Positions 1-64,000 of a stretch of 64,000 bases of DNA are shown piece after piece. The stretch is taken from contig JASKMD010000018.1 of NCBI GenBank assembly GCA_030144725.1, positions 1,394,099 through 1,458,098 of the forward strand. Reading direction: 5' to 3'. Numbering within the stretch: the stretch's first letter is position 1; every line of letters starts with the position of its first letter. The notes beneath the pieces are model-generated. The model ran no database searches and had not been told where the DNA came from. It saw only the letters and a program-made list of their open reading frames with translations. Source of the DNA: Haematococcus lacustris (Eukaryota > Chlorophyta > Chlorophyceae > Chlamydomonadales > Haematococcaceae). Both the position numbers and the translations under genes were made by a program.

Positions 1-448
1 GGCGGCCGTTCTTGGCTCCATGTGTGGAGAGGTGGAAAGTGTTAGAAAGCTTACATAGGGAGCTAGAGGCGGCTAGGGTGCCATCCATCCCTGTCATTAC
101 ATTGTACCCAATGGTTCGTACCGTGGATCTATATGAACTTAAGCGTTTCTTGTGCCGCCTTAGGCACTGTTTCGATTCTTTAGCTGTGGGTTTGTTGCCA
201 TGTTGGGGGGCTGTGGTAATGATGTAAATACCCATCCCAAAGAGTAGGAGTTGGGTCTCCAAGTTCCTTTGTTGTGTGATGACTCTGCCAATGTGGGTGG
301 AGGTACGTTGGGGAGCGGAGCAGGCCGTCGCTACTCGGTAATGTTGTGGAATGCACCCACTTGATCTGGTTACATGGGCGGCAGTGCAAGTTACATGTGA
401 CATAGTGCTGGACCGGGGTAAAGGGATGATAAGTAATGCAAAAGTGGT
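1..448. other. Unassigned left flank
   Basis: No recognisable gene. Only short open frames with no familiar motif are present. It leads directly into the 114-bp minisatellite. Confidence 0.4.
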
Positions 449-3400
449 TTGCATCTCTGTAGTGGCTGGCTGGTCATGCATGGCTGTAGCAAGCAGGTCT
501 GGCAGGTGGTGGTAAGGCTGAGCGCCATGTCTCATGCCGGCCTGCATGTCAACATGGGTAGTCGGCATCTCTGTAGCGGCTGGCTGGTCATGCATGGCTG
601 TAGCAAGCAGGTCTGGCAGGTGGTGGTAAGGCTGAGCGCCATGTCTTATGCCGGCCTGCATGTCAACATGAGTAGTTGGCATCTCTATTGTGGCTGCCTG
701 GTCATGCATGGCTGTAGCAAGCAGGTCTGGCAGGTGGTGGTAAGGCTGAGCGCCATGTCTCATGCCGGCCTGCATGTCAACATGGGTAGTTGGCATCTCT
801 GTTGTGGCTGCCTGGTCATGCATGGCTGTAGCAAGCAGGTCTGGCAGGTGGTGGTAAGGCTGAGCGCCATGTCTCATGCCGGCCTGCATGTCAACATGGG
901 TGGTCGGCATCTCTGTAGCGGCTGGCTGGACATGCATAGCTGTAGCAAGCAGGTCTGGCAGGTGGTGGTAAGGCTGAGCGCCATGTCTTATGCCGGCCTG
1001 CATGTCAACATGGGTAGTTGGCATCTCTATTGTGGCTGCCTGGTCATGCATGGCTGTAGCAAGCAGGTCTGGCAGGTGGTGGTAAGGCTGAGCGCCATGT
1101 CTCATGCCGGCCTGCATGTCAACATGGGTAGTTGGCATCTCTGTTGTGGCTGCCTGGTCATGCATGGCTGTAGCAAGCAGGTCTGGCAGGTGGTGGTAAG
1201 GCTGAGCGCCATGTCTCATGCCGGCCTGCATGTCAACATGGGTAGTTGGCATCTCTGTTGTGGCTGCCTGGTCATGCATGGCTGTAGCAAGCAGGTCTGG
1301 CAGGTGGTGGTAAGGCTGAGCGCCATGTCTCATGCCGGCCTGCATGTCAACATGGGTGGTCGGCATCTCTGTAGCGGCTGGCTGGACATGCATAGCTGTA
1401 GCAAGCAGGTCTGGCAGGTGGTGGTAAGGCTGAGCGCCATGTCTTATGCCGGCCTGCATGTCAACATGAGTAGTTGGCATCACTGTAGCGCCTGGCTGGT
1501 CATGCAAGGCTGTATCAGTTAGGGCTGGCGGGTGGTAGTAAGGCTGAGCGCTATGTCTTATACATGCCTGCATGTCAACATGAGTAGTCGGCATCACTGT
1601 AGTGGCTGGCTGGTCATGCAAGGCTGTGGCAAGCAGGTCTGGCAGGTGGTGGTAAGGCTGAGCGCCATGTCTTATGCCGGCCTGCATGTCAACATGGGTA
1701 GTTGGCATCTCTGTTGTGGCTGCCTGGTCATGCATGGCTGTAGCAAGCAGGTCTGGCAGGTGGTGGTAAGGCTGAGCGCCATGTCTCATGCCGGCCTGCA
1801 TGTCAACATGGGTAGTCGGCATCTCTGTAGCGGCTGGCTGGTCATGCATGGCTGTAGCAAGCAGGTCTGGCAGGTGGTGGTAAGGCTGAGCGCCATGTCT
1901 CATGCCGGCCTGCATGTCAACATGGGTGGTCGGCATCTCTGTAGCGGCTGGCTGGTCATGCATAGCTGTAGCAAGCAGGTCTGGCAGGTGGTGGTAAGGC
2001 TGAGCGCCATGTCTTATGCCGGCCTGCATGTCAACATGAGTAGTTGGCATCACTGTAGCGCCTGGCTGGTCATGCAAGGCTGTATCAGTTAGGGCTGGCG
2101 GGTGGTAGTAAGGCTGAGCGCTATGTCTTATACATGCCTGCATGTCAACATGAGTAGTCGGCATCACTGTAGTGGTTGGCTGGTCATGCAAGGCTGTGGC
2201 AAGCAGGTCTGGCAGGTGGTGGTAAGGCTGAGCGCCATGTCTCATGCCGGCCTGCATGTCAACATGGGTAGTCGGCATCTCTGTAGCGGCTGGCTGGTCA
2301 TGCATGGCTGTAGCAAGCAGGTCTGGCAGGTGGTGGTAAGGCTGAGCGCCATGTCTTATGCCGGCCTGCATGTCAACATGGGTAGTTGGCATCTCTATTG
2401 TGGCTGCCTGGTCATGCATGGCTGTAGCAAGCAGGTCTGGCAGGTGGTGGTAAGGCTGAGCGCCATGTCTCATGCCGGCCTGCATGTCAACATGGGTAGT
2501 TGGCATCTCTGTTGTGGCTGCCTGGTCATGCATGGCTGTAGCAAGCAGGTCTGGCAGGTGGTGGTAAGGCTGAGCGCCATGTCTTATGCCGGCCTGCATG
2601 TCAACATGGGTAGTTGGCATCTCTATTGTGGCTGCCTGGTCATGCATGGCTGTAGCAAGCAGGTCTGGCAGGTGGTGGTAAGGCTGAGCGCCATGTCTCA
2701 TGCCGGCCTGCATGTCAACATGGGTAGTTGGCATCTCTGTTGTGGCTGGCTGGTCATGCATGGCTGTAGCAAGCAGGTCTGGCAGGTGGTGGTAAGGCTG
2801 AGCGCCATGTCTTATGCCGGCCTGCATGTCAACATGGGTAGTTGGCATCTCTATTGTGGCTGCCTGGTCATGCATGGCTGTAGCAAGCAGGTCTGGCAGG
2901 TGGTGGTAAGGCTGAGCGCCATGTCTCATGCCGGCCTGCATGTCAACATGGGTAGTTGGCATCTCTGTTGTGGCTGCCTGGTCATGCATGGCTGTAGCAA
3001 GCAGGTCTGGCAGGTGGTGGTAAGGCTGAGCGCCATGTCTTATGCCGGCCTGCATGTCAACATGGGTAGTTGGCATCTCTATTGTGGCTGCCTGGTCATG
3101 CATGGCTGTAGCAAGCAGGTCTGGCAGGTGGTGGTAAGGCTGAGCGCCATGTCTCATGCCGGCCTGCATGTCAACATGGGTAGTTGGCATCTCTGTTGTG
3201 GCTGGCTGGTCATGCATGGCTGTAGCAAGCAGGTCTGGCAGGTGGTGGTAAGGCTGAGCGCCATGTCTTATGCCGGCCTGCATGTCAACATGGGTAGTTG
3301 GCATCTCTATTGTGGCTGCCTGGTCATGCATGGCTGTAGCAAGCAGGTCTGGCAGGTGGTGGTAAGGCTGAGCGCCATGTCTCATGCCGGCCTGCATGTC

Positions 3401-5560
3401 AACATGGGTAGTTGGCATCTCTGTTGTGGCTGCCTGGTCATGCATGGCTGTAGCAAGCAGGTCTGGCAGGTGGTGGTAAGGCTGAGCGCCATGTCTCATG
3501 CCGGCCTGCATGTCAACATGGGTGGTCGGCATCTCTGTAGCGGCTGGCTGGACATGCATAGCTGTAGCAAGCAGGTCTGGCAGGTGGTGGTAAGGCTGAG
3601 CGCCATGTCTTATGCCGGCCTGCATGTCAACATGGGTAGTTGGCATCTCTATTGTGGCTGCCTGGTCATGCATGGCTGTAGCAAGCAGGTCTGGCAGGTG
3701 GTGGTAAGGCTGAGCGCCATGTCTCATGCCGGCCTGCATGTCAACATGGGTAGTTGGCATCTCTGTTGTGGCTGCCTGGTCATGCATGGCTGTAGCAAGC
3801 AGGTCTGGCAGGTGGTGGTAAGGCTGAGCGCCATGTCTCATGCCGGCCTGCATGTCAACATGGGTGGTCGGCATCTCTGTAGCGGCTGGCTGGACATGCA
3901 TAGCTGTAGCAAGCAGGTCTGGCAGGTGGTGGTAAGGCTGAGCGCCATGTCTTATGCCGGCCTGCATGTCAACATGAGTAGTTGGCATCACTGTAGCGCC
4001 TGGCTGGTCATGCAAGGCTGTATCAGTTAGGGCTGGCGGGTGGTAGTAAGGCTGAGCGCTATGTCTTATACATGCCTGCATGTCAACATGAGTAGTCGGC
4101 ATCACTGTAGTGGCTGGCTGGTCATGCAAGGCTGTGGCAAGCAGGTCTGGCAGGTGGTGGTAAGGCTGAGCGCCATGTCTTATGCCGGCCTGCATGTCAA
4201 CATGGGTAGTTGGCATCTCTGTTGTGGCTGCCTGGTCATGCATGGCTGTAGCAAGCAGGTCTGGCAGGTGGTGGTAAGGCTGAGCGCCATGTCTCATGCC
4301 GGCCTGCATGTCAACATGGGTAGTCGGCATCTCTGTAGCGGCTGGCTGGTCATGCATGGCTGTAGCAAGCAGGTCTGGCAGGTGGTGGTAAGGCTGAGCG
4401 CCATGTCTCATGCCGGCCTGCATGTCAACATGGGTGGTCGGCATCTCTGTAGCGGCTGGCTGGACATGCATAGCTGTAGCAAGCAGGTCTGGCAGGTGGT
4501 GGTAAGGCTGAGCGCCATGTCTTATGCCGGCCTGCATGTCAACATGAGTAGTTGGCATCACTGTAGCGCCTGGCTGGTCATGCAAGGCTGTATCAGTTAG
4601 GGCTGGCGGGTGGTAGTAAGGCTGAGCGCTATGTCTTATACATGCCTGCATGTCAACATGAGTAGTCGGCATCACTGTAGTGGTTGGCTGGTCATGCAAG
4701 GCTGTGGCAAGCAGGGCTGGCAGGTGGTGGTAAGGCTGAGCGCCATGTCTTATGCCGGCCTGCATGTCAACATGGGTAGTTGGCATCTCTGTTGTGGCTG
4801 CCTGGTCATGCATGGCTGTAGCAAGCAGGTCTGGCAGGTGGTGGTAAGGCTGAGCGCCATGTCTCATGCCGGCCTGCATGTCAACATGGGTAGTCGGCAT
4901 CTCTGTAGCGGCTGGCTGGTCATGCATGGCTGTAGCAAGCAGGTCTGGCAGGTGGTGGTAAGGCTGAGCGCCATGTCTCATGCCGGCCTGCATGTCAACA
5001 TGGGTAGTCGGCATCTCTGTAGCGGCTGGCTGGTCATGCATGGCTGTAGCAAGCAGGTCTGGCAGGTGGTGGTAAGGCTGAGCGCCATGTCTCATGCCGG
5101 CCTGCATGTCAACATGGGTGGTCGGCATCTCTGTAGCGGCTGGCTGGTCATGCATAGCTGTAGCAAGCAGGTCTGGCAGGTGGTGGTAAGGCTGAGCGCC
5201 ATGTCTCATGCCGGCCTGCATGTCAACATGGGTGGTCGGCATCTCTGTAGCGGCTGGCTGGACATGCATAGCTGTAGCAAGCAGGTCTGGCAGGTGGTGG
5301 TAAGGCTGAGCGCCATGTCTTATGCCGGCCTGCATGTCAACATGAGTAGTTGGCATCACTGTAGCGCCTGGCTGGTCATGCAAGGCTGTATCAGTTAGGG
5401 CTGGCGGGTGGTAGTAAGGCTGAGCGCTATGTCTTATACATGCCTGCATGTCAACATGAGTAGTCGGCATCACTGTAGTGGCTGGCTGGTCATGCAAGGC
5501 TGTGGCAAGCAGGGCTGGCAGATGGTGGTAAGGCTGAGCGCCATGTCTTATACAGGCCTG
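449..5560. repeat. 114-bp minisatellite with higher-order structure, about 45 units
   Basis: Successive units recur every 114 bp (for example the word AAGCAGGTCTGG at 491 and 605). Because 114 is divisible by 3, a 38-codon frame stays open through many units, giving long Cys/Trp/His-rich frames that look coding but are a by-product of the repeat. A variant unit containing CAGTTAGGGC closes the frame near 1520, 2090, 4028, 4598 and 5396. The spacings of 5, 17, 5 and 7 units show a higher-order pattern made by block duplication. No protein family is recognised. Confidence 0.9.
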
Positions 5561-6107
5561 CAGACAAGGGTGTGTGTTCATTTGCCCTGGTTGTGTGTCC
5601 GTCAAATAGATGATGTTGAAAATAGCATCTGGGAAGGGGTTGCATGTTGGCAGCAAAAGATTAGTGGTTGCATTCTGACGATGGAGGGCATAGCACTGCT
5701 TGTCCAAGAAGTTGTTGGTATCCGTGGAGTTGAGAGTCTGGGAGATATAGTTGGTGAACGCTGGCCATGGGCCAGAACTGCTTGCGTAGCTACCGTGGGG
5801 CGAACCCTCAACGGCGCCGTGTTGGTCTGACAAGTGCGGGGCTAGGTGGCCACTTGCCGCACCCCATCCCCAACACGCGCACAGCAGCAAAACACAGGTT
5901 AGGATAGCGGCAAGCCCTCTCTTTGGCTTACCGTCTACCTCCATAGCCTGCGTTGAGCGCTCCTCACAAGTCGGTTTTTGCGTTTCAAGGCTCATTCGGC
6001 TGCTCCGGGCGTGCTCTTTAACGTCCTGCTATCAGGGAGCGTAGAGCGCGACGCGGCGATGCAGAATTTCGTCTTGTTTTTTCAAACCAGAATTGTCCCT
6101 GGGCACC
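5561..6107. other. Unassigned spacer between minisatellite and gypsy fragment
   Basis: Unique sequence with no recognisable gene. The gypsy reverse transcriptase similarity stops near 6108, so the truncation point of that element lies at the right edge of this spacer. Confidence 0.35.
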
Positions 6108-6709
6108 TGATAGCTGGTCCAGCAGATCATCGATGCGGGGGAGGGGGTAACGGTTCTTGAGGGTCTGCTGGTTGAGGGCACGGAAGTCCACACAGAGGCG
6201 CAGGCTGCCGTCCTTCTTGCGCACAAACAACACAGGGGCAGCAAAGGGGGAGGTGGATGGCCGGATGAAACCCTTGGCCTGGAGGTCGTCCAACTGCTTC
6301 TTCAGCTGGTCCAGCTCTGGCTGCGACATGCGGTAGATGGGCCGGGGGGAGGGGGCAGGGCCGGTGAGATGGATGGTGTGGTCCACGGAGCGGCGGGGCA
6401 TGTCCTGGACTGCAGGCAGCTCCTTGGGAAAGACAGAGGGTACTGCTGCACCAGTGCTGCCGCCTTGGGGTGGAGAGGGGGTGGATCAGGGGCAGGGGTG
6501 GAGGAAGAGGGTGAGGAAGAGGGGTTGGGGATGTTTGCCATGGAGAGCTGTAAGCGATCGCGGTAGGTACCCATGCGGATGGAGCACGGTGGGAGGGTGT
6601 AGGTGGGTAGGGTAGTGTGTTTGGGGCCTGGGAGGAGGAGGCGACGGGGGGAGAGGGTGGTAGCCAAGTGCAGCCCATTGCGCATGAGGTACTGCTGGCT
6701 GACGATGTT
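6108..6709 (-). pseudogene. Ty3/gypsy pol fragment (end of protease to start of reverse transcriptase), element 1
   Basis: Read on the minus strand, the fragment begins with residues NIVSQQYLMRNGL, a typical continuation of a retropepsin after DSGATG. It then runs into the reverse transcriptase entry region, with [42 protein letters not shown] and [14 protein letters not shown] single missing base near 6440 shifts the frame between the protease-side and RT-side parts. The similarity stops after the LSGAQ position, before the catalytic YxDD box, so no RT activity is possible. The upstream half of the same element lies at 42222-44113 and the two halves are separated by the 35.5-kb insertion. 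Seen: motifs and frame break. Inferred: one original element. Confidence 0.85.
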
Positions 6710-6725
6710 CACACAGGCAAATTAG
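6710..6725 (+). repeat. Left terminal inverted repeat of the giant transposon
   Basis: CACACAGGCAAATTAG, preceded by GTT (6707-6709). It pairs with the right end at 42206-42221 with one mismatch. Likely transposase recognition site. Confidence 0.85.
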
Positions 6726-6857
6726 CGCGAATATTCGACATCCTAGGGGGGTAGTTTTATGATGCGGTTCGCCTCGGATTGTCCTTGCGACTCCAACGCC
6801 ACTTGGCGCGTGTTGAAATTCTGAGTGTGTGAGCAGTTGGAGTGTAGGGACCGACAG

Positions 6858-6979
6858 TACTGTAGACGTCTACAGTACTGTAGGCATCTACAGTACTGTA
6901 GATATCTACAGTACTGTCGACATCTACAGTACTGTAGATGTCTACAGTACTGTAGATGTCTACAGTACTGTAGACAATT
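6858..6979. repeat. Left subterminal palindrome array
   Basis: About seven spaced copies of the CTACAGTACTGTAG palindrome begin roughly 150 bp inside the left TIR. The same motif fills the right subterminal region, so the arrays probably bind transposase or a regulator, as subterminal repeats do in EnSpm. The binding role is inference. Confidence 0.75.
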
Positions 6980-7187
6980 CTTAACTATTTACAGAGCTCA
7001 TATGTTTTAAATCGTTCCTGTGATTTTCATGGTGACTTTGCTTGTCTTCGCGACTAGTACAAGCACATCGGATTCGGCGGCTGATAGTTGTGGTTATGAG
7101 ATGTGGTCATGAGATGTTTGAATGAATCATGTTGTGTGCTGGGGCGCAAAGTAATAGACAAAGGAGCTTGTAAGAGCCTATTCATAA

Positions 7188-7192
7188 TTACA
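7188..7192 (-). promoter_or_regulatory. Candidate polyadenylation signal TGTAA of the transposase gene
   Basis: TGTAA on the minus strand, 62 bases after the transposase stop codon. TGTAA is the usual signal in volvocine algae, and the spacing is plausible. Confidence 0.5.
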
Positions 7193-7253
7193 CCATGGTT
7201 GACAGTCATACAAGGTCATTTAACATCTCTGTCACTCATGTAGCCCCTGTTGC

Positions 7254-10200
7254 CTACTTGTCCATGGATTTGTTGCTGAATGGTACAAAGTACATGTCCC
7301 CCCCACCCTCCTTGTGCGGGAAGAAGGGCACCAGCAGGTGTGTGAGCTTAGCCCCATCTACCGCAAACCAGTCGTGAGGGCCAGCTGCTGAGTAAAGAGT
7401 GGTTGGCTGCCGGCCAACAAGTGAGCGCTGCTGGCGCACCGGTGTGGGAAGGGGAGCCTGGTAAAGCTGCCTCTGGCTTGGCTTGCGCCCTGAACGTCTG
7501 ACCTGCGTTGGGGCCTCGTCCTCCTGGCTGTCTGACCCATGGCCATCACCTTGTGTGCCTGGGGGTGCAGCTGCAGGGACTGTAGCCGGCTGCTGATCTG
7601 CTTTCTGCTTCTTGCTGCGCTGTGTAGGTCGTGAAGGCTGCTTCCTTTTTGCTGGCTCTCGCTTCTTTGCTGTTGCTGAGTCGTCCTCAGCAAGGGGTGT
7701 GCCTCGTGCTACCGCTAATGTGTCTAGCTGTGGAACAGGGGTGGTGCGGTACAGGCGTGCAATGGCCAGGCGCAGGAAAACACCCTGCTTGTGTGGGTGC
7801 TCCACCCGCACCCAGAACTGGATATGTGATGCATATGGTACCTCACCCCACACAGCAACCAACTCATGCTCCCCTGTGTATTGTCCAGGTATGATCTGAT
7901 GGTACTGGTTCATTACCCAGTTGCTGTTACGCACATGGACCTTGGTGTAGTCCACACTGTGCATGACCTGCCCGTTGCAGTCTGCACGCTTGAAGTACTT
8001 GACACGCTGGGGCACAGCTGGGCTGACACCACTGACAGGATCTGCAAACACTGCATTGAAGTCTGCATCGCTCCACACTGTGCTCTCGGACAAGAACTCC
8101 TCCCTGAACTTGATGCATGCCTGGCGCACCCACTCCTCCCCACCATTCGGGCACTCATTGTAACCACACCCCAAGAGCTGGCACATCTCCTCCGCAGGCA
8201 TAGGCTTCGCATCCCTGACACCCTTGCTGCTCTTCCGCCTTTGCTGGCCAGCTGCCTTGCTGTCCTCCTTATCCTCCTCACCCTCCTCATCCACTCCCTC
8301 ACCCTCCTGGTCTTCAGCCCATGCATCCTTCCCATGCTTATGCCTGTGTTTGTTGAACCACTGCTGCATCTGACGGCTCAACCGCTCCCGCAAACACATG
8401 GCCAAGGTCACCTGCAGCCCGGCAGCATGGGAGCCACTGAAGTGCTTGGCACGCTGCATAGCGCGCTCCACGAAGAACTCAGTCACCCAGCAAGCTCGAC
8501 CCCGCTCACGCTCTTGATCAGGCAACCTGCATGAGCAGCACATGCACACCATATCGAATGCATCAGTGTATTTGTGACCTGTTATAAGCAATGGCAAATG
8601 GTTGGTGGAGCATGGTGGCACGCACCGGCAGCACAACATATGGAGGTTGCTGGAGAACAAGGAGGTCGGCACGCCCTCTCCCAGCCAGTCCTTCTCAGCC
8701 AGTAGGTAGGCATAGGTGTGAATGGCGTCAGCGCCCTCGTCCATACCCGCCTTCAGCCGGGCCTCATACAGTGCCTCAGCCTCAGGTGTCATGTCCGGGC
8801 TCCGCTGCGGATCTCCCTCTGTAGGGCATGCAACACAGGACCATGTAATACATCATGTTGTACACCCATGGTGCAGCTGTCGCGGCAACCTTGCTTACCT
8901 GATGTCAAGTAGTGCAGCACAGCCTTCACCAACGCCTTCCAAATGGGCAGGTGCCCGTTCTCCACTGTCACGATGTCACGAAACACGTACTGCCAGCCAT
9001 AACGGACGAAGTGCATGAAGTCATCCATGATCCACCCCCTGCAGCAAGATGACTCCATCAGTGTTGTGAAGGGGGAGTTGTATACATGTGTCATTTGACC
9101 CTGACAGTACTGTAGAACCCTACAGTACTGTAGAACCCTACAGTACTGTAGACCCCTACAGTACTGTAGACCCCTACAGTACTGTAGAACCCTACAGTAC
9201 TGTAGACCCCTACAGTACTGTAGACCCCTACAGTACTGTAGACCCCAATGAGTACTGTAGACCCCTACAGTACTGTAGACCCCTACAGTACTGTAGACCC
9301 CTACAGTACTGTAGACCCCTACAGTACTGTAGACATCTACAGTACTGTAGGGGTCTACAGTACTGTAGACCTCTACAGTACTGTAGACCCCTACAGTACT
9401 GTCGACCCCTACAGTACTGTAGACCCCTACAGTACTGTAGACCCCTACAGTACTGTAGACCCCTACAGTACTGTAGACCCCTACAGTACTGTAGACCCCT
9501 ACAGTACTGTAGAATCTATGAGTACTGTAGACCCCTACAGTACTGTAGACCCCTACAGTACTGTAGACCCCTACAGTACTGTAGACCCCTACAGTACTGT
9601 AGACCCCTACAGTACTGTAGACCCCTACAGTACTGTAGACCCCTACAGTACTGTAGACCCCTACAGTACTGTAGACCCCTACAGTACTGTAGACCCCTAC
9701 GGTACTGTAGACCCCTACAGTACTGTAGACCCCTACAGTACTGTAGACCCCTACAGTACTGTAGACCCCTACAGTACTGTAGACCCCTACAGTACTGTAG
9801 AATCTATGAGTACTGTAGACCCCTACAGTACTGTAGACCCCTACAGTACTGTAGAATCTATGAGTACTGTAGACCCCTACAGTACTGTAGACCCCTACAG
9901 TACTGTAGACCCCTACAGTACTGTAGACCCCTACAGTACTGTAGACCCCTACAGTACTGTAGACCCCTACAGTACTGTAGACCCCTACAGTACTGTAGAC
10001 CCCTACAGTACTGTAGACCCCTACAGTACTGTAGACCCCTACAGTACTGTAGACCCCTACAGTACTGTAGACCCCTACAGTACTGTAGACCCCTACAGTA
10101 CTGTAGACCCCTACAGTACTGTAGACCCCTACAGTACTGTAGACCCCTACAGTACTGTAGACCCCTACAGTACTGTAGACCCCTACAGTACTGTAGACCC

Positions 10201-13200
10201 CTACAGTACTGTAGAATCTATGAGTACTGTAGACCCCTACAGTACTGTAGACCCCTACAGTACTGTAGACCCCTACAGTACTGTAGACCCCTACAGTACT
10301 GTAGACCCCTACAGTACTGTAGACCCCTACAGTACTGTAGACCCCTACGGTACTGTAGAATCTATGAGTACTGTAGACCCCTACAGTACTGTAGACCCCT
10401 ACAGTACTGTAGACCCCTACAGTACTGTAGACCCCTACAGTACTGTAGACCCCTACAGTACTGTAGACCCCTACAGTACTGTAGACCCCTACAGTACTGT
10501 AGACCCCTACGGTACTGTAGACCCCTACAGTACTGTAGACCCCTACGGTACTGTAGACCCCTACAGTACTGTAGACCCCTACGGTACTGTAGACCCCTAC
10601 AGTACTGTAGACCCCTACGGTACTGTAGACCCCTACAGTACTGTAGACCCCTACAGTACTGTAGACCCCTACAGTACTGTAGACCCCTACAGTACTGTAG
10701 ACCCCTACAGTACTGTAGACCCCTACAGTACTGTAGACCCCTACAGTACTGTAGACCCCTACAGTACTGTAGACCCCTACAGTACTGTAGACCCCTACAG
10801 TACTGTAGACCCCTACAGTACTGTAGACCCCTACAGTACTGTAGAATCTATGAGTACTGTAGACCCCTACAGTACTGTAGACCCCTACAGTACTGTAGAC
10901 CCCTACAGTACTGTAGACCCCTACAGTACTGTAGACCCCTACAGTACTGTAGACCCCTACAGTACTGTAGACCCTAATGAGTACCTCGAAGACCCCTACA
11001 GTACTGTAGACCCCTACAGTACTGTAGACACCTAATGTACAACCCATGCCCTACTCAGATCAGCTCACTCACGTGAAATCCTCTGTGTGCTTCAGCTGTC
11101 GTCCAAATGTCACAGGGAAGTGCATGTCCTTGAAGCGCGTGATCATTGTCTCACGTGGACTCTCCTTGTCGTTGCCTTGGCGCTTGCTGAAAGGCCCGCT
11201 CTTGGAGAACAGCCACTGCATATGGTGCTTCACAACACCAAACAGAAAGGCGTGCGCGATGGGCACCACGTGCAACCACTTGGCCTGCACGTACTTGAGG
11301 TACTTGGTCACTATAGGCCGGCCCCAACACCCGATGTCGGTGCCCTTCACCCAGCCACCCTCTACGGCTGCGCCACGAGTCTGCATGTCCTCCTCAGACA
11401 AACGATTCCGACGTTCCCACATCCAAGCCTCAAACCACTCGCCCACCACACCCCTGCCCACCACGGGTTCACCTTCTTGCCCCTGGCCACCAGCAGCTCC
11501 TCCACCAACCTCGCCACCATCACCCTCTGCCTCTCCATCTTGCCCTCCAACCCGATCAGCATGCCCACCCTGATCACGTTGTTGGCCTACCGGTGCAGCA
11601 CCCTGGCCTGCACCCTGGCCAGCGCCCTGACCTCCACCCTGGCCTGCACCCTGGCTTCTCAATCCTGCTCGCCCAGAGCCACCAACCACACTAGCCGCCC
11701 TGACCGTATAGCGACCACCTCTCCCCACCCCAGCGCCTACACCAGCATCTTCTTCAGGAGGGGGCGGAGGGTAGCGGCTCAGGTCTGGTACCAACACCTC
11801 CACCGGCAGCCAGTAACCCTTGGGGTGCACACCACCGTCACCAGGGGTCCGCAGCCAGCACCAGGCACAGTTCATGCAAGCACCATGGCCAAGACTCTTC
11901 ATCAAACACATCCTGCAAAGCACCGTGCATCATTGGCCTTACATCCAAGTTGTTGGTGGTGTATATGGTCCCCCTACTCACCGAGCCGGAGTGTCCGCCA
12001 CCACGCTGGCCAGCATGGGGTACAGCCGGATCTCGTGGGCCACATTGGCACCACGGTAGCCTTTGGGGGCGTGCAGATAGACCCAGCTGTCTCGCATGCT
12101 CTCATCCAGGGAGTCACGCAGGTCCACCAGCAACTGCCAAACACATAAGCAGCCTGTTAGTCAGGTATCATGCTGACGTGGTTTTGGAACATGTGCCCCT
12201 GCTGGTTCACCTGGTTCACGTAGCCCTCCACAAACTTGGACTTGTCAGCACCCAAGATCACACCCACAATAGCCCAGGTCTCGTCCTTGCTCATGTACTT
12301 GGTGGGCACATCCATGACCTGGGGTGGACACGCTTCATATGTATGGGCTAGAGCTAGGGCTAGGGATAGGGATAGGGATAGGGATAGGGATAGGGCTAGG
12401 GCTAGGGCTAGGGCTAGGGCTAGGGCTAGGGCTAGGGATAGGGATAGGGATAGGGATAGGGATAGGGATAGGGCTAGGGATAGGGATAGGGATAGGGGTA
12501 TGGATAGGGATATGGCTAGGGCTAGGGCTAGGGCTAGGGCTAGGGCTAGGGATAGGGACAGGGCTAGGGATAGGGATATGGATAGGGACAGGGATAGGGA
12601 TAGGGATAGGGATAGGGCTAGGGGTAGGGCTAGGGGTAGGGATAGGGCTAGGGATAGGGATAGGGATAGGGATAGGGCTAGGGCTAGGGCTAGGGCTAGG
12701 GCTAGGGATAGGGCTAGGGACAGGGATAGGGATAGGGATAGGGATAGGGATAGGGATAGGGATAGGGCTAGGGATAGGGATAGGGCTATCTGTGTCTGGC
12801 GTGTTTGCTCCTTATGCAAATACCTGCAGAACAATAATCCCGACGGACTGTGTCTCAGTGATCTTTACCCAATCGATGCCCAGGCTCAGGCGCACTGCGT
12901 ACGGGTTGTCGAACTGGTCAGCTCCCACGCTGTCTCTCATGAACTTGCCAGCCTCACCTGTGCCCATCCAGCAATACGTTCAGTGTGTTCTATTCAACCA
13001 CGTTGCATCTGATCAACGTTCACTCACTGGCATAGAAAGATCCTGGGCCCTTGTCCACGTCCCTGTTGAACCACATTTGCATCCCGGGGCTGAGGAGGAT
13101 GGTATTCAAGGTCTCCTCCAGTTCCAGGTAGAAAAATTCTGCTCGGGGCTGCAGGTTATCGCGGTCACCTATAACATCATGCATGTGCACCGCTTGTCAC

Positions 13201-15275
13201 ACCACATCCTTGCCCTCTGTGGTGTTCACCCTTGACCCTAACCCTTGTTAACCCTGACCCTTATCTCACCCTCAAAGCGTCTGAGCTTGCACTTGGGGCA
13301 CACCTCCTTCTCGTGCTCTTTCCACTGATCTCTGCAACACATGTCACAAAGTCATGGGTTTACCCCTAACCCTACGCATCTTTTGTCATGGCAACATATT
13401 CAACCTGTGGCAAAGGACATGGGTCGTCGGTCATGGGTACTTGGTTAAACTTAGCACCCACCGGGGCAGGTAGCCAAAGGTGTGCCCACAGGGACGCTCA
13501 GCCGTGCCGTTGCAGACATGGAGCCGACTCTCTGGCTGGTCAAAGGTCTCCAATGTCTGTCGGTACAAGTACGGAGTGCTGGGGTGGTTGTGAGGCGTAC
13601 GTAGCTCCCCTTGTCCGAACATGTAGCCTAGCTCCAACAGGTGCGCCTTCAGCACCTTGGCGTCAGGAGTGATGGCTGTCATCCAGTTGTGGATCCTCTC
13701 CAAGTTGTCATACGTAGTGGTCATAGGGTGCCATGCAGACACAGGCTCACTCAAGCGCCGCTGGATGTCTGTTGTCCTGCAACGCCTCCTCCCTCTCTCC
13801 AGACGGGGGCCCCTGTCTCTGCTGTCCCCCCTCCTCCTACTGTTACGAGGGCGGCCAACACTACGGCCACGGCCTCGACCTCTGCTCACACTGCCGCCTC
13901 TGCTGCCTCGTCCACCCCTGGCAACACCTTCACCTCGCTGTGCATGTTGGGCGTGTCTTCCCCTGATGCCTCTGTTGTTGCAGTCACCACTGTCGTCAGA
14001 GCTGCCGCCTGTGTCCATCGACTGCTCAGATACCACCTCGGACTCTGACTGGGAGGTGGTGGTGGAGGTTTGGGAGGTGGTGGAGGATGCATGCGGGCAG
14101 CCCATGGAGCATCTGGCACCAACACAACCACCCCTCGCATTGCCGCTGGGTGGGCTGCCTGTTGCATTGCCACTGGGTGGGCTGCCTGTTGCATGGGGGG
14201 AGAAGGGAAGGGGCGGGGGAGGGGAGGGAGGGGAGGGGGGATGTACAGGGCTCACTCCATGTGATGACATGCCGCGATCTGCCGTGGGTACACTGACTCC
14301 GGCTCTCTCTGACTGCTCCGCCTCATCCGTCTCCATGGCGTCATCGTCACCCAACCAACCCTCTTCCCGCTTGCTCCTTGACTCTACCCCTGGCCGGAGA
14401 ACAAGGTCGTCCTCATAGTGGCGGGCCAGCAGCCGCCCTGCATCTCCTGGGCCCAGTGGCGCCTCCTCTGGCCGGAGAACAAGGTCGTCCTCATAGTGGC
14501 GGGCCAGCAGTCGCCCTGCATCTCCTGGGCCCAGTGGCGCCTCCTCTGGCCGGAGAACAAGGTCGTCCTCATAGTGGCGGGCCAGCAGCCGCCCTGCATC
14601 TCCTGGGCCCAGTGGCGCCTCCTCTGGCCGGAGAACAAGGTCGTCCTCATAGTGGCGGGCCAGCAGTCGCCCTGCATCTCCTGGGCCCAGTGGCACCTCC
14701 TCTGGCCGATGAACATGGTCGTCCTTGCATGGACGGGTCAGCAGGAGCCTTGCATCTCCTGGGCGCAGCGGCTCTCCATGTGACAGACGGCGAAGGACGG
14801 CTGATAGAGGCGTGGGTGTGGGATGTGGAGGTTCAGGAGCTGTTGGGGGAGGTGTGGGGGGGTTAGGTTGTCTTGGTGTCCTACCGGGACGTTGTGGCGG
14901 CGTTGGGGAGCGGGGAGTTGGGTGGGATGAATTAGGTGGTAGTGTTGGTACCGGGCGGCCTAGGAAGGTGGTGGTGGGTGACCGTGGCGGCCACACCTGG
15001 AAGGGAGGTGGCCAATCTTTTGGAGGACGCGCTGGCCTTAGCGGTGTGGGCGGGAGGCCTGTGAGCGGTGAGGGTGAGGGAGGGGGCCAAGCTGGTGGGG
15101 AACGAGCTGGCTCGGGGGGTGTGGGGGGCCGTGTCAGGGGACTAGGCGAGGGAGGAGGCCACACTGGTTTGGGACGGGGTGGGGAACGGGGTGGGTGTGA
15201 GATCCCCGCTTGGGATTGTTGTCGAGCATGCTGCAATCGCTGAAGTACAAAGGGGAAATTGGCCCTCGTCGGCAA
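7254..15275 (-). CDS. CACTA/KDZ-type (tnp2-like) transposase, ten-exon model
   Basis: Likely catalyses excision and integration of the giant element. Exons in transcription order: up to 15275-13462, 13331-13270, 13168-13028, 12957-12824, 12318-12211, 12133-11982, 11912-11073, 9038-8899, 8818-8626 and 8526-7254. All junctions are GT-AG and keep frame. Exon 1 is Pro/Arg-rich with a 26-residue repeat, ending in a zinc-binding pattern (HVCNGTAERPCGH) completed in exon 2 by VCPKCKLRRF. Exon 4 holds SLGIDWVKI (first acidic residue of the RNase H-like fold). Exon 6 ends in VVADTPAR, followed by a GHGACMNCAWC motif in exon 7, which also has HAFLFGVVKHH. Exons 9-10 carry NLHMLCCRLPDQE and EFFVERAMQRAK, hallmarks of this family. 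The C-terminus is basic and disordered. The start is uncertain: an ATG at 15476-15478 may open an upstream exon. No stop or frameshift was found, so it may be functional. Confidence 0.85.
9102..11034. repeat. Large palindrome array inside a transposase intron
   Basis: About 107 copies of an 18-bp unit built on the palindrome CTACAGTACTGTAG with spacer ACCC. Variant spacers (ATCTATG) and a few CTACGGTACTG variants occur. The array fills most of the intron between transposase exons 7 and 8 (9039-11072). It produces long shadow frames on both strands with no coding meaning. Confidence 0.95.
12347..12787. repeat. Telomere-like hexanucleotide microsatellite in a transposase intron
   Basis: Runs of GGGATA and GGGCTA on the plus strand, so CCCTAT/CCCTAG in the sense of the transposase transcript. 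It lies in the intron between exons 4 and 5 (12319-12823). Confidence 0.9.
14393..14745 (-). repeat. 78-bp coding tandem repeat in transposase exon 1
   Basis: About 4.5 copies of a 78-bp (26-codon) unit encode repeats around RLLARHYEDDLVLRPEE. The period keeps the reading frame, and the units differ by few bases, indicating recent expansion in the N-terminal low-complexity part. Confidence 0.85.
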
Positions 15276-15525
15276 TAAGTCAGTCCAATGTGACCAAGCG
15301 CGATTCCTGCAACCAACGTCGACCGCCGTAAGTAAACGTCGTCTACTTTCAGCATCGCCATGTCGGCCACATACGAGGGCTCGGAGCGCGTATCCGGTGG
15401 TTCCCGTGATGGCACATCGATGTTGGGACGGCGTGAAGACCGGGTTGGGTCTGCATCAGACCAATCACGAGTCACCACTGTTTTAGGCTTTGGCCTAGCC
15501 GCTAGCTGTCACTATGGGTCCTGCG

Positions 15526-18500
15526 CACTCGTGGAGAATAAGGCCGAGTCGGCGATTTTAGGTAAGGGGGACTGCAGATAGCCCTTTCAAAGGCCGTCCC
15601 ATCGCCATATGTTTCATGATTTTAATCGACGTGGTTGGGCTGTAATCGGCCTTTAGCTGAAGCGGTCAAACCTTGTGCAGGGTTTCGCCAAACCGTGCAC
15701 AGGGTTTCAACTGGCTCAGCCCCTAGGTGGCCGTCAAGCCAGTTCCAGACCTTGTGCAGCGTTTCATAGACCATGTGCAGGGTTTCACAAACCGTGCACA
15801 GGGTTTTAAAGACCGTGCACAGGGTTTCATAGACCGTGCACAAGGTTTGGTGTGGCTCAGTTCCTAGGCGCTTTTAACCGTGTGCACGGTTTCGCTGACC
15901 GTGTGCAGGGTTTCATAGACCGTGCACAGGGTTTCAAAGACCTAGTGCAGGGTTTCATAGACCGTGCACAGGGTTTGGTGTGGCTCAGTTCCTAGGCGTT
16001 TCTGACCGTGTGCACGGTTTCGCTGACCGTGTGCAGGGTTTCGCTGACCGTGTGCAGGGTTTCGCTAACCTTGCACAGGGTTTCAAAGACCTAGTGCAGG
16101 GTTTCATAGACCGTGCACAGGGTATCAAAGCATGAGTGTATAGTCAGCATTGGCTTACAGCCTACATGCCTGCTGACATCTGCTGCCACATGTGGCCTCC
16201 TACATCAATGTAACATCACACGGCATCACCATTAGAGTCATGCCTATCACACAAACTGACTCATGGCTAACAACACACTGAAACTGGTGCTGCCAGGCAT
16301 GCACCACATGACACAAGCCACTAGACTCAGGGCTGCACACGCCATGCACCTCATAGCAACCTCATGCACCTCATAGCATCTCATAGCAACTGACACACTG
16401 CTACACACGCCATGCATTGCTCGTCTCATACCAGTTGACTAATGGCTACTCAAACTATATACTCATGACGAACAGCAGCAAACACATGGCTAACGAAGCC
16501 ATGCACCTCATGACACATGGCAGCTGACTCAGGGCTACACATGCCTTGCCACACCTGCCACATGGCAGCTGTCTCATTGCTTGGGATAAGGGAAGGGCTG
16601 CAGCTGCCTCTTGGCTGATCATGCTTTGCACCACCTGCCCCATAGCAGCTGGCTCCTTGTTGCTCTCTTAAGGCTCCTTGTTGCTCATGCCTTGCCACAC
16701 CTGCCACATGGCAGCTGGCTCATGGCTACACACGTCATGTACCACCTCATGGCTGCCACTCCTAGCTGCCGCTCCAGGCTGCTGCTCCGGGCTGCTGCCC
16801 TGGGCTGCTGGCCTGGGAGGTGGTGGTGGAAGTCGGGTAAGGTGAGGGTAAGGTAGGGGAGGGGCTGCAGCGTAGCGCAGGAGGGGGGAAGCGGAGCGAC
16901 ACGGGTGAGTCTGTGGGTGAGGGGAAGGACAAGGGAAGGGTGTGACCATTAGACCTGCAGCAAACAAGGGGCATGCTAGCCATCAGGCTCGGTGCCAAGA
17001 GCCACAAATCTGCTTCATGCTGGCCACTCACCGTTTGCTGGGGTGGGGTGGGGTGGGGTGGGGTGGGGTGGGGTGGGGTGGGGTGGGGTGGGGTGGGGTG
17101 GGGTGGGGTGGGGTGGGGTGGGGTGGGGTGGGGTGGGGTGGGGTGGGGTGGGGTGGGGTGGGGTGGGGTGGGGTGGGGTGGGGTGGGGTGGGGTGGGGTG
17201 GGGTGGGGTGGGGTGGGGTGGGGTGGGGTGGGGTGGGGTGGGATAGGGGAGGGGTGGGGTGGGCAAGGGGTGGGCGTGTGACCGTCACACCTGCAAGCAA
17301 CAAGGGGCGTGCTCACGGTAAGGCTGCGCAATGGGGGCCACTGATGTGCAAGGGGCTGGCCACTCACTGTTATCTCCATGTGCCATTGCTGACTCCTTGC
17401 TGCCTCCTTGTTGGCTGCTGCTCCTCCCTCCTGGCTGTGCCTCCTGGCTGTGGAGGGCATGGGCCTCTTGGCCTTGGCCAACCACTTGCCTTGCCCATGC
17501 CTCCTGGCTGCCACTCCTGGCTGCCGCTCCTAGCTGCTGCTCCTGGCTGCCGCTCCTGGCTGCTCCTCTTGGCTGCTCCTCTTGGTTGCGCCTCCTGGGG
17601 AGTGGTGGGTCTGGCAGGTGGTGCCACCAAGGGTGAGGGTGAGGGTGTGCACTCCAAGCCTGGGTAAGGGTGAGGGAGAGGAGGAGGAGGGGGGTGTGAG
17701 GGAAGGAGGTGAGGGGGAGGAGGTGAGGGGGAGGAGGGAGAAGAGGCATGTTGCTCCTTGCTGCCGCTCTGGCTGCTGAGCTGACCATCACACCTGCAGT
17801 AAACATGGGGCGTGCTAGCGGTTAGGCTGGGTACAAGGGGTCACTTATGTGCGTGGGGCTAGCCACTCACTGCTTGCTCCATGCGGTCCCTTGATCATTC
17901 CTTATGGGGAGGGAAGAGGGAGGAGGAGGGAAGAGGGAAGAGGGAGGAGGGAGGAGGGTACGCTTTTGCTCTTGTCTGCCGCCCTGGATGCCGCTACTTG
18001 TTGCCGTTGTGGTTGCTCTTTCTGGCTGATGGAAGGTGCCACTGCGCCTTGGCACCGAACCTGCTCAAGCACATGACACATGCCACGCTCCAACCCCGCG
18101 GTCGCACCTCAGAGTCGCATCTATGCATCGCACCTTTGCAAGCTACCTTTGTGCCGTTCGCCCTCAACTCTGTGCTTGATCACAAGTACCCTATTCCTTT
18201 CGCTGATCGCTAATGGCTGCGAAACCGAGCTGCATGCTGGCCTCTTGGCTGACGACTGATGGCTGCGAAGGCTAGCTGGACCGCATTTCATGGCCGGCTG
18301 CGAGGCTGCGCATTTGGGCGCTGTCGATGTCGCCGCTGCTGAGTTTGGGATGGACGTGTCGCGTGTTGCGTGTTGCTGCATTACTGTGGGCTTTGCGAGG
18401 TCGACATGGTTTCCTCTCATGGCGCCTCGCGACCTCAAGTCACATGCACCCTGCAAGTCACATGCACAAAGCGGGGTTGGCGAAACCCTGCACAGCGTCT

Positions 18501-19258
18501 TTGAATGACTTAGGAGAAATCAACACAAGGAACGAAACCCCGCACTGGGTTAGCGAAACCCTGCACGACGTCTGTGTTGACTTAGGCGAAATCAATGCTT
18601 TGATCGAGACCCTGCACAAGGCCAGCGAAACCCTGCACTAGGTTAACGAAACCCTGCACAAGGTCTGAGTTGACTTAGAAAAAATCAATGCTTTGAGCGA
18701 GACCCTGCACAAGGTCAACGAAACCCTGCACTAGGTTAGCGAAACCCTGCACAAGGTCAGGGTTGACTTAGAAAAAATCAATGCTTGGATCGAAACCCTG
18801 CACAAGGTCGGCAAAACCCTGCACACGGTCTTGAAACCCTGCACAAGGTTTGCGAAACCCTGCACAAGGTCAAGTGAAACCCTGCACAAGGTTTCAAAGG
18901 CTAATTGTGCCTCAAAGAGAGAATAAACCGTGTGCAGGGTTTCAGTAAACTGGCCCCCATTTCTTACTGGCTTTGACTTTGCACATGCTACCTAGTAGGT
19001 TGTGCTTCTATTCTGACGTCTGACAACTCCTCATACTCAGAAATATTAAAAAGTCACTTCAGTCAGTTAGCACCATCTCCCTTAGCCAAATTCGGGGTGA
19101 GGGCCCAGCTCATGGTCCAGCAGCTTCGCAATGACCAAGAATTTCACTTTGGCCCAAGGGAGTCTTCTCCTCCACTAGGTCACAGCAGCCTACATGCCAA
19201 GTCTCAGACCTCAACTCGCAAGTTTGCCGAGCCAGCCAGCCCTTATTTGCCAGGAGTG
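15526..19258. mobile_element. 3.7-kb CACTA-like non-autonomous element, copy 1
   Basis: Ends are CACTCGTGGAGAATAAGG (15526-15543) and, inverted, CACTCCTGGCAAATAAGG (19241-19258). Fifteen of 18 positions match. The left subterminal region (15660-16130) repeats GTGCACAGGGTTTC words. The right one (18480-18960) repeats the inverse, GAAACCCTGCACAAGG. This arrangement is typical of EnSpm/CACTA. Flanking duplication is CG, or GCG if the last base is counted. No transposase is visible inside. The element sits between the divergently transcribed transposase and gene B. The inner TIR resembles that of the giant element (CACTC..GGCAAATAA versus CACTCAGGCAAATTA), so the two families are related. Confidence 0.85.
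17041..17240. repeat. GGGGT microsatellite, copy 1
   Basis: About 40 pure GGGGT units inside CACTA-like copy 1. Copy 2 has about 32, which accounts for the 40-bp length difference between the two elements. Confidence 0.95.
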
Positions 19259-19496
19259 CGTGGTTGCCCCACCTGGCCGTGGCCGTGGCATTCACTTGTG
19301 ATGGGCCGTGCTAGACAAGGCTTCCAGCTTGTATGTGGTAGTGTGGTTCGCCCCTTGCGCTGTTGGCGGTGGCTGATGCGGGTCGCGACTGTTGGGTTGG
19401 GTGTGGTGTTTGATGCAATACTCAAGCGCAAAAAACGGACCCGCACGCATTGCTGTGTGCACTATCCTTCCTTCGTCGCTCAGCGTACAATCACCA

Positions 19497-22488
19497 ATGG
19501 CAGCCCCAACCATCATTGATGTTGAGGTCATCTTCAATGTTGGCGGAAGCGAAAGCGGGCCGATGAGCATTCATCGCCGTCGACCGCCATTCACTGCTGA
19601 AGCCTTGGAGGAGTTGCTGAAGGAACGGGGTACCTTGTATCGTGTGTACCTCGATGAAGATCGTGAGCCGGTTCTTCATGTGCCCTATACCTCAGAGGAC
19701 TACACCACTATGGCAGGTTACATGCTTGACCTGGAGACCAGCCTTGCTACCTGGCGAGGACTCCTTGACGATACTGGCCTAGCATTCGCGACATGGAGGA
19801 CTGAGACCGGTGGCCACGTCATCGAGGTATACCTGTACCCCTTGTCACCGTCTCAGCAGGTGAGGTGGCTCCTTGGTGCTTGCCTCATCCCCCCTACATG
19901 CATTCAAGGCCTGATGTGGTAGGTGTGCGTTGACTTTGCATGTGGTTGTGCATGTGATGTGATGTGCATGATTGTGCAGGGCCCTGGTGAGGAGCATGCA
20001 GCTGAGCCCCTACTGCACGGTGTGTCGCAGGAGGCAGCCAGCGCTCAACCTGTCAACACACGTCCTGGTGCCGACCAGGCCTCGGCCCCCCCTGCAGGCC
20101 AGCGGAGACAGAAGGATGCCGCTGGCCTTTCGAAAGAGGCAGCCCAGCCCCAGCCGCCCAGCGCAGCACCTGCAGCAGCAGGACGTAAACCTGGTCCTGC
20201 AGCAGCGGTGCATGTGGGAAGGACTAAGCGTGGCTCAGCCCAGGCAGTGAGGCAGGTGTGTGAATCACAGGGTGCATGCCAGTGTCTATACATGTGCTTA
20301 TGTTCCATCTGCCAGCTGCCCAACACTCCACGGCCCTTGTGTCCCGTTGGCCATGCTGCACCATTTTGGTGGTTGTGTGTGGCTGCAGCCGGCGGGGGAC
20401 AGTGGCGAAGACATGGTTGAGACCCAGCCTGTGCTGAAGAGGATGGCTGGGAGCCGGCGTGGCGTGGAGTCACCAGCTGGACCCCATGCTCGTGGTGTAA
20501 CCGGCAGCCGTGGTGTCAGTAAGGTGTGCTTGTGTGTGTGTGGTACGGTTATGCATGTTGTTATGAACCACATGTTACCACATGTTGAACCACATGTTGA
20601 ATATGTCCTTGTATGGTTGCTGATGTAGGCACCGGCAGCTGGCCCCCTCCTTTCCTCCCCGGCCTCCACATCCACCCGCAGTATGGGACAGGTGGAAGTC
20701 GGAGGTGGCTCAATGGTTAGTGTGGTTCTGTGTGTGTGGTTGTTATTCTTCACTGAGCCCGTCATTTGCATGGTATGCAGCAAATCCGCCTGCATGCTGA
20801 ATGTGGTGCCTCATGCAGGGCCAGGAGTTCAGATTGGAGATCTCCCCGTCCAAAAGGGTCTCGCTAGCGATCAGGAAGTCTACTAGGAGCATGGTAAGAT
20901 AAATTGGGTAGTATCTATGCAAACTCCCCCTGGCCTGCTTGTCTTGCCTCATTCCGCTTACCGGTCTACCCTTGTATTTGCTGTGCAGCTCACCAAAGAC
21001 GCTACCTATTTTGAAGTGGGTGTGGTGAATGAAGACATGCGGATGTATTGCTTGGTAGTGTCTCACCCTCCACCGCTGCGCTTGTGATGTGTAGGTGTCG
21101 GTTGAGAGAGAGGCCAAGGCATTGGCCGCTGCAGCAACGAGGAAGTGGTGCATGCGGTGCCACAAGCTCCCGGAGGTGGGTGCATGTGTTATGAGCGGCT
21201 CCATGATTGTCAGCGTTGTAACCCAATACCATGGAGGTCCATGTCTGGCTTCATGTAGGGCGAAGGGATGTTCGTTGTACCCGGCTTGTCCCATGGGGAC
21301 ATTGTCAAGTCGGAAAAACTCCCTGACGAGTTCAAGTGGGATACGCCCGAGGAGTTCTGCATCGCGGAAGTGATGCAAGGCTTGTTCAAGCAGTTTGGGT
21401 GCCTGCCTGCCCCCTACAACGCCTACTCGAGGTTGAAGACCTTGATTAACGAGTGGGTGCCCGTTGTGTTGTAGGGGGCCCATGACTTGCTGGCCAAGGT
21501 TGTGCCCCATGGTCACTGGCTTGTCATGATGTGCTACTGCAGGGCCATCGGAATGCTAGAACAAACTCAGAAACGCGTCCGTTCCATCTCCGACGCCGTC
21601 ATGGAACAAACACGGGTCTGGGGCGAGGTGGTCGGGGTGTTCCGCAAGGAAGGCAACAGGAGGACGGTGCTCACCTCATGGACAGAGGGCTTGCGCCAGG
21701 TGCAGCATCTGAAGGAATATGGGGGTAAGGCTCTGTACCTGTGCATTGCATTGGGCACCGTGTGCATGTTGTTCACTGTATACATGTTGTGCACCGTGTG
21801 CATGTTGTGGATTGTGTGCATGTTGTGTGTTGTTGATGGTGTGCGTTACGTGAAACCCTCTTGGATGCCATGTGTATGTGTACGTCGCAGTGCCTTCGTT
21901 CCCCTTGCCGGCGGGTTGGGGTATCGCCTTCCCCCCTGTCACCTGGATGGAGATGATGCACCGCAAAGGCGAGGACCTGGTCTCCCGGGTGGCCAGCAAG
22001 CATGACATGGAGGTGAGTGTTGCAGCCTCCCTTGCACATTTCCCATGCCCCTGTATGAGTGTTGATGGTCGTTGGCTATGTGCGTGTAGGAGACAAAGGT
22101 CAGCCAAGTGGTGCGGGACGTCACGCGCTGGTCTGACAGGAAGATTGAGGTGGGCTCTACTCCCTGCTCACATCATGGTAACCTGCTGGTGTCATGCTTG
22201 CGCCGCGCACCAACCCATGTGATGTGTGGTTTCCTGTAGGCCATCCTGGACAAAGCCTTTGCCGACATTGAGGCTGAGGTGGAGAAGGAGCTCACCCCCT
22301 CCCTTGTGGCACCTGTCTTGCCAGGGGATGTGGAGGCAGCAGGGGCAGCAGGGCAGCTGGGGCAGGGGACGGGGCAGCCGGGGCAGCATCAGCAGCAGCG
22401 GGGCAAGGCGGGGGTGGGGGAGGTGGAGGATGCAGAGGGGAGGGGTGAGGAAGAGGAGGGGGAGCCGGAGGCAAGTGGGCTGGAGTAG
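19497..22488 (+). CDS. Cargo gene B: unknown 616-residue protein, 12 exons
   Basis: Exons: 19497-19859, 19980-20255, 20389-20523, 20629-20715, 20819-20893, 20989-21015, 21095-21175, 21259-21452, 21543-21724, 21891-22012, 22090-22149 and 22240-22488. All introns are GT-AG and the total, 1851 bases, is a whole number of codons. The N-terminal exon encodes a folded-looking region starting MAAPTIIDVEVIFNVGG. Exons 2-4 are Ala/Pro/Gln-rich. A WCMRCHK segment follows in exon 7, and exons 8-11 form an alpha-helical region with conserved-looking aromatic and charged residues (WGEVVGVFRKEGNRR, WMEMMHRKGEDL). The C-terminus is Glu/Gly/Gln-rich. I do not recognise the family. It is transcribed away from the transposase. 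CACTA-like copy 1 ends 238 bases upstream of the ATG, in what was probably a shared divergent promoter. A TGTAA lies at 22754-22758. Confidence 0.65.
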
Positions 22489-23492
22489 GTACTTTAGCTT
22501 CCTCAGGGGGGGGGGCATGAGGCCAACCCTGGGGACAACTCTGAGCTGCAGTAGGCGGTAACAGCAACAGGGGTGGAGCAAGGGGTTGGCCCCATGCCTC
22601 ACAATGTGCTGATTGTATTGTATGTTTGGAGTCGTCGGCTATCTGGGTGTGTGTGTTTTTGCAGGGTTGTTGTTAACATGAACTCTGTTCGTTGTTAGGA
22701 GTTGCTGGGGTGGGAGTGCTTCTGGGGTGTTTCCATGTGGGAGGCATGATGGGTGTAAGTGTAGTGCCCCCGTCATTGTCATCCGGTGTTCAGTGCCTAC
22801 TAATGTTACATGTCTTCATGTTACAATGTCCATTCCGAGGTTTGCAAGAGACCAGGATGTTTGAAAGGGACAGCGTTCAGCTTACAAGCAATAATGGTCT
22901 TCAATCTCACAACAGCGTCATCATGGCTCATTCCATGTCTTGTCTGTGACACCTCTATCAGCCTCGGGACTCTTGACTGGGAGGCTGTGGTGGGGTAGGA
23001 CCGGTGTCAGCAAATGACTGTCCTACACCCACGCCACGCATCGCCTCCTTCCATTCCCCAGCCTGGATCAGATGCAGCAAGGCTCGGCAGGGTTGTCCGG
23101 GCCTCCACTTGGTCAGCCAATTCAACCTGTACTTCGCCTGAACAAGCCCAGAGTTTGGCTCCTCCTTGAGTGAAGGCGCAGGGCGGTTCGTCGCGCGCGG
23201 CACACGCGTGGACTTCGGGGGTTGATCCACTGGTTCCTGAGAGCTCATTGCTAGCTTTGGTGGTTCTTGGGCTTTGTTTGGGGTTTGTTGTGCCGTGCAC
23301 TGGGCTGCTGTTGGGGGTTTCCTCATGCGTTCATGCCGATACTCTCCTCCTCTATTACCTCCCAACCAGCCGTACATGTAAGAGAGCCCTGACTTCCACG
23401 ACAACACTCCTCAAATGCGAAAGAGACTCGTACGGGCCTAAGGACGCGCTATGTTGCCCCGTGCCATGAACCATTGTTGGGCGTGCAAGTGC
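22489..23492. other. Spacer between genes B and C
   Basis: About 1 kb without a supported gene. A minus-strand open frame (22958-23407) contains a Lys/Trp/Arg-rich stretch that could be a short exon, but nothing else supports it. Confidence 0.35.
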
Positions 23493-24677
23493 ATGATGCA
23501 AGCCGTGCGCCCGGCCTGCAGTACAAGCACAATGTTGACAATGCAGCGCTCAGTGATGGGGCAAACCTGGGTCGAGCCTGTCGTTGTAACAAGCGGCGGT
23601 GATTTTATACGGCCCGGTCAGGGTAGCGAGTCCAACCCAATCACCGAAGAGTGCCGTGAGACGTGCCTGGCGACTTGCGACTTTCTAGCCCTTAGCATCG
23701 ACTCTGAAACCATCTACACGCATCTATCACCTCGCCACTTGGCGGCTCTGTATGGACGTCGACAGCGTCTATCGCTAATGCTGACCCTGGAGCAGCGACT
23801 TGGGCCACACGCCATGAGGTGCAGAGTGGAGGGGGTGATTGGTTTCCTGGGCTACTGTGAGGCTGTTCACAGCGTGGAGATCAGACTCGTCATGGACGAG
23901 TACACGGATGAGGAGCCCACCTATGAGCAGCTGCCAGTGGGGGCCTGGTTGGCAGAGAGGCTGATATCCAACTTCCCCAATTGCCAGGTGTTGGGTATCA
24001 AGCCTTTCATAATGCTGGACTCAGAGCTGCTGGAACTCCTCAGCCACCAGATGGTTGTGGGGCGGATCAAGCATGTGGACATCCAAACAGCCATCCTGAC
24101 AGACAGGGCAAATGATGTTCCTTATCAGTGGGTAGAGCCAGCTTTGAGGCTGACAACCTTGATAGCCACCTACCTGGGCCCCCTCCCCATCTCCCTTCGT
24201 GACCGCACCTGCAACCTTGTCAAGCTGAGCGTCACAGAGATGAACCTAACAGACGTGGGCAACTTACCACAGTCCGTCTCAACCCTACTGATATCTGACC
24301 TCAGCGTCGTCCTGCCAGAGCCGGATATGGCGGCCTTGAGCAGAGGTGTGGCAGCCCTAAGCTCAGGCCGGTTTGAGTGTCAGCATATTGGGATGCTGGG
24401 CATGGCATTCACAAGGAATGCAGGATGTGCACAAGTGGCAGCCCTGAAGCCCCTGGTGGGACGGTTTAGGGAGGCCCTGGTGGAGGTGGGGGAGCCAGGC
24501 ATTGATGGCAAGCAGTTGATACAGCCGCTTGTGGTTGATGCTGTGATTCCAATGTTGAAAGGGTGTGCTGGGGTTCAGTTCAGGAATGCCATGTGCACAC
24601 TGTATTCATGGCACGAGTGGGCAGTGAAGAATGCCATGGCTCCGGGTGCGTCGTTCAGCATACGTTATGCGCACTGA
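23493..24677 (+). CDS. Cargo gene C: LRR-like protein of unknown function
   Basis: Intronless frame of 394 residues. It aligns along its whole length with gene D, which lies 218 bases downstream; shared blocks include EGVIG, CEAVHSVEI, PTYEQLPVGAWLAERL, SSGRF and ALKPLVGRF. Recurrent short leucine-rich segments (for example LVKLSVTEMNLTDVGNLP) suggest a leucine-rich-repeat-like fold, but no classical LRR consensus is complete. The start was set at the ATG at 23493 because gene D has the equivalent MVQAL start; an in-frame ATG exists at 23451. The lack of introns contrasts with the other cargo genes and may mean a retrogene origin. Function unknown. Confidence 0.65.
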   Translation: MMQAVRPACSTSTMLTMQRSVMGQTWVEPVVVTSGGDFIRPGQGSESNPITEECRETCLATCDFLALSIDSETIYTHLSPRHLAALYGRRQRLSLMLTLEQRLGPHAMRCRVEGVIGFLGYCEAVHSVEIRLVMDEYTDEEPTYEQLPVGAWLAERLISNFPNCQVLGIKPFIMLDSELLELLSHQMVVGRIKHVDIQTAILTDRANDVPYQWVEPALRLTTLIATYLGPLPISLRDRTCNLVKLSVTEMNLTDVGNLPQSVSTLLISDLSVVLPEPDMAALSRGVAALSSGRFECQHIGMLGMAFTRNAGCAQVAALKPLVGRFREALVEVGEPGIDGKQLIQPLVVDAVIPMLKGCAGVQFRNAMCTLYSWHEWAVKNAMAPGASFSIRYAH

Positions 24678-24895
24678 CATGCAACGTCCTGGGTTTGTGG
24701 GCGTGTATGAACAACACGGACTCCAAGGATGCGTTGTCATGGACGGAAACATTGAATGATGTTATATATTGAGAACCTTTGGCTCCACGGTTCCCAATCA
24801 ACGATTGCATGCCCTAGCTCTGCGACGGAGCCAAGATATGACGTCCATTGAAGCCATGATATGACGTTCACCATATTCATTGTGTGTGCAAGTGC

Positions 24896-26068
24896 ATGGT
24901 GCAAGCCTTGCGGGCAGCCTGCAGTACAAGCACGATGGCCCTCACGTCGCGGCGTCCTAACCCGTCGGACTGGGTGACTATTGAAAGCAACGGCGACTTC
25001 TATTGGCTCCATGACGATGATGAGAGCACTTTGATCAGTAAACAGTGCCACGAGTCCTCCCTCACGACTTGCGAGTGCCTAGTGATCAACATCGACTCAG
25101 AGTCCATCACCAGCCACCTATCTCCTCGCATCCTTGCGGCGCTTCGCGACCGTCGGCATCCACTGGCACTCCAGCTGCTCGTGACGACCCTGCTCGGGCC
25201 ACACACCATGAGGTACAGAGTGGAAGGGGTGATTGGACTCCTTGGCCGCTGTGAGGCTGTTCACAGCGTGGAGATCAAATTCCTCGACAAGCGGCCGGCC
25301 ATGGAGGAGAACCCAACCTATGAGCAGCTGCCAGTGGGGGCCTGGTTGGCGGAGAGGCTGATGGCCAACTTCCCCAAATGCCTCTCACTACGTCTCCAGG
25401 ATTTTCAATGCCAGTATGCACAGCTGGCGGAGCTCCTCAGCCACAGCCCCTTTCTGGGCAGCCTACAGAACCTCGACATCAAGGAGTTCCACATACAGGA
25501 TGGCAGTCTGGATGATGGTCACTATGAATGGGTGGAGGGTTATTTGGGGCTCACAGTCTTGTCCACGGTGTACCTGGGTCCCGTGCCCACTCCCTTACAG
25601 CCATTACTGCCTCACAGCAAACTCATGAAGCTCAGCCTGACAGAGACGCACATAACAGCCATCAGTTTGCTGCCCAAAACCATCCAGATCCTCGACATCA
25701 CTTACCTCCATGTGGGCCTGCCAGAGCCTGATCAGCTCGCCATGACAAGCGGGGTGGCAGACCTCAGCTCAGGGCGATTCAAGACGCTGGACATTGGATT
25801 TGTGGGCCTGGAAATCACCAGCCTTGAAGGAGGAGGACATGCTTCGTTGGCGGCTCTGAAGCCACTGGTGGGCCGGTTTAAGAGGGCGGAGGTGGAGCTT
25901 GGGGCGATAGGACCTAATGCCTACGATGTCATTCACAACATGGTGCCACTGTTGCGAGGGTGTGGTGGGGTCGTGTTCACAGGGTTAACAAAACCGCTGG
26001 ATAGCTGGTGCATGAATCGATTGAAAGGGAGCATGGCCCAAGGTGCTATTGTGGAGGTAAAGGGATGA
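24896..26068 (+). CDS. Cargo gene D: paralogue of gene C
   Basis: Intronless frame of 390 residues, a tandem duplicate of gene C. The N-termini share an ACSTSTM motif and the mid-region shares PTYEQLPVGAWLAERL. The central part contains LRR-like segments such as LMKLSLTETHITAISLLP and IQILDITYLHVGLPEP. Divergence is clear at protein level, yet both frames are intact, which suggests selection on both copies. The duplication also includes sequence just upstream of the start. Function unknown; a protein-interaction role would fit an LRR-like fold but is inference. Confidence 0.65.
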   Translation: MVQALRAACSTSTMALTSRRPNPSDWVTIESNGDFYWLHDDDESTLISKQCHESSLTTCECLVINIDSESITSHLSPRILAALRDRRHPLALQLLVTTLLGPHTMRYRVEGVIGLLGRCEAVHSVEIKFLDKRPAMEENPTYEQLPVGAWLAERLMANFPKCLSLRLQDFQCQYAQLAELLSHSPFLGSLQNLDIKEFHIQDGSLDDGHYEWVEGYLGLTVLSTVYLGPVPTPLQPLLPHSKLMKLSLTETHITAISLLPKTIQILDITYLHVGLPEPDQLAMTSGVADLSSGRFKTLDIGFVGLEITSLEGGGHASLAALKPLVGRFKRAEVELGAIGPNAYDVIHNMVPLLRGCGGVVFTGLTKPLDSWCMNRLKGSMAQGAIVEVKG

Positions 26069-26204
26069 CATGATAGCACCTTGTTTGCATTATGAGGAGC
26101 AAGGGACCGGGATGAGCATGTTGTGGAATGAACAAAACCTCGGCACAGCCTTCTTTAAGCCAAGCCTTGGATGCCAACACCAAATGAGTCACCTCGTCAC
26201 CTGT

Positions 26205-26320
26205 AGGGGTCTACAGTACTGTAGGGGTCTACAGTACTATAGGGGTTTACAGTACTGTAGGGTTGTACAGTACTGTAGGGGTCTACAGTACTGTAGGAGT
26301 CTACAGTACTGTAGGGGTCT
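26205..26320. repeat. Short internal palindrome array
   Basis: About seven copies of the CTACAGTACTGTAG motif lie between gene D and gene E, the same motif as the subterminal arrays. Confidence 0.85.
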
Positions 26321-26551
26321 CGAGGGAGGCTGATGGTTACAGCGTCTTAGCTTGCAGGAGGTTGGCTGGTATAGCGTCAACTTGGGTGACTTGTAAGACA
26401 CGCAATGGCTCACAGACCAAGTTGTTGAAATTGGTCAGAATTGGATATTTGTTCGTTACTGCTGTACAATCATGCAATCAGCACCAATTGTGTACGTTCA
26501 TCCTAGCCACGCAACGCTGTAACACATACGCGGCAAACAGCAGTCAATAGA

Positions 26552-29500
26552 ATGCACGCGATGATGTCGATTTTCGAAGATGCAGCCAGGTTCGCGGAGG
26601 TAATCGCATTGGGCGAGCTCATCATTGATGCCGCCATGTTACCCGAAAGCGAACTGGTGTACCGGGTGATGGCATGGGCGGTGCAGTCCCTGTACCCGCG
26701 CAGCCCAGACGTGGTGCGGACCCTGCACACTGCAACCATTGATACATACACTCGTGGAGAATAAGGCCGAGTCGGCGATTTTAGGTAAGGGGGACTGCAG
26801 ATAGCCCTTTCAAAGGCCGTCCCATCGCCATATGTTTCATGATTTTAATCGACGTGGTTGGGCTGTAATCGGCCTTTAGCTGAAGCGGTCAAACCTTGTG
26901 CAGGGTTTCGCCAAACCGTGCACAGGGTTTCAACTGGCTCAGCCCCTAGGTGGCCGTCAAGCCAGTTCCAGACCTTGTGCAGCGTTTCATAGACCATGTG
27001 CAGGGTTTCACAAACCGTGCACAGGGTTTTAAAGACCGTGCACAGGGTTTCATAGACCGTGCACAAGGTTTGGTGTGGCTCAGTTCCTAGGCGCTTTTAA
27101 CCGTGTGCACGGTTTCGCTGACCGTGTGCAGGGTTTCATAGACCGTGCACAGGGTTTCAAAGACCTAGTGCAGGGTTTCATAGACCGTGCACAGGGTTTG
27201 GTGTGGCTCAGTTCCTAGGCGTTTCTGACCGTGTGCACGGTTTCGCTGACCGTGTGCAGGGTTTCGCTGACCGTGTGCAGGGTTTCGCTAACCTTGCACA
27301 GGGTTTCAAAGACCTAGTGCAGGGTTTCATAGACCGTGCACAGGGTATCAAAGCATGAGTGTATAGTCAGCATTGGCTTACAGCCTACATGCCTGCTGAC
27401 ATCTGCTGCCACATGTGGCCTCCTACATCAATGTAACATCACACGGCATCACCATTAGAGTCATGCCTATCACACAAACTGACTCATGGCTAACAACACA
27501 CTGAAACTGGTGCTGCCAGGCATGCACCACATGACACAAGCCACTAGACTCAGGGCTGCACACGCCATGCACCTCATAGCAACCTCATGCACCTCATAGC
27601 ATCTCATAGCAACTGACACACTGCTACACACGCCATGCATTGCTCGTCTCATACCAGTTGACTAATGGCTACTCAAACTATATACTCATGACGAACAGCA
27701 GCAAACACATGGCTAACGAAGCCATGCACCTCATGACACATGGCAGCTGACTCAGGGCTACACATGCCTTGCCACACCTGCCACATGGCAGCTGTCTCAT
27801 TGCTTGGGATAAGGGAAGGGCTGCAGCTGCCTCTTGGCTGATCATGCTTTGCACCACCTGCCCCATAGCAGCTGGCTCCTTGTTGCTCTCTTAAGGCTCC
27901 TTGTTGCTCATGCCTTGCCACACCTGCCACATGGCAGCTGGCTCATGGCTACACACGTCATGTACCACCTCATGGCTGCCACTCCTAGCTGCCGCTCCAG
28001 GCTGCTGCTCCGGGCTGCTGCCCTGGGCTGCTGGCCTGGGAGGTGGTGGTGGAAGTCGGGTAAGGTGAGGGTAAGGTAGGGGAGGGGCTGCAGCGTAGCG
28101 CAGGAGGGGGGAAGCGGAGCGACACGGGTGAGTCTGTGGGTGAGGGGAAGGACAAGGGAAGGGTGTGACCATTAGACCTGCAGCAAACAAGGGGCATGCT
28201 AGCCATCAGGCTCGGTGCCAAGAGCCACAAATCTGCTTCATGCTGGCCACTCACCGTTTGCTGGGGTGGGGTGGGGTGGGGTGGGGTGGGGTGGGGTGGG
28301 GTGGGGTGGGGTGGGGTGGGGTGGGGTGGGGTGGGGTGGGGTGGGGTGGGGTGGGGTGGGGTGGGGTGGGGTGGGGTGGGGTGGGGTGGGGTGGGGTGGG
28401 GTGGGGTGGGGTGGGGTGGGGTGGGATAGGGGAGGGGTGGGGTGGGCAAGGGGTGGGCGTGTGACCGTCACACCTGCAAGCAACAAGGGGCGTGCTCACG
28501 GTAAGGCTGCGCAATGGGGGCCACTGATGTGCAAGGGGCTGGCCACTCACTGTTATCTCCATGTGCCATTGCTGACTCCTTGCTGCCTCCTTGTTGGCTG
28601 CTGCTCCTCCCTCCTGGCTGTGCCTCCTGGCTGTGGAGGGCATGGGCCTCTTGGCCTTGGCCAACCACTTGCCTTGCCCATGCCTCCTGGCTGCCACTCC
28701 TGGCTGCCGCTCCTAGCTGCTGCTCCTGGCTGCCGCTCCTGGCTGCTCCTCTTGGCTGCTCCTCTTGGTTGCGCCTCCTGGGGAGTGGTGGGTCTGGCAG
28801 GTGGTGCCACCAAGGGTGAGGGTGAGGGTGTGCACTCCAAGCCTGGGTAAGGGTGAGGGAGAGGAGGAGGAGGGGGGTGTGAGGGAAGGAGGTGAGGGGG
28901 AGGAGGTGAGGGGGAGGAGGGAGAAGAGGCATGTTGCTCCTTGCTGCCGCTCTGGCTGCTGAGCTGACCATCACACCTGCAGTAAACATGGGGCGTGCTA
29001 GCGGTTAGGCTGGGTACAAGGGGTCACTTATGTGCGTGGGGCTAGCCACTCACTGCTTGCTCCATGCGGTCCCTTGATCATTCCTTATGGGGAGGGAAGA
29101 GGGAGGAGGAGGGAAGAGGGAAGAGGGAGGAGGGAGGAGGGTACGCTTTTGCTCTTGTCTGCCGCCCTGGATGCCGCTACTTGTTGCCGTTGTGGTTGCT
29201 CTTTCTGGCTGATGGAAGGTGCCACTGCGCCTTGGCACCGAACCTGCTCAAGCACATGACACATGCCACGCTCCAACCCCGCGGTCGCACCTCAGAGTCG
29301 CATCTATGCATCGCACCTTTGCAAGCTACCTTTGTGCCGTTCGCCCTCAACTCTGTGCTTGATCACAAGTACCCTATTCCTTTCGCTGATCGCTAATGGC
29401 TGCGAAACCGAGCTGCATGCTGGCCTCTTGGCTGACGACTGATGGCTGCGAAGGCTAGCTGGACCGCATTTCATGGCCGGCTGCGAGGCTGCGCATTTGG

Positions 29501-32500
29501 GCGCTGTCGATGTCGCCGCTGCTGAGTTTGGGATGGACGTGTCGCGTGTTGCGTGTTGCTGCATTACTGTGGGCTTTGCGAGGTCGACATGGTTTCCTCT
29601 CATGGCGCCTCGCGACCTCAAGTCACATGCACCCTGCAAGTCACATGCACAAAGCGGGGTTGGCGAAACCCTGCACAGCGTCTTTGAATGACTTAGGAGA
29701 AATCAACACAAGGAACGAAACCCCGCACTGGGTTAGCGAAACCCTGCACGACGTCTGTGTTGACTTAGGCGAAATCAATGCTTTGATCGAGACCCTGCAC
29801 AAGGCCAGCGAAACCCTGCACTAGGTTAACGAAACCCTGCACAAGGTCTGAGTTGACTTAGAAAAAATCAATGCTTTGAGCGAGACCCTGCACAAGGTCA
29901 ACGAAACCCTGCACTAGGTTAGCGAAACCCTGCACAAGGTCAGGGTTGACTTAGAAAAAATCAATGCTTGGATCGAAACCCTGCACAAGGTCGGCAAAAC
30001 CCTGCACACGGTCTTGAAACCCTGCACAAGGTTTGCGAAACCCTGCACAAGGTCAAGTGAAACCCTGCACAAGGTTTCAAAGGCTAATTGTGCCTCAAAG
30101 AGAGAATAAACCGTGTGCAGGGTTTCAGTAAACTGGCCCCCATTTCTTACTGGCTTTGACTTTGCACATGCTACCTAGTAGGTTGTGCTTCTATTCTGAC
30201 GTCTGACAACTCCTCATACTCAGAAATATTAAAAAGTCACTTCAGTCAGTTAGCACCATCTCCCTTAGCCAAATTCGGGGTGAGGGCCCAGCTCATGGTC
30301 CAGCAGCTTCGCAATGACCAAGAATTTCACTTTGGCCCAAGGGAGTCTTCTCCTCCACTAGGTCACAGCAGCCTACATGCCAAGTCTCAGACCTCAACTC
30401 GCAAGTTTGCCGAGCCAGCCAGCCCTTATTTGCCAGGAGTGATATTGACATGACATGCATTGACAGCATCGGCAATATGTACTACAGGAGCCTGGGCCAT
30501 ACCTCAGCCCAGGGGTGCCAGACTGGCTCAAGGACGTGGTGAATGGCATGGCCATCGGCTGCATGGCCCTTTTCCACGTCTCGGCTTACCTTCCAACGCA
30601 GGAGGAGCTGACAGCCTTGCAGGACAGGTGTGACTCATGCACCATGTGACATACACAGCGCACCATGCACAGGGCGCATCACGCACCATGCACCTGCTGG
30701 GCCTGCAGGATTGCCAGAAACATCAACAGCGACAACACCGACAGCTCAGCCACAGCTGGGAAACAGATGGAGACCGCCCGCATGCGTTACAAAGACATGG
30801 AAAAGCGCCTGCGGGGCACGTACACGGATGAGGTACCACCGATGTTACAGCCCTTCCGCACCCTGGCTGAATGGTACTGGGCCTGGCGCAGTGAGTAACA
30901 CGTCTTGCGTATTGGTTGAGCAGACAGCATGTTTGATGTTGCATGTTGTATGTCGCATGCTGTTAGAAGCATGCCTTCAGCCTACCTAATGCTCAGAGTG
31001 TTGTGTGATGCATCAGGCGACAAGAAGAACGTGGACGTTGGCGAGAAGCAACTAGCAAATGTACATCAAGGGTTGATGAACTTGGTGCACCCCTTCCATG
31101 ACGTGGGAAACTCCCAAGTAAGGTCATGAACGACATGCATGTGCGAATGGGCTGTAAGAGCGTCATGCATGTCAGCAGTACTTGATGTCCACCTTGCCAT
31201 GAATGTCGCCTGGTGCATACAGGCGACCTATGCCCGCATTGTCAAGAGTAGAGCAATCAAGCCGGGCTACCACAGCCCAACCACCGCCAGCCCTCGCCTG
31301 CAGGATACCCAGCTGCAGCATTCCCAGCCAGCTTCGGCCTTGGTGAGGGCATAGCAATTGTTTGTGTGGCATTGGTACCTCTACTCCATCATATGGTGAT
31401 GCTAGGCTTAGGCAGCTGTTGTGCGATGTGCCATGTGCAGGCATCAGGCACCCAATCACTGCCAGCGCATGAGGCTGAGGCCCAACCCATGCAGGTTGAA
31501 GTAGCCCAGGGTAGGGTGGTAAGCACATCTGCATCCCGATGCAACACCTACATCATGTGTGCCATGCAGGCATATCGCAACAGGCCAGTCTTGGGTGACC
31601 TATGTACCGCCTACAACATGGGTAGGAAGCGTGCGTTGCGTGACGTGCTAGAGCTCCTGGGCTTGTACGCCTTCAACGTGTTGGGGGACGGCAACTGCGC
31701 ATACCGAGCCGCGGCAATGATTGCTGGTTTATGCAGTATCACAGTGAGTGTCATGGCCAGGGTAATGGGGCTCGTCACATCAGAGCGTACTGCCCTGACG
31801 GTGTCATACCCACACACAGCGCACTGCCCTGAATGCCATACCCAGTCACATGACATCACATGGCTGTAGGCTGATGTGTATGCAAGAAAGCAAAGTGCAT
31901 GTAGTGTATACATGTGGTACTGATGCTTTTATGTGCAGGGGCACAAAGACCTACGCCAGGCCTGCTTTGATGTTGGCATGAATATGGTCAAGCATTTCGG
32001 GAACCAGGCTGCCCCCCGGAGCAGCACCCTAGCGATGATGCTGGCCAATGCAGACACTGACAGATACGAGGTGGACCCTGTGACTGGACAGTCAACAATT
32101 GTCAGCATCACGCTGGAAGAGCACCTGCAGACAGACATCCAGCAACCCAGGGCATGGAGTGGCTTCACCTCCATGGTGCTCATGTCCGCAGTCCTTGGAG
32201 TCGAACTGCAGGTTCTAGACGAGGGCAATGGGCAGTGGTATGTTACTCCCGTGGATGCCCGAGGCTTGCTCACCCGTGAGGAGAGCAAAGCTGTCATGCC
32301 AGCAAACTTCCCATGCATGGACGAAGGTGAGACTTGTTACTTGGTGCGAGTTGATGACAACCATTTCCTGGCTTTAGGGCGTCAGGACGGCAGGCGATTG
32401 GCCACCAATGAGGTGGACCTCAAGGACATCGCTGTCCAGGTGAGCAGGACTAATGGCGGCGAAGATGAGATGACATGGTAGGACACGTTGTAGGTGGGCT

Positions 32501-34249
32501 GATTATCTATGCAGGTCAACAACCGCCAGAAACAGATGGCAAACCAAACAAAGGCAGCATTGGCCCAGGCTGTGGAAGTGGGCTTGCGTCTGGGCCTGAG
32601 CGGTGAGCCATGCACTTTGTACTGTTGGCGACCACGTGCACATGCGATGCTTGCTGAAAGGTATCCACCGTGCAAATTGCAGGCGCAGCAACAGCGACCA
32701 GAGCAGCACCAGGTGCAGCAGCACCGACAAGACCAGCAGCCCCAGCACCAGCAGCAGCAGCTCCAGCAGCAGCAGCACCAGCAGCAAAGGCAATGGTAGC
32801 TGGTGACGAGGGTAACAGTGATTCAGAGTGGACGCATGTGATCAAACGTCGTCCCGGAGGGTCACGGGCCGCTCTGGCCCCACCTCCAGTGTCCTCAAAG
32901 CCAGCAGCAGCAGCAGGAGCAGATACTGCCGGTGCAGGAGCGACAGCAGGAGCAGCAGCAGGAGCAGCAACATCAGCAGCAGCAGCAGCAGCAAGTGGAG
33001 CAGGCAGCCCTGGGAGTGCGGGAGGCAGCAAGGGCAGTGGTCCCCCGAGCAACAGCCAGGGGTCATGCCTTGACCTGTCACCCCCAGCTCGCATAGGGAA
33101 GCGACCTTCACAGCCCAAGCCTGGCCAGGGCCGGCCAGCCCTCCCCATGGGCCCAACCCCCCCCATGCACCCAGGGGCAGGAGCGGCAGCAGGAGCAGCA
33201 GGTGGAGGTGGAGGTAGCCCAGCAAGTGTGGGTGGCAGCAGGAGTGGTGGTACCCCGAGCAGCAGCCTCCCCATGGGCCCAACCACCACCATGCACCCGG
33301 GGGCAGGAGCAGCAGCAGGAACAGCAGCAGCAGCAGGGTCAGGAGCAGCAGCTGCAACAGCAGGCGCAAGGGCAGCGCCATGGTCAAAAGCAGCAGCGGG
33401 GTCTGGAGCAGCTGCAGGATCAGCAGGAGTAAGAGTAGCAACAGTACCAGCAGCAGCAACAGACCTGTGCCCGCCCCCCCCGGCTCGTATAGGGAAGCGG
33501 CCTTCACAGGCCCCAACCAGCCAGAGCCGCCCAGCCCCCCACATGCGCCTAGCAGCAGCAGGAGCAGAAGCAGGGGCAGCAGCAAAGGCAGGAGCAGCAG
33601 CAGGAAACGCAGCAGCAGCAGCAGCAGGTGGTGCAGGTAGCCCTGCAAGTGTAGGAGGTAGCAAGGGTGGTGTTTCCCCGAGCAACAGCCAGGGGTCAGA
33701 CAGCTCACTGCCCCCTTCACCTCGTCCAGGGAGGCGTCCTCCACAGCCCAAGCCCAACCAGGGCCGACCAGCCCCCCCTATGATCACAACCCCCCCCATG
33801 CACCCGGGGGGAGGTGCGACAGCAGGGGCAGGGGTAGGGCCAGGGTCAGGGGCAGGGGCAGGGGAAGGGCCTGCAGCAGCAGAAGTAGCAAGAGCAGCAG
33901 CAACAGCAGCAGCGTCAACAGATCTGTGCCAGCCCCCCCCGCCTCGTATAGGCAATCGGCCTTCACAGGCCCGGCCCAGCCAGGGCCGCCCAGACCCCCA
34001 CATGCGCCTAGCAGCAGCAGCAGATGCAGGAGCAGCAGCAAGGGCAGGAGCAGCAGCAGGAGCAGGAGGAGCAGCAGCAGCAACAGCAGGTGGTGCAGGT
34101 AGCCCTACAAATGCAGGTGGCAGCAGGGGTGGTGGAACCCCGAGCAGCACCCAAGGCTCAGGCCTGAACCCGCCCGCCCCACCTCGGCTAGGGAAGCGGG
34201 CTTCACAGGCCCAGCCCAACCAAGGCCGCCCCGCCCCACCCATGCGCAT

Positions 34250-34282
<33 letters not shown>

Positions 34283-37200
34283 CGCAGCTGGTAGGTATTG
34301 AGGCCTCACATCACCCGGATCACATCACCCGGATACACGGTGTCCGAAAAATGCAATTAGCACGTGACATCCTAATGCATGTATTGAGATATGGGTCATA
34401 CCTGTAGATTTGCTTTGTTTCTGCCTTGCAGAATGCGCACAACCGTACACTGCTGGAGCTGTCACCCATGTTACATCTAAAGAAGCTGAGGTAAGGCCAT
34501 ATGGGTCGGCGCTAGTCACCTATGTCCACACATGATCTTGACATAATTTGGTTGATAACCTAATACCTAAAGCCTATACCCTAATAGACAAATACTCTAA
34601 ACATCAATGCAGGCGCAGCCTGGAGGTCTTGCAGCACCCCACCCATCTCCAAGTGACGCTACCGGACCAGACAAGCATCAGCAGCAACCAGCACGTCAAC
34701 TCAATAACATTCTCAATGTAAGTTTACCATGCATGAATTGATGAAGCTAAGCTCAATGAAAACGACAGCACCTTACCCCTTACCAAGATAAGTAACTTCA
34801 TTTCCTCCGTGCCATGTGCCATTGTGAAGGCCTCATTGGCTGCGTTGCCACCCGGTGGAGGCATGTTCTGGCAGCAAGGACCTGATGGGAACAATCGACC
34901 CAAAACCCTTGACATAAATGTGCTGAGGACGGCCTTTGGGCGCATGAAGGTATGGGCTAATACGTACAATCACAGCATGGGGGTACAACCTGAGTGTAGA
35001 CTTCTTATTTATTTGCCAATGTAGTCCTTCTTCAACCGCCGGGACAGACGTGATGGCCATTGTCTAGCCCCAGACGTCGGCCATGAGGTGATGAAAGGAT
35101 CGGTATATCCCGATGGTGTATTCAAACGCCGCCTAACGAAGTACGAGGTGTTTTTCTTACCCATGGGGGGCCGCCTGATCGCTGTGTACCCGAGGCATGA
35201 CATATTCGTGATCTTCTGCCCCAGGGGAGAGGTAAATGACTTCCAATCCTGTCACCAATCTAAGGTATACGGTCAGTACATGAATCAACACACAAATTAT
35301 CTTGGATGAGATGCCGCAGGGTCTTACAACAGAGGAGGAGTCTAACCTGGTAAAGTTTTTGAATGTGAACGTCAAACAAACAGAATGGAAGGTCATTGAT
35401 GGGACGTGCCCACAGCAAACGGATGACTGGAGTGATGAGCTGCGGTTGTTAATCCACACGGAATACTTATGGCGCCGAAGCTTCAGGTGAACAACTAGGA
35501 CGACATGCCTTCAACGCTGTCTGCATGCTATCAAACGTCATTAGGGTTAGTCTAATCTAGCATGCAAAAAAAAGACCACAGACACCATGATGCACGTAGG
35601 CGTAACAGTGTGCAAACCGGCATTCGTTATGATGCCAAGCGGATGTTAGCTCGGCAGCGATTACTGCAATGTACCCTGGAGACTGAGGGAGAGTGGTGCT
35701 CTTTGGTACGTTCCTCAACCCTAGTAAATTAGATGTATGGGTTGCATTACCACATGTGATATGATAAGACTAACCGCTCTTGTGTTACCATGCAGATCGA
35801 TGTGCACCCCAAGTGGAAGAACAGGGCACCGAGTGACATGGCTGACCCATTGTCGGTAAGTTATCCACACCCAATGCATGGTAAGGCAGAAGGTGTTCAG
35901 GCAGGTGGACCACATGGCACATGGCGATTGTCCGCGCTGCAGGAGAGTGAGGTTCCATCACCAGTGCCATCTCCGCCCATGTCCATCGTGTCACCTGAGT
36001 CTCCTCCCTCACCGTCACCACCACCATTCCACGACCCTGGGCACACCCCCCCACTATCCTCTGGGCTGGACAATGATACTGAATCTCAGCCATCACCGGG
36101 GCCCCTTCCCCTTCCCAGCGGTGAGCCCCGAACCCTAGGCCATATATAGAAATGGAGTTCACCATGCATTGTCAAATGGTTACTTCACAACATAAGCATC
36201 TGTGGTCAATTAATGACGGGAAATGAGGGGAAATATGAACCGAGGTAGAAGCATGTGAGATTGGGTTATCACAGATTTGCACAGATCGGACCATCATGCT
36301 TCTTTGTACATGACACCACAGGTCACCAAGCTGTACTGTCTGAGTCAACAAGCGCGGGGCGCTCGATGTCTTTCCCTTCTCTCCCCATCCCAGCCGCTAC
36401 CCCCCATCCCCTCATCAAGCCATTCAGCGCACCTCCAGCCCATTCCCCAGCGCCGGCAACAGACACAGCAATAGCATCAGCCCCTGAGCCAGCCCCTGCC
36501 CCTGCCCCTGCCCCTGCCCCTGCCCCTGCCCCTGCCCCAGCAGCCCCTGCCCCTGCCCCAGAAGCCCTTGCCCCAGCAGCCCCTACCCCAGCAACCCCTG
36601 CCCCAGCAGCCCCTGCCCTTGGCCCAGCAGCCCCTACCCCAGCAACCCCTGCCCCTGCCCCTGGCCCTGCTCCTGGCCCTGCCCCTGGCCAGGCCCCAGG
36701 CCATGACCCTGCCCCTGCCCCTGCCCCTGCCCCTGCCCCTGCCCCTGCCCCAGCAGCCCCTGGCCCTGCCCCTGCCCCTGCCCCTGCCCCTGCCCCTGCC
36801 CCTGCCCCTGCCCCTGCCCCAGCAGCCCCTGCCCCTGCCCCAGCAGCCCCTGCCCCAGCAGCCCCTGCCCCAGCAGCACCTACCCCGGCAGCCCCTATCC
36901 CTGCCACAGCGGCCCCTGCCCCAGCAGCACCGGCCCCAGCAGCCCCTGCCCTTGGCCCAGCAGCCCCTACCCCAGCAACCCCTGCCACTGCCCCAGCAGC
37001 CCCTGCCCCACCAGCCCCTGCTCCCGCAGCCCCTGCCACTGCCCCTGCCCCTACACCAGCAGCCCCTGTCCCTGCCCCAGCGGCCCCTGCCCCAGCAGCA
37101 CCTGCCCCAGCAGCACCGGACCCAGCAGCCTCTGCATCAGCAGCCCCTGCCCCAGAAGCCCCTGCCCCTGCCCCAGCAGCCCCTACCCCAGCAGCCCCTG

Positions 37201-40200
37201 TCCCTGCCCCAGCGGCCCCTGCCCCAGCAGCACCAGCCCCAGCAGCACTGGCCCCAGCAGCCCCTGCCCTTGGCCCAGCAGCCCCTACCCCAGCAACCCC
37301 TGCCACTGCCCCAGCAGCCCCTGCCCCAGCAGCCCCTGCTCCAGCAGCCCCTGCCACTGCCCCTGCCCCTACCCCAGCAGCCCCTGTCCCTGCCCCAGCG
37401 GCCCCTGCCCCAGCAGCACCTGCCCCAGCAGCACCGGACCCAGCAGCCTCTGCATCAGCAGCCCCTGCCCCAGCAGCCCCTGCCCAAGCAGCCCCTGCCC
37501 TTCGCCCAGCAGCCCCTACCCCAGCCTCAGACCCTGACCCAGCAGCCCCTGCCCCTGCCCCAGCAGCACCAGACTCAGCAGCCCCTACCCCAGCCACAGC
37601 AGCCACAGAACCTGCCCCAGCAGACCCTGCCAGAGGTAAGGATGTATTTATGTATACATTACAAAAACACATGCCAATAGACCATGTCATGTTCATGCGC
37701 ACATATGATCTCACAGCAGCCCTAAGTAAGCTCTGAAATAACCCAGTCAAAGCATAACTTCACGACTTTCACATTGTATAATGTCTTGCATGCAGTTGAC
37801 GTGAACCGGCTGATAAACACGGTTCTGAAAATTGATGAGCGCCAGAACCGGGAGGTCGCGTACGGTCAGGCTGCATGGCAGGCGGTATCTCAGTTGCAGA
37901 AGGCTGTAAGCGATGCAATGGTGGAACTGCATCAACGGCAGCGCGCGGCATTTCAGCAGCAGCAGCAGGATCTTGAGCGGCAGCTGAGGCAGCATAATGA
38001 GACAGTCCTCAGGCTGCAGCAGCAGTTACAGGCATCTGAGAAGGCAAGGGCCCAGATGCAGAAGGAGATGCAGCAGCAGGAGACGAAGCGTCAGCAGCAG
38101 ATGGAGCAGCTGTCAGCCAGTGTAGCTTCCTTGTTAAAGGTAAGATGATCATGCATCAGTAAGACTAGGGAAAATAAACGGCCACGAATTAGGCAACCGC
38201 CAAGTGACCATTAAATACACCATTTGCAGAACATGACCACATTTGTCAATAACATTCAATGAGCATCATGGCACATGCAGGGAACAGGGCACCAGCAGCA
38301 TGCTGTTGCTCAAGCGCCGCCTCCACAGCCAGCTGCTACCGCCACAAAGAAGGCCCAAGCACAAGCCAGGACCACTGCCACTCGTCAGCAGGTAGGCTAT
38401 ATTATCTCAAAGAGACGGAAGAGACAACAATTACAAACCCACATGTGTTACTTGAACTGTATTGCAGAAGGCAAGTCCACCAACTGCTGAAGCTGCAACG
38501 ACAAGCATGGGACAGAAGCGAGGCAGAAGTGGCCAACAAGTGGACAACAGCAAGAAGGTGATAGGAGTCAACCCCTAGTACATCCCTTACCACATAACTC
38601 GGAAACCTAACCGTACCCCAATCCTGCCCACTAGTCCAATCCCTAGCCCTAGCCCTAGCCCTAGCCCTAGCCCTAGCCCTAGCCCTAGCCCTAGCCCTAG
38701 CCCTAGCCCTAGCCCTAGCCTTAGCCCTAGCCCTAGCCCTAGCCCTAGCCCTAACCCTAGCCCTAGCCCTAGCCCTAGCCCTAACCCTAACCCAACCTCA
38801 TCCCCACGTCCATGCCTATCCCTATCCCTATCCCTAGCCCTAGCCCTAGCCCTAGCCCTATCGCTATCCCTAGCCCTATCCCTATCCCTATCCCTATCCC
38901 TATCCCTATCCCTATCCCTATCCCTATCCCTATCCCTATCCCTATCCCTATCCCTTGCCCTAGCCCTAGCCCTAACCCTAGCCCTAACCATACACCATCC
39001 CTTGTAACAATGAGGTACGTGGCGTGTGACTGTAGGCTACTGTTTGGCGGCCGGCTGTGTACGCCAATGGCAATGCTGTGGTGAAAAAGTTCACCCCTGA
39101 GCAGGCTGATCAGTGGCGTGAGGCAGTGCTGGAGATGGGTGTTGCCATGATCAGCCTCCCAGGCCACCTCATCCCAACGTCTCAGCTGGAGTGGGCATTA
39201 CAGCTCCTCAGCCTGGTGTTTGGCTACGCCATCTTCAACGACATCCCCCTCACCGAGAGTCGCGGTTGGCCGGTCATAAGCGAAGGGGATCTCGATGTGC
39301 GCTACAGCACAGGCCAGCGCCTGCAGATGCCTTTCACTACGGCAAATGCGGATGGCAGCCTGCCTGATGATGTCTCCATGTCGGGGTGTTGGACAGCCAG
39401 GTCCTTGCGCATCATCAGAAAGGACCAAGCCATGGCAGCCCAGCAGGATGCAGCAGGCGAAGCTGCATGCACCAGGCTGAAGCAGTATGCCACAGCTGTC
39501 CGCCTTGCCCGCCCTTACCTCAGGCAGCTACAGCAGCATGCCTCACAGCTTTCGCAGGTCACCCTCAGGGGGGGTACAGTGCTCACCAATGACACTATGC
39601 ATGGACGTGACGTCGATGCAGAGGACATGGCTTTGACCAAGGCCACAGGTTTGGTGGCAGCCCAGGCGTTGCATGTGGACGTCAACCCAGACCCGTCCCT
39701 CTCCATCCCCCCCCCCACAGCAGCAGCAGCTGCAGCAGCAGCAGCACCCCAGACCAGAAGCCCTCCCTCACATGACGTCCCCTCTACCTCAGCCCCTGCT
39801 GCGTCTTCAGCAGCAACACCCACAGCCCCCCCAAGGATCATTTGGGGGCGAGATGGTCTAGTGATGATCATCGCTGTTGGAGAGACGCAGGTGCTGGTCA
39901 GCCCAGGCAGCCATGTGCAGGTGTTGAAGGTGGAGAAGAAGCACAAGGGAGAGATAACGGCGAAAGTCCTGAAGACGGCCATGAAGGCCATGCCCAAGAT
40001 GCAGGTCTACAGGGTGACACTACAGCCGGGTGAGGTGCTTGGGATGCGCGGTTACACGGTCCATGCAGGGGATTGGGGCCTGCCAGAGAAAGCTTCCACC
40101 AGGGTGCACTTGTATGGCAGCGAGGGCTACATCAACAATGCCACCTGTTTTCTGTCAATGTTGGATGTGGAGTTCGTGCACAAATGCCAGCCCACCAGTC

Positions 40201-40559
40201 CTCCTCAGCGTGGTGAGCAACTTATCCACTGGCCACCGGGGTTAGGGCCATTGCATGGGGGTGATTATGTGCAGCCTCAGCCCTATGAGCGCCCTGCACG
40301 AGCACCGGTGGACACATTATGGGCCTCAGACTGGGCTTTGAGTGATGAGGACGTACAAGCAGAGTTGAACAGTCTGTTGGTCCATTGGGATGAGGCCATG
40401 GCTGCAGAGGCAGCAGAGGAAGCAGAGAAGGAGAAGAAGAAGGGAAAAAAGGTTGTAGTGGCAGAGGTGACGGAGGAGGCACAGGAAACAGATGAGGCAG
40501 GGGGCAAAGAGGCAGGGGCCGAGGAGGCGAGGAAGAAGAAGCAAGTGAGAAAAAGGTAG
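26552..40559 (+). CDS. Cargo gene E: giant OTU-protease / 2-oxoglutarate dioxygenase-like multidomain protein
   Basis: Exons from 30488, all in frame: 30488-30627, 30709-30890, 31017-31117, 31223-31342, 31441-31518, 31570-31743, 31939-32439, 32515-32602, 32683-34290, 34432-34490, 34613-34717, 34788-34949, 35025-35231, 35320-35486, 35600-35705, 35796-35855, 35943-36120, 36322-37635, 37796-38139, 38281-38391, 38468-38557 and 39036-40559. About 2473 codons. A first exon, 26552-26710, is likely; its intron then holds CACTA-like copy 2. OTU domain: DGNC with catalytic Cys at 31696-31698, and DNHF with His at 32362-32364. Next come two Ala/Pro-rich blocks, a coiled coil (37796-38139) and a C-terminal double-stranded beta-helix with HVD (39672-39680), His (40062-40064) and Arg (40101-40103), the HxD...H...R pattern of 2OG/Fe(II) oxygenases. 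The join at 38557/39036 is inferred; if it is wrong there are two genes, the first ending at 38578. The substrate is unknown. Confidence 0.6.
26749..30441. mobile_element. 3.7-kb CACTA-like non-autonomous element, copy 2
   Basis: Same element as 15526-19258 and nearly identical base for base. It is 40 bp shorter because it has about eight fewer GGGGT units. The flanking duplication is ATA (26746-26748 and 30442-30444), the 3-bp size expected for CACTA elements. It lies upstream of the first secure exon of gene E and probably within that gene's first intron, or else it separates gene E from its original start. Confidence 0.9.
28263..28423. repeat. GGGGT microsatellite, copy 2
   Basis: About 32 pure units inside CACTA-like copy 2. 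Confidence 0.95.
38636..38993. repeat. Telomere-like hexanucleotide microsatellite in a gene E intron
   Basis: CCCTAG followed by CCCTAT and a few CCCTAA units on the sense strand of gene E, filling the proposed intron 38558-39035. The transposase intron at 12319-12823 has the same two words in its own sense orientation. Confidence 0.9.
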
Positions 40560-40562
40560 ATG

Positions 40563-40567
40563 TGTAA
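40563..40567 (+). promoter_or_regulatory. Candidate polyadenylation signal TGTAA of gene E
   Basis: TGTAA lies four bases after the gene E stop codon, the position expected for a very short 3' untranslated region. Confidence 0.4.
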
Positions 40568-40667
40568 CACGAATGACGTTATTTAATGTGTGAAAATCCA
40601 AATGTGTTAAACATGTTCGTGATTCCGGCCTATTTAGATTCAAAAAACACCAGGTCCAGATATCTAC

Positions 40668-42085
40668 AATAATGTAGGTGCCTACAGTACTGTAGATGTT
40701 AACAGTACTGTAGGTGTCTACAGTACTGTAGGTGTCTACAGTACAGTGGACATCTACAGTACTGTAAGTGCACCCACGTGATACCCCGGGGTACCTTGAG
40801 TACTGTAGATGTCTACAGTACTGTAGATGTCTACAGTACTGTATGGGTCTACAGTACTGTCTGTGCACGCGGCGAGGTACTCCGACAGTACTGTAGATAC
40901 CTACAGTACTGTAAGTGCACCCGCGTGGTACCCCGGGGTACCTCGAGTACTGTAGATGTCTACAGTACTGTAGACACATACAGTACTGTATACACCTACA
41001 GTACTGTAGACATCTACAGTACTGTAGACATCTACAGTACTGTAGACATCTACAGTACTGTAATTGCACCCGCGTGGTACCCCGGGGTACCTTGAGTACT
41101 GTAGATGTCTACAGTACTGTAGATGTATACAGTACTGTATGTGTCTACAGTACTGTAGGGTTCTACAGTACTGTAGACATCTACAGTACTGTAAGTGCAC
41201 CCGCGTGGTACCCCGGGGTACCTCGAGTACTGTAGATGTCTACAGTACTGTAGAACCCTACAGTACTGTAGGTGTCTACAGTACTGTCGGTGTCTACAGT
41301 ACTGTAGACATCTACAGTACTGTAAGTGCACCCGCGTGGTACCCCGGGGTACCTCGAGTACTGTAGATGTCTACAGTACTGTAGACCCCTACAGTACTGT
41401 AGGTGTCTACAGTACTGTCGGTGTCTACAGTACTGTAGACATCTACAGTACTGTAGACATCTACAGTACTGTAGACATCTACAGTACTGTAGACTTCTAC
41501 AGTACTGTAATTGCACCCGCGTGGTACCCCGGGGTACCTTGAGTACTGTAGATGTCTACAGTACTGTAGATGTATACAGTACTGTATGTGTCTACAGTAC
41601 TGTAGGGTTCTACAGTACTGTAGACATCTACAGTACTGTAAGTGCACCCGCGTGGTACCCCGGGGTACCTCGAGTACTGTAGATGTCTACAGTACTGTAG
41701 AACCCTACAGTACTGTAGGTGTCTACAGTACTGTCGGTGTCTACAGTACTGTAAGGGTCTACAGTACTGTAGACATCTACAGTACTGTAAGTGCACCCGC
41801 GTGGTACCCCGGGGTACCTCGAGTACTGTAGATGTCTACAGTACTGTAGACCCCTACAGTACTGTAGGTGTCTACAGTACTGTTGGTGTCTACAGTACTG
41901 TAAGGGTCTACAGTACTGTAGACATCTACAGTACTGTAAGTGCACCCGCCTGGTACCCCAGGGTAGTTTGAGTACTGTAGATGTCTACAGTACTGTAGAT
42001 GTCTACAGTACTGTATGGGTCTACAGTACTGTCTGTGCACGCGGCGAGGTACTCCGACAGTACTGTAGATACCTACAGTACTGTA
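40668..42085. repeat. Right subterminal palindrome array with composite units
   Basis: Dozens of CTACAGTACTGTAG palindromes. A second perfect palindrome, GGTACCCCGGGGTACC, is interspersed about every 130-185 bp (near 40782, 40928, 41078, 41210, 41340, 41524, 41655 and 41804). Together they form higher-order units beginning with GTGCACCCGCGTG. The array ends about 120 bp before the right TIR. Confidence 0.9.
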
Positions 42086-42205
42086 GCATGGCCGTATCTC
42101 ACCAACCGCGCAAAATCACGAATTTTAGTTTCAACCCCCAATCTTACAATGCCTTCATTAGACTATGTACCAAGTCCGAGGCTCTAAATCTCAAAAATGC
42201 TGTTA

Positions 42206-42221
42206 CTAATTTGCCTGAGTG
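42206..42221 (-). repeat. Right terminal inverted repeat of the giant transposon
   Basis: CACTCAGGCAAATTAG on the minus strand. It abuts the codons for GATGN of the interrupted gypsy protease. Confidence 0.85.
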
Positions 42222-43102
42222 TTGCCGGTGGCGCCGCTGTCCACCATGAACCTGGCTGGGTGACCAGCAAAGGTGCCATGGAGGATGATCAGCTCTGAAG
42301 ATGGGCTGCTGCCACTGGCAGACAGGGAAGTGAGCACGATGGGGGAGGGCGCAGCAGCGGGGGCAGGGGTGGGGGTGGGGGTGGGAGTGGACAGGGAGGT
42401 GTGGGAAGGACAAGGAGCGGGAGGGGGAAACGGAGGGGCAGGGGGAGGAGGTAAGGACCTGGAGGCGGGAGGGTTGGCCGGCGGCTGGTCCTGAACAGCC
42501 AGCACGGCAAAGGAGTTGACATGGAGGAAGGCAGGTGCATCAGCATTGGCACGCTGCAACACAGCTGGGCGGGCTGTCCGGCCAGGCTGGGGAGGGCGAG
42601 GAGGGCTGCCACCTAGAGCTGCAGGTAGGGGCAGGGAGAACCGCACGACCTTACGAGGTCGTCCCGGTGGCGTGGAGCCAGCCACAGAAGGCTGCTTCAG
42701 AATGCTGCCAGCAGGTCTAACATGCTGCAGGGGTAAGGACATGAGTCTGCCAACCTGCAGGGAGGGCCGGCCAGCAGTGTCCGCCTTACCAGTGTACGGC
42801 TGGCAGGTGGAATGAAGACCAGGGTAGGAGGGTGCAGGGGCAGGGAGGAGGAAGTAAGGCGCGCGGTGGGGACGAGCGCACCGGGGAGGACAAGGAGAGG
42901 AGGTGGAAAAACAGAGAGGCTGGGAGGGGGTGGTGGGATGGGGTGGGAGGTGGGAGGGGGTGGTGGGAGGGTGTGGTGGGAGGGTCCGGAAGGCGACGTC
43001 TAGCGGCGGTCCCCCTTCCGTGGGCCGCTGCTGACGTTTGGGCGGGGAGGGCGGACGGGGCAGTCCTTCATGGTGTGCCCCGCCTTGCGGCAGTAGAAGC
43101 AC
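42222..43102 (-). pseudogene. Ty3/gypsy protease region, element 1, interrupted
   Basis: Minus-strand frame overlapping the 3' end of gag. A long Pro-rich linker leads to a retropepsin start with FMVDSGATGN, where D is the catalytic aspartate. The frame is cut immediately after GN by the right end of the giant transposon. The missing continuation (IVSQQY) is found at 6709. The overlap with gag suggests programmed frameshifting in the ancestral element (inference). Confidence 0.8.
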
Positions 43103-43932
43103 GCCTTGCTGTCCCGCAAAGCCGCACGCTGAGCATCGGAGAGACGAGTGCCCCGGCTGCGGCTTGGGCTGGTGTGGAGCATGGCGTCCAGCTCCATGGG
43201 CACCGCGGCAGTCTCAGGGCGGGGAGGGCAGGGAGTGGAGGGAGGGCGATAGGAGGAGCGGGAGGTTGAGGTGGAATAGGAGATGGCGTCCACCCGATCC
43301 GCGATGGTGGAGGCTTCGGAGAAGGAGGTTGGCTCGCGCAGCTCCAGCTCACGCCGCACTGAGGGCTTGAGGCCCCGGATGAACCGGTCGAGCTGTTCGG
43401 CGGGCGAGAGGTCCGTGACCTCCAGGCAGAGCGCTGTGAACTCGCCAAGGTACCGCCGCACGGAGCTCGTTTGCGTGAGAGCTGCCAAGCGGTCCCTTGC
43501 ATGGCGCAGCCGGTTGACAGGCGCGAACTGCCGCTCGAACGCAGCGACAAAGCACGTCCAGGAGGTGAAAGAGCTGACGCTGCTGCGGTACCACAGGAGA
43601 GCATGGCCGGAGAGGAGGGTGGCGGCGTAGACGATCCGTTGGGCGTCCGTCAGCTCGGAGATTGTGAAAAAGAGATCCACTGCGAATAGCCAAGCCGCCA
43701 CGTCCGTGGTGCGGCTCCCTGAGAAAGTGGCGGGTGGATTGGCACGGGGCATACGCTGCTGAGGGGCAGGAGCGGGAGTAGGAGGAGGAGCAGGAGCAGG
43801 AGCCGGAGCCGGAGTCGGCGCCGCCGCAGGGGGTTGCAGGGAGAGTTGCGCGAGTTGCTGTTCCAGCCGCTGAATGGTGGCTTGCTGCTCCAAAAAGACT
43901 TGCTGCATATTAGCGATATCTTCTGCGTTCAT
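43000..43932 (-). CDS. gag: Ty3/gypsy Gag, element 1
   Basis: 310-residue retrotransposon capsid/nucleocapsid protein that would package element RNA in the cytoplasm. It has an N-terminal coiled coil (MNAEDIANMQQVF onward, heptad-like), a Pro/Ala linker and a capsid-type retrotrans_gag domain with WLFAVDLFF, ALLWYRSSV and FVAAFERQF. A C-terminal CCHC zinc knuckle reads CFYCRKAGHTMKDC. The frame is open from an ATG at 43932. The element as a whole is dead because pro-pol is split and truncated, but Gag itself is intact. It differs clearly from the Gag at 56899, so the two gypsy elements belong to different families. Confidence 0.85.
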   Translation of the reverse strand: MNAEDIANMQQVFLEQQATIQRLEQQLAQLSLQPPAAAPTPAPAPAPAPPPTPAPAPQQRMPRANPPATFSGSRTTDVAAWLFAVDLFFTISELTDAQRIVYAATLLSGHALLWYRSSVSSFTSWTCFVAAFERQFAPVNRLRHARDRLAALTQTSSVRRYLGEFTALCLEVTDLSPAEQLDRFIRGLKPSVRRELELREPTSFSEASTIADRVDAISYSTSTSRSSYRPPSTPCPPRPETAAVPMELDAMLHTSPSRSRGTRLSDAQRAALRDSKACFYCRKAGHTMKDCPVRPPRPNVSSGPRKGDRR

Positions 43933-44009
43933 GGCGGCGCGGGTTCAGCGGTGAGAATACGGAGTGGGAGAGAGGAGCGGTGGATACGAGGGAAGAGCAC
44001 TGCGGTTCC

Positions 44010-44206
44010 CGATTGAGGGCACCAAATGTAACGGAGCTGAGACTAGGGAGCCTGTGAGGGCGGGAGAACGAGACAGGACCCGGGGTCAGATAGAGTTCTG
44101 AGCCAAGGTTACAACATAGCAGAGATGACCAACAGAGCACGGCTTACCTGTGAGGGCGGGAGAACGAGACAGGACCCGGGGTCAGATAGAGTTCTGAGCC
44201 AAGGTA
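44010..44206 (-). mobile_element. Gypsy element 1 primer-binding site and LTR remnant
   Basis: On the minus strand a putative LTR ends in GTTACA at 44027. After TT comes a primer-binding site starting TGGTGCCCTC, which would pair with a tRNA 3' end finishing in CCA. On the plus strand TGTAAC (44027) and GTTACA (44108-44113) could mark an 87-bp LTR. A 59-bp block (44051-44109) is repeated at 44148-44206, so the outer boundary is unclear. Confidence 0.55.
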
Positions 44207-44209
44207 CCT

Positions 44210-45387
44210 GTCTCTGCCCTCACAGAGCCTTAAGTACTCAAAACCATTCACATTCTTAGTCATCCACGTGTAAAGGGAAAAGGTGTACGTAAACTGTGAA
44301 CTTCTGTGCTCGGTGCATCCGCCTAGGTTCGGAGCACCTTGCACAGAGAACAACAGAAGCATCCAGTGCAAGAAAAGAACAACTACTCAGTTCGCTAAAG
44401 ATCAGACATGCAAGTCAGTTTAAAAGATGCAAGCCGTCCATGCTGCGCATGTCCACTACACTTCCCAAGGTTACCCAACATAGCCCCGTGGCTTGCATGC
44501 AGCCGCTGTCTCCATGTCCTACTTGACCTGGCATCAGCAGATTGACATCGAAACGGAGCACACTCCTAGAATCAGTCGGTTCTCACCAGCCTAGTACATG
44601 TCACATGTAACTTGTGAGTCCCTTGCAATGCCCTCGCTCGTGCGTGCCCCCGGCGCCCATTCAGCGCAGCTACCTAGCCTTGCTCTTGCACATGCCCCCG
44701 TTCCCCTCTACCCCGTTCCCCCGCATTGGAAAGACCACCTCAGAGGGAAAATAGAATACCAACAGTTTCGCGAATAGCCCCGACAACACATGATACACAT
44801 GACAACTACCAAACCTAACCGAATGAGATTATACTACTCCACTACCGCACTCCGCGCAGATTACGACGCAGTTGTACAGCTCGTAGGAATGGACCCAATC
44901 AAGCCTGAGAAATCCCTGGTGGATTGCGATTGCGCCGCTATCGGATGGAGAGTGCCAGGCCGAAGCTGGCGAGAGTTCTTCTTTGGCACTGGTTTCCACT
45001 GGGGGTTCCTATGCACGTAAGCTGGGTGTGCTCAGGGTTGTTGACGCGGGTCAGCCTCGTTTGGAGATCCACCTTGCTTGCTAAGTTCTTTGTGAGGCCA
45101 GCGCTCCAAATGTGCTCTGGTTGTGCGCTTGCCGCCCACAGGCCCGCGAACCCACTGAAGCTGTATAGCAAAACCAGCCAGCGCCAGCCGCCTCACTTCT
45201 TCGGTGCGCTACAGGGAATCCGAGGGAGTACTGTTGCCTGGGGCTGTGTCACGTGGGACCCGGCTGGCAGCGCCACGCGAGCTCTGGTGGCTGCGGCGGC
45301 AGCTAGCTGAGGCAGCGTCTATCACAAATGTTAGCTTGCAGATATTCAATACAATTGCCTTGCCCTGGTGTTTACTGGCGCTTGCAG
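44210..45387. other. Upstream region of the permease gene
   Basis: Probably contains the promoter and the missing first coding exon(s) of the permease. A frame opening at 44790 includes ADYDAVVQLVG and a possible donor at 45016-45017, but its phase does not match the exon at 45388, so I do not assign it. Confidence 0.4.
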
Positions 45388-48300
45388 GTGTTAACGACTG
45401 GCTGGGCATTGTGACCGCGATAATGGTTGGGGCGCAGCACGCTCTGGTGAGCGCACGTGCTGCGCCGTGGTCCACGCCGTGGTCGACGGTGTGTATCCAC
45501 GGTTTGTTCCACTACGCCTGCTTAGCCTTCGCCTGCCGCCTGCTGCAGGCCATGGTGGGCGGTTTGATTGTGCCGCCCCTCCTCATCGTGCCCTTTGGCA
45601 CCCCCAATGGCGATGAGTACAAGCGGTACCTGGTGCAAGCCGCCCTCATCGTCACTGGAGTCATGACCCTCGTGCAGGTGAGAGCTTGATTGATCTGCTC
45701 CTAGCTCCTGCATTGGCTCACCTTGATGAGCCCAGCCTGCGATTACATGGATGAGAGTTTCTACAGTAAGGGCCTGGCTTGATATGTCTGTTAATAGCTA
45801 TCACATGCAGCACCCTGATGCTAGTGATGAAGCATTGCACAACATCTGACTATCGCGCCCTTGTCCCTGCAGGTCACTGGTATCAGGGTCGGTGGCAAGT
45901 TCATGTGGGGCGCAGGCGTGGTGAGTGGCTGGCCAGCACAGCCAGCAACTGGTGCACCCCTTTGGCTGCCCTGGCTTTACTGCTGCTTTGTGTGGTGTGC
46001 TGTCCGGCTGGTTGCAGCTGAGCGTCATGGGCGTGTCCTTCACCAGTGTGGTGAGTGCCCTCCCACACAGCCTCCACCACCGCTCCAGCATGCTCAGCCT
46101 GCCATGGCAATCTTGCCGTGCAGCTGCTGGCCATGATGTCACTGACCCTGCCTTGCCTTGCCTTGCCTTGCTTGCGCAGCCCATTGTGCAAAGCACCCTG
46201 GCCAAGCTGATGAAGGGCGAGGGCATGAGCTTTGACGAGGCGTATGGCCATGTGCTGGGCACACTGTGTGTGTCCACCCTCACACCCATCCTCTTCTCCT
46301 TCCTGCCCATCAAGTGAGTCCATCCTGGCCAGGTGCAGTATCAGCGGCGGACCAGCAGGCACTGGAGCTGCTACAGCCGCCCTGTGCTGCTGCTGAGCCT
46401 GCTGGCCTGGCCCTGGCTGCAGGGTGCTGCGCAAGGTGTTCCCCCCTGTGGTGTCGGGCGTGACCATCCTGCTGATTGGCATCCACCTGACGGGCGCTGG
46501 CCTGGCGGTGAGCAGCGCAACAGGGCTATGCAGCGTGGTGGCAGCTAGTGCTGTGCAGTGTGTGTGGATGCAGGGCCCAGCCTCTGCCCCTGCCCCTATG
46601 CACGGCCCCAGCTGCAATCAGCCTTGCTGCTGCTGCTGCTGCTCAGTTCTGCTTAGTACCTCCCTTGGTGATGCCTGCTCCCTACAGAACTGGGGCGGTG
46701 GCTCGTTCTGCAGCCAAACAGGCAACTACAACAAGCTAGTCAACGGTGTCCCTGCTCCTGTGCTGTGCACTGGCAACGGCCAGGTTATGTATCCATTTGG
46801 TGGGTGGCCAGGGCCAAGCTGCAGTGCACCACCCTCCAGCTGCCCTGCATGGTCCTGCAGCCCCTGAACTGGGTTGTTGCCCCATTGCCTGGCTGTGTGC
46901 AGGTAATGGCAACTATGTGGGCATGGGCTTCCTGGTGTTCAGCACCATCATTTTCATTGAGGTGGGCTGCTGCTACCATTCACAGACCCAGACCCGGCCC
47001 CTTGTGTGACCATGGACTACTTGATGCAGTAAAGTCCAGTTGCCAGTAAAGCCTTCGTTTTGCCTGTCTGGCCCAGCCTGGCCTGAGCCTGATCTGGCCC
47101 GTTGCCGCCTTCACAGATCCTTGGCAGCCCCTTCATGCGCAACTGCTCCGCCATCATTGGCCTGCTGTTTGGATACTTCATCGCTGTAAGTGGCCTGCTT
47201 GCCCCATGGCGTCGATTGCCAGCAGCATAGCAGCAGCAACGGCAACAGTGCTCCTCAGCCTCACATCCTGCAGCCGTGTAAGGTCTGGGTCAGGGTGCTG
47301 TGGCAGCAATGAGAGGCTGCAGGCTGTCTGCAGCTACATCACAGGCACCGCCCTGACCACCTCTGGTACTGCCCTGCCTGGTGCTGCAGGCCATCATTGA
47401 TGTGGATGGCAAGCGCTTCGTGACCAGCGCTTCCTTTGAGTCTGCCCCCGCCATCACGTGAGCGGCTTCTTTAGGCTTGGCCTTACTCCCCTACCCCTTC
47501 ATCATACCCCCTGACCTTGATTCTGCAGCGGCTGGCTGCTGCTCCCTGCCGCCTTGCCCCTCCACAGCTGTGTGCTGGCCTGCAGTGTGGCAGCGAGTGG
47601 TGGGTGGTGCTGGCTGTGGCTTGCAGGTTCAACTGGACCAAGACCTTCCCACTCAAGTTCTATGGCCCAGCCATCATCCCCCTCATTGTTGTGTGAGTGG
47701 GTGTGATGCTGGTGTGCAAGGGGCGGGATATGGGTGTGGACAGATCAAGCATTCATTTGTGGCACATAAGTAGGCTGGCATGCCACGGATCTGGGCTGAG
47801 CTGCTCTGGGTTTAGCTGGGCTGATCTGGGTTGATGTGATGTGATCAATTCCTCCTCTGTGCTTATACTTGGATAATTGAACAATTGGATACACCATCGT
47901 CATTGTATATGTGACTGCAGCGCTATCATCACAGGCATTGAGAGTGTGGGCGACACTGCGGCCACCATTGAGGCGTCACGCATGCCAGTGACTGATGACG
48001 AGGCGTCCCTGCGCATCAAGGTGAGCAGCAGCAGGGCAGTCCCTGCGCACCTTCCCTGCCAGACTTTGGGCTGTGAAAACTCGGATTTTTATTTCTGCCC
48101 CTGTGCCCCTGCTGCTGCTGCTGCTGCAGGGCGCTCTGTTCAATGATGGCATATCTGGTCTGTTCTCTGCCCTGGCCACCTCCCTGCCCTTGACCACATT
48201 TGCCCAGAACAACGGCATCATCTCCCTCACCAATGTGGCAGCACGTCAGTCAGGCTGGGCATGTGGTCTGTGGCTCATCCTGCTGGGCATCCTGGGCAAG

Positions 48301-49694
48301 GTGGGTGGCTGCAGGGGAGGGGACGCTATGGCAGCAGCAGGGAGGCTGTTGTGATGTTGCATGCTAGCTTGGTCCATGCGTGGCCCAGGGTCTGTCTGGC
48401 TGCCATGAGCTGGTGAGGGTGCTTATGGTGCACACAGCGCAGCCCACACAGCTGTCAGTTGAGCAGGGCACGTCAGCTTGCTCCAATGAATAAGTTGGTG
48501 TCGCCGCCCTATGCTGCTCTCAGGTCGGTGCTTTTGTGATCAGCATTCCCAACTGCGTGCTGGGCGGCATGACCACCTTCCTGTTTGCCAACGTCATGTC
48601 TTCAGGCATCAAGGTGGGCCACCACCAGCTGCCTGCACTGCCCTCCCTTGCCCTCCACTCGCCACTGGGCTGGCAACAAGCACAGCCTAGCTGCAGGGGG
48701 CATGGCCTGCAGCTATGGCCACCTGGACCACACTGCCAGGCACTGACCCGCTGAGCTGCCAGCCTGCCTTGCTGCTGCTGTGCAGATCATTGTGAGTGAG
48801 GGTAACCTGGACCGCCGCACCCGCTTCATCATGGCCTGCTCCCTGGCACTGGGCGTGGGGGTGGAGCTGGTGAGCAGCTGCCCTCACACCATTGCCTTGC
48901 CACCAGCAGCAAGGCAGCAGCAGCAGCAGCACAACTTGCTCTTTGTGCTGCTCCTGGGCGCTCAGCTGTTGCCTGCGCTGCCGCCCTGGCCTGTGGTGGT
49001 GCAGGTGCCTCAGTGGGGCAACTACTGGCTGTGGCCCGTGACCCCGGACATGAGCTCAGGCACTCGTGGCATCCGTGATGCCATCGCCCTCATCCTCAGC
49101 ACCTCCTTCTGCCTGGCCGCCATCACCGCCTTCATCCTCAACCTGCTGCTGCCCGAGGATGCGCATGATGAGGGTGAGTAGTCGCACAAGGAATTGATGC
49201 TGAACTCTTGCCATGCCGATGCAGTTTTCGCAGCACGCTACGAGTGGTGAATGTCATGTGATGTGCCATACAACCCATGCACCACTCATTCAATGGGTAG
49301 GTGGTGCTAGTATCAGAGTGACGTGTGGGGACCCAGTGGAGTAGGGCGCACCAGCACTTGTGCCCAGGCTCAATCTTTACTTCTGTGGGTGCAAGACCGG
49401 TGGGTGTAGCCACACCACATTTTCCCGACCAATGCTGCTGGTCCTCCAAACATCTTAGCACAACCGCTAGTTGGGTCTCACAGTCTCTCCATACGTTTGG
49501 AATACACATGAGCAAAATATGAAAGGTACACTAGAAGCTTGTTTGCGATGGTGGTGGTTGCAGGCTTGGCAGCCTTCGAGGCGTCCAAGCATGGACTGGC
49601 CTTGCATCCTAAGGGAGTGTACGATCCATCCATCTCCTCAGATGAGGAGAAGGGCAAGGCTACGGCTGCACCCCCTTTGCATGCCTTTGCTTAA
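45388..49694 (+). CDS. Nucleobase-ascorbate transporter (NAT/NCS2), urate-xanthine permease-like
   Basis: Plasma-membrane H+ symporter family importing xanthine and uric acid as nitrogen sources. Exons, all GT-AG and in phase: 45388-45446, 45549-45677, 45873-45920, 46018-46050, 46180-46313, 46423-46507, 46688-46799, 46903-46961, 47117-47185, 47390-47457, 47627-47692, 47921-48020, 48130-48300, 48524-48613, 48786-48869, 49005-49173 and 49564-49694, about 534 residues. Family motifs: QHALAMVGGLIVPP across the first splice, GIESVGD (substrate-binding acidic residue) and the NAT signature QNNGIISLTNVAARQSG. Many hydrophobic exons fit the family's 14 membrane segments. The hydrophilic C-terminus is conserved in length. 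The fully N-terminal exon is not identified, so the start is partial. It resembles fungal UapA/UapC and algal urate permeases; exact substrate unproven. Confidence 0.9.
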
Positions 49695-51793
49695 TGGTCA
49701 ACTACCATGCCTACACCTAAAGTGAACTGGCTTTCACTGGATGAAATACTGCGTATGAGGAGTGCGGATGTGTACATATTGCACATAATCCTCTACATAT
49801 GCGTTGCATGGTTGTGTATTTGTGAGTGTTGTGGGAAACTGTTCGGATTGCAGAACCGTGTGTGTGGTGTGAGGGGGCGTGGTCCGAGTGCTTTCCCATG
49901 ATGATTGATATCGTCACAAAAATGTAGGCAGTGTAGTGCCAGCAGCGAGACTGGTTGCATTGGTGTGTGAGTAAAAGATTGTATAACACTGATTGATAAA
50001 AGTATTGTTCTGAAACATGTAATTGTGTTGGGTACCCCTCCTGCTGCGCTTGTGTATAAATGGGAAAGAAATGATGTAACTCCTTCACCGGTGAGGAAGT
50101 TTAAACACGCTACCCCCTTCACATTTGTACCTACATTAAGTACAGAGCATGTGTTACTTAGTTATCGACCCTCGCCAAGGTTGTTTCCTTTCTCAATTGG
50201 TTTGGGTGGGGCAGCACAGCCGAAGTATGTAGTTCTTACTGGTGTCCGAATCCACATGGCAGGTATTCACTTAACTGATGCGACAATGGGTGGGATGGTA
50301 ACGGGTGGGCCTTGCAAAGCCATGTAGTCAATAGGCGATGTTACTGCTGGTCCTGCCATTATCCCTCTGCCCCTTGCCGTTGCCATGTGCGACTATTCTT
50401 GCTGTCTTGTGCGATTGTTTTTGCCCTGCTGCCCCTTGCCTATTGCCCCTGGTTGCTGCAGCGGAAATTCCCTAGCTGCTGCCGATGCCATATGCTTCGT
50501 CATCTGTAGATGCCTGCCTCACACTCCCCCTGGCTGCTGCCTACTGCTGACCCTGTTACCCATGGCTGCTGCCCTTCACTGCGGCCCACTGCCCTTAATT
50601 GCCAAGGTCCTAGTGCACGAGGCTGCTGCCGGACGCGTCATGCCTTACGGCGTTATTGCCTAACCAATGTTTTTTGCCGTTATGCCTCCCTAGCTGCCCA
50701 ACCTGCTTACTACGCCTTTGCCCGACCTATTATTGCCCTTGACAGACTGCCCTTATACATGAATGCCCCTATGTCGCTTTCCATTGTCCGTCGAATCGCA
50801 CCATGTCTCCTCTCACTTCTCGACTCAACAACTGTATGACTATCTGTGATGGAGAGGCATTAATCTTCTCTCTCAGAGGAGGTACGAAGTTAGGTAACGT
50901 GAAGGTACGTCTGTTGATATCACTGTCGGGAAGGGACGATCGCTCTGCTGCCACTCACATGATGTCCGGCATGCTTCCAGCCATGCGCCGAGCCTGCGAG
51001 CGTGCCGGTGTAGTGCTGTGCCGGCCACGAGTGCGACATTGCCCAGCCATGTAGAGCATTGATCCTGACTTGCCAGCCAAATTGTTTATCGTCACGAACC
51101 AACGGCACTGGCGTAGCTTTACATACGACACCAGCACCAACGCCGGAACCAACGCCGCGTCCAAGACCAATTTCAGCCATTCCCGACCAACGGCAAACTC
51201 CCTCGCTCCCTACCTCTGCCGTTCTCCCTTGCTCCGGCAACTCTATTGATGGCTGTCACACAGCTCTGGTGTATGTGGAGCACCCGCTCCTCACAGCCCT
51301 TTCCCACTTGCACCAGCCCCCGTTCCCCATATCAAATACACGATGACATCCATACATCAGGGCTGCAGCCATGCAAGGCAGAGCCATGGGATTCGTCCTT
51401 ACGTACACACACAACAGCCAAGTCACCCTCCCACTTCAAGGGAACCTGATGGCGTGCAAAGAAATTTGTGAGATGTGGAGGTGTGTGTGCAGCCTTGCAG
51501 CAGCCAGGCCCATTCCAACCCATGGTGGACCCCAAGGTGCCAAGGTGTAGCGAGAGCCCTGCCCTGCTTGCCCCGACCCCTGTGCCTCCTAGTCCATGGT
51601 AAACAGGATCCTGACCAGCCAGCCAGCCCCATGTTCAAGAAAGGTGGGAGCAGCTACTGCACCTGCTACCCCACTACTGCCTTTGTTGCTGACATCCCAA
51701 CACTGCATGTTTGTGTCATGACACCCAAATGAAGCAGCAGCAGCAACAGCAGCACGCCCATTGCTGCGCGAGCTTGCCGCCGTGTCTACCAGC
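49695..51793. other. Convergent intergenic region between the permease and psbO
   Basis: Contains the 3' untranslated regions of both genes. TGTAA candidates for the permease lie at 50018 and 50075. A TGTAA on the minus strand at 51119-51123 is the nearest for psbO. A CTG/CCCTTGCC-rich stretch lies at 50340-50700. No other gene is supported. Confidence 0.45.
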
Positions 51794-54587
51794 CTACTGG
51801 GTAAGCTGGCCGTACCACAAGCCTGCAGCAGCAGGGGAGAGCAGAGGGGCAAGCAACAGTATCAGGGAAACCCGGCATATCCTGCTGTTTGTGATGTGAG
51901 CAGCAGTAGCACATGTTCGGGTGGCAAACCAGGAGCAACACCATCAGCCTGCGTGACCACCACTACATCACAAGCAAGACACCTGCTTTGCTCCCTTTCT
52001 GAAACCCAAAGGATGCAAAGTACTGCAATGGCACCCTCTAGCGGCTGCTGCTGCTGCTGCTGGCCCCTGCTAATAGCCAGCTGTGTCTGGGGGTTTGTTT
52101 ATAAGGTTCTGTGGTATGTGCTGCTGCTGCTCCTGCTCCTGCTGGTACCCCTGCTGCTACCCCTGCAACTACGACTGCTGCTACCCCTGCTGCTGCCCCT
52201 GCTGTTGCCCCTGCTGCTGCTGCCCTCACCTCGCCTGGCACTTACCCGTAATCTTGATGTCCTTGGGTGGCTTGGCGCCCAGGTCCGTGTCAGAGGGCTG
52301 GATGCTCTCAAACACGCCCGCCACCTCCCCAGTTGCGGGGTCCACCTTGGCCACTGAGAAGACAGCCGAGCCCTTGAGCGCCTTAGTGATCTTGATGTTT
52401 TCCTTCAGAAGCTCCTCAGCGTCGGCACGGGCAGGCAGGGCCACGGCGTTGTCGTAGCCGGTGGAGCCACCTCGGCCCTGAGGGTCAGCAGGGTGGGGCA
52501 GCCGCCACTTAGCCATGTGTGAGTACATTACAGCAGAGGCTGGGGGAGGCTGGGTAGGGTGTAGATGAAGCGGGTGAGGGGGTGGAAGGGATAGGGGCAT
52601 GGCGGCATGAGGCAGCAGTGCAGCAGATACGTGGCATCGATGAGCAGGTAGCAGCAGTCAGCACTGGCAGCAGTACTGACAACAAGCAGCAGCGGTAGCA
52701 GCAGCAACAGCGGCAGCAGCAGGGTACCTTGGGGTCAAGAAATGAGGAGCCACGGTAGGAAGGCACAGAGAAGTCCCCTGAGAACGAGTCCAGGTTGCCC
52801 TTGGCCTCCAGCTGCTTGATGCTGAACAGGAAGGCTACACGCTCGCCACCAGGCAGCTGAACAGTGACCGGGGCGTAGTCGATCCCATCCTCCTCCTTGA
52901 AGCTGACGCTGCCATCATCTCCCACGTTGAAAGAGCCATTGATCTGGCAGAACACGCCACACCCAAGCAGGCACATCACTCCCCCACACCATCACACACC
53001 ATCACACATGCACACGCATGTGTGGCAGAGACCTGGTAATGGCTAGCTCAACTCCGTCATTGTACAGCAGCTGTTGTGCCGCTGCACCTGTGGAGGCTGG
53101 GTTGACTGAGCAGGAAGACAGGGCGCCTCACAGGAAGGACTGCGCTCACTATTCCATGAGTTGTGGCACATGTGCCACATGCATCAGCACAGGCTGACAA
53201 ATAGCTAGGTCAACAAGCAATGGAGCGATGCGGCAGGGTGGCCCAAGTCATACAATCCGGGACACTGTCATGCTGACCTCTTGCATTGCAGTGATCATGG
53301 CTGGTGAACATGGCAGGTTTTTAGGTGCGAGTGCAATCTGGGGTGTAGAACAGCACAGCACAGCCCAACAGTGACCAGCTGAACAGCTATGGGTGAGGGG
53401 TGTGGGTGAGAGAAGGGTGAGGCCAATCAGCTGCTTAGTCACAACGCCACAGCTGTTTGACTGCTCATAAGCAGTCGGCCTATGCATGGTATGACTGAAA
53501 GACATGGCATGCTAGGGACAGAGGAGGGCCAGGTCCAAGTCAAGGGTGCTGGCAAAGGCGAGGGTGAGGGTGAGGGCCAGTGTGTGGGTGAGGGCCACGG
53601 TGAGGCTCCAGGTGAGGCCCCATCACTTACAGCATCCAGGGTGTAGGTGAGCCGGGTCATGAGCTTGGTCTGCACAAACTCCTCCTCCCCACCCTTGAAG
53701 GATGACTCCTCCTTCACCGTGAAGCTGGTTGGTTCCATGCAAAACTTCTCAATCTTGTAGTTGCCGGCCTTCAAGTCCTGCACGAGCAAAATCAGGCAGG
53801 CAGGCAGGCAGGATCAGATGTGTGGTACGCATACGACTCACTGGGCAGCCTAGGTCAAATGCTTGGTGTGCAGCCAGCCAACTACTAGGCCAGCCAGACA
53901 ACCAGCAGGCCAACCAGGATGTGCTCAGCTAATCTCACTGGATGTTGGAGTCACATGCGTCAAACCCTGGCCAAGCTCCTGCTGAACTCACTCTTCATTA
54001 CAGCCTGCTACGTGGCACATTGTTAAGGGGGCGGGCCCCACCTTCAGGTTGGAGGAGCCAGACGACAGCACGGGGCAGGTATTGGCAATACCTGACCCCT
54101 TAACTTGCAGGTAGGTCAGCCCCTGGAGCTCGTCGTAGGTAAGGGCGCTGGCGGACTGCACAGGAGCGGAGGGGGACACATCGCACACGCTGGGATCACC
54201 GCGAGACTGCCCGGGGGCTAGTGCTATAGAGCTTGACGAGCTAGGGCTTCGTGAGACCAGCCTAGGTTAATGCTCCACGTTATGTTGTAGCTATAACAGC
54301 TCTGGAGCTTTGATAGAGCGCACCCCGGCAATCATCGTCGAAGCTGCGATTGCAACGACCACCTGGCCGAACTCCACCTTCTGAGCCTTGCACACCATGG
54401 CGCGAGCCCTGAGATAGGCAGCCCCGACACTATCTTTACATGCTGGCGCTGGTCCAGCTAAAAAGAGGCTGTTGTTGCTGTCGGGTGTGGCGCACTGGGC
54501 AGGCGGTACCATGGTATCATTGGCACACCTGGTGGGACGCCCCGCAGAGACCTGGCCCGCAGCGCGCATCTTCATAGTCATGGACAT
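51794..54587 (-). CDS. psbO: PsbO, 33-kDa oxygen-evolving enhancer protein 1 (complete, seven exons)
   Basis: Extrinsic subunit that stabilises the manganese cluster of photosystem II on the lumenal side of the thylakoid. Exons in transcription order: 54587-54529, 54408-54324, 54155-54042, 53777-53631, 52943-52728, 52477-52246 and 51822-51794. They total 882 bases, 293 residues, the usual algal length. All introns are GT-AG. The N-terminus is a chloroplast transit peptide ([13 protein letters not shown]..., VCKAQKV), then a hydrophobic lumen-targeting segment ending SASA before mature LTYDELQ. Conserved blocks are [89 protein letters not shown] and [16 protein letters not shown], ending GLWYGQLTQ. 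The two conserved Cys are present in TCPVL and KFCMEP. The last exon encodes only nine residues plus the stop. Convergent with the permease. Confidence 0.97.
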
Positions 54588-55450
54588 GTCGAACTACACT
54601 GCGTGCGAGGTAGTGGACTAGCAGCTGGAATGGAGCGGACGAAGAGGATTCTGCCAAATCTGGGCAAGATGAGTGATGCGAGTGAGCGAAGAAGCAAGCT
54701 GGAGCTGCTACTGCAAATGTCGCTCAACATTACGCTCTGTGCACTCTTTAGCTTGACACATTCGTTGGAGAGAGCATGGGCAAGGTGCTGCGTACAGTCG
54801 CGGTAGGCAGATGGCAGAAAGCCGGGAACATCATAGGCCGACTAGCTGGTCTTGCCTGGGGCGAGCACGACTCGCCGTAGGGCACACTGCTGTGCACTTG
54901 CCTTAATCCGCGTGTTTGTCCCGCTTTTGCTCTCACCTTGTGCGATGAACACAGGTAATCATGGCGACACAGGATGACGTGAGGCAGCATCGGTGCTGCC
55001 AACAACCGCTCAAAGAAGGACTGGATGGCGGGTTGTCATGGTGCTCGTACGCTGCAGGTGCTGCCTGAGGCCCGCCTCCCTTTGCGCCTTTTACCACAAA
55101 CCCGCCTGGATCGTCACGACAATGCCATCCCACCGAGGCGATGCCGCACATTGTCGAGTGATGGCCGACGATATGAGCGCGACAGCGCAACGCAGGGGCG
55201 ATACAGACTGCCGGTGCACCCACATACCGGCCGCCTGGGGCGCTGGTAATCCTGCCCCCGGCCCCGCTACGCCCGGCCACAACACGACCAGCTGAGATCT
55301 GTAGGACTTGCTGCCTGGTGATAGTCAGTGGTATGTAGCGACATCAGTGATTGCCTGCTATTGAGCCGGAAGTACAATCACATTTCAGCCCGCCAGGCTC
55401 ACTTCGCGACCCATTCGATGATGCAGGCGATGTCGGGAGACCATCGCAAG
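54588..55450. other. psbO upstream region
   Basis: Expected to hold the psbO promoter and 5' untranslated region. No clear TATA box or other gene was identified. It ends at the GGGGC array. Confidence 0.4.
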
Positions 55451-56640
55451 CGGGGCGGGGCGGGGCGGGGCGGGGCGGGGCGGGGCGGGGCGGGGCGGGG
55501 CGGGGCGGGGCGGGGCGGGGCGGGGCGGGGCGGGGCGGGGCGGGGCGGGGCGGGGCGGGGCGGGGCGGGGCGGGGCGGGGCGGGGCGGGGCGGGGCGGGG
55601 CGGGGCGGGGCGGGGCGGGGCGGGGCGGGGCGGGGCGGGGCGGGGCGGGGCGGGGCGGGGCGGGGCGGGGCGGGGCGGGGCGGGGCGGGGCGGGGCGGGG
55701 CGGGGCGGGGCGGGGCGGGGCGGGGCGGGGCGGGGCGGGGCGGGGCGGGGCGGGGCGGGGCGGGGCGGGGCGGGGCGGGGCGGGGCGGGGCGGGGCGGGG
55801 CGGGGCGGGGCGGGGCGGGGCGGGGCGGGGCGGGGCGGGGCGGGGCGGGGCGGGGCGGGGCGGGGCGGGGCGGGGCGGGGCGGGGCGGGGCGGGGCGGGG
55901 CGGGGCGGGGCGGGGCGGGGCGGGGCGGGGCGGGGCGGGGCGGGGCGGGGCGGGGCGGGGCGGGGCGGGGCGGGGCGGGGCGGGGCGGGGCGGGGCGGGG
56001 CGGGGCGGGGCGGGGCGGGGCGGGGCGGGGCGGGGCGGGGCGGGGCGGGGCGGGGCGGGGCGGGGCGGGGCGGGGCGGGGCGGGGCGGGGCGGGGCGGGG
56101 CGGGGCGGGGCGGGGCGGGGCGGGGCGGGGCGGGGCGGGGCGGGGCGGGGCGGGGCGGGGCGGGGCGGGGCGGGGCGGGGCGGGGCGGGGCGGGGCGGGG
56201 CGGGGCGGGGCGGGGCGGGGCGGGGCGGGGCGGGGCGGGGCGGGGCGGGGCGGGGCGGGGCGGGGCGGGGCGGGGCGGGGCGGGGCGGGGCGGGGCGGGG
56301 CGGGGCGGGGCGGGGCGGGGCGGGGCGGGGCGGGGCGGGGCGGGGCGGGGCGGGGCGGGGCGGGGCGGGGCGGGGCGGGGCGGGGCGGGGCGGGGCGGGG
56401 CGGGGCGGGGCGGGGCGGGGCGGGGCGGGGCGGGGCGGGGCGGGGCGGGGCGGGGCGGGGCGGGGCGGGGCGGGGCGGGGCGGGGCGGGGCGGGGCGGGG
56501 CGGGGCGGGGCGGGGCGGGGCGGGGCGGGGCGGGGCGGGGCGGGGCGGGGCGGGGCGGGGCGGGGCGGGGCGGGGCGGGGCGGGGCGGGGCGGGGCGGGG
56601 CGGGGCGGGGCGGGGCGGGGCGGGGCGGGGCGGGGCGGGG
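55451..56640. repeat. Pure GGGGC microsatellite, 238 units
   Basis: 1190 bases of uninterrupted pentanucleotide repeat, with no sequence variants seen. It ends exactly where the LTR of gypsy element 2 begins. Long frames on both strands across it are repeat artefacts. The G-rich strand has strong G-quadruplex potential. Confidence 0.97.
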
Positions 56641-56848
56641 TGTAGCGAACGGCTCCTCGAAGCCTAGCTCGCCTCACGGTACTTCTGTACTGCAGTGTGA
56701 CATGGTGGGCGAAAGGGGCAGGTGGGCCTTCGTGCACACCTGCTTCAGAGGTTCGACTCCTCGGGGGAAACGTTCTAAACCCTGGCCGTGTCATGCTGTG
56801 GGAAAGAAGGTAGTTATCGGTTATCGGCGCTGCTCTTAGCACGCTACA
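56641..56848 (+). mobile_element. 5' LTR of gypsy element 2
   Basis: 208 bp, starting TGTAGCG and ending CGCTACA, a perfect 7-bp inverted repeat with the canonical TG...CA ends. It is followed after three bases by a primer-binding site. No 3' LTR is seen in the window, so the copy is truncated. Confidence 0.8.
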
Positions 56849-56851
56849 TTT

Positions 56852-56866
56852 TGGTTTCCGACCGAC
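56852..56866 (+). promoter_or_regulatory. Primer-binding site of gypsy element 2
   Basis: TGGTTTCCGACCGAC is complementary to a tRNA 3' end finishing in CCA. The position, three bases after the LTR, fits minus-strand priming. Confidence 0.65.
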
Positions 56867-56898
56867 GTTGCTACTAACGCCACTTTCTCCCTAAGCAA

Positions 56899-58749
56899 AT
56901 GACTGCCAATAAGGAGCCTCCTCCTGGAGGAGACAAACGACCGGAGCGTCCTGCTCCTGGGGGCCAAACTCCTGGCTCCCCGCCCCCAGCGACTCCGAAC
57001 GCCACTCCTGGTGTTCCAGCAGGTGTCCCTGCTGCGACGGGGGCGCCAACTACTGGCACGACGGTGTCTATCACCCACCCCGTTCTTCCTGTGCCTATCA
57101 CAAGCCCCGCCTTCGCGGAAATCGAGAGGGTTACTGGTCTACCACCCGCTCATGCGATGGATCTGCTGAAGAACGTCCTGCAGACTCTGAACGCCATGAC
57201 CTCCGCTCAGCCTTCAGCTGGCCCAGCACCTTCGGCTGTGGCAGCTCCTGGGATCGCCCCGCTCTCTTATGCAGGAGCCCTGACAGCTGCCCCGATCCTG
57301 CCTGAACCTGGCACTTCTGCAGCTGCTGCACAAGCTGACGAGATTCAGAGGCTTCGCCAGCAGCTGGTGGGAGCGAATGCGAACCTTCAGGCGTCTCAGA
57401 ACGAAGCTGTCCGGATCCGAGCGGAGCTCTCTGAGATGGAGCGTCTCCAGGGCCTGCAGAATGCTCTGGTGAGTGGAGAGCAGACTGTGGCAGACATACG
57501 CAACCAGTACTCGCAGTCAGCTCGTCCTGCTGTGAATGGCAGCAGTGGCACTTCTGCTGCAAAACCTGCTCCTGCTGCACCAGCCTCGTCTGGCACCACT
57601 GCACCTATTGCACCTGCTGCGCCTGTCGCGCCTCACCCGATGTCAGTAGGACAGGCGCCTTCATCTCAGGTTGCGTCACCTTTACCTGTGTCAGCCTCTC
57701 TGCCCAGGGTCAAGGTTCCAGGTCCTGAGAAATGGACAGACCAGTGCCTCAACACCTCTCGAGTAGCAGAAATATTCTGTGAAGACCTTGAGGTCCACTG
57801 TGCATATCTGCGCATTGATCCTGCTGATGCCCTGCCAAACTTCTTGACAGGCAAAGCACGTGAGGTATGGTATCCAGCCACCAGGAATGCCCATATCCTT
57901 GCACATGGCGTTAGGCCCACCTGGTCATTCCTACGTACCTCTTTTAAAGAGATGGCTGGTGATGACCTGCGTAATGACTCAGATGTGCACCGCAGGAAGC
58001 TGCTGGATCCAGGTGCATTACGCATGACAGCTGGTTCTACCCTCAATGCGTACATCACTGAGTTCAGGAATACCCTGACTATTGCAGGCATGACTTGCAT
58101 GGCACCTGCAATGCTTGTGGCCACCTTTATTAGGGGTCTCACCCCTGAGCTGCAGGGACGTGTTGTGCATGACCTGGCACTCATGTCTGAGCCCACCCTC
58201 ACTGATGCTATCCAGGCTGCAGTGAATGGGCAGAAGGTGCTGTTTGCAGTATCCACCAGCATTGGGGGACGTCGCCCTCCTCCACCTGTAGCTGCCTTTG
58301 TGCCTCACAAGCAGATGGACCGTATCAAAGGCTTCACCGCCCCTGCTGGAGGATTCCCTTCTGCGGCCCCTCGTGGCCCCTACTGGGACGTCAGCAGCAG
58401 CAGCAGCAGTGGCCACCGTGGAAGTCGCCACAGCAGCCAGGGTGGTGGACGTCCTCCACGGCCTCCCCCCCCTGCTGCCCCTGTGTCTGATGCCCCTCCC
58501 AGGCCACCTCCTGGCCACGCCTGCCACCACTGCTGGAACCCTGCCCACTTCAGGGACTACTGCAACCTCAAGCACTTGTCTGCTGAGGAGGCCCGCCGGG
58601 TCTCTGGGTACCCCCGCCCCTCCTCCCTGGGTCCTCCTTCTGGCCATGGTGCTGGGGACCGTCCCCCACGGGGCCCAGGCAAGCGTGACCGCAGCCCAGG
58701 CAAGGGCGGATGGAAGCAGCAGGGTGGCAAGGGTGACCGCCGCCGCTGA
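56899..58749 (+). CDS. gag: Ty3/gypsy Gag, element 2
   Basis: 616-residue capsid/nucleocapsid protein. The N-terminal third is Pro/Ala/Thr-rich. A capsid domain covers the region with NFLTGKAREVWYPA, WSFLRTSFKEMAGDD, LNAYITEFRNTL and FIRGLTPELQ. The C-terminal basic region has a CCHC zinc knuckle, CHHCWNPAHFRDYC, at 58522-58563. The stop is TGA at 58747-58749. The same frame stays open immediately after it into the protease, so stop readthrough is a plausible way to make Gag-Pro-Pol (inference). The start ATG at 56899 is the first after the primer-binding site. Confidence 0.85.
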   Translation: MTANKEPPPGGDKRPERPAPGGQTPGSPPPATPNATPGVPAGVPAATGAPTTGTTVSITHPVLPVPITSPAFAEIERVTGLPPAHAMDLLKNVLQTLNAMTSAQPSAGPAPSAVAAPGIAPLSYAGALTAAPILPEPGTSAAAAQADEIQRLRQQLVGANANLQASQNEAVRIRAELSEMERLQGLQNALVSGEQTVADIRNQYSQSARPAVNGSSGTSAAKPAPAAPASSGTTAPIAPAAPVAPHPMSVGQAPSSQVASPLPVSASLPRVKVPGPEKWTDQCLNTSRVAEIFCEDLEVHCAYLRIDPADALPNFLTGKAREVWYPATRNAHILAHGVRPTWSFLRTSFKEMAGDDLRNDSDVHRRKLLDPGALRMTAGSTLNAYITEFRNTLTIAGMTCMAPAMLVATFIRGLTPELQGRVVHDLALMSEPTLTDAIQAAVNGQKVLFAVSTSIGGRRPPPPVAAFVPHKQMDRIKGFTAPAGGFPSAAPRGPYWDVSSSSSSGHRGSRHSSQGGGRPPRPPPPAAPVSDAPPRPPPGHACHHCWNPAHFRDYCNLKHLSAEEARRVSGYPRPSSLGPPSGHGAGDRPPRGPGKRDRSPGKGGWKQQGGKGDRRR

Positions 58750-59506
58750 TGTGTTGCCCAACCAGCTGGTCAGAACTGTGTTGGTGCCTGTAGCACTGTG
58801 CCCGCTGAGAAGGCATGTATGCCAAAGGGTCCTGCTGCAGACGACTGTGTATTACACTTCTCGTTCTCTGGCAAAGTGAATGGCTATGATTGCACCCTGC
58901 TGTTTGACAGTGGAGCAGCGGCCAGCTTTATCAATTGTGCTGCTGTTGAGCAGTATCAGCTGTCCAGTTATAAACTGATGCAGCCCAAGGAATTCCTTGT
59001 GGCTAATGGGCAGCCCGTAGTTTGTACGCATGCATGCAGCGTCCAGTTGAATGTGCAGACTCTGAGCTGCAGGGTCGAGTTGTTGGTGATGCCTGAGATG
59101 TTTTCTGCCTTTGACATCTTAATGGGCAGTGACTGGCTTCAGTCCAATGGTGTGTTGCTGGACTATCTAGCGCGTACTATTACAGTGCAGATGGCGTCTG
59201 CTAAAACAGTGCTCAAATGTGAGCCAGCAGCGCCCATAATGGCTCCCCATTGTGCCCATATCCTGGCAAAACATAAGCAGGCCACTGTGTCAGCAAAAGT
59301 GGCTTACAAGTGGTTAAGGAAGGGCGGCCAGTCCCTGGTTGCCCTCATCTCGTCTCATCCCATCAACCCTACCCCAGCAAGTGTGCTGTCCGTTCACCCA
59401 ACCCCTAATCCAGCTGATTTGCTGTCCAATGACCCTGACCCCCTCTCTCAATCAACTACCACACCCTCTAACTCACCTATCAATTACCCAACCTCTATAC
59501 ACAGTA
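58750..59506 (+). pseudogene. Ty3/gypsy protease region, element 2, interrupted
   Basis: In frame with gag after its TGA stop. The retropepsin active site is LLFDSGAAASF with the catalytic Asp at 58906-58908, and FDILMGSDWLQ follows as the second conserved block. A Ser/Pro/Asn-rich linker leads towards reverse transcriptase. The frame is broken at 59506 by the pogo-like insertion; sequence beyond it continues in frame at 61026. Confidence 0.8.
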
Positions 59507-61023
59507 AAGCACCTAAGTTGGGACACCCCGTTTCTCGTGTTCTCTTGATTCTTTACCGAAAGCCCCCGTTTCTTTTCCGCGCATCGCGTTCTTAGGTGGT
59601 TACTAGGGTGGTTGTCGGCCCGCGTCATGTTTGCGCGTTGTGGGAGCAGAGATCTCAACACTGCCGGGGCCGCCGGTTTGAACCCCATCGGGAGTTAAGG
59701 CCCGGCCGCGACTACCAGGAGCGTTTCAGGAAGCTTCCTTAACGCTCCTAGGTACCTTGGTGGGTAACAAAGATGGTGCAGTCGGTGCGCTGTGTCAAAT
59801 GTGCGACTGTCCGGCCGTAGCGCTTGCCATGTTGGGAGGTAATTTTCGCATGTAACAAAAAATGGCCTTTCTACTTGCAGAGCTCAGGCCCCGGCCCTTG
59901 CTCAGATGATCACCGCTTCTGCCACACGCGCTAGGTGGTCTAGCAAAGCTTCTAACGGGGCACGCCACAGGGCTAGCATGCTTGCAGCCGCCGCTCGGGC
60001 CCTCTCCAAGTTCAAAAGGGGGGCTACGCGCCCTTCTGTGCGTGCTGTGGCAAAACAGCATGGCGTCCCCCGCTCCAACCTCAACGACTTCATCAACATG
60101 GGGGGTGGGTTGCTACAAGGGGGAGACTGACAGCTTTGACTTAGGCAGAGGAGATGCAGCTGGTCAGCATTGTCAAGGGGGTATAAGCGTAGGGTAGGGG
60201 GGTGACCAGATTGGACCTCCTTGGAGCAGTGCAGTGGGCCTGCGAGGTCCGTGTGAGCAAGGGCCTGCCACACCTCTTCCGTGATGCAAGCCCGAGCAGC
60301 AATTGAAGCCATGGAATTAAACTGAATTTAAGAGTATGAATTAATTAAAAATATTACCATACTAAACGAAGTCATTGAAGCGGGCCTTTGCCAAGACAGG
60401 CTTATACACCCCCAACAAGGAGCAGCTGCTGGCAACTGCTTAAGCCTCCATCCAAGATGGCAAGAGCACGGCGACTCTGGCACAATGGAAGGCCTAAATG
60501 TGACCAACGATATGATGGATGCAACTTTCAGTTGCTCAATGGAGGAGCAACCTCCGTTGCATTTTCGGGCAGTGGGCCACTTCTACAACAGGCAGGAGCT
60601 GGAAGAGCAGCTTTCCATGAGGGCAGCTCAGTATGGCAGAGGGGCTTGCGTGGAGAGGGGGGTGCACATCGTGGTGCTTTAACTTTCGACTCACAACACA
60701 GCTTTTATGTAAATTTTTGGTGCCATCTGGTGCTAGGACCTATAGTGATACAGTGCCGAAAAGGGCAGGACCAAGTTTCTCCTGAAAAATGTTTATACTT
60801 GAGCGTCTCAACATAGGTGCACTTAGTTTGGAAAACCGGTTTAAGGGGGGGTATCCCACTGGCCAAGTCATAAGTCTCCAGTCCTTGAGAATTATACTAA
60901 GCTGGAGGCATCGGCAGCTAGAGGACTTGTAGATCTCTCCAACGATATGAGTTGCATTCGTTTTGTCCAAGCAAGCGCTGAGTTGTGCCACCCCCCGTTT
61001 CAAAATGTCCCAACTTAGGTGCT
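59507..61023. mobile_element. Pogo/Tc1-like DNA transposon, degenerate
   Basis: Ends carry AAGCACCTAAGTTGGGACA on the left and its inverse on the right (61006-61024), flanked by TA. Deleting 1519 bases (insert plus one TA) restores the gypsy reading frame, which fixes the boundaries. Inside, 59906-60130 encodes a psq/CENP-B-type helix-turn-helix (FKRGATRPSVRAVAKQHGV). A remnant at 60381-60443 (RAFAKTGLYTPNKEQLL) resembles the C-terminal end of DDE_1 endonuclease transposases. The catalytic DDE core is missing, so this copy is non-autonomous. Confidence 0.8.
59906..60130 (+). pseudogene. N-terminal DNA-binding remnant of a pogo-like transposase
   Basis: 74-residue frame with a basic helix-turn-helix of the psq type (RALSKFKRGATRPSVRAVAK). 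It would bind the element's TIRs. No catalytic domain follows in frame. Confidence 0.6.
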
Positions 61024-61025
61024 TA

Positions 61026-62248
61026 TCTGTGTACCCCCTGCGGTGGCAGCTCAGCTGACAGCACTCATATCTGAGTACGACGATGTCTTCGCACCCTTTA
61101 ATACTCTACCACCTCAGCGTCCAGTGGGGCACACCATTCCCCTCCAGCCTGGCTGTAAGCCACCGGCGTTGCCATCATATAAGATGAGCCAGCCGGAGCT
61201 TCTGGAGATGCGGAAACAGGTTGCAGCCTTCCTGGAACAGGGGATCATTGAACCCTCCTCCTCTCCCTACGCTGCCCCTGTCCTCTTCGTCAGAAAGAAG
61301 TCAGGTGAGTTGAGGATGTGTGTAGATTATCGTCAGCTAAATAAGATCACACTTAGAGATCAGTACCCACTACCTCGAGTGGATGACCTGTTTGACAGGT
61401 TGGCTGGGTGTACGGTGTTTTCATCACTAGACCTGCAAGCTGGATATCACCAGATCAGAATTCCTGATGAGGATGTCCCTAAGACAGCCTTCAGGACACC
61501 CAGTGGCCTATATCAGTTTAAGGTCCTATGCTTTGGATTAACCAATGCACCTGCCACGTTTCAACGAGTGATGAATAATGCTTTTGCTGATGTCATTAAC
61601 GATTGTGCACTTGTATACATAGATGATATACTCATCATGTCTAAATCTGTGCCAGAACACTTCACACATTTGAGGAGAGTTCTCGAATTATTACGTAAAC
61701 ATCAATTTAAAGCTAAGCTATCCAAATGTGAGTTTCTTAAAACTGCACTCAAATTCCTGGGACACATTGTCAGTGACCAGGGTATTGCTGTTGACCCTGA
61801 TAAAGTGAAATCTATCACTTCCTGGCCTGTGCCACGCAGCCTAACTGCAATGCAACAGTTCCTGGGAGCTGCAAATTTTGTGCGCAAATTTGTACACAAT
61901 TTCAGTGCTATTTCAGCACCCTTAACATACCTGACCGGTAAAGCAGGTGCTGACTTCAATTGGCATAAGTGGCCTGATGATAAATTAAAGGCTTTCGATG
62001 CTCTTAAGCATGCAATTTCAAGAGTACCTTTACTCAAAATCCCAGACATTACTAAACCATTCCAGGTTTATTGTGACGCCTCTTTGCAAGGCGTAGGTGC
62101 AGTACTCATGCAAGAAGGTTACCCTCTGGCTTATTTAAGCAAAAAGCTGATTCCAGCTGAAAAGAACTATACCACTGGTGAACAAGAGTTACTTGCAATT
62201 ATTACTGCGTGTAAAGAGTGGCGCTGTTACTTGGAACACTCACGATAA
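61026..62248 (+). pseudogene. Ty3/gypsy reverse transcriptase-RNase H, element 2, truncated
   Basis: Encodes a full RT domain: [61 protein letters not shown] and the catalytic YIDD box, followed by FLGHIVSDQGI. An RNase H start with YCDASLQGVGAVL and TTGEQELLAI follows. It stops at 62248 within RNase H, just after EWRCYLE. Integrase and the 3' LTR are absent, so the copy cannot retrotranspose alone. Confidence 0.9.
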
Positions 62249-62395
62249 ACAAGGACCGGTCGCGATTGGACCGACCATAGCTCATTGGAAACTAGAGTAG
62301 AAGGCCGTTCGAACGGTACACGTCTTATGTAACTCCGTGCATCCGTTGCGACGTAGTTGGACCGCGAATTTCTTTGATTTTTAATCTGCACATAT
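62249..62395. other. Junction downstream of truncated gypsy element 2
   Basis: Unique sequence with no gene. The gypsy homology ends here abruptly. Possible insertion or deletion breakpoint. Confidence 0.35.
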
Positions 62396-62765
62396 GTCGG
62401 TTATCCTTAATCTGCACAGCTGCTGATAGTCGACATCTGCACAGATGCAGGCGATGTCAACATCTGTGCAGCTGCGAGAAGTCGACATCTGCACAGATGT
62501 CGTATACCGCAACCAACATCTGTGCAGATGCTGACGACGACATCTGCACAGATGTTGACTATTACATTCAATGCTTGGCTGTGCAGATGTCGTGACCAAC
62601 ATCTGTGCAGCTGCTGACAACGACATCTGCACAGATGTCGACTATTACATTCGAGCCTTGGCTGTGCAGATGTTGTCTATAGCATCTGCACAGATGTCGA
62701 CTTTTACATTCGCGGCTTGGCTGTGCAGATGTCGTGGCTTCATCTGCACAGATGTCGACTATTTC
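62396..62765. repeat. Quasi-palindromic CATCTGCACAGATG array
   Basis: About 18 copies of CATCTG-CA/TG-CAGATG in both orientations with variable spacers (often TCGAC). Like the palindrome arrays of the giant transposon, this could be the subterminal region of another DNA transposon, but no TIR was found nearby. Confidence 0.8.
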
Positions 62766-62779
62766 ATCGACTCTTACAT

Positions 62780-63075
62780 CCGCAAAACACATGTATTGAC
62801 ACCCAAACATCCCGCAACATCCCCGCAAAACACATGTATTGACCACCAAACACCCCGCAACACCTCGCTACACCCCCGCAAAACACATGCATTGACACCC
62901 AAACACCCCGCAACACCTCGCTACACCCCCGCAAAACACATGCATTGACACCCAAACACCCCGCAACACCTCGCTACACCCCCGCAAAACACATGCATTG
63001 ACACCCAAACACCCCGCAACACCCCCGCAAAACACATGCATTGACACCCAAACATCCCGCAACACCTCGCTACGG
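62780..63075. repeat. 53-bp minisatellite
   Basis: About five copies of a 53-bp unit containing ACACATGCATTGACACCC, some with internal deletions. Confidence 0.85.
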
Positions 63076-63225
63076 GACTTGCAAGCACATGTCTCGATGC
63101 ACCATCACTTCACAACACCTGAATATGGAAATGCTAAGCACATGCATTGATGCACCCAATGACCGCAACACCCCCCTACGATGTGACAAGGTAGCAACGA
63201 CACAACACAACAACAAGGTGACACC

Positions 63226-63628
63226 ACACACCATCACCATCACCATCACCATCACCATCACCACGCTCAGGTTAAACATGCATCACCATCACCATCACCA
63301 TCACCATCACCATCACCATCACCATCACCATCACCATCACCATCACCATCACCATCACCATCACCATCACCATCACCATCACCATCACCATCACCATCAC
63401 CATCACCATCACCATCACCATCACCATCACCATCACCATCACCATCACCATCACCATCACCATCACCATCACCATCACCATCACCATCACCATCACCATC
63501 ACCATCACCATCACCATCACCATCACCATCACCATCACCATCACCATCACCATCACCATCACCATCACCATCACCATCACCATCACCATCACCATCACCA
63601 TCACCATCACCATCACCATCACCACACC
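63226..63628. repeat. CATCAC hexanucleotide microsatellite
   Basis: A short run at 63226-63262, then a nearly pure CATCAC run at 63280-63628. The His-only frame across it is an artefact. Confidence 0.95.
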
Positions 63629-63735
63629 ACACCACACCACACCACACCACACCACACCACACCACACCACACCACACCACACCACACCACACCACACCAC
63701 ACCACACCACACCACACCACACCACACCACACCAC
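63629..63735. repeat. CACAC pentanucleotide microsatellite
   Basis: A run of CCACA units directly continues the CATCAC array. Confidence 0.95.
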
Positions 63736-64000
63736 AACCCAACAAGGTGACAACACAACAACATCGCAGCAAGGCGGCAAGATGACGAGGACAACAAGCA
63801 CAGGCTGACAACCACCCAAGCGCTCAGCTATCCCTTTTGAGAGGGATGGGTAGGGTCATTGTGGTGTGTGGGCATGGCATGGCCAGGGTGGGCTGGGTGG
63901 GCTGCTACTCCAAGCTGCCCGCTCCAGGTTGCCCGCTCCAGGTTGCTACGCCAAGGGTAGGGTAGGGAGAGGGCTGCTACGCCAAGGGTAGGGTAGGGAG
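63736..64000. other. Right flank with short repeats
   Basis: No gene seen. The motif GCTGCTACGCCAAGGGTAGG occurs twice at the very end (63974 onward and just before it), suggesting another tandem array continues beyond the window. Confidence 0.45.

Follow-up and report, generated by a model that had tools for sequence, protein, structure and literature searches.

The window, i.e. the whole stretch of 64,000 nucleotides of Haematococcus lacustris DNA analysed here, contains two parts of a gypsy retrotransposon, both on the minus strand and recognized by their reading frames: a downstream part (protease/RT side) at 6021–6709 and an upstream part (gag and protease start) at 42222–43944. The two broken edges carry 16-bp terminal inverted repeats, CACACAGGCAAATTAG on the left (6710–6725, plus strand) and CACTCAGGCAAATTAG on the right (42206–42221, minus strand), with one difference between them; the conserved left-end block reaches about 6852 and the conserved right-end block starts at about 42087. 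Reading of the flanks showed TT on both sides (6708–6709 and 42222–42223), i.e. a 2-bp target site duplication. The first-pass annotation had described the same inverted repeat at both edges together with a short target duplication, and both were found. It had also taken the gypsy parts to be halves of one element whose protease frame would be continuous after excision. The genome was searched for the empty site with a query in which the flanks were joined with a single TT (150 + 150 bp, comprising the last 150 bp of the downstream part and the first 150 bp of the upstream part past the TT). The result showed that the site is uninterrupted in all 40 scored genome matches, which cross the join at 98–100% (38 over positions 1–300 and two over 1–298; four at 100%, identical over 300 bp), and that the joined frame runs continuously through a motif that we take to be retropepsin-like. 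Both proposals were thereby borne out, and these results demonstrate that the element is inserted in a gypsy retrotransposon.

A spliced transposase gene occupies 7254–14251 on the minus strand (splice sites placed by eye, with block matches to P0001 and P0002). Its exon blocks lie at approximately 7257–8822, which holds at least one further intron, 8900–9037, 11072–11929, 11968–12142, 12208–12321, 12818–12955, 13023–13169, 13241–13351 and 13461–13775, and the 5′ end is at about 14.2 kb, the start position being uncertain. In the first 30 loci, six of the 12 left ends have transposase sequence next to them. The motifs GIDW, ADTPA and GH-C-C presumably fit a Tnp2-type DDE transposase, and we take the protein to have Tnp2/Plavaka-like and DDE-like motifs. 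In Pfam scans, neither the window ORFs nor nine relatives matched a transposase family, CACTA and KDZ being missed alike, and the ten window ORFs scanned gave no useful match for the transposase, the LRR-like and OTU-like ORFs or the dioxygenase. Rfam returned nothing at the gathering threshold, and a PDB sequence search with the C-terminal exon of the transposase returned weak unrelated rows only (best E 0.28).

The right gene region (35641–40556, plus strand, with predicted exon joins) comprises a P/A-rich part, a coiled coil (37726–38145) and a PhyH-like part (39036–40556). Twenty-one other near full-length dioxygenase frames show 91–94% identity and are stop-free. Sequence of the coiled-coil block is shared by all 11 other dioxygenase loci that were retrieved, in eight of which right-end sequence appeared within the 1.5 kb read (one read shorter). 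The window dioxygenase protein had no match in Pfam; its homologue P0033 (single-comparison E 3e-10 against the window protein) matched PF05721 at 2.4e-5, above the cut-off. The window protein carries ALHVDV, TVHAGD and TRVHLY, which are kept in L063–L065 and aligned in P0033, and the HxD...H...R residues are, as we assume, the signature of a PhyH-like 2-oxoglutarate dioxygenase. The HxD stretch is absent from models P0015 and P0016. A PDB sequence search with dioxygenase alignments gave weak unrelated rows (best E 1.9 and 0.074), two AlphaFold models of the dioxygenase were poor (mean pLDDT 33.4 and 37.6), and a structure search with the dioxygenase model found no significant row (best E 1.8). 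JmjC or PhyH-type 2-oxoglutarate enzymes made up 41 of the best 50 of 67 rows in that search, which is not counted as proof because the PDB holds many such entries. A TET/JBP identity was considered and dropped, as no profile supported it.

Between these two genes lie further genes, all on the plus strand. A leucine-rich-repeat-like gene, LRR1 (23442–24674), so labelled by sequence reading without a Pfam match, is followed by its tandem paralogue LRR2 (24860–26065; 47% identical to LRR1). Part of a possible accessory gene is found upstream of the pair at 21475–22002; it has a weak homologue in gene model P0025 (31% over 61 aa, single-comparison E 1e-8), where the homologue is fused upstream of LRR2, and tblastn with the P0025 N-terminus at E 0.01 gave no match. 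ORFs at 31252–32478, again without a Pfam match, contain a DGNC motif and are presumably OTU-protease-like. Seventeen rows without any transposase or dioxygenase row listed within 20 kb resemble LRR1 at 91–95%, against only 65–75% for the LRR rows inside other elements. An exchange of the LRR pair between elements may therefore have taken place.

The interior also contains two copies of another CACTA-like element, CACTCGTGG...CCAGGAGTG, at 15526–19258 and at 26749–30441 (the latter with the 3-bp duplication ATA). The two copies are identical save for 40 bp of a TGGGG array and together amount to 7,426 bp. Because they account for 7.4 kb, the element proper measures about 28 kb. The first-pass annotation had proposed a single mobile unit of 35.5 kb with cargo; the unit is upheld by its ends, the TT duplication and the empty site, and the size is to be corrected to about 28 kb of its own plus 7.4 kb of nested sequence. 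The unit that moved would have been about 28–35 kb long, the nested copies not necessarily being inside at the time of the move. No broken genes were noticed in the window element. The spacing from transposase to dioxygenase is 27.1 kb in the window, or 19.7 kb without the nested copies, and the family median is 17.3 kb; the window element, with a spacing not far from the median, is no outlier among its kin.

In the window alone, the two end matches at up to three mismatches are not significant, since 36 of 100 shuffles reach two, and no further family ends were found there at this threshold. Across the genome, however, the search for further copies of the ends at up to one mismatch yielded 854 + 838, versus 4 + 2 for the reversed control; expressed as a test of the repeat type, ends of the form CACWCAGG occur in 1,692 places versus six controls. 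The ends start with CACAC or CACTC, not CACTA. Eighteen other complete copies were drawn from the first 100 listed ends and, because they were chosen for closely spaced end pairs, this sample is biased to short copies. An exact 2-bp duplication was found in 18 of 19 complete copies (window included) and a 3-bp one in L047. Copies L035 and L036_37 have identical flanks and are not independent. Most of the complete copies read are 5–9 kb derivatives with little in common beyond the ends.

The subterminal palindrome arrays reported by the first-pass annotation are present. A first array of 18-bp palindromic units with the core ACAGTACTGTAG lies at 6854–6976, a second with 107 copies of the unit lies between two transposase exons (9099–11034), an internal array is found at 26201–26320 and the right subterminal array at 40663–42032. 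In all 19 complete copies the 18-bp units start 136–162 bp from the left end and stop 146 bp from the right end.

Genome-wide, the transposase and the coiled-coil/PhyH-like dioxygenase are paired divergently, the former running toward the left end and the latter toward the right one. A dioxygenase lies no more than 60 kb away from 54 transposase matches, 48 of which have this orientation, compared to 2.2 expected in either orientation (70 of 185 transposase matches were used for the count). LRR rows fall between such a pair in 16 of 102 cases, in 15 elements including the window, where 0.30 would be expected, and all 16 are on the dioxygenase strand. Other elements thus enclose cargo too: in 14 of them an LRR-like gene has the position and orientation seen in the window. 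Save for the ends on contig C1, these elements are known by coordinates only. The other complete copies that were read end to end, 18 in a sample biased to short ones, contained neither the LRR genes nor the OTU-like ORFs. On C1, the parts succeed one another over 69 kb, from a left end through transposase, LRR and dioxygenase to a right end; this element has the flanks AT and CT, i.e. no matching duplication, and further family ends inside. By the lists used for the pair count, 80 of the 102 LRR rows are near neither transposase nor dioxygenase; eight of these 80 do have a transposase row within 20 kb, among the weaker ones omitted from those lists (against 0.66 expected for 81 rows). Judged from gene order, the interior is not random cargo. 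Relatives elsewhere in the genome share the extra genes and their order, so the element may normally operate as this large multi-gene unit. The compact copy C143 was considered as a cargo-free close relative and dropped, its sequence being that of a deletion derivative.

The first reading of the region as a single mobile unit with cargo is supported, and we conclude with considerable confidence that the element belongs to a giant multi-gene, cut-and-paste, CACTA-like family of H. lacustris and that its insertion into the protease of a young gypsy element is recent. It is unlikely that the family is instead a compact two-gene element of about 12 kb, with an interior that unrelated insertions have filled, the cargo being accidental. 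The two nested 3.7-kb elements would agree with such filling, as would five pairs with only 1.1–5.6 kb from the transposase middle exon to the dioxygenase and the presence of an LRR row inside just 15 elements versus 48 divergent pair rows; against it stand the LRR gene in the same place and on the same strand in 14 other elements, the median spacing of 17.3 kb, and C143 itself, an internal deletion in which w13030 is joined to w35641 and transposase exons are lost as well.

Family ends are common in the genome, so that two separate small elements could flank a region in which the gypsy halves were parted by rearrangement; this is most improbable, as a single insertion event is indicated by the exact match of the 2-bp duplication and by the identity of the empty site with other gypsy copies, and the window holds no other family ends at up to three mismatches. 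Scarcely more probable is a KDZ (Kyakuja-Dileera-Zisupton) identity. KDZ elements make an 8-bp target duplication, which is absent here, the duplication being 2 bp, and no KDZ match was found in Pfam, though a CACTA match is equally missing. In its favour, a dioxygenase gene is carried by some fungal KDZ elements, according to one paper (PMC12730594). Of the "CACTA/KDZ-type transposase" annotated earlier, the transposase gene therefore stands and a CACTA-like assignment fits, whereas the KDZ identity is unsupported.

For this CACTA-like family, the transposase would bind the 18-bp palindromic subterminal arrays, join the ends and move the entire unit with a 2-bp stagger, and the same enzyme would move the 5–9 kb derivatives that have the ends and arrays in common. 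The dioxygenase may have an anti-silencing role: the PhyH-like protein may strip methyl or other marks from element DNA or chromatin and so counter silencing. More tentatively, we regard it as possible that this is a currently active giant element that routinely moves about 28–35 kb with a fixed set of accessory genes, including a PhyH-like dioxygenase erasing silencing marks. It would then have evolved independently as a counterpart of the fungal transposons that carry a dioxygenase, and would parallel, in a eukaryote, the multi-gene transposons of bacteria.

Like CACTA (En/Spm) transposons, the element has inverted ends that begin with CAC, short repeats packed densely in the subterminal regions, a very short duplication and derivatives that share only the ends. 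CACTA target duplications are usually 3 bp; the element differs in its 2-bp duplication, palindromic 18-bp units, size of about 28 kb, recurring accessory genes and lack of a Pfam match. Starships are giant fungal transposons of tens of kb with cargo genes and a tyrosine recombinase captain. The element is like them in size and cargo but has inverted ends and what we take from its motifs to be a DDE-like transposase; no recombinase match was found by Pfam in the ten ORFs scanned, a subset of the window ORFs and exons. According to one study, the red alga Chondrus crispus has enlarged En/Spm families of 16–20 kb with 4–5 ORFs (PMC6431247). These are likewise oversized algal CACTA-type elements with extra ORFs; going by that description, the present element is set apart by being larger, in a green alga, and by its LRR-like and PhyH-like genes. 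Some fungal EnSpm, Plavaka and KDZ elements carry a TET/JBP dioxygenase (PMC12730594) and are similar in having a dioxygenase-type gene of their own, whereas a homologue of the Haematococcus gene matches Pfam PhyH, not TET/JBP. A search of open-licence papers turned up no account of an element of this kind from Haematococcus. With more than about 6 kb of cargo, DNA transposition is said in the Chondrus study to become less efficient (PMC6431247). The present unit measures about 28–35 kb, the flanks in its target have not diverged from uninterrupted copies, and the order of its genes is found again across the genome. In a single alga one can therefore test the size limit, what dense subterminal arrays contribute and what accessory genes do for the transposons that carry them.

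Two observations concern the repeats. Copy L031_32 has just one 18-bp unit as its first left block, and its array runs from 629. In the window, a (TAGGGA)n array between two transposase exons (12355–12785) is the inverted-orientation counterpart of a (CCCTAG)n array, probably intronic, inside the right gene (38641–38986).

The CACTA-like transposon at 6710–42221 breaks a gypsy element, both parts of which are on the minus strand, one on each side. The first-pass annotation had placed the same 16-bp inverted repeat at both edges; terminal inverted repeats are present (6710–6725 and 42206–42221), differing at one base. The target dinucleotide TT is duplicated in the window. When the flanks were joined with a single TT (300 bp), matches in the same genome were unbroken at all 40 scored places (98–100%), with identity over all 300 bases at four, indicating that the gypsy element is young, that the insertion is younger and that the gypsy fragments belong together. 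The joined flanks read through what we take to be a protease-like motif. The earlier proposals that the two halves are one element, with a protease frame continuous after excision, are borne out, and the uninterrupted matches represent the empty site. The transposon is thus one insertion event with a 2-bp duplication.

Searching the genome (308 Mb, 597 contigs) showed 854 + 838 occurrences of the end pattern, compared with 4 + 2 for a reversed control. Eighteen other complete copies, chosen from the first 100 listed ends for closely spaced end pairs, were read and share their ends with the window; in this sample chosen for close ends, 15 copies are 5.0–8.8 kb long and the remainder 9.8, 16.3 and 17.8 kb. 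The subterminal palindrome arrays noted previously recur in all 19 copies including the window, with the 18-bp units beginning 136–162 bp inside the left end and stopping 146 bp short of the right end (L031_32 has just one unit in its first left block). The short target duplication likewise recurs, being exactly 2 bp in 18/19 copies and 3 bp in one; two copies have identical flanks. Arrays and weak low-complexity matches aside, 16 of the 18 copies have in common with the window only ~130 bp at the left and 120–135 bp at the right. L031_32 has 434 bp more in common than the end blocks, and another copy, L040, is ~92% identical to the window in parts of the transposase and at the beginning of the dioxygenase exon. 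The interior of the short copies differs from that of the window and is common among themselves to varying degrees, a sequence pattern as would be expected of non-autonomous derivatives. The first 30 loci include 12 left ends, six of which adjoin transposase sequence. On contig C1, L013/L014 and L017/L018 have identical flanks but differ in length (5.3 versus 17.8 kb); they represent either a duplication of the segment or two haplotypes, with ~12.4 kb of additional internal sequence in the longer copy.

The transposase gene runs on the minus strand from ~14.2 kb to 7254 in about nine or more exons, with splice sites read by eye, and matches H. lacustris gene models P0001–P0003 block by block (72–98% identity). 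Between exons, one gap contains the 18-bp unit in 107 copies, and a TAGGGA array lies in another. GIDW, ADTPA and GH-C-C motifs resemble those of Tnp2/Plavaka transposases; no Pfam transposase match was found for the window ORFs or nine relatives, and the CACTA/KDZ assignment is therefore narrowed to CACTA-like. Models P0001 and P0002 run from the transposase into a C-terminal part with what we take to be a Fanzor/TnpB-type nuclease motif, probably a neighbouring gene. The two main genes contain telomere-like hexamer arrays, TAGGGA (12355–12785) and CCCTAG (38641–38986), at mirror-image positions.

The dioxygenase frame of the right gene (39036–40556) matches 99 further rows genome-wide, some of them halves of a single gene; 21 are near full length, at 91–94% identity and without stops, and others are near 78% and 56%. 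Of 11 further dioxygenase loci that were read, all have sequence of the upstream coiled-coil block, and in eight the 1.5 kb examined includes right-end sequence. The homologue P0033 matched Pfam PhyH (2.4e-5) and aligned with the window dioxygenase over 390 columns (21% identity, single-comparison E 3e-10), with the HxD, HAG and R positions aligned. The HxD stretch is absent from gene models P0015 and P0016, perhaps through a difference in splicing prediction, and the predicted dioxygenase structures were too poor in quality to test the fold. In three protein searches, 34 of 35 matches were named as Haematococcus lacustris (14/14, 4/5 and 16/16), the exception being a protein of 406 residues from a 1.2-kb contig with a Bosea label. 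This dioxygenase homologue, P0017, filed under a Bosea metagenome bin, is probably algal DNA present as contamination.

Of at least 185 transposase middle-exon matches, 70 were used, weaker and fragmentary rows being left out; the 100 dioxygenase rows became 80 after 19 split halves were merged and one fragment dropped. A dioxygenase lies within 60 kb of 54 of the 70 transposase matches (~2.2 expected by chance in either orientation), divergently in 48 and not in six; some transposase matches have one dioxygenase in common. Divergent spacing is 1.1–44.1 kb (median 17.3 kb). The LRR1 protein search listed 102 rows (101 candidates scored), 16 of which lie inside a divergent pair (0.30 expected), all on the dioxygenase strand. 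They belong to 15 elements, the window included and C40 with two, so that 14 elements besides the window carry an LRR gene between transposase and dioxygenase. Outside the window (15 rows), the transposase-to-LRR distance has a median of 9.3 kb (4.3–25.8) and the LRR-to-dioxygenase distance 9.8 kb (4.4–23.3); in the window the two spacings measure 11.5 and 14.4 kb, and after subtraction of two nested elements ~7.8 and 10.7 kb. Gene models named V8C86DRAFT, whose contigs are not those of the QJQ45 models, fuse an LRR1-like part to the dioxygenase homologue (P0033) or to the right gene's coiled-coil exon (P0034); the LRR1–LRR2 tandem is kept in P0020. Ends were read for one other LRR-bearing element, on C1, where 69 kb run from left end through transposase, LRR and dioxygenase to right end; this element has an interrupted dioxygenase and further family ends in its interior, and is flanked by different dinucleotides, AT and CT.

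Against a unit with recurring accessory genes, an LRR row occurs in 15 elements compared with 48 divergent pair rows (101 candidates scored; some pairs have a common dioxygenase), and many pairs are without one. Six more of the 102 rows are within 20 kb of just one of transposase and dioxygenase, and 80 are elsewhere. Window LRR1 is 91–95% identical to 17 rows that have neither a listed transposase nor a listed dioxygenase within 20 kb, and 65–75% identical to rows in other elements, suggesting that the two LRR genes may be transferred between families of elements. Eight of the 80 rows elsewhere lie within 20 kb of the weaker transposase rows left out of the pair count (0.66 expected for 81 rows), at distances of 2–18 kb, implying that LRR genes may also occur in more distant transposons. 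At G000:C143:4653184-4656178 and other loci, tandem LRR-like pairs similar to the one in the window have no listed transposase or dioxygenase match nearby; these loci and the eight rows beside distant transposase relatives are possible further carriers.

The ends enclose the 35.5 kb originally claimed, but subtracting 7,426 bp of nested CACTA-like copies leaves ~28 kb. These copies (15526–19258, 3,733 bp; 26749–30441, 3,693 bp) have their own CACTC...GAGTG ends and differ only by 40 bp of a TGGGG array. They have ~21-bp subterminal repeats in inverted orientation and duplications of CG (2 bp) and ATA (3 bp). A compact copy on contig C143, with the transposase exon closest to that of the window (99%), is a deletion product in which w13030 is joined to w35641 and transposase exons are lost.

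One insertion event, a 2-bp duplication, ends common with derivatives and a recurring gene order are established for the transposon, and the first-pass interpretation was correct in the main: this is an oversized CACTA-like element whose accessory genes recur in the same positions. It is bigger than the algal case of 16–20 kb cited in PMC6431247. The transposase may bind the 18-bp palindromes, the whole multi-gene unit would be moved by cut-and-paste and derivatives could be mobilised in trans. The dioxygenase might counter silencing, an analogy drawn from fungal transposons that carry a dioxygenase (PMC12730594).

The transposon also contains OTU-like ORFs (31252–32478). Elsewhere in the window, 45 copies of a 114-bp satellite (447–5562) keep one open frame on the minus strand (2–6028) of ~2,000 residues in 38-residue repeats, and GCGGG is repeated in 238 perfect consecutive copies at 55450–56640.
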